Assembly: GCA_963965975.1 (NCBI GenBank)
Contig: OZ014411.1
Location: 27,762,249-27,826,248, forward strand
Source: Xestospongia bergquistia
Taxonomy: Eukaryota > Porifera > Demospongiae > Haplosclerida > Petrosiidae
Length of the DNA stretch: 64,000 nucleotides
Direction: 5' to 3'
Under the pieces are notes generated by a model that had not been told where the DNA came from, made no database searches, and was given only the letters and a program-made list of their open reading frames with translations. Below are positions 1 to 64,000 of this stretch, in pieces. The number at the start of each line of letters is the position of its first letter. Position 1 is the stretch's first letter. The translations under genes were made by a program, and so were the position numbers.

Positions 1-96
1 TAAATCAAACAGTTATATTTAAAAATTAAACAGTATCTATAATGCTAACATATTAAAAAATTCTGATAAAGGCAGCAACCAAATTCAAGGCAATCG

Positions 97-790
97 GTCT
101 TTAAAAATATTCAGGAATTGTGTTAACTTTCATAGTAGCCACTTTATCATTGAATGGAAGGCAATGATTATACTGTGTAAAATGACGGCCATTAATAGCA
201 ATCTCATAATTAACATGGCAGCTGATAAATAATGGCTACTTTCATTAGGAACAAAAGGTAGTTCTCCAGTCATATGTCTTTCCTCAGTGCCCCAACAACC
301 TCCAACACAACTGTTGCATGCCAGTTTTGATCAAAGCGTGGATAAAATGGAGGGCAATGTTACCATCTTGGTTGTTAATGTTAATAACCATTCCTGAACC
401 ATCGTTTAGAGCTTTTCCATAAATGTATACCACTTTAACTGGTTACAAATCCTTCAATTCCTACAAAAAAAACAAGAAAGATAATTAATACAATGAATGT
501 GATTAGTAAAGTACAGGGTGGTGTGGTGATATTGCACTCTCTGTACAATATATGGCACAAATCATCTCTCTCATTGATGACATGTAAATAGATAGCTTCA
601 GGAGACACATTTGGGTTTCATTTTTTACGTAGGTAGGTAAGGAGTGCAGACACAGATATACAAGTGCAAACAAAATACTCACTCATCCATTCATCTGATG
701 AAATTTGAGTAGCTAATATAACTTACCGAGGGCTTTTAAAGAGAAAGTCTGCAAACAAGAAGTCTGAAGCTGTGAGCCAGGAAACTTGCG
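97..790 (-). pseudogene. Dead galectin copy with lost start codon and splice donor
   Basis: On the minus strand this aligns base for base with the clean galectin at 5384-6054, including the 5' leader (about 720-790), the tiny first exon (about 677-715) and the main exon (about 97-470). It is broken several times. The start codon ATGGCT of the clean copy reads ATTAGCT, the donor GGGTGAGT reads GGATGAGT, an in-frame stop falls near the start of exon 2, and single-base losses shift the frame at the HFNPR carbohydrate-binding motif and again after the W-G-x-E-E-R block. The end of the coding region still reads as galectin (NGRHFTQYNH-type residues) in a different frame. A dispersed repeat begins at 801, about 10 bp beyond the conserved leader. 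I infer a relic with no galectin product. Confidence 0.85.
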
Positions 791-800
791 GGACTGCACA

Positions 801-1585
801 ATATTGATAATATACATAATTTATGATACAAGTGGAACTTCTGATTTGATTTAAGTAATTTATAATGGTTAAGATATTATATTAATATATCTGTCATATA
901 CCTCATATTATAAGTAATCTTACAGCAATACTATTAAAAGGTTATATTAAAAGGTTATTTTATCAGTGATAATATATAGGACTAAATTAAGAATTCCTGT
1001 TACCTTCCGTAATTCACATTTTGTGTAATATCCTCTATTTGAAGGTGTACTGAAATCAGACTAATATTCTTTAATATTAACCCCTAGTTTTTATATATGT
1101 CTCTCCTAGGAGCACATACTTAATTCAATGATAGTTGTTGTAGACATTAAAGTCATCAATTTCAAGGATATAGTATTATCAATAATTTCAAATGCACATC
1201 TACAGTGCACTGATATTCTTCATCTTTATTATGTACATATGAGTCACTCATGTTCGTAATAAGTGGGAGTCTATTGTTTCCTACTTCCTTCTAACCTAAA
1301 GTTATTTTTTTATAATGAAAGTTTATTGCCATCAATATTGACACTTCTTTGCATGGCTTTACTAAATGAAATGACACATAATTATGTAGGTTTCATTGTT
1401 TCCCATTTCCTTCTGACCTGAAGTTATTTTATAATGAAAGTATATTGATATCAATACTGACACTTCCTTGTATGGCTTGCCTTGAACTTCATAATGAATT
1501 GACACATAATTTTGTAGGTTTCGTGGTTTCACTATAACTTTAAAATTTATGTATTTTTATTGTCTACTACTGAATAGCTCAGATA
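801..1585. repeat. Dispersed repeat, copy 1 (pairs with 11686-12351)
   Basis: About 670 bp of this block match 11686-12351 at well over 90 percent by eye, starting at ATATTGATAATATAC and ending at TAGCTCAGATA. Copy 1 is longer because a segment of about 130 bp (near 1266-1395) is repeated in tandem at about 1396-1525, both beginning near a TTTCCTACTTCC-like string and containing GACACTTC and GACACATAAT. I find no open reading frame and no clear terminal inverted repeats, so it is probably a non-autonomous or decayed mobile element. Confidence 0.8.
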
Positions 1586-1899
1586 TAATTAATTATACTG
1601 ATGTAATTTAAAGTCCAGGTAAATGTTTCAAAGAGAGTTTGTATCCTCTTCCTTTTCTCTAGTTTTTCTTCTTAGTGGCAGTGTAGTTAAACTCCCGAAA
1701 GTAGCCATCTTCGTTTATGTTGTACCTTCTTCCTTCTTCATCACATTTACTAGTTTTATATATGTTGGAGAGTGGCTTTCCACTACTTTTTTCAATCTTG
1801 AATGTCACCCTTCAAGGTGATTGTTAGTGGTTAGACCTGCATAAATCAAAATAACTTGATTGTTGTATGGTAAATTCTACATTTAATCAAGTTTCATTG

Positions 1900-2262
1900 A
1901 AGTATTGAATTAGCTGGTGTAGTTACATCTGGAGCCTCTTGATAAACATCAAACTAAACTGTACATACAAATGTTTGTGGACAAAATACCAATGATACCA
2001 TTTTTTGAACAGATGTCTTGAACTCTTGATTGATAGACTTGTATTCATCAGCTGAACCAAATGCTTTTTTCCAGATGGCTTGCATAAAGTGGTAATAAGA
2101 GTCTCAATGAGTAAAGATTAAGTGCACTAGCTTGAGCAATACCTAGCCCAAAATCACATAGCATGGTTTCTGGATCAAGTGTCAGACCATCATTGTATCT
2201 TTGTATAAATTTACCTTCATAATGAAGGGGTTTTCCATCTCATATGTTTTGACAAATTCAGA
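1900..2262 (-). pseudogene. MULE-type transposase fragment (decayed)
   Basis: Reading the minus strand, short stretches resemble the core of Mutator-like (MULE) transposases: YNDGLTLDPETMLCDFG followed by IAQA, then, after a frameshift, HFMQAIWKKAFGSADEYKS and INQEFKTSVQKMVSL. In that family a D-F/D-x-E motif is followed by a C/H-x-x-H-F..Q..W-[KR]-K block, which fits the order seen. Stops and at least one frameshift separate the pieces, so no product is possible. The family call rests on recall of motifs only. Confidence 0.45.
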
Positions 2263-2545
2263 CATGTTAACTTATAAATATGCACGTATAGCTGTGCTTG
2301 AAAGTTTTACACTTGTGAAGCTATGACGATTTTGATAAGTTAAAGTTAATTGCTCAAAAAAGTTATACTATGTCCAAGTTGAGAAGAGCCCTTCATTAAA
2401 AAAAGGTGTTTTATGCATGGTGTAAGGTGAGGTATTTCCTCTCCTATTAAATACAATTAGCACTGAAGTACATTTTAAGTTTATTCATTATTTGTTCACG
2501 TGTATATTATACGAACACACCACGTTTTTCCTCGTGTTCGTGAAG

Positions 2546-2760
2546 ATGCCTAGGAGAAATAGACTAAGGTTACTTACAAAGGAGGTTATTATGAGTGTCT
2601 ATGACTATTCAAAGAACTCAACAGGTGTAAACAGACTCAAGATCTCTGAAACAACGCCTGTTAGTTGATGATTTTGATCGTGAAGCCATCAGACGGAAAA
2701 TCTACTACATCTATCAGGCATCCTCAGTCTTCCTTCTTTGTTAGAACTTTTTTAAAGAAC
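2546..2760 (+). pseudogene. Possible N-terminal fragment of a DDE-type transposase
   Basis: From ATG at 2546 the frame reads MPRRNRLRLLTKEVIMSVYD and on to a stop near 2668. A neighbouring frame then continues as LVDDFDREAIRRKI-YYIYQ. A basic helix-rich start followed by DDFDR.AIRRKI.. is typical of the DNA-binding part of metazoan transposase-derived proteins, as I remember them. No catalytic core follows. It is a broken scrap in the space between galectin copies. Confidence 0.35.
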
Positions 2761-3138
2761 CTTGGTGACTTTATAGCTGCCTTAAATCGCAAAAGACAAT
2801 ACCTGGTTATTATTTTAATAATAATTATTGTTAAAGGTCTTTGATGAAGTTAAGTGTGATGAATTTAATTATATTGTTCAAAGGAGTGGGATTGATAAAA
2901 AAATAGAGTTGATTATGTGACAGTTGATCTCGTGGGATTAACCCAAGGAGATTGGATGTCGTGTTCACATGGAGCGATCTGATTAGCCAAACTATACTTT
3001 AATATATGCCTCATATTAAAATAACTTCCGCTCGCTATAAAAAGTCATGTCGTTCTTGTAGTCCTGCATATCTTCTGGCTCACAGCTTCAGATTTCTTGT
3101 TTGCAGACTGTCTCTTTAAAAGCCCCCGATAAGTTACA

Positions 3139-3777
3139 ATGGCTGTTCAAATGTCACAAGGACAAAGCAGGGTGAGTGAGCATTTTGTTTGCGCGTGTAT
3201 ATCCGCGTATGCAACCACTTACTTACCTACGTAAAAGATGAAACCCAAATAGACCTCCTGAAGCTATCTACTTACATGTCATCAACGAGAGAGAAGATTT
3301 GTGCCAAATATTGTATTAATATATCACTTGCACCACCCTGCACTTTACTAATCACATTTCTTCATTGTATGTATTAATTATCTTTCTTATTTTTAGTCAT
3401 TAAGTGAATTTATACCAGGTAGAGTAGTATACATTAGTGGAACAACTCCAAATGATGGGTCAGAAATGGTTATTAACATTATCAACCATGATGACATTAC
3501 CAACCAAGATAACATTGCCCTCCAATTTGCTACACGTTTTAATCAAAACTCTATTGTATGCAACAGTTGTATTGGAGGTGTGTGGGGCAAAGAGGAAAGA
3601 CATGGAATACCTTTTGGATCTAATCAAAGTTTCTCTATAGCCATTATTTATCAGCTGCCATGCTATGAGATTGCTGTTAATGGCCAACATTTTACACAGT
3701 ATTATCATCGCCTTCCATTCAAAAATAATGTGACTATTGAAGTTACTCCAAGTTATGAAATAGTTAACTATTGTTGA
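3139..3777 (+). CDS. Divergent galectin (two exons, 137 residues)
   Basis: Exon 1 is 3139-3171 (ATG, 11 codons) with donor GTGAGT. Exon 2 is 3397-3777 after TTTTTAG, in phase 0, 126 codons plus TGA. The product is a single beta-sandwich galectin domain without signal peptide, as in cytosolic or unconventionally secreted animal galectins that bind beta-galactosides. The block NSCIGGVWGKEERHGIPF carries the conserved Trp and Glu-Glu-Arg of the sugar site. Where the neighbour at 5384 has HFNPRF this protein has QFATRF, so the His and Asn that contact galactose are replaced while the Arg stays. Altered or lost lactose binding is therefore likely. Start chosen because exon 1, its 5' leader and donor match the 5384-6054 gene. 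Confidence 0.85.
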
Positions 3778-4283
3778 AGACTGACTGCCTTGAATTTTCT
3801 AGCTGCCTTTATTAGATCTTTTTTAATAGTTTGGCTTTACAGATAACTATTAGATAACTTTGATTTATCAAAAAATTTTATAATTACCTAATCATGAGGG
3901 AGGAGCTATGATTGTTTGACAACATAAAGCTTCTTTTTTTATGACCACATGACTTTGACAGATTCATATGCTATCTAATGGATTAGAGCTACATGATACA
4001 TGTTACTGTATGATGCCAAATAACCAATGGGAGTAACTACATGTAAGAGTCAATAGGAAGCTGTACTTATTGTTATTCACATGATTAATAAATATTCATT
4101 AGCTAGTAATAAATAGCTTATTAGACACACAGAGAAGGTTGCCAATCCAGTAAATCATCTTAAACAGTTGTTGCTGTATATAATTAGTTTGGTTCTAATT
4201 TTTCTATGTAATGTCACCATTTATAATCACTTTCTTTATGTTTATCTACATACAGTGACAGCTGATGTACAAACCGAATAGTA

Positions 4284-4503
4284 CACTATAAAAATTAATA
4301 TGTCATTTTAACAACTAATTTGTAGCTTACATGGAAAGATTACTATGTAATGTAGAATTTATGTGAATTACTCATTGTATAATTTGTTAGTATGTACAAG
4401 TTAAAAACATATTACATAGTGAGCAATTCACATGAATTCCATAGTAATCTATCCATGTAAACTACAAATTAGTTGTTAAAATGACATATTAATTTTTAGA
4501 GTG
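4284..4503. mobile_element. Foldback MITE, 220 bp, TA target duplication
   Basis: The two ends are inverted copies of about 100 bp, differing at only a few positions: CACTATAAAAATTAATATG at the left and the complement of CATATTAATTTTTAGAGTG at the right. The element is flanked by TA on both sides (4282-4283 and 4504-4505), the target duplication of Tc1/mariner transposases. It has no coding capacity, so it is a non-autonomous MITE of that superfamily by inference. Confidence 0.75.
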
Positions 4504-4538
4504 TAGTATGTATTTTACAACAAATGTATCAATTAACT

Positions 4539-4738
4539 NNNNNNNNNNNNNNNNNNNNNNNNNNNNNNNNNNNNNNNNNNNNNNNNNNNNNNNNNNNNNN
4601 NNNNNNNNNNNNNNNNNNNNNNNNNNNNNNNNNNNNNNNNNNNNNNNNNNNNNNNNNNNNNNNNNNNNNNNNNNNNNNNNNNNNNNNNNNNNNNNNNNNN
4701 NNNNNNNNNNNNNNNNNNNNNNNNNNNNNNNNNNNNNN
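4539..4738. other. Assembly gap (200 N)
   Basis: A run of exactly 200 N, probably a gap of estimated or arbitrary size. It follows the foldback element and lies at the centre of an inverted duplication, where assemblers often fail. Confidence 0.99.
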
Positions 4739-5383
4739 GGTCAGTTTGAAGTTTATTAACGAAGTATCTAACATCCAGGCTTACTTATGAACCTGCCTGC
4801 TATCACACTTAATAAATCTGAATTTATAAATAAATCTGTAAATGTATGAAGTAGAAAGTACAGAAAGTAGAAGAAAGTACAGAAACCACAAGAACAGGCT
4901 GAAAACTATTAAGGAAAACACAAACCAAGAGATTATACACTATAAGAACTTCTTAGGGCGTACAACCATTTGGTATCTTTGTAATTACTGTTATCTAAAT
5001 CATTTTAGTTTTTAGATGAAGTTGGACAATTGTACATTTTGTTAGACGAAATGGGATTAGACTAAATGGCTATAAACCATTTATTCTGCCATATTCCTGT
5101 CACTTTGATATAAAGATATTTCCATTGTTTATGTGGCCTCATATTTATGAATCCCTTAATACCATTAAATGACATTTGGATCTGTAATTCATCTGCTCTG
5201 ATGATGCAGAGATCTTAGCACCTCATATTATCAACATTGTCAAACAATCACAGCTCCTCCCCCATGATTAGTGATTACAATTTTTTAAAACTATAATATA
5301 CAAAATCAAATGGTTATCTATAATGCTAAAATGTTCAAACAACTTCTAATAAAGTAAGTCAGCAAAATGAAGGCGGTTGGTCT

Positions 5384-6054
5384 TCAATGATATTCCATAC
5401 TCTGTGGAGCTGGTTTAGCCTCAAGAGTCACAGTATTGTTGTATGCAACACGGTGATTATACTGTGTAAAATGACGGCCATTAATAGCAATCTCGTAGCC
5501 TTGTTGCTGACAAGTAATGGCTGCTACGTAAGGTTGATTAGGTGCAAAAGGTAGTCCTCCATGTCTTTCCTCAGCGCCCCATGCACCTCCAATACAACTG
5601 TTGCGAACAATACAGTTTTGATCAAAGCGTGGATTAAAATGGAGGGCAATGGTACCATCTTGGTTGAAGATGTTAATAACCATTCCTGACCCACCACTTG
5701 CAGTTATTCCATGAATGTATGCCACTTTGCCTGGTTGAAATCCATTCAATTGCTAAAAAAGGACAAGAAAGATAATTAATAATTATAATGAATATGATTA
5801 TAGTGAAGTACGGGGTGGTACGCAGTCTTGGTACAATAAATGGCACAATTCCCTTTCTCGTTGATGATATTACAGTCTTGGTACAATATATGGCATGCAT
5901 TCCCTCTTTTGCTGATGACATATAAGCAGATAGCTTCAGGAGGGGTATCTGGGTTGCATCTTTTACGTTGATATGTACGGGGTGCAGACGCGGGTGTACA
6001 TGCGCAAACAAAATACTCACTCACCCATCGTTCATGTGAAAGTGGAACAGCCAT
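5384..6054 (-). CDS. Galectin with canonical sugar-binding motifs (two exons, 132 residues)
   Basis: Exon 1 runs 6054-6025 on the minus strand (MAVPLSHERW, donor GTGAGT). Exon 2 runs 5752-5384 after TTTTTTAG, phase 0, ending TGA. The product is one galectin carbohydrate-recognition domain. Signature residues in order: HFNPRF at about residues 48-53, VRNS about 60, WGAEER about 68-73. These match the family pattern H-x-N-x-R, V-x-N, W-x-x-E-x-R that binds beta-galactosides. No signal peptide or membrane span is present, so it is cytosolic or leaderless-secreted as known for the family. The 5' leader is shared with the copies at 97-790 and 3139-3777. Sponge galectins are known haemagglutinins; a role in cell adhesion or defence here is inference. 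Confidence 0.93.
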
Positions 6055-6429
6055 TGTGACTTATCGGCGGCTTTAAAGAGAGAGTCTGCAAAAAAACTGA
6101 ACCTGTGAACCGGAAAGGACTCGGGACTACAGGGCCAAAGTGCGCAACCTGACTTTTATAACAAATAGTCACGTGTCTACAAAACGACAGGAAGTTATTT
6201 AACCACGAGGCATGTATTAGCAAAAATTACGGTTTGACTAATCAGATTACTCCACATAAACATGACATCCCACTGCAATGATATAGCAGTTACTACAGTG
6301 ACCTCGAAGTTAGAAGGACATCCTTGTGTTATAGTTGGCCCCTCCCAACTGTCTGAGCACAGTTCTTACCAACTGTTTAAACATTTATGATAATATAATA
6401 TCAATTAAATATTCAATTTCAAAGTCACC

Positions 6430-6665
6430 AAATCAGTCAAGGTGATTGCCACCATGTATTGTGTAAAATGACAAAAATTAACAGCAATCCCTGCCACTAA
6501 CAAGTAATGGCTGCTAAGTAAGGTTGATTAAGTGCAAAGATAGTCCACCATGTCTTTCCTCAGAACCTTTTTACCTGCAATACAGGTGTTATATATAATA
6601 CAATTGTCAGCAAAGCATGGATCAAAATACCTACCATCTTCGTTGAAGATGTTAATAACTATTCT
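6430..6665 (-). pseudogene. Decayed galectin exon fragment
   Basis: On the minus strand this matches part of exon 2 of the galectin next to it (VINIF, D-G, the NTCIAG and KDM stretches, and HFTQYMV-like residues near the end) but with deletions and frameshifts. The HFNPRF region reads FDPCF and the W-G-x-E-E-R block is lost. No first exon is recognisable. It is a third minus-strand galectin copy, dead. Confidence 0.7.
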
Positions 6666-10198
<3,533 letters not shown>

Positions 10199-10221
10199 GT
10201 GCACTCACCCATTAGTTTGGC

Positions 10222-10269
10222 GTTGCCGCCCCTTCGCTTTGCATCCTCTTTAAGCGAAGGGGCGGCAAC
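10222..10269. other. GC-rich perfect hairpin
   Basis: An 18-base arm GTTGCCGCCCCTTCGCTT (10222-10239) is followed after 12 bases by its exact complement (10252-10269). It is an island of G+C in very A+T-rich DNA and lies in a short CpG-containing stretch (10250-10340). A good donor, GG|GTGAGT, follows on the minus strand at about 10206-10213. It could be a structured 5' leader, a small RNA precursor or the end of a mobile element; I cannot decide. Confidence 0.7.
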
Positions 10270-10465
10270 TCCAGACTACTTTGTGAGAGCCATCCACGTG
10301 TAGTATCACGAGTCTCGCGTAGCTAGCCCCTCCCGTTTTGTTTTTGATACTTTAAGTTAATTGACCTACTGATTTAAAAGACTTTCTAACATAAATAACT
10401 ACTTGTGATTGTTGTCTTAAATGCAAATACTACATAGGAAGGTTGGTGATTAACATTCCCAGTAG

Positions 10466-10466
<1 letters not shown>

Positions 10467-10561
<95 letters not shown>
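10467..10561. repeat. (CT)n(AT)n compound microsatellite
   Basis: About 64 bp of CT repeats pass directly into about 30 bp of AT repeats. Long Glu-Arg or Tyr-Ile frames through it are artefacts. Confidence 0.98.
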
Positions 10562-10564
<3 letters not shown>

Positions 10565-10790
10565 TTATTAAAGATGACATATGCTAGATGCGTGACAAGG
10601 ATGAAGGATGTATAGGCTTTACAAAGCATCATAACATAAGAGTAATTTACACCTTATACTTGTATCCTCCATATCCTAGCATTATTAACAGTAGGTAGTA
10701 ACACCAGGAAAAGAAAAACTATTTCTGTGTTATTATGTCAGAAGATATTGCTCTTAAAAGTATATAGAAACAAGAAGCTACATCAAGACT

Positions 10791-10991
10791 ATGCCTCTTT
10801 CATCAGTTGTTGATACTGTCACTAGAACAGTGTACAATATTATGTTGAATGCAATAGCTCTGTTTTTAGCAATAACTATACAAGGGTTGATATGGGCATT
10901 CATTTTGATAGCAGCTTCTCAAATTTTTCCAGTACTACAATACATGCTACAGGTCATGAACACGATCAAATCATTTCTACTTGGACACTGA
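10791..10991 (+). CDS. Possible small single-span membrane protein (66 residues)
   Basis: From ATG at 10791 the frame encodes an amphipathic start (MPLSSVVDTVTRTVYNIML) and then a strongly hydrophobic stretch at about residues 20-50 (AIALFLAITIQGLIWAFILI), ending FLLGH and TGA. Residue composition is not that of shadow or microsatellite frames. An AATAAA signal lies about 120 bp downstream (near 11110). I do not recognise the family. It may be a short gene of its own, the last exon of a longer one, or chance. No homologue lies in the window. Confidence 0.35.
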   Translation: MPLSSVVDTVTRTVYNIMLNAIALFLAITIQGLIWAFILIAASQIFPVLQYMLQVMNTIKSFLLGH

Positions 10992-11246
10992 AGTTAAAGT
11001 AATATATATATATATATATACTATATTTTGTACTCGTTAGATATCTGTCGTGCAGTGAGCTGACTCATTCAATTTTATCCAAGAATTAATCTCTTAATAA
11101 TGTATCATAAATAAAGTAGACATCCAATTATCTGATTTATTATATACGATTCTATTTTACGATATACCAGTGATAACGCTCGTATGGCTCGCCATACGCT
11201 CGCGTAGAAGCAATTAATATTGGTCACGCCTACTCAAAGCCCTGCC

Positions 11247-14200
11247 ATGGCTACTGAAGAAAAGACCCCAAGCCAAAAGCAACCTTCCTCTTTAAAAAAC
11301 TTTGTAGCTGGAGGCGTAGGAGGAATATGTGTAGTGCTAGTGGGCCATCCTTTAGACACTATTAAGGTGTGATATTTTATTCAACATAATATAAGTTATA
11401 GTAGTAAACATAATACTTGATCTGTGATATAATAATGTAGAAGGAATGACAAAGGGGAAGATTCTTGCATAAAGCGTTTTTCAAAAATTTGTAACAGTTT
11501 ATACTCTTGTATTTAAAACCAATTAACTTGAAATCTTTGCAGTCACCATCATCTGTTCATATCAAGCTATAATAATATGTGGGTGTGGTTTAAGATTCTG
11601 GTTACGCCCATTGTGTTCCCTTAATCTACCATTCATTAATGAAATGCTATTTTGTTATATTTCTTAATTATAATCTTAATTATGTATATTGATAATATAC
11701 ATAATTTATAATACAAGTGAACTTCTGATTTGATTTAAGTAATTTATAATGTTTAAGATATTATATTACTGTATCTGTCATATACCTCATATTATAAGTA
11801 ATCTTACAGCAATACTATTAAAAGGTTATATTAAAAGGTTATTTTATCAGTGATAATATGTAGGACTAAATTAAGAATTCCTGTTACATTCCATAAATCA
11901 CATTTTGTGTAATATCCTCTATTTGAAGGTGTACTGAAATCAGACTCTGATATTCTTTAATATTAACCCCTAGTTTTTATATATGTCTCTCTTAGGAGCA
12001 CATACTTAATTCAATGATAGTTGTTGTAGACATTAAACTCGTCAATTTCAAGGACACAATATTATCAATAATTTCAAATGCACATCTACAGTGCACTGAT
12101 ATTCTTCATCTTTATTATGTACATATGAGTCACTCATATTCGTAATAAGTGGGAGTCTATTGTTTCCTACTTCCTTCTAACCTAAAGTTATTTTTTATAA
12201 TGAAAGTTTATTGTCATCAATATTGATACTTTTTTGCATGGCTTGCCTTGAACTTCATAATGAAATGACACATAATTTTGTAGGTTTCATGGTTTCATTA
12301 TAACTTTAAAATTTATGTATTTTTATTGTCTACTACTGAATAGCTCAGATAGTGTGGCTTCTAGGAGTTAAGATGTCATATTTATTAATGTGTAATTACT
12401 TTAAATATATTAGAATGAATGAGTCTGTGTGTGGCATATGAAATGCTCTATTATGGAAGGTATTTCTCAAAAATATTAATCACTTTTACTGTATCCTTGC
12501 TTCACTGTAGCTGCAATAACTTATAATGATCTATATTGTTGTACATTAGTATATGTAACTCTTATTTTTGTCAATAATGTGTTATACTTTTATTGAAATA
12601 TATTATGTTGATTAGGTACGACTACAGACAATGCCAAAACCTTCTCTAGGAGAACCTCCAATGTTTAAGGGAACATTTGACTGTACTTATAAAACATTTA
12701 AAAATGAGGTAAATAATGTTGTTCTCTTATGTTGACATTAGAGAGAATCTCAATCACATTGTAGTCAAGTACTGGTATGTATCAGAATACTATTTCATAC
12801 AAGTACATGTTTAGATGTGTATATACAATGAAACTTGCCTTAACAACCACTTCATCTAGCGACCATCTTTCTCTAATAACTAGTCTGGATAGCCCCACTA
12901 CCAAAACAATGCTACTTCACCTTGGCTAAAATAGCCACTTGACCTTCAACCACTTAATCCCACCCACAATAGATAGTCTATAATTAAAAATGACCTGGCT
13001 ACATTGACCAATGTAATGATTCTTATTATTGCACTGTATATTGAACCACTTTCACTATAAACTATTATAAAGTAAGTCCTTTAGTCTATCAACAGCCACA
13101 GAATCTATAGACTGGGTCAGCTCTTCATAGGTGTTGTTATAACAACTGTCCAGGCTAGATACCCACTTACATCATATCTACATTATTCATCCCCAGTTAC
13201 CAGCAGAGCTAATAATAATAGTACTGTAATAAAAACCTCTCTAATACAACAGTATGGGCTGTGGTGAGTTTATATAGGACAATGCATCCAAAGACCACCT
13301 CTCTATTAAGATCACTATGATTGGTCCCAAAAGGGATCTCTTTAGAAATGTGTTACTGTATATAATGCACATGTACATGATTAGATATCATATTTACATG
13401 TGTACATATTGTGTACACGTTGATGTTGACTATTTATATATATATATATATATATATTGCACAGGGGTTTAGAGGTCTGTATCGAGGGATGTTAGCACCT
13501 TTAATGGGAGTGACTCCAATGTTTGCTATTAGTTTCTGGGGATATGGTATTGGTAAAAAGATACAACAGACCAGACCTGATGATCCATTAACGTAAGTTA
13601 TACAAAATATAAGATATTACATTTTAAGTCTTGTACAAGTAGTGGTAGTAACATAATTAACACTAATTTAACAGTCATGAGCTTTGTAAGTTGTAAAGAG
13701 AGATTTAAAAAATAATATAATTTTTTAAAATTAACTTTGGAAAAAAGATAAAAATACCAATCTTTTATTTGGATATCCCTGCCATTATTACATTGAATTT
13801 TGAGTATCAGTGACATGTACATTTAAACAACACCTACATTTCATTTCATTTCATGTTATTTGACTTTCATTTAAATACATGTAGAAGTACTTTCATTTTT
13901 ATAATTTGACAATCTTAATTGTCTCACTACCACATTTTAGAACAATGCTTTAATTGTCATAAGATTATTGTTTAAAAGTACATTCATTACCTTCACAAGT
14001 ATTTTTATCATACCATTATAATGCTACTGTTCCAACTACTGTACTATATTGTATGTATACATTAAAATATTGAAATCTTCTTAACATTGTTATTATTCTA
14101 GTGTTCTACAACATTTCTATGCTGGTATGGTAGCTGGAGTAGCTACTACAGCTATCATGGCTCCGGGAGAAAGAATCAAATGTTTAATGCAGGTATATAA

Positions 14201-17200
14201 TTCACCCTGACAACAAATGAATCATGTTAATATCTATTATGAACACTATTATCTTGTCATTATTCGCATACCACTAGGACATATTTGTGTCTAGGCACTG
14301 AAAGTTTAATTGTTAGTGTGTCATTAATGCATTATGTGATTTGGATCAGTGATATCATGTGATATGGATCAGATTATATAACACTGGGCTATATCATATG
14401 ACAAAACTGGACTATGATAACATTGGACTATATCACATGATAATACTAGACTATATCACATGATAGCAGTGGTTAATGATATTTTTTTTATTTTTATTTT
14501 TTTATTTTAGATTCAACAAGCCAGTAAAGCTGAATCCAAATATGCTAGTTCTATTGATTGTGGTAAACAGTTATATCGTGAAGGTGGAATACGTAGTCTA
14601 TATAGAGGGACAATGGCAACTCTTCTAAGAGGTCAGTATTATCAGTAAAATCAATCGTAATAATGAGCCTAATTATTTTAGTTATAATGTTATTAGAATT
14701 ATAGTTTTGTTTGCTTCTTTGTCACATAACAAAAAAAAAACAAGATTTGATGCTTTTATGTGACACCTGCTGAGGTTTAAAAATTAAACCTTACATCAAA
14801 TATACAAATAATTTGTTTAATGCTGTTCACTTGGTTAAATGTGTTCAGAGTAAATGAAATATCTAGATGGGTAGGTACAAAAATGGTTTAAAGACTATGA
14901 ACTAGACTAAGAGACTGGACAGATCAAATGAAACAATTTTTGAAAAAAATGACATACAAAATTAAAATATCTGCCAGCGATTAAGGAGGAGGGGCTATTT
15001 TGTAATACCACACCTATCTAGCAATGCTAATTATATATTATTGTAGTACCTCTAAAAATAATGATAACTCACTTATCATTTTTCTCATCTGCACAAGATT
15101 TGATTTCCTTGAAGGATTTTTACTTTATAAATAAACTACAATAGTTATGTAGATAAATATTTTGTACTCTTGTAGATGTCCCTGGTTCAGCAGCATATTT
15201 TGGTACTTATGAGTGGTTATTGAGAACATTAACACCACCAGAGAGAAGGTAAGACACACACACATATACACATTATCCAGTATACCTTAAAGGTAATGAC
15301 ATATATAATAGCTTATTTTTATTAAATTTCTAAATTAAGACCTACGTGTACATTTGTTTAATAGTATTGTATATTAAGTGGCTGGTGTTCTGTCATTGTA
15401 TATTAATGACCTCATCAATAGACAATACAAGGAGATAACCAATGAGATATTGTATTGTCAATTATGGAAATTATTAGCAGGCAAAAATTGAATCAATTCA
15501 AAGTGTGAGCAGTTGTTAAGAGCTTGTAAGCAATAGTTACTGTGGGGGTGGCAAGGTTTCAAAATTTAATAAAATTGAATTATCAAATTACCTTATCTAA
15601 AAAATCTTTTGATAAGAAATGACAAACCATCAGATAATGGTCTTATTTTATTTATATATCCAACTAAAGTAACAACACATTACTGTAACCTTATGATGTC
15701 ATCAAATGTGATATATTTTATTTATACATTAAGATCAGAATGTCCAATTGTGCTTCTAATGTGTATGTAATTTGTACATGTACATGTTAGTTTTAAAGCA
15801 TTTGGTCTTTTATTATAACTAAAAATAACATTTCTCTATCTTTCTCTCCCCTATACTAGTCGTAATCAACTTAGTCCTGTTCGTATCATGTTTGCTGGTG
15901 GTATGGGTGGTATAGCTAACTGGATTGTAGCTATTGCACCTGATGTCTTGAAATCTCGTTTCCAAATAGCACCGCCAGGAAAGTATAATGGAATAAGAGA
16001 TGTCTTTAAAGAAATGGTAAGTTTACAACTATAAATTGACACACCCATCACATTATACTTTAGTAAATGTAGTACATATACACCCACATTTACATATATA
16101 TGTCATGTACACCCATGTTTATGTCATACACACCCATGTTTATGTCATGTACACCCATGTTACACCTATATGTAACCATTCATTCTTTGTTAATAAATAC
16201 AATATGATTATTTATATCTGAATGTATACAAACTTCATTGATTCTTTATGTCTATAACTTTAATTCCTGCTCATATACACATACAGTCTTCATGTATAGC
16301 TACAATTTATATTGCCAAACTAAATGTATATTTTAATTGTTGGTTCCTATATGTAGATGCGTACTGAAGGTGTGACTGCTTTATATAAAGGTATTGGTCC
16401 AGCTTTGTTAAGAGCATTTCCTGCTAATGGTGTAAGTACATGTATTATAATGATATATATCTGGCAACATTATATAATGTAGTGATTGCCTGGATTACCC
16501 ATTGAAGTGTATTGGAATAAAATACTTCCTATTGGAATAAAATACTTCCTATTATGCTTGTACTACACATATATGGTCATAATCAGAATCTTTTAATACT
16601 TTATAGCATTTTCGTCATTGATAGTCTCTTTTAATGACTATGTTATAAGTTAAGACAAGGTTTCTAATTATCACAGATCAAATATTGGATTTTTTCTATC
16701 TACCTTTCCTTTTTAGCTTGCTATTAATCAGTAAAATACCACATTTGCTATATAGTATAAAATTAATAACACATAATTACAATGTACAGCTATTGTCATT
16801 AATATGATTTCTTTGTGTTACTATTACATAAACATGATGTCACTGCTTTTATGCCCTCTTTTTCCAAGTTAAGAGTTAGTTGATCTTTTTGAATGTGATG
16901 ATAATTATTCTGAAAAATGTTACAAAAATATCTCCAATGGCCTTCATCAACTGTATGAAATGATAACAACAAAAACAGTTCACTTTTTATAGCAGTGCAT
17001 GTGCTTACATAAAAGCTCTCAGTACAAAGTAGTCCAATGATGGATTAAATACATGTAACATTATAGGTCAAGACTTAATGATTACAGTGGGTGTGGCTAG
17101 ACATATGTTTAGTTCCTTCAGACAAAGATATATATGTATGGCTGAGGACTGATCCCAAGTCTGTGTTGATAGTAGTACTGGTAGTTTTAATATAGATGGT

Positions 17201-17730
17201 TCATCTTTTGTTTAAAGGACAAAAGATTAATGTCTAGCGACACCTATGATAAACATCAAGCGTCTATCTACAGCTTTGAGCCTCATCATGGAGCAACAAT
17301 GCATCTATTTAACTCATCAAGGGACACCACCATGTCTGTTTACTCCATCACAGAATATTTACCAAGAACTCTTACCATACCACATAGTTAATACACATAC
17401 ATTACACAGAACATATGTAATGATGTACAGTTGTGTTATAAATTGTGAACCATTTTTTCATCGCAGATGAAAACCCTGTTCAAAATGTTCTGTACCTTTT
17501 TTCAGAACAATAATTATCAAGTTCAATTACTTTAAAGATATGAATAATGTCACAAAAACTAATTCATTATATCTTGATACTAACTATCCCTACATATCGT
17601 CCATTTAAAAAGGTTTATTGTATTTACATTAATAATATGCTACATTTAAGTATTATATCTTTCATAGGCTGCCTTTTTAGGATTTGAAGTGACTATTCAA
17701 GTATTGGACTTCCTGCTGCCAAATATGTAA
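11247..17730 (+). CDS. SLC25A20: Mitochondrial carnitine/acylcarnitine carrier (SLC25A20-like), nine exons
   Basis: Exons: 11247-11366, 12616-12708, 13465-13592, 14102-14192, 14511-14631, 15176-15248, 15860-16016, 16357-16431, 17668-17730; all introns GT..AG, phases agree, 306 residues (human protein 301). It belongs to the inner-membrane SLC25 family, three repeats of two helices. Family motifs P-x-[DE]-x-x-[KR] are [12 protein letters not shown] (33-44), [11 protein letters not shown] (134-144) and APDVLKSRF (235-243). The second and third are typical of the acylcarnitine carrier, as are RDVP at 184-187, IAPPGKYNG after repeat 3 and the final FLGFEV. His34, Arg184 and Asp185 sit where transport-critical residues of the mammalian carrier lie. 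It should exchange acylcarnitines for carnitine to feed beta-oxidation. The proximal promoter is CpG-rich for this genome with a CGTATGGC/GCCATACG hairpin (11181-11198). Introns 1 and 2 carry transposon remnants. Confidence 0.95.
11686..12351. repeat. Dispersed repeat, copy 2, in carrier intron 1
   Basis: Matches 801-1585 almost throughout, with the same two ends, but without the internal tandem duplication of copy 1. Both copies lie in the same orientation. Sequences outside ATATTGATAATATAC and CTCAGATA do not match, which fixes the element borders. Confidence 0.8.
12829..13355. mobile_element. Probable decayed DNA transposon, pogo/Tigger-like flavour
   Basis: In intron 2 of the carrier gene. 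The left end has AACTTGCCTTAACAACCAC and ACCATCTTTCTCTAATAAC; the right end has GACCACCTCTCTATTAAGA and the mirror TCTTTAGAAATGTGTTACTG. Such strings resemble the inverted ends of pogo/Tigger elements as I remember them. The ends match only partly when inverted and no transposase frame is left. Confidence 0.35.
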
Positions 17731-18237
17731 TACATGTATAAAACACTAATATTTATTTATTATTGTTATAATAATATTATATAATTGACTAATATATGGT
17801 CAGTAATATAGGGTTGAAGTGGCTAACATGTGTAAATTAGTATCCTGAACGTTTTCCTAAAAACAATGGTAACATGACACAAGAGATAGCTTTGGACACC
17901 GCTACTCACTTGATGACAACTACACTATTATTCCATGTAGTATCATATCTTTACTGTTTATAAGGCTCAATATTAGCAATACCTTAACAATATCAGTATA
18001 ATGACTAAGGTGCAATTTTCACATTCATAATAATCTTCTTAAACCTACTCTACTCAAATTGTCTTTTAATTGTTTTTATAGAACCTAATATTGCTAGTAA
18101 ACACACACACACTTTGCATTTATTAGCACAACTTATTAAATAAAAACAACAACAAATCACACTAATATAGCAAAATTGTTCTATGTAATATTAAGGGTAA
18201 AGGCAGCAGTTAAAAAAGTTGCACAATCTTTGCCTTC
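17731..18237. other. Convergent 3' ends of carrier and protease genes
   Basis: 507 bp between two converging genes. It holds the untranslated ends of both and a short CA run near 18105. I see nothing else. Confidence 0.6.
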
Positions 18238-20571
18238 TTAAAAGCAGAGCTCACATTCCTTATAAAGGAAGTCGTTACCATGAATTGAAGGTGGTACTCC
18301 GTTTATAGCCTCTTTTGTGGCTCTGTTAGGGAAAATATAATCAAGATTAATATTTTGTAAGACTTTACACCTACATCTCTTTAAGAAATTTTTCCATTTC
18401 TACAGGATCATTAAGATGATCACATTGGCTAAGAACATCTGCAACAGTACCAGCCTAAGATAAGCAATAGTAATTTACTACTTCAATAGATATATAATAT
18501 GATAACTTACAACATGTGGAGATGCCATTGATGTGCCTGAGTAAGAAGCACTTCCTCCACCTGGGATGGCAGCAATAATATTAACTCCCTAATTGATAAG
18601 TATAGTTTACATTGACGACAATGAAAGAAATTTCATGATTAATATTAATTACACATACAATTTAGTATGCATAATTATTTTAACATCACCCACATAGCAC
18701 TTACTGGTGCCCATATTTCCACACAGTTTCCATAGTTACTAAATGAAGCTCGCTGATCATTAATGTCACTTGCACCAACTGAAGTGCTGTATTAAAGAAA
18801 AAATAAAACACAGCTACTTAAATATTTGGTATTACATTCCGTCTGCTCCTGCAGGAGTTCGGGAACAAGCATCAGTATTTTCATTGCCAGCTGCAGCGAC
18901 AACATGAACTCCCTGATATAAAGAACAGTTCTTAACAATGATGTGTACAGCATAGAATAGTACCTTTGCTGCTGCTTCATTCACAGCATCATGAAGACTG
19001 TTGCCCCCGCCACCAAGAGACATGCTAGAAATACATTGTTAAAGATACATTCTAAATGAAAAATAACATGTACTTGATGACAGATTTTTTGCCTGGTTGA
19101 TGCTGTTCTGTAACCCACACAACACCAGCAATAACTTGTCTGTATATAAACAATAATAAAACATCATATATATAACACATGATGCAAAACTCACTCGAAA
19201 GTACCACTTCCGAAAGAATTCAACACACGTACACCAATAGCTGTGGCTTTTTTAGCTACACCATAGAGATCTCCTGTCGCAGTACTAGCTACATGAGTAC
19301 CATGTCCATTGGGATCAGTTCCTTCAGGGGTACCATCATTGATGCTATCATATCCAAATTTAGCACGGCCCCCAAAGTCAGGATGAGAAATATCAATACC
19401 ACTAAGTAATAATAGAATAGATACAATGCCTTAATACATTAATTTTATAAACGTACGTATCAATGACATAGACATCAACACCTTCTCCATCTATTTAATG
19501 TAAATAAGGTCATTCCTGATATGTAAAAATCACTTACTTGGAGAATCATCATAATAATAATCATCCCCAGGTTGGTAATATGCTCTTTTAACAATACGTG
19601 CTAGACCCTGGATATATGACATGAGTAACAATAGTTCTATCTATTTTACTACTAACCCAAGTTGGTGTGTTATAAGATAAGCAAACAGAAGCTTTCATAA
19701 TCTATAATGAAGATAATGATGGAATGCTTTATGAATACTGAAACTACTCACTCCATTCCTTTCAATGTATTGTACCTCAGGCATCATACGGACCTTTTCT
19801 ACAAGTCTAATATATGCCAATATATAATAATTCTTGTAAATAATTATTACTTGTCATCCAATTTGGCAGAATACCCTCTGAAGGAACCAACATGAAACTG
19901 GCGCTTGACGTTATTGTTTTTGTAGGCAGTCATCATGTTAGACAGAACAGCATGGTGATGTTGAGCTAACAATGGAATTAGTAATTAAATAAATGATTGC
20001 TGTTGACAATGTTCATGAATGATAGTAATTATATACAATTATTACATTATTGCATAACAAATATAAAGTAGCAAACTTCTGTTTGTTATGTATAACTACA
20101 ATAATTATATATACGATCATAAATTCAACAATGTATTTATGTCATAAATCATATGTAATAATTGCATTAATTGAAACATGATTTTGCAGCAACTGCAAAA
20201 TTAAAGAAATTGCAAAAATAATCTATATACTAGTATTATTATAATACTTTATAATATGACCATCTATGAAGAGATAAATAGGAATAAACACACTTTAAGT
20301 TAAGTGTCATATCACTTATAAGTAGACTCATTTGCCAGTTAACATGTCTACGTAAGATACCACTTACCACTGTCTTCAGGTAAATTCTTTTGGAACACAA
20401 CTATGTACTCTCCTTCAACATATTCCTTAGCTTCATAAAGAGGAGCTATAAAAAACACAGAAAATAAGAATAAGCAGATACATTTCCGTTAAATTAGTAG
20501 TTCACACCTTGTTTGGAAACACTCACAGCAGTAGCAACAGCTACTAGTGCAGCAATGACCACAAAGTGCAT
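18238..20571 (-). CDS. Secreted proteinase K-like subtilase (peptidase S8), 15 exons
   Basis: Exons on the minus strand: 20571-20508, 20445-20368, 19965-19851, 19806-19752, 19701-19657, 19607-19538, 19490-19457, 19401-19195, 19139-19074, 19024-18964, 18912-18836, 18786-18705, 18588-18511, 18454-18375, 18322-18238. Phases agree through all junctions, giving 398 residues (proteinase K precursor 384). Order: signal peptide (about 1-17, [13 protein letters not shown]), I9 inhibitor propeptide ([14 protein letters not shown] to [12 protein letters not shown]), linker PTWGLARI, then the S8 domain. Catalytic Asp153 (VYVIDTG), His187 (NGHGTHVAS), oxyanion Asn275 (AAAGN) and Ser338 (GTSMASPH) are all present, as is the NMSLGG substrate-cleft strand. 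I expect an active, secreted endopeptidase for digestion or processing. Start chosen because only it gives the signal peptide. Introns are very short, one of 51 bp (18963-18913). Confidence 0.95.
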
Positions 20572-21654
20572 CTTAGCTTAGATAAGAAAGTCAAAAATAA
20601 AAAGGATCGCCTTTTCTCTTGTTAGCAGGGAACACACCTACATGAAATGTTAGATAGATCATATGACTTTTACTAATATTCATTTGCCACTATAACCTAT
20701 TATTAATGAACTGCTGTGTGTAGTGACTATAGCTATTGTCAGCTGTGAAATGATCTTATCTTTAGCTTTGGTTGTGATAACTTGTGGGATAACATATGAT
20801 TAAAAGTAAAAACATGTTATTACAAGTTGTAGCCATGGTGATATATCACACTCATAGAAGCATGCACACTTGTTATAGCCTTACATACCAATTGTTTATC
20901 AATAATTGTTAGAATCAATTATTTTAAATTACCATATGGTGTTATAAACATCTATAATAGTTATAGCAGTTGTCCAATTTCATTAGCACATTTACAATTC
21001 TATTTACTTGTATGTAGTGCAATATTGATTTATCACGCAATACATGTATTTAAAGTTAACTATAATAAGTCACAAAAAAGAACTACTAGTTACGGCTATA
21101 TCAATCATAATCAAACTACTTATTATACAAGGTAGCTATACTACAAGGTATACAGGATTAAAATGAGATAGCTGACATACTCAACATTAATGTGTTTAAA
21201 CTTGCTGACCTTATGGGGTGATTGTTGATAGCAATGATTTTATTTATCACATTACTATATGAAAACTTATTGCTATTATAGATGGGCTGTTACTAAATTG
21301 TTAGACAGCATTTGTACATGAAGCAGATTTGATGTGCTGACCCTTCCTTATGTCCAATGGCATTGAGGACTACATAGAGACAGTACATAGGATTTGTATC
21401 CATTGCACAAACTCTTGTATATGCATTAATATTGCTTGATTTTCTTGCATTCTATAAATATATTAAGAACGTTAAATTGTTTCAAAGATTTCTGGGACAT
21501 TGGTTGCAAGAGTAAATAATGTTTTGGATGTATTTACACAAGTTAATGCTAGATTAGCTTCATCCATTTGTGTAATGATACCCTCAACTCACAATACAGT
21601 CAATTTACTTGCATACCAGATACTCTACATGTACATATACTATCAAATTTAAAG

Positions 21655-21751
21655 GAGATGATTACATATATGGTAACTAGAGATGATTACATATATGGTA
21701 GCTGGAGATGATTACATATATGGTAGCTAGAGATGATTACATATATGGTAG
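21655..21751. repeat. 25-bp tandem repeat, about 4 units
   Basis: Units start at 21655, 21680, 21705 and 21730, each GAGATGATTACATATATGGT plus five bases that vary slightly. The last unit is cut after 22 bases. Confidence 0.95.
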
Positions 21752-24700
21752 TGCCTATTGAATATGCTTGCTAAGTTGCTATACAACTGACACATGACTA
21801 TTTATAAATAGATTCATTGTCGCATATTAAATTCATTGTAATAAAATGCCTCTGGCTATATATAGCTTCAGTTAAAGTTCATAAATAATATTATTAACTA
21901 AGATTAAAAATTGGAGACTTAAGTTTTTTCTTTAATTTTCAAACAACATGTGACAAGGTACATGTTCCATATGACAGGTAATTATAATCTGTTATATTAT
22001 ATAATACACTCTCACTAATTCATTGTGCACAATATAAAAATGAAATGATTGTATAAGATTACAGTATGTTTTTCCATTAATTTTTATACAGAAGTTGTTC
22101 TTATATAGATGTGTATGGAAGTCAATGTGGTTTATCATGAATAAGAGCATATCATTGAGAGATGTAATATTTGTAAAGAATATATTCCACATATTGTAAG
22201 AGTCCGTTATCAAAATAATACAGATGTTGTTAACAGATTAGTCGTTAAAAGAAAATGAATTGTTTCCACAGTAATCAGTCAGATGATAACACTTCCTATA
22301 TAATTTCTTTGTTCTTATTTTTCATTTTTTCCCAAGACAACTTCAAAACTAGAAGGCTTTTAGACATTATAAATAAGGAATTCTTATTTTATATGAATTT
22401 TAGAAGTTATATTTTGAGTATGTATACTTTAACAAAAGTATGTAGTGATTTTTAAAGCTTGAAAGGTAGCATACCTCCTGGAGATGCCATTTTATTTACA
22501 TTGAACTAAATGTAAGTGTTCATACAGAAATAAACAAGGTTATTAAAATATAAACAGTTTCAGTAAGCAAGTATTCTATTCTACTTGAGTCCCATTTGAT
22601 CCTGTTTTCAAAAAAAATCATATTTGTTTTGTCTTCTAACAATCAAGAAACATGTATACATTCTATACTAGCATATTGTCATTTTAAATAGCTATTTCTG
22701 ACTTGAGTACATATCTATACACAAATCACATTTTCTGATAAATATTTATATAATACTTATCAAAAACATAATACCATACACTTCTATTCTACTTGAATAA
22801 TGTACATATTATGCACAATTATTGGCAATGTTACATCATCTGAATAATAAGGCAGACTACATAAAAGATATACACACATATTACTTTATGGACACCTAAA
22901 TCGAGCCAATTTATAATTGATATAAAAATAATGTGCTTATTTGTATTATGTACTTCTTGATGTCTTAATTATTGGCTTCATGTGTCACCTTTTACTTTCA
23001 GTTCTATACTCAACACATATCACTTGCACATTATATCTTGTTGTTTATGTTTGATACAACATTAACAATATAAACATAGAACTTTGATTCAGTTTTTTGT
23101 CAGTTGTCAAAGGAAAAAGACAGTGATGATGGTTTAGTACAAATTGTTTTTGATCAATACCAGTCATGTTAATTAACAGTGACAGATTATAGTTATTACA
23201 TGGAAATAATTACAGTGACAGACTAATTAGTTATTTAAATGAAACAAGTAAGCAATTGTATGTGTTGCCATGCACAAGTTACTTGTTATTGATAATAGTA
23301 TTAATTAATTGTTCCTATAATAACAGATCAGTTGTTATAATAAAATGAATAAGTCTTGCAGAACTTATTTTTGATTGATATAGGATAGAAGTTTGATTCA
23401 CTGTTTTCTGTGTATTTGTTATAGGAAACAAATTATTGATATATGTCTTGATGCAAAATGTTTTTGGTTAATACTAATATTGTTAATTAACAGTTCCTAT
23501 AGTAAAAGATCAATTGTTATATGTAAATGATGAAGTTTCTGCATGTAAAGTGCAATAATAATCAGAGAAGGATGTTGCCCTAATGAATAAAGAATTAAGA
23601 AAAAGTCAAAACAGCAATAATGCCAGAAATTGGTATGGAGTTTAAGAGTTTGTTTTCAGTGTAATCATTTTCATTATTTCCACTGCTTACATTGTTTCTC
23701 CATATCTCTGAAAACTACTTTTGGTTCCATGCAGTTTACTCTAATGTGGAAAGGGCATCTCTAACAAGTTCACATAGCCTCTTTTAGACTGCACACAATA
23801 AAAACATTGCTAGTAATAAACCAAATAAGCTAAAAATAGGCTTACCGAGCCACTGGTAGTCTGTTTAATAATTAAGATATTAACTTGGAATACAGTCTGA
23901 AATCTGAACTTACATTTTGTTTAGATAAAAATTAAAAAACAACAACAACAGAAGTCACATCCCTTTAGCCATACTAAGGAAAATAATTTCACAGTAATAT
24001 CAGTTGAAATGTGTCTAAGAGTGGGGAATGAAGCTGTTTTATTCTTTCTATGTGTAACTTATAACACAATTAGATCATCTACTATTTTGTTGCCAACTGA
24101 TGTCCTTGAAATGTATAAAGACATTTATAATAACTTGTTTCATTTGTGATCTTAGTGTTATCCAATGGCATCTTTACCATAGCATGGAGGGTGCACATGA
24201 CTGCCTTGATTTGCATATGAATAAAAAATAGTATGATTAAGATACTGCAGTACAAATTTCCTCACTTTAAATTCCGTTACAATTCTGAGTTTTAATAGTG
24301 GTCTAACAGAATATAGTAGACTACCTTAAGATTTTACATCAATTTAAAATTTAGCTATATACAATCGTCTGTAACATAAAATTGAAACTCAAAGTGACAA
24401 TTGTACATAAATATTTTTTATGTTCTAATGGTTTCTTCCATTTGAATTTGGTGGACATGATTTTAATCGAATCAAGTTATTTAATCTCTGAGTTCTTTGC
24501 CATAGGAGGTCACTAGTTATAAACAGATCTCTAGGGCTTCACTCAGATTGAAAAGCATTAGAAGGAGTTTGGCCTGCCTAGAAAATGAAGTAGTCTCAGA
24601 GTGTCAGGTATATTGGATACTTCCTTACACATTGTCCATTGGCTACTGCTGTGAAAAATTTTGGTGTGGATTTAGTCTATAAGTGCTCACCTATTTCAGT

Positions 24701-26040
24701 GTACTTCAAAGAGCAATCAATTGTCAGGGCAGACAGGAACATTCCTGTAGCTAATGGCTATCTGGATGTCCTATATACCAAGGAATTAATAAACCATCCT
24801 TGCCCTGTAAAGAATTGACAAGTGTTTGAGTGAGCACAGATATTCACCAATGCCCATTGCTCACTGTAAGTTTCCACTTGCTGGACTGCTAGAAGATAAA
24901 GCACCAGACATGATGATGGGGTCTTTCATGTTCATTAAGCAGGAGATCTGTTTGTACTTCCTCATCTATATATTATTGTAGAGTTGTCTGTCACAGAGGA
25001 CATGTTTTTCTTGGATCCATAAAGGAAGTAATCTAAGCTGATGCCAAAGCCACAGCAGAACACCTGCAGTGGCTGGCAGGGGACTTCCCATGCTTGTTAT
25101 GTGTGCATTGAGGTAGGAGTTGACAAACTGAGATAGGTCATGGGCATTAAAAGAGAAATAACACAAGGATGAATATACGATGTCTTGATCAGTGTGAAAG
25201 TCAATGCAAAGGTCAGATCAGAGACTAAGTTAGGAGCTAGTATAGAAATTATGACACAAATATTTTCAAAAATGCAAACGTTTGCTATTATTCTCGATAG
25301 ATTAAGAGATCAAAGCCACACTTATTACCATATATAGCCTTTTGCTTTACAAAAGCATACCTTGAATAGTTACATAATTATTATATCTAGTATTATACAA
25401 TTCTAGTTTGACCTATTACTGGTATGTATCAATGTATTGATAATAAAAGAGAATAATTGATAGATGTGACAATCACTGATGCACTATGCAGCTTGAATAG
25501 GTGACAATCATAATAATATAGAAATTCAAATACCAATGATCTATTCAAAAGTAATGAGTTGTCTGGACCGTGGTAACTAGCAAAAAAGAGTCCTAAATAG
25601 AGTTTTTGATGATCTCTTATAAAAAAAGAATCTTATGGAATGAGGAAATAATCACAGGTCATACAGCCCTGACTACAAGTGCCATACTCTTGTCTATATT
25701 ACTCTATTATAGCACACTCCTGTCTGATGTACTTTACATTTTGAGACTTCTGTCAGTCACATTGTGTTACTAGTGGCATGCCATAGTATTGTCACAAGCT
25801 ATAATATGGGTTCTGTTCTTGGTAACCATATTTTTGTTTTCAAGGTGTATATTTCTGTGCATGTCGAAAGCTTGAATACCATATTTGTTGACTGTTAATG
25901 ATGTGATCTGATTGGTCATTATGTTTCATATACTTTAACAACTTATTAGTACTGGTTAATTATGTATGCCTATCTTTGTTGTATACATCAAAATGGATTT
26001 ACATAAATTGGTTTTGGTCAATGCACATGTACAATAGGAT

Positions 26041-26935
26041 TTATTAAATAAATACTTCTAATGTAACCACTAATAGTATGTATAATAATCATAAACCAAC
26101 AACAGTATGGAACACCTGACTGTTTCTTACAGAAGCCAAAGGTGGACATTCCAATTCTAATTGTACTTTCCGTTGCTCAATGAAGTGAAGCATGGAGCAC
26201 AAGCACTGAGAGCTGTCTCTTAGGATAGAGTGAAGTGACATGTTTCTGGTTAGAGTGGGGGTATGTCATTTTAGCTGTTAAATATTCCATCGAAGGATAG
26301 AAAGTAGAATTGGAACATTTTTGTAAAACTTCAAAGCAGAATATGAAATTACAAAGTAGAATCAGATGTCTGCCTTTGTAGTTTCTTGTTAATAACATTA
26401 AACTGTTTCTTGTTAATAACCACACTCACTTACTAAACAAATTCTTATAATGTAAACCACTAATAGAATGTACTTTAATCATAAACCAACAACAGTAAGG
26501 AACACCTGACTGGTTCTTGTTGATACCACACTCACTTACTAAATAAACACTTCTAATGTAAACCACTAATAGAATATAATGTAACCATAAACCAACAACT
26601 GTATGGAACACCTGACTGTTTCATGTTATTACTATCACTCACTAAACAGTTTCTTCTAATATAAGCACTCTATAATATGTATTATAAACCAACAACTGTA
26701 TGGAACACCTGACTGTTCGTTGTTAATACCACAATCACTTACTAAATAAACTCTTCTAATATGACCACTCTATAATATGTATTATAAACCAACAACTGTA
26801 TGGAACACCTGACTGTTCGTTGTTAATACCACAATCACTTACTAATTAAACTCTTCTAATATGACCACTCTATAATATGTATTATAAACCAACAACTGTA
26901 TGGAACACCTGACTGTTTTTTGCTAATACCACAAA
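26041..26935. repeat. Minisatellite with 100-bp unit, interrupted
   Basis: The core ATAAACCAACAAC, then GGAACACCTGACTG, recurs at 26091, 26481, 26587, 26684, 26784 and 26884. The last three units are exactly 100 bp apart and nearly identical, the earlier ones more worn. Between the first and second units (about 26135-26430) lies unrelated sequence, probably an insertion. Confidence 0.9.
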
Positions 26936-27429
26936 GTCATTTAATGACAATATAACAGTCTAACCTAATTGATCTTAAAATTTTGTTGTAGTAGGCACAG
27001 ACAAATTCTAAATAACCTTTAACCTTTCTCCAAAAGGTAAACAGAATAATTGAGTGCTATATATTTAATAGAAAGGTTATTATTGCACTAACTTCCTAAC
27101 ATTGACTGTTATAAGTACATGGTTGTATCACCTGATTGTCACTATGATTTATTTATTATATCTCATGATTGTTCTGGTCAGAAAATTATACAACGATGTT
27201 ATACTTTGATCTTTTTACTTTTTGTTCATGTCTACATGAATATAGCAATGCAGTGATAAAAGGTATTAGATTGCTTTAAACTATACATATAGTTTCTATA
27301 AAGTTATAATAACTACGTCAGTGTGAAAAATGAAAGTCAAAAACAATAACAAGAAAATTCTTGATTCTATAAATAATATGCACATACCACTTTGTTGTTA
27401 AAAAAACTGATTAATTCAACAGATGGATT

Positions 27430-27433
27430 TATG

Positions 27434-27492
<59 letters not shown>

Positions 27493-27500
27493 TATATATA
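27430..27500. repeat. TATG/TA microsatellite
   Basis: About 70 bp of TATATG passing into TA repeats with one break. Isoleucine-tyrosine frames across it are artefacts. Confidence 0.95.
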
Positions 27501-28818
27501 CACGACAATATTATAATAGTCATGTCAATAAACATAGTTGCATTATTGATATTAGAAAACAAACAACTAAGTCCACTTTTGGCTTCTTCACCACATACCA
27601 CAAAACAAGGGTTTAGTTCTAACATCTGTCTGTTTAGAGCATTGGAAAGTCAGTAGATCTAGGACTAAATCAATTGGTCTCAACGTATGTTGGCATGGTT
27701 ATGCTTCCATACTATATCATGATACTGGTAAGTGTGTAAAATAAACTTATTATACGAAATCACATATAGTGTAAGCAAGGGCTGACCATAATCATGTGAT
27801 AAGATGCAATATCCAAATGGCAAATGTCTTGGTATAGACTTCTTTTGGCCTTTAAGAAGGTCAAAGGTAAATAGAATTAATGTTTGAAGGCTTTGTTACT
27901 TATTGAAACCCCCCTTAGTCTAGATTTAATAGCAGTGTTGTTGGATATGCCAATATGTTTATAATTTTTTACAACTTGAATTGTTTGTAAATAGCCAGCA
28001 TTGGCAACAGATTTTTATCTTATGTAGCCAGTGAATTAATAAATGACATTTTGACAGATTAAATAACCAAACTGTTCTAACCAATCTGAATACCCCAAAC
28101 TCTAAGATTTAAATTGTGAAGTGTACAATAGACAGTCAGGTACTCTAAGATACTATAACATACAATCTGCAGTCAACAGTCATAATTAATTTATACTATG
28201 TGCAGTCAGTAATGTACCATTTTCAGAATCCAAATTTATACAGAGCTTGCTTGTGTCAATAATAGAAACATTTTAACAAATGAGCACTTTAATGTATAGA
28301 GTATAGGGCATAGCAATCAGTTTAATATACCAAAACATATGTAATTAGGCTTCCTTCTGAACCTTTAGGTACTACTTATAATATATGCTAAGTACAAGGT
28401 CTAAATAATTGTAGGACTCCCTGGCACGTTGCATGAGACAATAGTTTCTTATGATACAACTATAACATGAACTACACAATGTATTAAAGGTTTATCATCT
28501 TACAACAACATGTGGTCAGAAAATTACACAGGAATAGTTACCTGGTATAAACTTGATAGTTGATCTTTATGAATTTTATTAAGTTAGAGATGTTTCAGTA
28601 CTACATGAGTAGAGCACATGTACTCAGTTATTATGCAATATTTATAGTTACCTCACCTTATTCTGACAAGTAGGTGTGTGCAATAACATCTCTATATAAA
28701 AACAATTAATTATATAATAATTTACTGTGTGTTTCTAGCCCATTGTCTCTTTAGTATCTATGATATAAAAACATTTTTATCTTCAACAATAAAAAAGTGT
28801 ATTTCCTTTAAATATCAG

Positions 28819-31800
28819 ATCACTTTAACTCTCTCTGCACTACTCCATCAAGTGGTTTGTGTTGTCTACTATGTGACACCTAACAATGGTAACCAGAGTT
28901 GTCCCGTTGAGCAAGAGTGTCACACTCTCTCCTATTACATCAATAACGTTGCTTTACCCTCCAATCTTACTCTTCTATTTATGAATGGTGAACACATCAT
29001 TAAAAGAAATGAAGGTCTTCAAATAGAGGGTCTTAACAATGTAACATTTCTTGGACAAGGTCAGTGGGTACATGGTTTTCATTGGTCAGTTATGCAGTCA
29101 AGCGTTATTATTAAATGTATTAGCAATGTATCAACTGCTATTAAAGTATCTGTCACATCTGCAATTCATATTGATGGGCTGACTATCAATGATTGTCATA
29201 GAGGTATTTTCATTGCCTCATGTGTAAATGTTCAGTTGAATAACTTATCAATACAAAATAGCAGTCATGTTGGTTTAATGATTATGAATACAAATATTGT
29301 TAATATTAACAATTGCTCCTATAGTCATAATGGAGTCAATGTATACTTGATTTTCATTAAAACCATCACAATCAGTTACTCTAACTTTACATTTGGATAC
29401 GATCTATACAACTATCAAGAAAGTACTGGGATTTTTATACTAAACGAAGATAGCTTGTCTAACGAAAGTAGAAGAATTGAAATATCTACTTGTTTGGTTT
29501 GTTTAAATAATGGAGGTGGTGCATTTATACACAGCAATATTATTGGAAATCAAGCAGTCATTATACAAAACACCATCTTTAGCAATAACATTGGAAATAG
29601 AAGTGTTGGAGGTCTGCGTGTATGGATATCGACAAAAAAGGGTCATTCAGAAATTGTCATTAGTCAGGTCATATTTTCATATAATATAGCAGCTGTAAAG
29701 TCCTTCATTGTGGGAGGAGCAGATCTGACTATTTTTAGTGGATCAAATAGTACCGTCATTATACAAAACACTACTTTTAGAAATAACATAGCTACAAACA
29801 AACCAAAAAGTGGACATTTATTTGTAACAATAAAAGCAAATGGTCACACCAAGGCTAACATCAGTCAAGTTATATTTTCTTCTACAGAAATGGAGTATCT
29901 GAATGTAATAGGAACTGTATTTTATGTAGTCAGTGAATCTTCCTGTACTTTCATTATGCAAAATATTACCTTTACAGAAAACAGCTTACTATTCCATTTA
30001 GAAAGAGCCCATAAAATACAGGCTAACATTAAAGATATGAAATTTTCATCTAACATTGGGACCACAGCAGGAGCTTCTATATACATGGCTAGTGATTGTA
30101 TTTCTGCTAACAAAAGTTTACATTTACAAAATATTGCATTTCACAATCAAACTGGAAGGGCTCTTTTAATAGAAGGTAATGCTAAAATTGAATTAACAAA
30201 CATTATTATTGCAAACACATATAGTAGAGCTAATTCTCAACCAAATCAAAATTTAGGAGCCTTACAATTGCTATGTTATAATCCCAGACAAACAGTGATG
30301 CTCTCAAATGTTCATGTAGTTAATAATGACATGTCAGGTCTTTGGATAAAAGGATGTCTAGTTTTTTTCAAATATAAATCTAGTATCATTGCTGAAAATA
30401 AATCACCCAGTAATGGTGGTGGTATATATGCTGATGACAACACTTGCTTGTCTTCTTCAGTTGGTGTTCACTTCATCAATAACACAGCTACATTATATGG
30501 TGGAGCAATTTATTTCACAACAAATGTAGTACAAGCATATTATATCTCAAGTGTGAATTATTGCTTTTTGTGCTCCTTTTCTGCTTTTAACGTCACATTT
30601 TCGCAAAATTATGCTGGTCTCACTGGAAATGATATATATGGTGCGTATTACTTTAATCCTAATAGTCTGTACATACCCAATTTTATTGATGTTGTCACAT
30701 GTAGTTCTGATTATTTCAAAGATCCTAACTTTTACTTTTGTTTCCCTAAACATCTGTCATTATCAATATCTTCAGCTGCAATTGGTGCTTGTCTTTGTAC
30801 TAATGATACTTACATGGACTGTAGTAGAAGAGTATATAAAATGGAGTCATATCCTGGGCAGACTATTACGTTGTCTCTTGTGACAGTTGGGATATGTGGA
30901 GGTATAAGTCCTAGTCAGCTACTAACAGACAGTACAGGAATTGATGTTACCTTTAATGAAGTTGACCAAGTGACTCATATTTATTGTAAAAACTTTACAT
31001 ACCTATTAAAAGTCCATTTAGCTCCTACTGAAGGAAATATCACAATTCAAACTAGTGAATCACTTTATTTGAAGGAGTCAAATTTGACTATCAGCATCAA
31101 AATGTTACCATGTCCCATAGGACTTGAATTGAATAATTTAACAGGGATGTGTGAATGTAATGACATTGTCAATGCTGTTAAAGCACAATGTGACATATCT
31201 CAGTTGCCATATCCAATTAAAAGGTTTGGAAATAACTGGTTATCATACAATAAAGAATATGATTGTATCATTGCACATGATGACTGTCCATTTGATTATT
31301 GTAATACTTCTCTGATTTCATTCAATCTCAATAACTCTGACTTTCAGTGCACTCATAATAGGTCAGGTATACTCTGTGGACAGTGTCAATCAGGACTTAG
31401 TTTAATGTTAGGATCTAACAAATGTGGAGTCTGTACAAATCACTACTTAACATTGATAGCAGCTTTTATATTTGCTGGATTGTGCTTATGTGTGCTTATG
31501 TTAACATTGAATTTAACTGTGTCTGTAGGAAGTATTAATGGTTTACTTTTCTATGCTAATATGATCAAATTGAACAGATCACTTTTATTCTCCAGTGGAC
31601 GAATTCCAGTACTGAGTCAATTCATTGCTTGGCTTAGTCTTGATCTTGGTATTGAGACATGTTTTTTCAATGGACTAGATGGTTACTGGAAAACATGGCT
31701 ACAGTTTGCATTCTCACTATCACTGATTACTGGTTTAATAATCTGTTGTAGATATTTTGGAAAATTGTCTCGTTTATGTGGCAATAATGTTGTACCTGTT

Positions 31801-32625
31801 TTGTCAACACTAATTTTAATGGCTCATTCTAAACTTTTACTTACTATTAAAAATGCCCTCATGTTAAGCAGAGTCCAATGTGAACATACAGTATGGAATG
31901 TTTGGAGTGTGGATGGTAACATTAAATATCTTCATGATAAACACATACCACTGTTTGTGGTGTCATTAATCTTCCTTTTCTTTGGAATTATCTATACTGG
32001 ATTGATATTATCTGGTCAATGGCTACAGCGTTACACTGGTAAGTACTGTAGAAGTTCCATTGATCCGTTCATTTTACTAAAACCTTTTATTGATGCTTAC
32101 AATGGTCCCTATAAAGACAAGTATCAATTCTGGACAGGACTTCTTCTAATGATACGTTTGTTTGTCACTGGTTTGTTTGCTGTTACTACAGGGATTGTAC
32201 CACAAGTTAATAACTACGTAATCACTATTATTGTAATCATTCTATTACCAGCTAGTAGAGGTATATATAAAGTGAAAACTAATGCAGTTTTAGAAACGTT
32301 TTTTCTTTTAAATTTGGGTTTCATCAGTCTGCTGAATACAATAACTAATCATACTACTTTCACATATTGGGTAGATTTAGTATCAATTGGTCTATCATTG
32401 ATAGTGTTTACTGGAATAGTACTAGTTCATATCTACATGTGCATTAAAAGAAAATGTATTAGCAAAATCAATGTCTTTAAACGAAGGAATCAGACAAATG
32501 TAGATGAGTCGTTATTACAAGAGAGATCATCTGAAGGTCAGGCAGAACAATATTCTCCAGCTCACACTCTTTTGAGAAGAGAGTCTTTAATACTTGAGTT
32601 TGAAATACCTGAATTAAAATATTAA
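28819..32625 (+). CDS. Beta-helix multi-span surface receptor, family member A
   Basis: One open frame of about 1269 codons to TAA at 32623. No in-frame ATG precedes residues that must belong to the ectodomain; the first is at 28981. The frame becomes signal-like (ITLTLSALLHQVVCVVYYVT) just after TTTCCTTTAAATATCAG, a good acceptor, so a short 5' exon with the start codon is expected upstream and was not found. Domain order: SCPVEQECHTLSYY motif; long Asn-rich beta-helix-like ectodomain with many N-x-S/T sites; Cys box with CPIGLEL, CPFDYC and LCGQCQSGLSLMLGSNKCG; then about eight or nine hydrophobic spans from about 31440; loop KPFIDAYNGPYKDKYQFWTG; tail with DESLLQE. It is the most diverged copy in the cluster and has no NCTIYNN repeats. 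AATAAA lies just after the stop. Plasma-membrane adhesion or recognition is inference. Confidence 0.85.
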   Translation: MTLTLSALLHQVVCVVYYVTPNNGNQSCPVEQECHTLSYYINNVALPSNLTLLFMNGEHIIKRNEGLQIEGLNNVTFLGQGQWVHGFHWSVMQSSVIIKCISNVSTAIKVSVTSAIHIDGLTINDCHRGIFIASCVNVQLNNLSIQNSSHVGLMIMNTNIVNINNCSYSHNGVNVYLIFIKTITISYSNFTFGYDLYNYQESTGIFILNEDSLSNESRRIEISTCLVCLNNGGGAFIHSNIIGNQAVIIQNTIFSNNIGNRSVGGLRVWISTKKGHSEIVISQVIFSYNIAAVKSFIVGGADLTIFSGSNSTVIIQNTTFRNNIATNKPKSGHLFVTIKANGHTKANISQVIFSSTEMEYLNVIGTVFYVVSESSCTFIMQNITFTENSLLFHLERAHKIQANIKDMKFSSNIGTTAGASIYMASDCISANKSLHLQNIAFHNQTGRALLIEGNAKIELTNIIIANTYSRANSQPNQNLGALQLLCYNPRQTVMLSNVHVVNNDMSGLWIKGCLVFFKYKSSIIAENKSPSNGGGIYADDNTCLSSSVGVHFINNTATLYGGAIYFTTNVVQAYYISSVNYCFLCSFSAFNVTFSQNYAGLTGNDIYGAYYFNPNSLYIPNFIDVVTCSSDYFKDPNFYFCFPKHLSLSISSAAIGACLCTNDTYMDCSRRVYKMESYPGQTITLSLVTVGICGGISPSQLLTDSTGIDVTFNEVDQVTHIYCKNFTYLLKVHLAPTEGNITIQTSESLYLKESNLTISIKMLPCPIGLELNNLTGMCECNDIVNAVKAQCDISQLPYPIKRFGNNWLSYNKEYDCIIAHDDCPFDYCNTSLISFNLNNSDFQCTHNRSGILCGQCQSGLSLMLGSNKCGVCTNHYLTLIAAFIFAGLCLCVLMLTLNLTVSVGSINGLLFYANMIKLNRSLLFSSGRIPVLSQFIAWLSLDLGIETCFFNGLDGYWKTWLQFAFSLSLITGLIICCRYFGKLSRLCGNNVVPVLSTLILMAHSKLLLTIKNALMLSRVQCEHTVWNVWSVDGNIKYLHDKHIPLFVVSLIFLFFGIIYTGLILSGQWLQRYTGKYCRSSIDPFILLKPFIDAYNGPYKDKYQFWTGLLLMIRLFVTGLFAVTTGIVPQVNNYVITIIVIILLPASRGIYKVKTNAVLETFFLLNLGFISLLNTITNHTTFTYWVDLVSIGLSLIVFTGIVLVHIYMCIKRKCISKINVFKRRNQTNVDESLLQERSSEGQAEQYSPAHTLLRRESLILEFEIPELKY

Positions 32626-34857
32626 AGTCACTATTAAATAAAATAATAGAATACAATCATCATTGTAAATTTATTACATAGTACTTTTTGTTTGAAATCA
32701 TAGCAAGTACACTAGAAAATGTAAACTGTTTGCCTCATACAACTGCTGAACTAAACACTATTCTGTTGATATTGATAGGATGTCCATTCCTACTTTGGGC
32801 TTGTTTGAGATGTTTCTTCTGCCATCTCTACATTTAATGAGTATTTTGAAATTGTAATTTACTTGTTACATTTATTATTTACACTTTTATATTGCAATAA
32901 ATTGAAAGTAAAAATGTACCTATAATTCCACATTCATTAAAAACGTTTTGGTTTCAAGAGATATATAAGATTGGTAAGCAGACAAAAAGGTAGCTCCCCA
33001 TTACTCCTGAGATTCTTAGACAAATTCGCCTACAATTGTAGAAAAAACAAGAAGTTCCCAGACATTGTTATGTCTTTCACAGCTATTTCAGGTCTCTCAG
33101 GATGTGTATTAAATAGTAAAGCATACCAGTACAATGTCTTGATAAAAAGGTTTCATTGTAAAAAGATAATTACTAGCATTGTGCAATAATTCAAGATTTG
33201 GTCATTGCAGTTAATAAGGTGCTAAAAAATCCTACTACAATTAGTTTCAATTTAAAAATTAATTAATTGAAGATGATGAATAACTAATACATACCTATCG
33301 TACTGGCCACACCTATGTTGAGATCACTGTACGTTGTGTATCTGTGCAATGCAGGGAATCTCTGCTTAGGAGAGCTATGATGTCATACATGTATTGATCT
33401 CATACTCCTGCTTCACAAAGAGAGGAGACAGCAATTGATTAAAATGTACAAAATTAAAGAAAAATATTATGAGGGATTAAAACAGTATACATGACATCAT
33501 GTTTCATTGTTTATAGTTTACATTTGTAATATAATATTTAAGTTATTTTATAGTTCTAAATATTATATATACTCTTAATATGAGCTAAAACAAGTCCATT
33601 ATGGTATTGTTTCTAGTAGGTATATGAAGCATTATTGGTACAGTGGGACTGTGTGCACTAAAGGATTTTGCAACAATAGTGTGTGTAAATGAGAAGCCAA
33701 AGAGTGCTAATTTTTTGAATGTGGTCGTTGTATTTACTACTGACAGAGATGGATTAGATAATATTTCAACAAATAAGTCTAACTCAGTGCCAGCTGTATT
33801 AGTCATATACATACTGGCTATAATATTATGTCACATCATTACTATATTTATTGTATTAGACTGAGATCACAGTTTTAAAGATTGAAATGAATGAAATAAT
33901 AACTAGGATAGCCTAATATTAAAAGTCAATAGTTAAAATGATACAATACATTTTTGATGGCTCAATTATAATAACACTTACTACACAAATAAAGAAAACA
34001 ATCAAATATACTAACTAATTACTTAAAATGTATTGCATCATTTTAACCATCCATTTTTATTATGGCTATCATATTTATTAATTCATTAATTTCAATCCTT
34101 ATCACAGCTATGTCAAATGTATAAGAGGGTGTGGCTTCACTAGTGGGTGTACCACAAACACTAGTCTTCATAATGTGCTCATTTAAATTGGATTAACTAA
34201 TATTTCTACAAATTAGTCTAACCAAGTACCTACTGTTTTAGTCATGTATATAATGGCTATAGTACAACATTGTATCATTACTATATACACCTATTGTATC
34301 TATATTATAATTATAATATTTGGAAATGTTACTATAATATGAATATTGTATTATTTAAGTAATCCATAAACATTGAAATATGGTGTCATATATGTTCAAT
34401 ATATATGTAAGAGTAAATGTAATGTTGATATAATTAATTGTCTTCCTTAATAATCTGCTCATGTAAGCACTTTCTCTACTATCACAATAATGGAAGTAAT
34501 AATATTCCAATCATTACATTCAGAGGCATCAAGAACACTTCAAAGCCCTGACTAAGGTTGTCATATTCTCTTTTAGGCCTCCCGTCATATGTCAACTGGA
34601 CATTATTGACACAAAGCCAGGAACAATAGATTTCTAAAGGAAGACAACAGAGACAACTTGCACACTCCTTCATGAGAATATGACTTTTTTATAGAGCAAA
34701 CATGTTTGTGTGTGTGGGTGATGGGTGTGTGAGGTGTGGATGTACTTGTATTACACATTATATTATTGTGTGTATATATATAATCTAATTAAGGAAGCAG
34801 TTCTTAGAGTTTATGCATCATAACTAATTCAGCCATTTGTCTTCTAAACTGTCAACA
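32626..34857. other. 5' flank of member B; segmentally duplicated
   Basis: No gene. From about 33110 onward the DNA matches the flanks of other members: AGCATACCAGTACAATGTCTTG recurs near 61960; the GTTGAGATCACTGT / ATGTCATAC block (33310-33400) recurs near 50670 and 62175; GTCCATTATGGTATTG (33595) recurs near 48310, 50940 and 62450; CTTTCTCTACTATCA (34465) recurs near 48995 and 62910. A G/T-rich block with TATATATA and AAGGAAG (34700-34800) precedes the start codon of every plus-strand member except A. Confidence 0.75.
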
Positions 34858-37800
34858 ATGTTTTCTAGTTCTTTTGGACATCCTGCCATCATTACCTGGT
34901 GTCATATCTATTATATAACATCAGCTATTCTTTATATCTTCAGTGGAAATGCTATTGCAAATGAATATTATGTCTCTGCAGCTCCCAATGGAATACTTTG
35001 TCATTCTACTGACCTACTTTGTCACAGCCTTATCATTCTTACTTCACTGATGATGTAATCTTCTACTTCCTAGAGGGAACTCATACTCTACAAGGTATAT
35101 TAGAGATCACTAATATAAGTAATATAACTTTACAGGGACTGGGTCATATAGAACAAGGTTTTCATGAGACAGTTATGCAATCTACCTCAGTAATAATGTG
35201 TAGTGATAACAAGAGACCTGCTGGTATTAAATTTATAACTAGTAAAAATATTGTAATGAAATCATTAACAATAGCAAATTGTGCATCTGATGCTTACATC
35301 TCTTACAAAAAAATTGTCAATAGTTTACATTTTGTTGATGTCAATGATGTCACATTGGAATGGGTATCAGTCCAGAATGGTTCAGGTTATGGACTCTGTC
35401 TAGTCAATAATTTCAATGTGCTAATCACTAATTCCTCCTTTGCTAACAATGGACATCCTGGGACGTTTGGAGGCAATGCATGTATATATAAACTATGATG
35501 ATAATCTTAAAAGCTTGTCCAGAGTTAATATTGTGCAAACAAATTTTACACTGAGTTTAGGATATACACTTTTTTCGATGCATGATTCTGATGTTAAGGT
35601 AATCATTGAAAACAGTGAATTTTCATACAATATTGAAGGAGGAATATATATTGACTCACAAGGTTATGGCAATATTGAGTTTCATAGCTGCACTATACAT
35701 AACAATAACAATGCTGAGTATAATAATGGAGGAGGCTTGTCAATTGATTTATATGGAAATGATAGTATTGAGTTTATTAACTGCACTATACATAACAATA
35801 TGGCTCAGTATGGTGGAGGAGGCATATACACCTATTTGCTTGGGAATGGTAATATTGAGTTTCATGACTGCACTATATCTAACAATAGTGCTCAGAGTTA
35901 TTATGGAGGAGGAGTGCTCATTAATTTGTATGGAAATGGTAGCATTGAGTTTCATAACTGCACTATAAATAACAATACTGCACAATATGGAGGAGGAATG
36001 CATATCCATTCGGGCAATGGTAGTATTCAGTTCTATAACTGCACTGTATATAACAATACTGCTCAGGATACTGGAGGAGGAGTGTATATTGATTTAAATG
36101 GGAACGGTAGTTTTGAGTGTCATCACAGCACCATACATAACAATACTGCTCAGGAAAATCAAAGGGGAGGAGGAGGAGTATATGTTTACTCAATAAATGG
36201 TAGTATTGAGTTCAATAACTGCACTATATACAAAAATACTGTTCAGAATGCTGGAGGAGGAGTGGTGATTGAGTCAGTGGGGAATGGTACGATTGAGTTT
36301 CTTAACTGTACTGTATACATCAATACTGCTCAGAAGAATGGAGGAGGTGTACACATTTCTTCAGAAGGAACTGGTAGTATTAACTTTAGTAACTGCACTA
36401 TATATAACAATACTGCTCAGCATGCTGGAGGAGGAGGAGTGTACATTTACTCAGAGAATGGTGGCATTGACTTCTATAACTGCACTATATACAACAATAC
36501 TGTTTGGCATGCTGGAGGAGGAGTGTGGATTGAGTCATTTGGTAACGGTAATATTGACTTTCTTAACTGCACTATACACATCAATACTGCTAAGAGATAT
36601 GGAGGAGGGGTATACATTTATTCAGACAGAAGTGGTAGTATTAGGTTTAGTACCTGCACTATATATGACAATACAGTTCATTATGCTGGAGGAGGAGGAG
36701 TGTACATTTACTCAATGAATGGTAGTATTGACTTCAATAACTGTACTCTATACAACAATACTGTTCAGTATGCTGGAGGAGGAGGAGTGTTGATTGAGTC
36801 ACGTGGAAATGGTAGTATTGATTTTTGTAACTGCACAATATACATCAATAGTGTTCAGAAGTTTGGAGGTGGCATATATATTTATTCAAATGGAAGTGGT
36901 GATTTTAACTTTAGTAACTGTATAATATACAACAACACTGCATACTTTGGATCAGGTTTGCTTCTGTATGGTCATCGCTTTACTTCAACAACTAGATTTC
37001 ATTTTACAAATGTTTCATTTCATTTTAATCAAATATCTGACAGGAATGATCTCTATAAAGCTGCTGTTGTATTAGTTAATATTTATAATATTGTTTTTGA
37101 CCACATTGAAGTTAGTAATCATGACACAACTGGTTTAGTTAGTTTAAATAGCGTATTAACATTTGACAAAAATAGCACATTTGCAAACAATTCAGGCATT
37201 TATGGTGGGGGTATTGCCTTATATGAATCCTCTCAATTATTACTAAAAAACTTAACATATATATCTTTTGTCAATAATCATGCTAGTGAGTCAGGTGGAG
37301 GAATCTTTGTATCACAACTACTTGTTGAAGACATTTATACAACTTGCTCCTTTCAAGTCATTAGTGATAATGGTAATGCTTGGTTATATTTTGTTAACAA
37401 TGCAGCTAACATCTCAGGTGATGTCTTGTATGGAGGAAAAATCAATAATAATTGTACCTTTGATAAACTATTTCACTACCATCAACAAAAAGGTCTATCA
37501 GTAGTGTCATCAGATTCTATTCAAGTGTGTTTTTGTGTATCACACATACCAAATTGTTCTATTCCAAACAAGAATGTTACAGTAATGCCTGGGATTGATG
37601 TTAATATATCACTAGCTACTGTTGGCTCAAAGGATGGCTTAACAAAGGGTGTGATAAAATTAACATCATCAGATAATTCATCCATTGTGCTAGTAGACAA
37701 TAATAGACTAAATGCAACTTGTACTAATGTAACCTTCAAATTAACCGCAAATCCTGATTTGTTAAATGCTACAGACCTCTATGCAACACAAATTTCAATC

Positions 37801-39408
37801 ATTAAACCTTTACAAGACCATCATGCTAAAGTCATTAATGTTATCATTGAGTCTTGTCCAATTGGGTTACTATTAGTGAATGATACTTGTGTTTGTAGAT
37901 CTGAATTAAATACACCTCCAATATCTTGTGATTTTAACACTCAAATTATAACAAGAGATGGTGACATGTGGATTGGTTATAAAAATAATTCAGACTGTCT
38001 TATTGTTTATCAAAACTGTCCCTTTGATTATTGTAATGACGATATCATTCATTTTAAACTCACATCACCTAATGTACAATGTCTTTATAATCGATCTGGA
38101 CTACTCTGTGGACAATGTGCTAAAGGACTCAGTCTCATGTTAGGTTCCAATCAATGTGGACAATGTACTAATGACTACTTAGCTCTTATTATTCTATTTG
38201 CTGTAGCTGGTATAGTAATGGTAGCTTTTGTTATTATTTTAAATCTAACTGTGTCTGTGGGTACAATCAATGGACTTATATTCTATGCTAATATTATCAA
38301 ATTATATGAACACTTTTTCTTTCCTAATAGTCACATTCCATTTGTTAGTCATTTCATTTCATGGATTAATCTAGATCTGGGTATTGAGACTTGTTTCTAC
38401 AATGGTATGAATTCTTGTTATAAGACATGGCTACAGTTTATATTTCCAGGCTATGTTTGGTTCATCCTAATACTCATTATAATATTATCAAGATATTCTA
38501 GCAAAATAGTTCAGCTTGTTGGAAGACAATCTATTCCAGTACTAGCCACTATGATCCTACTTTCTTATACCAAACTGATACGAACTGTTTTCCAGGTCCT
38601 TCATTATACCAATATTTATTGTAGGGGTAATAATAGTGTCACATTATTGAGGTGGTACATTGATGCTAATGTTCAATATTTCAAAGGTTGTCATCTACCA
38701 TTGTTCCTATTTTCACTATCTGTACTCATTTTAATAATTGTTCCATATACCTTCTACCTCCTCACTATACCATTATTTGAAGGACCTCTATCAAAGTACA
38801 TGTGCTGCTGCCAAAAGTTGATACATTATATGAAGCCTTTCTTTGATGCATATGGAGGTCCATATAAGGACAAGTGTCGTTTTTGGACTGGATTTTTACT
38901 ACTCGTTCGTGTTGTCTTAGCACTTGTTGTTTCTCTGGATACTCAGGCTACTATAAGTTTGGATGTGTTAGTATCTGTTTTATTTGCTATTGTATCAATG
39001 TATTTTCTTTTAAGAGGAATATATCGAAAGTTACCATTGGCTTATCTGGAGATGTCCTTTATTCTTAACCTCATGTTTATGGGTTATGTGAATGTATCCA
39101 CACAAACATTTAAAATGTCAGAGTCAAGTAATGTGTTAAGTGTTGCTATGGTGTCAGTATCATGTGTAGTATTCTGTGGTATTATCCTCTATCATGTCTG
39201 GGATCGAATGTTAAAGTCTCATTTACAAAAATTAATTACAAGAGTCAAAAGGATATTCAAGAAGCCTGCATCATTTTTTAATTATGATGATGCAGAAATT
39301 CCTTTAATGCATCCTGGATCCCCTTCTTTTATATGTGAAACTAGTTCAGTGTCAGTGGTGTCAGTTGAAATGCCACGAGAACCACTATTGTTTGATGAAG
39401 ATGACTAA
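34858..39408 (+). CDS. Beta-helix multi-span surface receptor, member B, frame broken twice
   Basis: ATG at 34858 aligns with the start of the intact paralogue at 51376. Against that paralogue it lacks 19 bases near 35025-35045 and gains 4 near 35480-35495. The frame thus moves to a second frame for about 150 codons and then returns to the first, net minus 15 bases; read strictly it stops at 35056. The rest (to 39408) is open for over 1300 codons. Domains: anchor/signal (YYITSAILYIFSG), TLQGLGHIEQGFHETVMQST, 15 beta-helix coils (about 35663-36957), CPIGLL / CPFDYC / LCGQCAKGLSLMLGSNQCGQC box, about eight spans, loop KPFFDAYGGPYKDKCRFWTG, tail EPLLFDEDD. Recent pseudogene, assembly error, or use of a later start are all possible. 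Confidence 0.85.
35663..36957 (+). repeat. Fifteen coding beta-helix coils, last nine as three 261-bp units
   Basis: Each coil is 25-29 codons of the form N-G-S-I-E-F-x-N-C-T-I-Y-N-N-T-A-Q-x-x-G-G-G-V-x-I. The Cys-Thr or Ser step and Asn ladders are those of right-handed parallel beta-helices. The TACTCA string that begins a coil occurs at 36187, 36448 and 36709, exactly 261 bp (87 codons) apart, so three coils form a higher-order unit present three times. The GGAGGAGGAG runs are likely slip and recombination points. Confidence 0.9.
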
Positions 39409-40027
39409 CACTAATTTTGATGACATTTTGTTAATTACATATCACTCATATTTGTCATGTCTTATCTATAATAGTAGTGTACTAACAATAATATGAAACC
39501 TCTACAGTATTAACAATTACTTTATTCAAGTTTTACAATGTTCTGGACTCTGTGTTATTGTTTGTTACCTTTTTTATTACAACAATCAGTTGATGTTGAC
39601 ATATATGCAGTGACCAATCATTGGACAATTACAAATAGTGTATATGTCACATCTCATCTTAAATGCTACTGCTTATCAAGTGGACATATGACAGACAGCA
39701 AGCTTTTAAGGTGATAATACAGTACATAAACACATATGATTAGTAGTAGATGTAGAGACTAGATAATTAAATCTCTTCCATTTTGCTTAGAAATGTAGTT
39801 CTGAAACAAATATTTTTATTATTTAAAATGGCGTTAATACTAATTATATTATTAATTATTAAGAACAATAGCTGAAAACGAAAATATCATTGTTCCTACT
39901 TTGCACACCAATATTACTGTAGATATAATTATATGAATCAATGAAAATGTGCATTTAATAATTGTGTGAAATTACAAACAAATTCAAACCACTGGCCTAT
40001 ACATCATAGTTAATTTTAATGGTAACT
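39409..40027. other. Convergent 3' flanks of members B and C
   Basis: No gene. The first 350 bp resemble the DNA after the stop codons at 49820 and 55152 (ATTTTGTTAATTACAT, then ACAATGTTCTGG-like, later CTTATCAAGTGGACA and AGCAAGCTTTTAAGG), so the 3' flank was duplicated with the genes. Confidence 0.7.
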
Positions 40028-43000
40028 TCAGTAGTCATCATATATCATTGATTCTCGAGCAACAATTTCAGTAATTTCATATGCTGCCAAATGATTTCTT
40101 ATATCTTCATCTTCATGATCAATGAGAAGGGCTTCAACTTCTTGTTGAGAATGTGCCAGAGGTCTTTGCTTCCGATATAAAATATTGTTTTGCAGTTTCT
40201 TTACTGGGTTGTAGTTTTCAATACGAAGGTACACATGATAACAAATAACACCCACAAATATCACAAATGCTATTGAAAGTACTACTTTGCATGTGACAGT
40301 GGTGTTATTGTCAGCATATGCTGATATGGCACTAAGAAGACCTAAGAAAAGTGTTTCAATTAAATTGTTATACCATTTCCGGTATACTCCTCCAAAGTTG
40401 GCAATAAGAGTTACAATAAAAAGAACACAGGTCATAATTGTAGCAGTTGTTATACTTGTATTATTATTAAATGATGCCAGTAATAACAGTATTAACCTGA
40501 TAACCAGCAGTAATCCAGGCCAAAAGCGATATTTGTCTTTAAATGGTCCACCAAATGCATCAAAAAATGGCTTTATTTTATATAAAAATCCACATCCTCT
40601 AAAATTGCTGACACGCCACTCTAACAGTTGTATAGACAACAGTATTATTGTAAATGGAGTAATCAGGATGCATACAACAGCAATTGCAAATGCAAAGAGG
40701 ATGATATGTTTGACAGACAAGTATTCAATGTTAGGATCCATGTACCAAGAATAATGAGTAATACTTTGACCATACTTATATTTAGCAAATGATAATGCTA
40801 ATGTAACAGCACGTAGTAGTTTCATATAAGAAAGTAGAATAAGTGTAGCCAAAACTGGAACAGTATTGTGGCCAATAATACGACCTAACTTGGTATTCTC
40901 AGCAAGAATTATAATTATGATAATGATGGCCCATATATAAAATGGAAAGGCGAATTGTAGCCACACTTTGATATAACTATCCATACCATTGTAGAAGCAG
41001 GTTTCAATACCGAGGTCAAGATTTAGCCAAGAAATGAATTGACTCAAAATTAATATAGGCCCAGAAGGAAAGAAAATGGCTTCATTTAACTTGATAATGT
41101 TAGCAAAAAAGATAAGTCCATTAATCATTCCAAGGGACACAGTGAAGTTTAATAGTAACAAGAAAATCACCAGAGCAATTCCAACTACAGCAAATACTAT
41201 GAGGAGAGCAAAGTATGAGTTAGAACAACTTTCACATTTGTTAGAGCCTAATAAAAGGCTCAATCCATCAGCACATTCACCACATAATATACCAGCTCTA
41301 TTCAGAGCACACTGGACATCAGGATTTGTAATATTGAAAGCTACCAACGATAACAAACAATAGTCAAATGGACAATTTTTATGAGCAATAATGCATTCTT
41401 TGTCAATGTTATATCCCATCCAGACATTTCCTTCTTTTGAGATAGTTTGAGAGGAAGCATTACATTGAGTAGTACTTAAAACAGACAACAACTCACTGCT
41501 ACAGCCACAATGTCCAGAGTTAAGTAGAAGCTCAAATCCAGGTGGACAATCTAGTATTGTAATATCGACAGTTATGTTTGTCTCTAAGGACGTGGGCACA
41601 TTTGCAATAGATATTTTTAGCTTTGAAATATTTGCAACAATATTAGCATTATTCTTCACACTGACAGTGTAGGAAAGGGGTTGACAATATTGTTGCCATG
41701 ACATCAATGTTTGACCTATTTCCTCTCCTTCTATGACTGTAACGACTTTTAAAGTACCAGTAGTAGTACCAAATCTTTGACCCACAGTTACCACAGGTAT
41801 GCTAACAATTTCACCAGGATAACCATTAATCATTACAGTATCCATGTTACAGTCTGGTTGTAAATGGCTACAGAAACATGCTCTGAGGGCATCAGATGCT
41901 ATGACACTTACATCACTGCCATTAGATAAAGAATATTGAAATGTTAGATTAAACTGATAACTACTGTTTTGATAATCCCAAGAGTTTGAAAGTTGGAGAC
42001 AATAATCAATGTCACCACCATACAGTACTGACCCTGATATCTCAGCTGTATTGTTAATACAGTGAATGCCGTAAGTATCATTTGTAAGATTGGTAGGATA
42101 AAATGTAATTTGAAGAAGACAATAGTTATCTAGTTGACTTGACCTATCAATGAAAATAGCTCCTCCAAACTTATTAGCATGATTATCAATGAATTTTATA
42201 ATTGCTGGATAAAGTGGCATTAAAAAACTAGTTCCATAAAAGGATATTCCGCCCCCTTTGATGCCAGTGTTATTAATGAAATAGTTTTTTCCTGTAACAA
42301 CAACAGCAGAGTTTACAACAATTGCACCACTAGCATCATTATCTCTTACAGTTAGTCCATTTATTGTAACATTGTACACAGAAGAAATATAGAGTGCAGA
42401 ACCAGTAGAATTATCATCATAATAATGAGCTAACAGATTTTGCATAGAGTTTTCTATTGATACGTTTTCCATAATGTAAGAAATAGGTGCACCAATACCA
42501 ATAATTTGTCCAAATAAGGAAATACCTATTCCCATCAACCCAATATTACTATGTAGAAGTACATTTCTCAAGAATACATGTTGTAACAAATTAGATTTTT
42601 GAAGGTAGAGTATGCCTATAGCACCTGCACTACCACATTGATTGTGTAGAAAAGTACTGTTCACTATTTTGATTGGTGCATTAGTATATTGTAGTCTGTC
42701 ATATCCACAGCATGTGCAGTATGGATATATACCAGTTCCAGAACCAATGATTGCATAGAAAGCACTGTATTGCGCATAGTAGAAAAAAGAATTACCAGTT
42801 GATGCCAATGGATATACCATATTGCCATAGCTACTATTAAGGTGAGAAATTGATACAGTGTAATAAGTGACCGTAGCCATTACAGTTAAGGCTATGTTAC
42901 CACCAAATACTGCTGTGTTGCCATATGATACTACATTGTCTATGACTAAATCTACTCCATATACTGCAGTCTGTTCCATAAACACTAGCAAACCACCACT

Positions 43001-43792
43001 TAAATGATAAATGGACTTAGGTTCATCCATATTAGTACCAAATGAAACATTGGTACTGACTATACTTGCTTTATAGACAGTGGGCCTAGATGGACACTCA
43101 AATGGGTTGGTATATAAGATGGCTAAGTTTGCTCCATGACAAAACAGTATTGGACAGCCTTCAAAAAATGTATTAAGATTGTTTTGTGAAAAGGATGAGT
43201 TATAAATTTGTAAATCAAAAGCATTGAAAGCTAAAAGGCCATATCCTGAATTGTTTAGAGCTGAAAACTCTTGAACTGAAAAACTATGAACCTCAGCAAT
43301 GATCACAGTCGCATTATCAAAACTAAAGTGAGATGCTCCTGCACGATATTTTGAAAGATTTATAAGGTAGTTTAAAATTTGTATGTTGTAAAAAATTGGC
43401 CGTCCACACTGTCTTATAGTCAATGACCGTAATGTTATATTAGATGAGAACATGAACAAAATATTTGACGTACGTGATTCACAAGTAATGACGGTTGTAG
43501 ACTCCATCACTGTCTCATGTAACCCTTGTTCTCTCCTACCTAGTCCTTGCAGCATGAGGTTAGTAAGGTGAATAAAGAGATAGGTCTGATGTGAAGGAAT
43601 AACATGAATGCCATCAATGAAGTAGAAGGTGGTGTTAGATTTGAAATAGTCATTCTTATAATAGTAATCCAATGTATGACAGCTCGTGTTACTTGGACAA
43701 TTGCTGTCATTATTCCTAGGATGTACATAGTACTCATGAGCATTAGAGAAGATAACACTCGCAATAATAAGAAAAAACGCACCACAAAACAT
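40028..43792 (-). CDS. Beta-helix multi-span surface receptor, member C, intact
   Basis: A single open frame of 1254 residues on the minus strand. ATG at 43792 is followed by a clear signal peptide (MFCGAFFLIIASVIFSNAHE), which supports this start. Order: NCPSNTSCHTLDYY (about 32-45), FYFIDGIHVI, LMLQGLGRREQGLHETVMES, beta-helix-like ectodomain rich in N-x-S/T without the NCTIYNN array, Cys box with CPPGFELL (about 750), CPFDYC (about 807) and LCGECADGLSLLLGSNKCESC, about eight or nine membrane spans from about residue 856, loop KPFFDAFGGPFKDKYRFWPG (about 1071), tail EALLIDHEDED. Only member on this strand; it converges with B. It shares architecture but little sequence with B and D outside the membrane part. 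I cannot name the family with certainty; similar invertebrate proteins get automatic names after bacterial polymorphic membrane proteins because of the beta-helix. Confidence 0.92.
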   Translation of the reverse strand: MFCGAFFLIIASVIFSNAHEYYVHPRNNDSNCPSNTSCHTLDYYYKNDYFKSNTTFYFIDGIHVIPSHQTYLFIHLTNLMLQGLGRREQGLHETVMESTTVITCESRTSNILFMFSSNITLRSLTIRQCGRPIFYNIQILNYLINLSKYRAGASHFSFDNATVIIAEVHSFSVQEFSALNNSGYGLLAFNAFDLQIYNSSFSQNNLNTFFEGCPILFCHGANLAILYTNPFECPSRPTVYKASIVSTNVSFGTNMDEPKSIYHLSGGLLVFMEQTAVYGVDLVIDNVVSYGNTAVFGGNIALTVMATVTYYTVSISHLNSSYGNMVYPLASTGNSFFYYAQYSAFYAIIGSGTGIYPYCTCCGYDRLQYTNAPIKIVNSTFLHNQCGSAGAIGILYLQKSNLLQHVFLRNVLLHSNIGLMGIGISLFGQIIGIGAPISYIMENVSIENSMQNLLAHYYDDNSTGSALYISSVYNVTINGLTVRDNDASGAIVVNSAVVVTGKNYFINNTGIKGGGISFYGTSFLMPLYPAIIKFIDNHANKFGGAIFIDRSSQLDNYCLLQITFYPTNLTNDTYGIHCINNTAEISGSVLYGGDIDYCLQLSNSWDYQNSSYQFNLTFQYSLSNGSDVSVIASDALRACFCSHLQPDCNMDTVMINGYPGEIVSIPVVTVGQRFGTTTGTLKVVTVIEGEEIGQTLMSWQQYCQPLSYTVSVKNNANIVANISKLKISIANVPTSLETNITVDITILDCPPGFELLLNSGHCGCSSELLSVLSTTQCNASSQTISKEGNVWMGYNIDKECIIAHKNCPFDYCLLSLVAFNITNPDVQCALNRAGILCGECADGLSLLLGSNKCESCSNSYFALLIVFAVVGIALVIFLLLLNFTVSLGMINGLIFFANIIKLNEAIFFPSGPILILSQFISWLNLDLGIETCFYNGMDSYIKVWLQFAFPFYIWAIIIIIIILAENTKLGRIIGHNTVPVLATLILLSYMKLLRAVTLALSFAKYKYGQSITHYSWYMDPNIEYLSVKHIILFAFAIAVVCILITPFTIILLSIQLLEWRVSNFRGCGFLYKIKPFFDAFGGPFKDKYRFWPGLLLVIRLILLLLASFNNNTSITTATIMTCVLFIVTLIANFGGVYRKWYNNLIETLFLGLLSAISAYADNNTTVTCKVVLSIAFVIFVGVICYHVYLRIENYNPVKKLQNNILYRKQRPLAHSQQEVEALLIDHEDEDIRNHLAAYEITEIVARESMIYDDY

Positions 43793-46700
43793 GACTTTAC
43801 GAGCCGACCTTGGAGCGAATTAGAATCTTTACGGATATATCTAATTATACGAATTTTGTAAAAACTTGTCGGATATTTGATATTTTCTCCATTCTTGCAG
43901 CATTATTGTCCACTGTAGTGACTGTTTCTATCCTATATGCTGACATTAAATTCCTTACCATGTTAATACCACTCACAATATATAAATATTAGATACAATC
44001 GCTGTGAAAATCAAAGCTGTGAAAAAGTGATCACAAGTGTCAGAGTACTAGTATGTTTTAGCAGTTATACAATCAACCTAAAGTACATATTGTTAATTGT
44101 CCACAATTTGTTTTGACAACACTAGTTCTGTGATTTGTAATATAAAAGTGTCAAATGTTAATTACTTATTCAGTCTGTCTACAAATTAGACCTACTTTTA
44201 CCATGACTACTTTTAAGAATCTGCTCTTTTTGGGGCAATCTATGTTCCACTAAAAGTATTGATAATATGAAAGAAGGCATAAACAGGATTTATGCATTGC
44301 TTAAATGTCATGTTAAGCAATAACCCTTACCATTAATTTAGTATACTTACAGAAAGACTACTTAAGGCATATAAGTGCCAGTTAGTAGAATTGAGTGAAG
44401 ACTATAAGCAAAATATTGTGTGAACAGCTTAAATTACCAAATAATCTGGATTATGTGATTATATTTGTGGGTAGTGTACATCGTTGTCATGATGGGATAA
44501 CATTATAAAGTCTGTTTGGTTTAGTGCAAAGGCAAACAGTCCCCAAGAAACTGCTTTGGAGTGTCAAGCCACAATGCAAAGGAAAGTAAAAAATCGTAGA
44601 CATCACTGGAAGGGCTAGTGGAAGGGCTCTATCTATGAATAGTGCCAAACTATACAAAACAAAATATGGACAAGCATAATATGTGATGGAGTTAAGGACA
44701 CAAACATTGTAATGTTTTTAGGCTGAGACTGACTACTTATCATTGGACACCATGCACAAAGAATTACAGCACATTACAACAAGTGTGAGCAGTCACCAGC
44801 ATGCCATGATGGTTATGGGTATCTATGTACTAATTGTTTATAGTATGTAATAGATTAAGATAAATAATTACTACGTTCTTACAGTTGTGTAATAATGGGT
44901 GTGAGGATACCCCAGGTTTGTATTTGATAAGTGTCTTTTTTGAGCTCAGATTTGTTGGTGTTTGCTAGTATCTCCATACACAGTGGACTGTATAAAACCA
45001 GGCACCTTAGCAAGTGCATTGCACCTTAAATGTATAGCTATATAGAGCCTCCATTACTGCTTGATTGTCTGAATTAAAGCTAGCAACATTCCCTTCCTAT
45101 AATTGCTATTGTTATTATTACTAGAACAAGCTGTCTGAGAGCAATGAAGTCCTCATGACTTGTTGCCTAGTCCTGGTTAAATCTCTTTGCCCATTCCAAT
45201 TTATACTACCAATTTCCCTAGTGGATTCCATATCCTAACTTTCCTGAGGCATCTGTCTATACTTATATCTCTGATCTCCATTTATGGTAGTACTATTGTA
45301 TTGAAATTCTAATCAAGGTCAGCAAATTTGTTTTGACAAACATGTTTGATTGTAGCTTTAATATTTTTGAGTTTCTCTTGTGGTAGTCTTAAATCCATCT
45401 TGACTATTAGGGTTGTTTCCTTGTTTAGGTATTCAGAGCCTTTTGGGTTAAGACTTTCTTTTTCTTACTGATGTATTGTAATTACTGTGTCCCATCAGAT
45501 GGACATGGGTTCAGACACAGTGCATGTTGTGTACATATGACGTGAATTTCAGTGTGTGGCTGTCCTCCCCCACTAAATAGAACAAGATATTTGCTGGTGA
45601 TGTTTGACAACAATTGAAGTAAACATAAGAAAATTCGGTCTATCCTCTTCTCTATTACATCCCTTTATTATTAATCAAAAGTGTAGTACATATTTTTGGC
45701 ACCTTACTTTATGCCTTCTAACGACACATGCTATACAACTAAAGAAAATCATCAAATACACTAAGATATTGTTGATATTACTTATATGGCATATTTGTAT
45801 CATATAAACAGAATTTAAGTCTACATGAAAAAACTTATACAACTAATGAAAACGCTCAAATACATTCATTGAATTGGTTACACTAACTTAACTTTTATCT
45901 CTTATTAACTATTCATTACTTTTGACTCTTCCATTATGTGGACATGTGGCTACAACACATGACTTTGATAATCAAGGTCTTAGTTGATATCTGCAACAGG
46001 ACAACTACATGAAAGACTACACTATTGTTGGAAAAGGTGTCAATTTTATTTCTAAATTTTAAATGATGTATGAATTCTTTAGACCAGACAGTCTTTGTGC
46101 ATTATTAGACTATAATGAGAACAATAAAGAAGTTATATATGAATGTGAGCATTAACTAACTGGCAGAATGACAGTAGTATTTGTACTTGCAGCTTATTTC
46201 AAGTGTGTATTATTACATGAATGCATGATGAAAGAAAAGATAGTTTAAACAATTGTTATACATGTCCATTACTAGTACAAGTGATAGACATGTAGAGTCA
46301 TGAACTGACAATTTTCCAATTCATGCTTAAATTTCATTTATCAAGAAATTCATTAGATTTAAGGAATGACTTAAGGTTTAATTAACAATACTAGCAAATG
46401 TCATGTAGACCTAAATTCTATTTCTATGATACAAATATACTATAGAAATAATATTGACTATAAGTTAGTGTATTTGATGATTTTCTTTATTTGTGTAGTA
46501 AGTGTCATTATAACTGTATCATCAAAAATGTATTGCATATCATTTTAGCCATACATCTTTTATTTTAAAGCCATCATAATTATCATTTCATCCACCTCAA
46601 TCTTTATAACCTTTGTCACAATCTATGTCAATATGTACTAGAGGATGTAGCTAGTGGGTGATACCCAAACGTTAGTCTTTGTAATGTGGTCATATAATTG

Positions 46701-46933
46701 GATTACATAATATTTCTACTAATAAATCTAATTAAGTATCTACTATATTAGTCATGTCATATTAGTCATATTAGTTTATGTGTGAGTGGGTGTGGGTGTG
46801 TTGGTTTTGGGTGTACTTGTAGTACACATTATAATATATATTTGATACCTAATTAAAGATGTTATGACTACAGTGTTTAAAGTGTATGTCGCATTATCGA
46901 TTTAACTGTTTGTCTTCTAAGACAATATCTACA
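43793..46933. other. Spacer with dispersed repeats and 5' flank of fragment E
   Basis: No intact gene. 44211-44432 is a dispersed repeat with a second copy at 47699. Near 44720-44880 the DNA (GGCTGAGACTGACTA, CATTGGAC, CAGTCACCAGCA, ATAGATTAAGAT) is matched at about 58410-58565. From about 46440 the cluster 5' flank begins and ends in the G/T-rich block before 46934. Confidence 0.65.
44211..44432. repeat. 210-bp dispersed repeat, copy 1
   Basis: Matches 47699-47911 nearly base for base except for about 9 extra bases near 44224. The ends TTTTAAGAATCTG and GAACAGCTTAAA form a short imperfect inverted repeat, and an inner GCTTAAATGTCATGTTAAGC is palindromic. A small non-autonomous element is likely. 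Confidence 0.7.
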
Positions 46934-47696
46934 ATGACCTCTTTTTCATGTAGTTCTTTCGGATCATCTACCATCATTACCTGGTGTCATATCTATTATA
47001 TCTATTATATAACATCAGTTATACTATATATCTTCAGTGGATATGTTACTGCTAATGATTATTATGACTCTGCAGCTACTAATGGAGTATCTTGTCCTAC
47101 TACTGACCTACCTTGTCACAACCTCTCCAACTATGTTGCTGATTATAGTTCTTACTTCACTGATGATACAATCTTCTACTTCCTAGAGGGAACTCATGAT
47201 CTACAAGGTATATTAGAGATCACTAATATAAGTAATATAACTTTACAGGGACTGGGTCATATAGAACAAGGCTTTCATGAGACAGTTATGCAATCTACCT
47301 CAATAATAATGTGTAGTGATAACAAGAGATCTGGTGGTATAAAATTACCACTAGCAAAAGTATTTTAATGAAATCATTAACAATAGCAAATTGTTCATTT
47401 GATGCTTACATCTCTAAGAAAAAAATTGTCAACAGCTTACATTTTGTTTATGTCAATGATGTCACAATGGAATGGGTATCAGTCCAGAATGGTTCAGTTT
47501 ATGGACTCTGTCTAGTCAATATTTTTGTATGTCTTAATTGTTAATTCCTCATTTGCTAATAATGGACATCCTGAGACTTTTGGAGGCAATGTATATATAT
47601 ACTATGACGACCAGCTAAAAAGGTTGTCCAGAGTTAATATTGCGCAAACAAATTTTACAGTGAGTTTAGAATACTGAAGTTAAGGTAATCATTGAA
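46934..47696 (+). pseudogene. Truncated 5' fragment of the receptor family (E)
   Basis: ATG at 46934 (MTSFSCSSFGSSTIITWCHI) and the next 140 codons match members B and D, including PCHNLSNYVADYSSYF and TLQGLGHIEQGFHETVMQST. One A is lost from a run near 47342, which causes a stop soon after; homology then continues in other frames until 47696 and ends abruptly where the 210-bp repeat begins. No beta-helix array or membrane part follows. Confidence 0.85.
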
Positions 47697-47698
47697 TA

Positions 47699-47911
47699 TT
47701 TTAAGAATCTGGGGCAATCTATGTTGCACTAAAAGTATTGATAATATGAAAGAAGGCATAAACAGGATTTATGCATTGTTTAAATGTCATGTTAAGCAAT
47801 AACCCTTACCATTAATTTAGTATACTTACAGAAAGACTACTTAAGGTATATAAGTGCCAGTTAGTAGAATTGAGTGAAGACTATAAGCAAAATATTATGT
47901 GAACAGCTTAA
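47699..47911. repeat. 210-bp dispersed repeat, copy 2, at the breakpoint of fragment E
   Basis: Second copy of 44211-44432. It starts two bases after receptor homology stops, so its insertion, or recombination between the two copies, is the likely cause of the truncation. Confidence 0.7.
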
Positions 47912-49330
47912 GGTAAAAATATCTGAAATTTTTTTTCAGCTTTTTTTGATGTAATCATGCAAAGATACTTGTTCTAATAATTGATCATGCTTTAAAAAAT
48001 TTTTTAAACCCTAGTACTTTGCAGAAATGTAGTTTGATTCCTGAATATCTGCAATGCTTTGGAGACATCAAATAATAATATTAAAGAACTTAGAGAGCTG
48101 AAACTTTTGAAAATTAAAGATGAAGTCAATTACTACAATTATACGGATGGATTTATTTCTACAATAATATTTGACATTTTTACAAAGCTATAAACCTTCC
48201 TTACTTTAATCATTATTATTATTATATGTTATACAAATCGTACAAAGAAATGCATCCGTAAAAGTACTAAAAAATGATCATTTTCGTTCTTGAACTTGTC
48301 AGCAGGTTGTTGTATTGTCTACAATACATATAAGGAACTATTATTAGGACAGTGGGACTGGGTGTGGTACACGATTTGGCAACTCTATTCTGTGTAACTA
48401 AGGATGACAAGTAGACAAGTAATGATAGTCTTTGTAATGTGGTCGTTGTATTTACTATTGATTAACTTGGATTACATAATATTTCAGGAAATAAGTCTAA
48501 CTCAGTACCAGCTGTATTAATCATGTACATACTGTCTATAATACATCATATCATTACTGTATTTATTGTAATAGACTGTGACAAATGATATAAAGATTGA
48601 AGGAAATAACAATTATATAATTATAACTACAATTAAAAAGAAATAGTTAAATGATAAAATACATTTTGATAGTATAGTTATAATGACACTTACTACACAG
48701 CTAAAAACAACAATCAAACATTCTAATTAATATTTTAACAAATAAGTCTGTATAAGTACCTGCTGCATTAGTCATGTACATATACTGGCTATAGTATGAC
48801 ATTGTATCATTACTGTATACACCCACTGTACTAATTAGAAATAGGATTTGGCTCAGGTATATATGTTATCATCATAGTGAAAGTATAACATTTGGAAATA
48901 TTACTATTATTTGAACATTGTTTACAAAAGTAATCTGTATACACTAAAACATAGTGCCATATATGCTCAATAATTACGTAAAGAGTATATGACACTTTTC
49001 TCTACTATCATAATAAGAGCAGTATTAATATTCACATTTTAAATTTTTAATTATTACATTGAGAGACATCAACAACACTTCAAACACTTGACTAAGGTTG
49101 TCACATTTACTTTTAAGGACTCCCATCATGAACCAGCTGCTATTATTTACAGAAATCTAAGAAACATCATTTTGTAGGGAAGGAGTAGTAGACAACTTGC
49201 ACACTTGTAGTACATTATCGTATTCTATATATACATATATATTATCTAAATAAGGAAGTAATGTCACAATTCTTGCATAACAATTTGTGGCATAACTAAT
49301 TCAGTTGTTGTTTTTCTAAACAATTCTACA
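47912..49330. other. Spacer and duplicated 5' flank of fragment F
   Basis: No gene. From about 48290 to 49330 blocks match the flanks before B, D and the window end: GTTGTATTGTCTACA, GGACAGTGGGACTGG, the CTTTCTCTACTATCA region, CTTCAAACACTTGACTAAGG, and ATCTAAATAAGGAAG just before the start. Confidence 0.7.
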
Positions 49331-49820
49331 ATGCTCTCTTATTTATGGAGACATTTTAGACCCACTGTCTTTATTAGCTGATGTCATATCTATTATATAA
49401 CATCAGTAATATTGTATATCTACAGTGGATCTGTTCCTGTTAATGAATATTATGTCTTCTAATGGAGTACCTTGTCCTACTACTGATCTACCTTGTCACA
49501 ACCTCTCTCACTATGTTGCTGATTATAATTTAAACTCAAGTCATGTGTTCAGTGTTGCTATGGTGTCAGTATTGTGTGTAGTATTCTGTGGCATTATCCT
49601 CTATCATATCAGGGATCGAATGTTAATGTCTCATTTACAAAACTAATTAGAAGAGTCAAAAGTATATTTAAGAAGCCTGAGCCTTTTTTTTCATTTCTGA
49701 TGGTACAGAAGTTGCTTTAATTCCCCTAGATCTCCTTCTATTATATGTGAAACTAGTTTAGTTTCAGTTGTGTCCGTGGAAAAAAGACGAGAGTCATTAC
49801 TGTTTGATGGAGATAAGTAA
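49331..49820 (+). pseudogene. Receptor family copy with the middle deleted (F)
   Basis: The first 65 codons correspond to the start of member D, but a TGG codon reads TGA and bases are lost after TATTATGTC. At about 49530 the sequence jumps from VADYN directly to the last membrane span (FSVAMVSVLCVVFCGIILYH) and the tail, ending TAA at 49820. About 1100 codons are missing. 5' and 3' flanks are both of the cluster type, so this is an internal deletion of a full copy rather than a partial duplication. Confidence 0.85.
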
Positions 49821-51375
49821 TGATGATTCTAATAACAATTTGTTAATTATATGTCATTTATATTTGTCATATTTGATATATAATAATAGTGTAGTAACAA
49901 CAATTAGAAATTATACTGTCTTATCTATTATTTCATTCAAATGTTACAATGTTCTATTTATTGTATTATTGTTGCCTACTTTTTTATTGTAACAATCAAT
50001 TTATTTTTGCATATATTTTGTAAAAGATACTTAATAATTACAATCGGTTTACATGTCACCCTCTTACCTTATATTTGACTGCTTATCATGTGGACACATG
50101 ACACAGAGCAAGCTTTTAAGGTTGTAATACAATACATAAACATGTTAAGTTAATAGTGGATATACAAACTAGATGTTTAACAACTTTTCCATTTGTATTA
50201 GAAATATATATTATAAAGTTTTCTCACTGATCAATAAAGGAGTGGATGGTATATATCACCATATACATTAGATTAGAATGACTGTGATATCTATGATATC
50301 ACTAAAATTTTGACTGACAAGTAGTCTTTAGCTTGAATAGTATCAATATGATATCATCACTATGTATATAGTTTTGCTTGTTGCAGTTACATTTCTTAGT
50401 CATTTCATCTCATGGCTTAATCTAGATCTGGATATTGAGACTTGTTTCTACATTGGTATGAATTCTTGTTATAATACATGGCTACAATTTATATTTCCAG
50501 GCTATGTTTGGTTTCTTTTAATACTTATCATAATATCACCACCATATAATTAGTCTTGTTAGTTGGACATATGTACTAATATAGGACTACAGCTAATATC
50601 TACAATATAATGTAGAGTCCTTTATGACATAAGAAGCATAATTAATAGACATTATCTAACACAACCTACACACCAAATGTTGAGATCATTGTGTATTGTA
50701 TATTTGTACAATGCAGAGATTTCTACTTTGGAAACTATTATGTCATACAGATACTGGTCTCATACCCATGTTGGAGGAGTGTCAAGTTGATAGGAAAACC
50801 CAAAATTAAGGAAAGACATTAAAGGATTTAAAAATATACATGACACCATGTTTCAATGTTTATAGTTTATATTTGTAATATAATATTTAAACTATACTGA
50901 TAGTTCCAAATATTATACTCTTACTATGAACCAAAACTAATCCATTGTGGTATTGTATACAGTACATATAAGAAACTATTATTAGTACAGTGGGACTGAA
51001 TGTAGTAGATGATTTGGCAACTCTATTGTGTGTTATTAAAGACAACAAGTAGACAGTAATGCTTGTCTTTATAATGTGGTCATTGTATTTACTACTGATT
51101 GAGTTGGATTGCATAATATTTCAACAAATAAGTCTAACTCAGTACCAGCTGTATGTAGATACTATCTATAATATATAACATCATTACTATATTTTGTGTT
51201 TTGTGTATATGCATGTGCAGCTGTGTGTGTAGCTTTGGGTGTGTAGGATGTGGATGTACTTGTAGTAGATTATCGTATTCTATATATATAGTATCTAAAT
51301 AAGGAAGAATGTTTACAGTTCTTGCATATTGTTGCATAATTAATTCAGCTGTTGTTTCTCTAAGCAATATCTACA
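49821..51375. other. 3' flank of F, fragment G and 5' flank of member D
   Basis: Left: 3' flank like those at 39409 and 55153. Right (from about 50660): the cluster 5' flank, with GTTGAGATCATTGT, AGTCCATTGTGG-type and AAATAAGGAAG blocks. Apart from the fragment at 50386 no coding DNA is seen. Confidence 0.7.
50386..50553 (+). pseudogene. Isolated membrane-span fragment of the receptor family (G)
   Basis: Fifty-odd codons match the middle of the membrane part of member D: TFLSHFISWLNLDLDIETCF, then YIGMNSCYNTWLQFIFPGYV, ending in a stop at 50553. Nothing of the family adjoins it on either side for hundreds of bases. Confidence 0.8.
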
Positions 51376-54300
51376 ATGACCTCTATTTCATGTAGTTCTT
51401 TCGGACACATTGCCATCAATAGCTGGTGTCATATCTATTATATAACATCAGTTATACTGTATATCGTCAGTGGAATTGCTACTGCAAATGAATATTATGT
51501 CTCTGCAGCTCCGAATGGAGTACCTTGTCAACCTACTGATCTACCTTGTCACAACCTCTCCTACTATGTTGCTGATTATAGTTCTTACTTCACTGATGAT
51601 ACAATCTTCTACTTCCTAGAGGGGACACATACTCTACAAGGTATATTAGAGATCACTAATATAAGTAATATAACTCTACAAGGACTGGGTCACATAAAAC
51701 AAAGCTTTCATGAGACAGTTATGCAATCTACCTCAGTAATAATGTGTAGTGATAATAAGAGAGCTAGTGGTATAAAAATTACCACTAGCAAAAGTATTTT
51801 AATGAAATCATTAACAATAGCAAATTGTTCATTTGATGCTTACATCTCTGACAAAAAAATTGTCAATAGCTTACATTTTGTTGACATCAATTATGTCACA
51901 ATGGAATGGGTATCAGTCCAGAATGGTTCAGGTTATGGACTCTGTCTAGTCAATAATTTTGATGTGTTAATTGCTAATTCCTCATTTGCTAACAATGGAC
52001 AACCTGAGAGTTTTCGAGGCAATACATATATATACTATGATAACCAGCTTAAAAACTTGTCCAGAGTTAATATTGTCCAATCAAATTTTTCAATGAGTTT
52101 AGGATTTGTACTTTATTTGATGTATGACTCTGAAGTTAAGGTAATTATTGAAAACAGTGAATTTTCACAAAATATTGGAGGAGGAGTGCTCATTGATTCA
52201 AGTGGGAATAGTAATATTGAGTTTAATAACTGCACTATATATAACAACAATGCTAAGTATAATGGAGGAGGAGTGTCAATTAATTTGCATGGGAAAGATA
52301 GTATTGAGTTTAATAACTGCACTATATACAGCAACAATGCTAAGTATAATGGAGGCGGTGTATACATTTCTTCAGACAGAAGTGGTAGTATAAGGTTTAC
52401 TAACTGCACTATATACAACAATACTGTTCAGTATGCTGGGGGAGGAGGAGTATACATTATGTCAATGAAGAGTATGAATGGTAGTATCGATTTCAATAAC
52501 TGCTCTATATACAACAATACAGTTCAGTATGCTAGAGGAGGAGGAGTGTCCATTGTGTCACGTGGTAATAGTAGTATTGGGTTTTGTAACTGCAGTATAT
52601 ACATCAATACTGCTTGGTTGAAAGGAGGAGGTGTACACATTGATTCGGGCGAAAGTGGTAGTTATAAGTTCAGGAACTGCATAATATATAACAATACTGC
52701 ATACCTTGGAACAGGTATGCTTCTTGTTGCTTCTAGAACTAGCTTTCTTTTTATAAATGTTTCATTTCATTTCAACAAAGTACACAACAAAAAATATGTA
52801 CATGAAGCAGCTGTTGTATTAGTCAACATTCATGATGTAATTTTTGAACAAATTGAAGTTAGTAATCATGACACAACTGGTTTAATGAGTCTCAATAGTA
52901 TAATAACATTTGAAAAAAATAACACATTTGTAAACAATTCAGGTATATATGGTGGGGGCATTGCCTTATTTGAATACTCCCAATTATTATTAAAAAACCA
53001 AACAAACATATCATTTGTCAATAATCATGCTAGTGAGTCAGGTGGAGGAATCTTTGTATCACAAATACTTGCTGAAGATATTGATAAAAAATGCCTCTTT
53101 CAACTTAATTCTCATAATGCTAATGCTTCATTGTACTTTGTCAACAATACAGCTAATATCTCAGGTGATGTCTTGTATGGTGGAAATATTAATGATTGTA
53201 GGTCTGATGTTTTTCATTACAATGAACAAAGAGGTCTATCAGTAGTGTCATCAGATCCTATTCAAGTCTGTTTTTGTGGATCAGACAAACCAAATTGTTC
53301 TATTCCAAACAGGAAAGTTACTGCAATGCCTGGAATTGATGTTACTATACCACTAGCAACTGTTGGTTTTAAAGAAGGCTTAACAAAAGGTGTGATAAAA
53401 GTGACATCATCAGATACTTCAACCATTGTTTATACCAACAATAATAGACTGAATGCAACCTGTACTAATGTAACCTTCATATTAAGTGCAAATCCTGACT
53501 TGTTAAATGCTACAGATATCTATGTAACAATTGACAATTTAATCATTGATCCTTTACAAGACCATATGGCTAAAGTCATTAATGTTACCATTGAATATTG
53601 TCCAATTGGGTTTATAATGGTGAATGATGCTTGTGTGTGTAGATCTGTATTAAATACACCTCCAATATCTTGCGATATTAACTCTCAAATTATAACTAGA
53701 TATGGGGATGTGTGGATTGGTTATAAAAATAATTCAGACTGTCTTATTGTTTATCAGAACTGTCCCTTTGATTATTGTAATGATAATACCATTCATTTTA
53801 AAGTTACATCATCCAATGCACAATGCCTTCACAATCGATCGGGACTACTCTGTGGACAATGTGTTGAAGGACTCAGTCTCATGTTAGGTTCCAATCAATG
53901 TGGACAATGTACTAATGACTACTTAGCTCTTATTATTCCATTTGCTGTGGCTGGTATAGCACTGGTAGTTTTTGTTATTATTTTAAATCTAACTGTGTCT
54001 GTGGGTACCATCAATGGACTTATATTCTATGTTAATGTTCTCAAAATATATGAACAATTTTTCTTTCCTAATGGTCGCATTCCATTTCTTAGTCATTTTA
54101 TTTCATGGCTTAATCTAGATCTGGGTATTGAGACTTGTTTCTACCATGGTATGAATTCTTGTTATAAGACATTGCTCCAATTTATATTTCCAGCCTATGT
54201 TTGGTTTCTCGTAATACTCATCATAAAATTATCACAATATTCCAGCAAAGTGGTTCGACTTGTTGGAAGACAAGCCATTCCAGTACTAGCCACTATGATT

Positions 54301-55152
54301 CTACTCTCTTATACCAAACTGATACGAACTGTTTTCCAGGTTCTTCATTATACCAATATTCAGTGTGAGGATGATAATGATGTCACATTACTGAGGTGGT
54401 ACACAGATGCTAATGTTCCATATCTGAAACGTTGTCATCTACCATTGTTCCTGTTTTCACTGGGTGTACTCACTCTATTGATTGTTCCATACACCTTCTA
54501 CCTTCTTGCCATACCATTATTTGAAGGACCTCTATCAAAGTACATGTGCTGCTGCCAAAATTTGTTAAAGTATATAAAACCTTTCTTTGATGCATATGGA
54601 GGTCCATATAAAGACAAATGCCGTTTTTGGACTGGATTTCTACTACTCATTCGTATTGTTTTAGCACTGGTTGTGTCTCTTGATACTGAAGCTATTATGA
54701 GTTTAGATGTCTTAGCATTTATTTTATTTGTTATTGTATCATTGTATTTCCCTTTGAGAGGAATATATCAAAAATTGCCATTGGCTTGTCTAGAGATGTC
54801 CTTTATTCTTAACCTCATGTTTATGACCTATGTAAATGCATCTACACAAACTTGTGAAATGTCAAAGTTAAGTCAACTGTTAAGTACTGCTATGGTGTCA
54901 TTATCTTGTGTAGTATTCTGTGGCATTATCCTTTATCATGTCTGGGACCTTCTGTTAATGTCTTATTTACATAAATTAATTACATATGTCAAAAGTATAT
55001 TCAAGAAGCCCGAACCATTTTTTAATTTTGATGGTGCAGAAGTTCCCTTAATCCGTCCTGGATCCCCTGCTGTTACATGTGAAACTAGCTCAGTGTCAGT
55101 GGTGTCAGTAAAAATGAGACGAGAATCATTACTGTTTGATGAAGATGACTGA
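51376..55152 (+). CDS. Beta-helix multi-span surface receptor, member D, intact
   Basis: A single open frame of 1258 residues. ATG at 51376 follows CAATATCTACA, the context seen before the start of every related copy. Hydrophobic signal/anchor at about 20-38 (CHIYYITSVILYIVSGIATA), then PCQPTDLPCHNLSYY, FYFLEGTHTLQ and TLQGLGHIKQSFHETVMQST. Six NCTIYNN-type coils at about residues 275-446 belong to a longer beta-helix ectodomain with many N-x-S/T sites. Cys box CPIGFIM (about 741), CPFDYC (about 795), LCGQCVEGLSLMLGSNQCGQC region. Eight or nine membrane spans from about 851; loop KPFFDAYGGPYKDKCRFWTG (about 1068); tail ESLLFDEDD. The best whole model of the B/D/E/F/H subgroup. A cell-surface receptor or adhesin is inferred; the ligand is unknown. 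Confidence 0.93.
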   Translation: MTSISCSSFGHIAINSWCHIYYITSVILYIVSGIATANEYYVSAAPNGVPCQPTDLPCHNLSYYVADYSSYFTDDTIFYFLEGTHTLQGILEITNISNITLQGLGHIKQSFHETVMQSTSVIMCSDNKRASGIKITTSKSILMKSLTIANCSFDAYISDKKIVNSLHFVDINYVTMEWVSVQNGSGYGLCLVNNFDVLIANSSFANNGQPESFRGNTYIYYDNQLKNLSRVNIVQSNFSMSLGFVLYLMYDSEVKVIIENSEFSQNIGGGVLIDSSGNSNIEFNNCTIYNNNAKYNGGGVSINLHGKDSIEFNNCTIYSNNAKYNGGGVYISSDRSGSIRFTNCTIYNNTVQYAGGGGVYIMSMKSMNGSIDFNNCSIYNNTVQYARGGGVSIVSRGNSSIGFCNCSIYINTAWLKGGGVHIDSGESGSYKFRNCIIYNNTAYLGTGMLLVASRTSFLFINVSFHFNKVHNKKYVHEAAVVLVNIHDVIFEQIEVSNHDTTGLMSLNSIITFEKNNTFVNNSGIYGGGIALFEYSQLLLKNQTNISFVNNHASESGGGIFVSQILAEDIDKKCLFQLNSHNANASLYFVNNTANISGDVLYGGNINDCRSDVFHYNEQRGLSVVSSDPIQVCFCGSDKPNCSIPNRKVTAMPGIDVTIPLATVGFKEGLTKGVIKVTSSDTSTIVYTNNNRLNATCTNVTFILSANPDLLNATDIYVTIDNLIIDPLQDHMAKVINVTIEYCPIGFIMVNDACVCRSVLNTPPISCDINSQIITRYGDVWIGYKNNSDCLIVYQNCPFDYCNDNTIHFKVTSSNAQCLHNRSGLLCGQCVEGLSLMLGSNQCGQCTNDYLALIIPFAVAGIALVVFVIILNLTVSVGTINGLIFYVNVLKIYEQFFFPNGRIPFLSHFISWLNLDLGIETCFYHGMNSCYKTLLQFIFPAYVWFLVILIIKLSQYSSKVVRLVGRQAIPVLATMILLSYTKLIRTVFQVLHYTNIQCEDDNDVTLLRWYTDANVPYLKRCHLPLFLFSLGVLTLLIVPYTFYLLAIPLFEGPLSKYMCCCQNLLKYIKPFFDAYGGPYKDKCRFWTGFLLLIRIVLALVVSLDTEAIMSLDVLAFILFVIVSLYFPLRGIYQKLPLACLEMSFILNLMFMTYVNASTQTCEMSKLSQLLSTAMVSLSCVVFCGIILYHVWDLLLMSYLHKLITYVKSIFKKPEPFFNFDGAEVPLIRPGSPAVTCETSSVSVVSVKMRRESLLFDEDD
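52200..52720 (+). repeat. Six coding beta-helix coils in member D
   Basis: Same coil type as at 35663-36957 but only six. Coils three to six match coils 12-15 of member B (for example SDRSGSIRF), so D carries about one copy of the three-coil unit that B has three times. A nine-base insertion (encoding K-S-M) lies in coil four. Confidence 0.88.
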
Positions 55153-58100
55153 TGATGACTCTAATAACAATTTGTTAATTGTATGTCATTTGTATTTGTC
55201 ATATTTTATATGTAATAATAGTGTGGTAACAATAATAAGAAAATTGTATTGTCTTAACTATTATTTCATTCAAATGTTACAATGTTTTATTGACTTATTG
55301 TTGGGTAGTGACAATTTATGCAAATAATATATGATAGAAAATTTGTAATTATAACATGTTAAAAACTATTGTTTAATGCTAAAATGAAATGTTTAATTTT
55401 TCCAAAATAATCATCTAGTTGTCAATGGGAAAATGTACTTTGTCACATATTGTCATTACAATAGTCTAGTGTCTATTTTATTGTATAAGATCAGTTGTTT
55501 AAGGAATCAAGTTCTGGTATATACTTTGACACACATTACTTTACATATCAGTGTTGAATAACACTTCCTATATTAACAGATCAGTTTATAGTATATGGAT
55601 ATAGTGTTTATCATAACATAGTCACAGTTCCTGTAGTAGCAAATCAGTTTGTTTTTGAGTAATCTACATATCTACAATTAATACTATTATAATAGTGATA
55701 ATAATGTTAATTCACATTGTCTTATGTATAGATGCAGTTATTAAATGAATATCACTGTAAAAATGGATTGATTGCTTTAACCAATTCAATCTCATTTTTT
55801 TGCAAATATTATAATTATAATAAGATGCTGCAAAGTATGGTATATACCATTTTGTTTTAATTACTAATATATAACAGTTGACCAGATATTAGCGACAATA
55901 ATAGTGCACATAAAAGTAGGTAACACATTTCACTATTGAAAGAAAGCAACAGCTTGTACAATAAGCACCAATACTTATGACAACATATTACATGTAATCT
56001 TTATTATTTCTTTAATTGAGTGTTTTCTTAATAACAAGGACACTGTAGTCTGTACGTGACTCTACAATCATAAATACTGCAATATTTTACAGTAATATAT
56101 ATAATATTACATAATTCCAACAGGGTTTTACCTTTAAGCTGGCCAGCCTTTTTCAAACCTGTCAATCAATCTTTTTTTTTCCACATACACTATATATATT
56201 AAAAGTATTATCTGAATAGAATGGAAGAGTCAATATCTACAATCTCTGTCATTGTCTGTAATTGCTCTGTGACAATGTATTCTTATTCTCACTGGAAATG
56301 TGCATGTTGTCACATGCTAAATGTTAAAAGGAGAAAACTTTAGTTTTCTATAATAATAGATTAGTTGTCAAAGGAAACATGTACTTTATCACATGCTGTC
56401 ATTACAATAGAGGAGTTACTTGTTGTTAAAGGAAACATGTACTTTATCACATGTTGTCAATAGACTAGTTACTTGTTGGGAAGGAAACATGCAGTTTATC
56501 ATATATCTTGGCATTGCAATAGACTAGTGTTTATTATAAGTTGTTTAAAGTAGTTTTTAATAGTTGATGCTAACAAAAATGGGTCTTATCTTACGATAAA
56601 TAAGTCCAGTTTTACATGGTATTTAATGTAGATCAAAAGTAGATTGGCATATTTTAAGACAGTTGACACAAATAGAGATGACATCATTGATCATTCAGAG
56701 ATTCAGGAAAATTATGTCAACTACTTCATCTCTGAATGAATTGAAAGTCTGAGACACTAGCCCCTACATGCTTTTATAATGTATCACGCTAATTTGAAAG
56801 TTTTTTCAGCGTAAAATAATAAGTTTATTACTTGTTTCTCAATATATTGAAAGTTCAGGCAGCATAAAGCTAAGTTTGAAATCATGCCCAATTGTTAGAA
56901 ACTCCAAGTTTTGAAGCAAACTGGATAGGGTGAAACAATAGTTTATATGACATGGAGATTTGCTGTTTGTGGGGATGATTGTCTTTATGTAATTCATCAT
57001 AGAAAATCCAAATCACATGTATGTTCACATTTTATACTGTGACCACACACTGTAAAGGATTAAAGCAACACTCACATACGCAGGCTTTGGTATTCTATGA
57101 CATATAATTATTGATGTTATTGTAATGGAATTGGATCATAATAAAGATGTGGCTAATAACAGGAATGCTTCTATAGGAATGATTATATTATATATTCATG
57201 ACACTTTGATCAATGAATGTGTGACATAGAAATACATGCCAAATTCAACTATTATAATTATTTCTCCATTTTTAATAACTTTATCTTAATGTAACTGAAG
57301 GAAATCCAGCAGTTTGTGAAACGTCCATGTTCACACTTGTTCTAGTCTCATACTAATACTTTAGTGTATTATTCAACATCTATGTTGAGGGACCTCTACA
57401 CTAAGTATATTTGTTCTACTTATCATGTGGACACATGGTGCTGAGCTAAGCTTTAAATGTGATAATATATAATATAAACATGTATTATTAGTAGTGGATG
57501 TATAGACTAGATGATTAATAACTTTTTCATTTGGCTTAGAAATAAAAATAAATTTTTCTTCACTAATCCTTACAGGAGTGGCTGGTATACGTCACTAAAT
57601 TTTTGATTGACAAAAGTCTTAAACCTATGTAACAACATCAACGTAATATCACCTCAATATCAATAAAATAGTATTGTTAGTTAGTTATATGTGGTAGTAT
57701 AGGACTATTTACAGTATAATGTAGTATTCTTAACCTATATGACAAAAGTAACATAGTGATTAGAGATTATTCAATAACACAAACAGCATAGAAATAAAAA
57801 CCAGTCCTATTAATAAGATATTCCTTTAGTAGTCCACATAGTACCTATCCATAAATTTCCAATATCTCCTCTTAATACATATGACTGAACCAAGAGAAAC
57901 AAGACAATTAAAATATGTGTGAGCTCCCTCTTGTTCTGGTCCATGTATCTTCTTATCTGATGTATTCTCATGAATGGGAGTTTTATAGATACAGTCACTT
58001 CCTTGATTATTTTCGAGTCTATAACTAAACGTATGACACTGAAATACCTAAAAATGTTTACTGTAGTTACTGCACATTTACTTTTATTTCATATTAACTA

Positions 58101-60299
58101 GACTTTGTCTTTCCACCATAACTATATATCTTGATTATTTATATTCTGTTTGGCATATAAAGTGTGTCAAGGATTCCTAGGATTATTTGGACCCTGTGTT
58201 ATGTTTGTTTCTATATCATGTCCATTTTATAGCTATTTAATCTATTGTTGTATGTGACTTAAGAGTAACAAATGAAAATAACCTGCACAAAGGAACTTCC
58301 AACAAATACAGAAACCATTGAATACAATTATTCTCATGACTTGCACTTTGTATTGGGTGTGAGCTTCTGAGTTCTGAGTCAAGGAAACATCTTTCATTAT
58401 CTCCATCTTTAGGCTAAGACTAACCATGTATCATTGGACAACATGCTAATGTAATGACCAGCAAAAGTTAGCTCAGCAGATTTTAACATTTGTGCTCAGT
58501 CACCAGCAGGTCTATGTGCTAACTTGTTAGGGCATGAAATAGATTAGGATGAAACAGTTACTACAAAAAGCGGAAAAATATACTAAAATATGGACAGGTA
58601 ACAAAATTGAGGAAGTTAAGGTGGGACTATAACACTCACTGACTTTTTCACTTAGGGAAAAAAAACAACATGCAAACCCATTGTTAGAGAAGGTGTGATT
58701 GACTCTTTTGACACACTGGCCAATTTACAGAACACTTAGAAGATTATTATAAAGAAAATGGTCAAGTTACTTGGAGTCTATTATAGATGGTGTTCAGCCT
58801 ATTAGTAGAAAAATGCTGGCAAAGCAGAGTATGTGTAGTTTGAAGAGCTGCTCCAGGATCAATTTCCTCAAGTTGACTTAGCTACCTTCCAGCCCAACTG
58901 CAAAAGGAATTATTGAAGGCCACTGGATGAATCTCATGAACTATATGAAAAAGAATATCACAATTTTGGGAAGCCAAGCTCTATGGTCTGATGATCAACC
59001 ATGCAAGGGATTATAGAAGTGACAGATAGTTGCTCTATGGCTAGTGAGCAAGCCAGTAATAGGAACTCATGATCAACAGGCCTGCTTACAGATGAAATGA
59101 AATGAAAACATTGAATCAATGTTTTGTATGCTAAGCATGGGCTATCAAGACTTGTTCAGTTTGAATAACAGTGGGTCAAGCAACAAGTGACACTGCCCAT
59201 ATTGGCCTGATACCTAGAGATCACAAGTGGGTACATTTCCCTCTACTCAAAAGTAAGGCTTTCAACAAAGACCCAAAAATGCATACTGCACTTTTATTTA
59301 ATAACAAAGGAAATTCTACAAAGGACATGGTGGATGCATATTTGCTTATTTTTGCTTCAACTGTAGCAAAGATCATCAAATATCTTGTTCTGTTTAGTGG
59401 GGAAGGACAGTCGCACACTAAGCACATACGTAATTCAAAAAATTGTCATCTATAATGACTTTTATATTATTTTTGTTACTAGTATAAAAAGAAATAACAT
59501 CATGACAACCAGACTATTATAATCATTTATTCAATAACTTCCTTCAAATAATTTACTCAATACATATCTTATATTTGTCAATATCAATTAAGTTCATCCA
59601 TAATAAAGTAGTTTTCTATTTGAAAGCTATATCTTACTTCATTTTGAATATATTCCTTAAAAAGACTAATTTTCTATTTTTTTCTCTTTAGACTTCTTAT
59701 GGGATTGCTTACCTCATTATGCCCTAGCCTTGATACTGTGCTAGTATGTGCAAATGTCTATACTGCCATTTCTACTTTGATTTTTTTTGATATGTTTCTA
59801 GTGTCTACTGCCATTGCTATATTTAATGATTTTTTTAGAAATTTTGGTATACTTTTTACAATTATTACTCACACTTATATATTGGCATACATTGAAAGAT
59901 AAAAAATGTAGCTGTCATTCAATTATCATCTGTCAAGTAGAGGAATGCACCAACTTTGATAGCAATAAGGGTAAGATCATAGGACTGTTCCAGAAAAGGA
60001 CATCTTCAGATATTATAAGTCAATTTGCTGTAATTACAAGAATACCCCAGGTAAATGGTGTCTAATTATTGATATTTCAAGCCATGAGAGGCAGAATATG
60101 AGTAATGAGATCAACCAAACAAATACATGCATGACATAGATATCAGTTGACAAAAACTATTATTAAATATAATTTTGTCTGAGTTATGTAAAAGTGTTGT
60201 CTAAAAGGCATACCACATTGCACAAGTACATCAAGAAAACCATCCTCTCCTGGACATGATTTGTGGATGCTTTACAATGGATATTTGGATATTAAGGTA
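55153..60299. other. 3' flank of D and repeat-rich spacer
   Basis: 55153-55300 resembles the other 3' flanks. Units with GGAAACATGTACTTTATCACA recur near 55420, 56365, 56430 and 56490. At 57410-57640 the distal 3' flank recurs (CTTATCATGTGGACACATGG, CTAAGCTTTAAATGTG), a trace of another lost copy. 58410-58565 repeats part of 44720-44880. At 58650-59460 worn, more evenly composed DNA with a 94-codon frame (59171-59455) may belong to the mobile element further right; I do not recognise it. Confidence 0.55.
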
Positions 60300-61800
60300 T
60301 TAAATATATACTATTCACTATAATGATGATTTTGTGGTGCTAGGAGCACAAGGCACAGATGAATGCGACAAAGCATTAATGATGCTAGATCTATGGTTAC
60401 AGTTTTTCCAATGGCTCCAGAAAAAAGGGAGGGTCCTAGGACATCCCTAACATTTTATGGATAGAGGTTGACATAATACAAGATTATCAGACCATAGTGT
60501 ATATACAACAAGAGAAACTTGACAAGATAAAAGCTGCAGTCAAAACAAGGTCACTATTTCATGTATAGAGTATTCCAGGTCTGGCTAAGTCTCAGTCATC
60601 TTAGGTTTAACTTCGACTCCTGATACGATTAAAAAGGATAAGACACATTTCTCATGACCTGGATTAGAATTTCAATATTACCATAAGTGCAGACTGGAGG
60701 AATAAATACAGACAGATGCCTCAGGAATATGAAGACACTAAGCACAATGGGGAAATTGGTGATGTAAATTTATATATGCTGAGAGACTTAACATAGAGAT
60801 TGTACCAAGCATGTAGAATCCATTGTTCCCATTAAGTTTGTTCTAGCAATAACAGCAGTGGCAATCTTGCATAGGTTTCAGATGGTATACATTGGATATT
60901 GAGGTTATTGAGACGAAAACATTCTTTTTCACAATAATAATGATTTTATAGTTCTTGGAGCACCAAGAACAGATGAATGTGAAAAAGCAATGATACTAAA
61001 TCTACTGATGTGGTTATTGTGATAGCTCAGAATGGTTGGAGGGCCACCTATTATATGTGTTGCAAAAACTCCCAGTGAGCTTATTCTAGTGATGATGGTA
61101 GTGCCAATTTTTGTGGATAAAGAAGGTTGTTAGCTGTGATTCAGACAATCAAATAGTCATCGCTTTTTTACAGCATGTATATATAGGCACAATGACAATA
61201 CTAAATATATAGATGCAGTCATTCCAATTGATCTTGATAATCCTATTGAGTTAATACTACCACAAGAGAAAACGATAAAATAAAAGTTACAGTCAAAATA
61301 TGGTTGTCTCCCAGTCACTGTTTCACATGTAGAGAGTTTCAGACCTGGCAAAGTCTCAGCCAACTTAAATCTTAACCTAGACCCCTGATCAAATTTAAAA
61401 TGGTGGGATAGATTTGTCATGACCTAAACTAAAATTTTAATACTATCTTAAGTGCAGACTAGAGACAAAGGACAGATACCACAGGAAAATGAGACAACTG
61501 TCCATATTTGGTGAAATTGGTGATATAAATTGAAATAAGCTGAGAGACCTGATGTAAACTCATTAACCAGGCATGCAGGCTCCATTGCTTCCAAGAGTTA
61601 TTCTTGTGATGATGACAGTGATAAATCTAGGTGGTAGGGAAGGTTGTTAACTTTAATTCAGATAATGAAACAGTTGTGGATACTCTATACAGCATGTATT
61701 TTAGGTGCAATAGATTTGCTAGGGAACCTGTTGTTATATGCAACTCAATATATATTAAGACACTACGAACATTAGCTCAAAAAAGATTCTGTGTTAAATA
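60300..61800 (+). pseudogene. Decayed retrotransposon: reverse transcriptase and RNase H scraps, in two or more copies
   Basis: Frames interrupted by many stops carry reverse-transcriptase marks: HYNDDFVVLGAQGTDECDKA (about 60330), EKREGPRTSLTFYG (about 60418) and QEKLDKIKAAVKT (about 60510). A second set reads NNNDFIVLGAPRTDECEKAM (about 60935) and QEKTIK (about 61262). RNase H-like DN segments follow: KKVVSCDSDNQIVIAFL (about 61105) and KVVNFNSDNETVVDTL (about 61635). The D-D-F-x-x-L-G palm and E-K-x-E-G-P block suit LTR-less or DIRS/Ngaro-type elements, though a gypsy type is not excluded. All dead. Confidence 0.65.
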
Positions 61801-61939
61801 CAAATTTACTGTTTTCTGTGTCCTAAAAAAATGTTGATATGTAGGATCGATTTAATTCTGAAATTTTGATACAAATGTACTTGGCAATTGCTGACTGAAT
61901 TATTGAAATATAGAGTATAATGTAAGGGAGGAACTTGGG

Positions 61940-63701
61940 TAGCATAGGTGTGTTTAAGAGTAAGGCATACCAATACAAATGTCTTGATAAAGATTACAAT
62001 AATAAAATTACTAGCATTGTGTAAAAAACTAATATCCAATATTTGAGGATTGAAGGTAATGATGTGCTAACTCACAAGACAATCCTACTCTACTAACAAA
62101 TAATTAGTTTAAATTAAATTATTATGAATAACTAATTAGTTGCTATATGTGCTGGTGTCCATATCATTTCCTATACACCAAATGTTGGGATCACTATATG
62201 TTGCATATCTGTACAATGTGGAGACTTTTTGCTTTGGAGAGATATTATGTCATATAGGTACTGATCTTGCACTCATGTTTCTCAAATGGAGATGATAGAA
62301 ATGCCCAAACTTAAAGAAAGATTTTATAAGAAATTAAAACAGTATACAAGGTACAATGTTTCATTGTTTATAGTTTATATTTGTAATATAATATTCAAAC
62401 TATAGTGATAGTTCCAAATATTATACTCTTAATGTGAACTAAAATTAGTCCATTGTGGTATTGTCTACAGTACATAAAAGGAACTACTATTAGGACTGGG
62501 TGTAGTAAATTATTGTGTGTAACTAAGAAACATAATTAGACAAATAATGGTCGCTTTTGTAATGTGGTCATTGTATTTACTACTGATTGAGTTGTATTAC
62601 ATAATATTTGGATTAGGTAATATTTCAACAAATAAGTCTAAATAACTACCTGTTGCATTACTAATGTACATATACTGGCTATAGTACAACATAGTATCAT
62701 TACTGTATACAACCACTGTACTTATTAGGACTATAAGTGTTTGGCTCAGGCATCATAGTGAAAGTATAACATTTGGAACTATTATTATAATTTTACAAAA
62801 GTAATTTGTAAACACTGAAATATAGTGCCATATATGCTCAATAATTATGTAAAAAGTCAATGTATTGTTGATATATTTAGTTGTTTTTTTTAATAATTTG
62901 GTCATGCAGACATCTTTCTCTACTATCATAATAAGAGAAGTATTAATATTCACATTTTAATCATTACATTGATAGGTATCAACAACACTTCAAACACTTG
63001 GACTAAGATTGTCATATTTACTTTTAGGCCTCCCATCATGAAGCAACTGGAGGTTAACAGACAAGAAGATAACAGACAAACAGACCTATTGGAGTCTTGA
63101 GAGTGGTTGCCTTTTGAGAATGAGAACATGTAAGAGACTGAGTACTAGAGGCTAGACTATTTAACAATGAATAATATAGAAGTTAACAGACAAACTGACC
63201 TGTTGGAGACTTGACAGTGGTTGCCTTTTGAGACCGAGAGCGTGTCTGAGATTAAATGCTAGAGGCTAGATTATTATAACATTAATAATATAGAAGATAT
63301 TTTAATCATTTTAATCATTAAAAGAGGCATTAACAACACTTCAAACACTTGGACTAAGATTGTCATATTTACTTTTAAGGCCTTCCATCATGAAGCAACT
63401 GGAGGTTATTTACAGAAAACTAGGAAACATAACTTTGTAAACGAAGAAGTAATAGACAAGTTACATACTCCTTCATGCGGCTATGGCTTTTTGATGGAAC
63501 AAAAATACTTGTGTGATGTGTATATGTATGTGTGTGAGTGTGGCTCTGTGTGTGTGGTTATGGGTGTGTAGGATGTAGATGTACTTGTAGTAGATTATCG
63601 TATGTATAGTATTTTTTAATAAGGAAGTAATGTTAACAGTTCTTGCATAACTATTTGTTACATAACTAATTCAGCTGTTGTTTTTCTAAGTAGAATCTAC
63701 A
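61940..63701. other. Duplicated 5' flank of the receptor copy at the window end
   Basis: Begins with GGCATACCAATACAAATGTC, matching 33120, and follows the same order of blocks as before members B and D. Inside it, about 120-130 bp with GTTAACAGACAA and GGTTGCCTTTTGAGA are tandemly doubled (63053-63181 and 63182-63299), and TTCAAACACTTGGACTAAGA with ATCATGAAGCAACTGGAGG occurs on both sides of that doublet, so a local duplication of about 350 bp happened here. A G/T-rich tract (63510-63580) precedes the start. Confidence 0.7.
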
Positions 63702-64000
63702 ATGTTCTCTTATTCTAGTAGTTATTTTGGATCATCTACCATTATTAGCTGGTGTCATATCTATTATATAACATCAGTTATACTTTATATCTTCAGTGGA
63801 TGTGTTACTGCTAATGAATATTATGTCTCAGCAGCTTCTAATGGACTATTTTGTCATTCTACTGATCTACCTTGTCACAATCTCTCCTACTATATTGCTA
63901 ATTATGATACTTACTTCACTGATGATGTAATCTTCTACTTCCAAGAGGGAACTCATACTCTACAAGGTATATTAGAGATCACTAATATAAGTAATATAAC
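63702..64000 (+). CDS. Beta-helix receptor, member H, 5' part only (cut by window end)
   Basis: ATG at 63702 after AGAATCTACA; the frame is open through the last base (99 codons and two bases). It reads MFSYSSSYFGSSTIISWCHI, a hydrophobic segment (YYITSVILYIFSG), ANEYYVSAAS, FCHSTDLPCHNLSYYIANYD and FYFQEGTHTLQ, the N-terminal order of member D. No lesion is visible so far, including at the two places where B is broken. Whether the rest is intact cannot be seen. Confidence 0.88.
   Translation, partial: MFSYSSSYFGSSTIISWCHIYYITSVILYIFSGCVTANEYYVSAASNGLFCHSTDLPCHNLSYYIANYDTYFTDDVIFYFQEGTHTLQGILEITNISNI

Follow-up and report, generated by a model that had tools for sequence, protein, structure and literature searches.

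A large, clustered family of beta-helix proteins with a conserved multi-span membrane module in a sponge genome: a candidate surface-sensor repertoire

The genome of the demosponge Xestospongia bergquistia (146.5 Mb), in which three Wnt loci confirm an animal source, contains at least 420 distinct places encoding the same membrane module. On balance, these genes appear to form a very large repertoire of cell-surface sensors, in which a variable beta-helix reader is coupled to a constant transducer module. According to this model, a single giant exon would encode most of each protein. The N-terminal, secreted part would form a right-handed beta-helix rod, whose residues and number of rungs vary between paralogues and which probably reads ligands, for example glycans or the surfaces of microbes or conspecifics. 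Seven invariant cysteines, grouped in a box, would link the rod to a strongly conserved, probably nine-span module, and the loop K-P-x-x-D-A-Y-x-G-P-Y-K-D-K and the tail motif RR[ED]S would probably connect this module to the inside of the cell. New variants would arise via tandem duplication, gain and loss of rungs and, probably, segmental exchange between paralogues.

The window, i.e., the whole 64-kb stretch of DNA that was analysed, contains several copies of the family. Copy A (28819..32625, + strand, open frame 28729..32625) is an intact giant exon encoding, in order, a signal region, a beta-helix, a Cys box, the membrane module and a tail. Copy C (40028..43792, − strand), which belongs to another subfamily, and copy D (51376..55152, + strand, 1258 aa) are likewise intact open frames. 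Copy B (34849..39408, + strand) has a long open frame from 35440 to 39408, and its N-terminus of about 220 residues is split between two further frames (34849-35031 and 35031-35489), hence it carries two frameshifts, either real or introduced by the assembly. Consequently, of the four full-length copies proposed by a previous sequence-only reading, A, C and D are intact and B is not. The same reading had noted one copy cut by the window end and at least three broken ones, and both statements hold. Copy E (63702..64000, + strand) continues into L047, and its frame, read beyond the window, measures 1379 aa from stop to stop. The broken copies, all on the + strand, are an N-terminal part (46934..47674), an N-terminus fused straight onto the C-terminal tail by an internal deletion (49382..49814) and a piece of the membrane module (50386..50550). 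At least five more module places follow downstream of the window, up to C1:27.85 Mb. Scans of the 64-kb window for tRNAs and Rfam families gave no match.

The Cys box, the hydrophobic spans and the loop DA[YF]xGP[YF]KDKxxFW are common to copies A, B, C and D, and DNA coding for PFDYC occurs four times in the window versus in none of 100 shuffles. The architecture proposed as shared is less uniform at the two ends. The N-terminal motif C-P..C-H-x-L-x-Y-Y is present in copies A and C, but copy D has only a near form (C-Q-P..C-H-N-L-S-Y-Y), and in copy B the region falls outside the long frame. An acidic tail is found in copies B, C and D but not in A.

A likely splice acceptor, ...TTTAAATATCAG, ends immediately before position 28819, the start assigned to copy A, and the signal stretch of this copy is not preceded by a methionine; hence the start codon is probably located in an upstream exon. 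Of 12 genes compared (L052-L063), 10 have a TAG as the stop ahead of the giant frame, as at a splice acceptor, and five lack a methionine before the signal stretch, which makes an upstream exon likely. A retrogene origin of the giant-frame genes was set aside, since the reading of the sequence points to such an exon. A TGA stop lies near the N-terminus of L051, whose open frame begins only downstream of it.

The presence of a beta-helix ectodomain, as previously proposed, is supported by profile matches, by a structure model and by fold neighbours. The Pfam family Beta_helix (PF13229) was detected in copy B (3.1e-29, 102.1 bits) and copy D (5.1e-20, 72.1 bits) well above the curated cut-off of 25.9 bits, while copies A (17.6 bits) and C (18.7 bits) remained under it. 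In an AlphaFold2 model based on a four-sequence alignment, made for copy D rather than for A or C, the repeats form a beta-helix of coiled parallel strands. Its best-modelled part (52060..53019, + strand, residues about 229-548) has a mean pLDDT of at least 70 in 24 of 32 ten-residue blocks (range 50-93). Among the Foldseek neighbours of this helix are antigen 43 and a “bacterial self-associating protein”, with query TM-scores of 0.06-0.25, which indicate the fold class only. The longest rung array of the window is that of copy B (35666-36858; period about 87 bp, 13.6 copies), and rung number differs among family members. The conservation seen across 34 rung units is partly by construction, because the pattern used to select them partly fixes their first five positions.

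In copy D, the Cys box (CPFDYC...) and a membrane module of nine or ten spans extend from 53761 to 54955 (+ strand). The seven cysteines of the box are kept in all 20 members compared, and of two cysteines that follow it one is found in 20 and the other in 19 of them. A simple hydropathy scan assigned each protein 8 to 14 segments, which partly overlap and a few of which lie outside the module, and the mean hydropathy over the 20 members fits nine or ten spans. The module is helical in low-confidence models but folds poorly (pLDDT 41), so that the number of spans and the topology are read from hydropathy and the charge of the loops, according to which it probably has nine spans with the N-terminus outside and the C-terminus inside. 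Of the 20 members, however, seven carry sequons in the supposedly inner tail and one carries them in the loop that precedes span 9. The conserved loop of copy D, FDAYGGPYKDKCRFW (54586..54630, + strand), is proposed to be cytoplasmic. The tail motif of this copy, RRESLL (55117..55134, + strand), belongs to a site, RR[ED]S, that is found in 15 of 20 members and is more recurrent in the tail than acidic character; we take it to fit a basophilic-kinase site. It is not universal, since two of the 20 members read RREP and the site was not found in L066, the single distant member whose tail was read.

The genome-wide count was obtained with six module queries, each scoring its best 112-118 candidates, hence the numbers are lower bounds. 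The lists were merged, repeated rows were left out by eye and places less than 1100 bases from another were dropped (900 bases in an earlier count of 184 places), short broken pieces being included. A seventh query added no new place among its 113 best rows, as checked by eye. At least 315 of the 420 places are in open frames that reach 1000 aa and 105 are in shorter frames; 228 belong to the 14 largest clusters. Module identity to copy D is 70-87% in the best 112 other places. Recent duplicates were also observed, with 100% identity over 4083 bp, or 99.8-99.9% identity at a spacing of 6096 bp. As expected of an expanded family of recognition receptors, the repertoire is large and arranged in tandem, and its outer part varies while the membrane part stays constant.

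At the same median dS of 0.43 in both regions, the median dN/dS was 0.52 in the last 250 ectodomain residues versus 0.25 in the module (20 of 33 sequences; 91 of 190 pairs sampled, namely D-like, A and C pairs; 77 pairs with dS below 2 in both regions). The contrast is missing in two of seven tested pairs, both involving copy G, and the ectodomain excess could be due to relaxed constraint. In one young pair that includes L051, the helix dN/dS reaches 1.22 (17 silent and 75 replacement changes), a value that does not differ significantly from that of the membrane part (p = 0.11) and that relaxed constraint may explain, because L051 has the N-terminal stop mentioned above. Furthermore, some paralogue pairs look mosaic. 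The silent difference between copies D and E is 0.01 in one block of 152 codons and 0.30 in the rungs, and that between copy G and L051 is 0.03 in the module and 0.29 and 0.39 in two helix regions. Exchange between the latter two gave a permutation p of 0.0004, which passes Bonferroni correction over 28 pairs. It is the one pair of the 28 to do so and it includes the stop-bearing L051; uncorrected p values were 0.0148 for D/E and 0.0234 for E/F. Segmental exchange as a general mechanism is suggested by these pairs. Together, the dN/dS contrast, the differences in rung number and the mosaic pairs bear out the proposal of a diversifying family.

The ectodomain resembles chlamydial Pmp proteins and autotransporters in its right-handed beta-helix with Pmp-type repeats: Chlam_PMP exceeds its cut-off in copy B (5.5e-08) and in L066 (0.00027), and POMP_repeat does so in copies A and D, with none in C. 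However, the sponge family differs from these proteins by its multi-span module and Cys box, by having no outer-membrane barrel and by its presence in an animal genome. The C-terminus consists of long hydrophobic segments, and no autotransporter barrel family was found there in Pfam. Like the NLR and SRCR families of sponges, it is a large lineage-expanded repertoire; one report counts 126 NACHT+LRR genes in a demosponge (PMC12909245). Unlike them, it combines another fold with a constant multi-span module, and Pfam scans of the copies and modules gave no match to NACHT, LRR or SRCR.

Neither Pfam nor a sequence search of the PDB gave a convincing match of the module, and this includes transporter families; a clear match to a housekeeping transporter was one of the results that the sequence-only reading had named beforehand as speaking against it. 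The PDB sequence matches are at chance level (CLN8, 0.14; FAM155A, 0.27; antiporter subunit F, 1.4; laminin, 4.6). DUF2069 (four of 20 members, best E 0.0012) and LapA (five of 20, best 0.0015) were rejected as chance matches of hydrophobic stretches, their printed scores being below cut-off. A weak match of the Cys box to DUF7630 (PF24633) was found in 18 of 20 members (best E 0.0041), as well as in L066 and two distant modules; it spans 45 positions only and is below cut-off wherever a score is given, and the name was not found in the open PMC library. Prokaryotic and viral origins of the module were set aside, as no relative was found in GTDB genomes or IMG/VR, negatives that are weak because one or two short patterns were used per scan. 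Judged from its sequence, the module may represent a new membrane-protein family.

The motif order of the family appears to resemble that of TRP-like proteins of other eukaryotes, in which, as here, a Cys-rich stretch precedes a multi-span module that carries a PYK..YW-type loop. The family could then be a distant TRP-like (PF06011) branch of candidate ion channels with a Cys-rich ectodomain, gated through the beta-helix by force or ligand. This is unlikely. The whole-genome scan gave two weak PF06011 places: a 43-aa frame (E 0.548) and the distant superfamily member C8:5594547 (E 1.18, profile 285-392), where 13.8 bits compare with a cut-off of 28.5. None was found by hmmscan (E 10, with filters that drop most weak matches) in 20 of 20 group-I modules, four of four distant modules or L066, and there is no PDB match. 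In addition, the beta-helix ectodomain sets the family apart from TRP-like proteins, and no member reaches the Pfam cut-off. A role in adhesion or matrix anchoring, in which the rods would bind each other or matrix glycans in the manner of bacterial self-associating beta-helix proteins and the module would mainly be an anchor, would agree with the self-associating fold neighbours. We regard it as improbable, since about nine spans at such identity to copy D in the best 112 places exceed the needs of an anchor, and the TM-scores mark a fold class only.

Clusters and mosaic copies would also be expected if polymorphic members told self from non-self between individuals. However, allorecognition usually relies on a few highly polymorphic loci, and the hundreds of dispersed loci observed in this one genome better fit environmental or microbial sensing, which makes this explanation rather unlikely. 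A drifting expansion, in which tandem duplication outpaces loss and selection maintains no role for most copies, would be compatible with the nearly identical young copies, the fragments, the copies bearing frameshifts or stops and the 105 places in short frames. This appears very unlikely given the long frames kept at 315 of 420 places and a module dN/dS of about 0.25 at dS 0.43 in the sampled D-like, A and C pairs.

The surface-sensor repertoire is hence the preferred reading. No description of the family was found among listed titles and abstract openings of the open PMC literature, often a small fraction of the papers containing the searched terms, a scope that does not establish novelty; a word search inside PMC12465263 gave no match. 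It is tentatively proposed that the family may be an undescribed class of animal receptors or receptor-channels, with at least 420 loci in a 146 Mb genome, in which a Pmp-like beta-helix is coupled to a constant module with about nine spans, forming an environmental or immune repertoire that would diversify by rung gain and loss and segmental exchange. A repertoire of at least 420 loci would bear on the question of how early-branching animals perceive microbes, food and one another. If the proposal is true, this receptor class would be comparable in scale to the chemoreceptor families of other animals.

The window (C1:27762249-27826248) belongs to a genome that measures 146.5 Mb in 21 contigs and falls within Metazoa by its Wnt matches, found at three loci here and in none of 14 control genomes. 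Open frames were found at all four positions where the sequence-only reading had placed long copies of the family (A to D). A, C and D are uninterrupted single frames; B carries two frameshifts, both within its first about 220 residues. The fifth copy (E, starting at 63702 on the + strand) is cut by the window edge as described and belongs to an open frame of 1379 aa, and three fragments correspond to the broken copies. Within the window, DNA encoding the Cys-box sequence PFDYC is confined to the four long copies, and it appears in 0 of 100 shuffles. The fragment at 49382-49814 joins about 69 N-terminal residues straight to the C-terminal tail, a form that unequal exchange or deletion would leave. 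Left of the cluster, two galectin domains (PF00337) lie on opposite strands, at 3397-3777 (+, E 1.6e-31) and 5384-5752 (-, E 7.8e-33); a subtilase exon (PF00082) lies at 19191-19430 (-, E 9.1e-08).

In the D-type copies, namely D, E and four members outside the window (F, G, H and L050), the giant exon itself contains an ATG ahead of the signal stretch. Among 12 other genes read (L052-L063), the frame-opening stop is TAG in 10, as expected at a splice acceptor, and 5 have no Met ahead of the signal stretch. Hence the usual gene seems to consist of a short 5′ exon and a single giant exon. The start assigned earlier to A, at 28819, directly follows ...TATCAG, with no Met earlier in frame. A further member, L051, has a stop near the N-terminus.

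The beta-helix proposed for the N-terminal ectodomain exceeds the Pfam Beta_helix cut-off in B and D, whereas A and C score under it; B also exceeds the cut-off for Chlam_PMP. An AlphaFold2 model of D, built on an alignment of the four window copies only, shows coiled strands in the ectodomain, with mean pLDDT ≥70 in 24 of the 32 ten-residue blocks of model residues 191-510 (range 50-93) and a mean of 48.8 over the whole model. The best 50 of its 209 Foldseek matches include antigen 43, phage tailspikes, a mannuronan epimerase and other proteins with a beta-helix; TM-scores were low, and E was ≤0.001 in 2 of the 209. Bacterial autotransporters are defined by a barrel, which this family does not have. 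Rung number differs between copies: in B, TRF detects a repeat with a period of 81-87 bp, the 87-bp form being present 13.6 times, and the arrays of D are shorter. A comparison of 34 rung units, taken from seven copies with a search pattern that included the unit's first positions, shows an almost invariant G-G-G turn and almost invariant I, F and N residues in the core, with variable residues between them. Four members on contig C11 (1076107, 1098693, 1126898 and 1303321) have much longer frames, of 1719-1943 aa, possibly reflecting longer rung arrays.

The membrane module was aligned from 20 members of several subfamilies (38-85% identity to D). The seven cysteines of the Cys box ahead of the first span are invariant, and two later cysteines occur in 20/20 and 19/20 members. 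Hydrophobic segments and loop charges fit nine spans, with the N-terminus outside and the C-terminus inside, if the hydrophobic stretch at module residues ~111-128 is not a span. All 20 members have a sequon before span 1 and basic, sequon-free loops before spans 5 and 7 (table numbering), while sequons contrary to this simple topology occur in the tail of seven members and, in one member, in the loop that leads to span 9. The most basic loop contains the motif K-P-x-x-D-A-x-x-G-P. The tail is variable, but RR[ED]S, a match to a basophilic kinase site, stands near its end in 15/20 members, and RREP in two more. The structure model of the module reached a pLDDT of 41; Pfam yielded nothing convincing and a sequence search of the PDB no match.

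Queries from D, A and C reached at least 184 distinct places genome-wide, at least 150 with frames ≥1000 aa. A distant member on contig C8 (L066), reached through a weak Pfam TRP match, has a signal stretch, a Cys box, spans, the 'IDAIHGPYKEKLRYW' loop and a Pmp-type repeat over cut-off; RR[ED]S is absent from its tail. It is the one member of the distant groups in which the beta-helix was checked. Adding L066 and two further members as queries raised the total to at least 420 places on 14 contigs, at least 315 with frames ≥1000 aa (median 1267 aa). All these counts are lower bounds, including those of the largest clusters (28, 27, 25 and 20 places on C3; 28 and 16 on C11) and the 228 of 420 places within the 14 largest.

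Across 77 pairs with usable dS, from 91 sampled, median dS was 0.43 in the final 250 residues of the ectodomain as well as in the module, whereas dN/dS was 0.52 and 0.25, respectively. In seven pairs of long copies, the helix was compared with the Cys box, module and tail together: dN/dS was 0.41-0.61 versus 0.25-0.40 in four pairs (p 0.008-0.03), and the contrast was absent from two pairs, both including G. The youngest pair, in which one copy bears a stop, gave 1.22 versus 0.67 (p 0.11). Hence the outer part is less constrained than the module, a pattern that falls short of demonstrating positive selection.

Some pairs look mosaic. Between D and E, silent differences amount to 1% of sites across 152 codons and to 30% in the rungs, and G differs from L050/L051 by 3% in the module and 28-39% in two helix regions. 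In a run-length permutation test of 28 pairs, one survived correction (G/L051, p 0.0004); G/L050 (0.0022), D/E (0.0148) and E/F (0.0234) were nominal. DNA homology between D (51200-55330) and E (63510-67970, extending past the window) spans about -180 to +140 bp around the gene and drops to random level outside, despite the low silent divergence within; fast flank turnover, gene-confined conversion or the movement of gene-sized units could each explain this. Other pairs have scattered flank patches in common. L016 and L017 (C1, 28.145 and 28.154 Mb) are identical across 4083 bp, and L025-L027 (C11, 0.134-0.146 Mb) are 99.8-99.9% alike at a spacing of 6096 bp; such near-identical neighbours point to very recent duplication or an assembly effect.

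Searches of the open-access PMC library turned up no description of this family. The family behaves like other expanded invertebrate recognition families; 126 NACHT+LRR genes were counted in a study of one demosponge (PMC12909245).

These proteins may be ion channels. The one link to TRP-like proteins is a single place, whose match (E 1.18) is far under the Pfam cut-off, and the family is therefore left outside that class. Allorecognition is a possible role, though not the favoured one. The favoured reading is that the proteins would be sensors, in which the Cys box would link a variable rod outside the cell to a constant transducer of about nine spans, carrying the conserved inner loop and the tail motif. 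What the analysis shows is the architecture of the family, its scale, its pattern of constraint and the differences in rung number. Beyond this, segmental exchange may be a general source of variants, the rod would read ligands and the module would signal.
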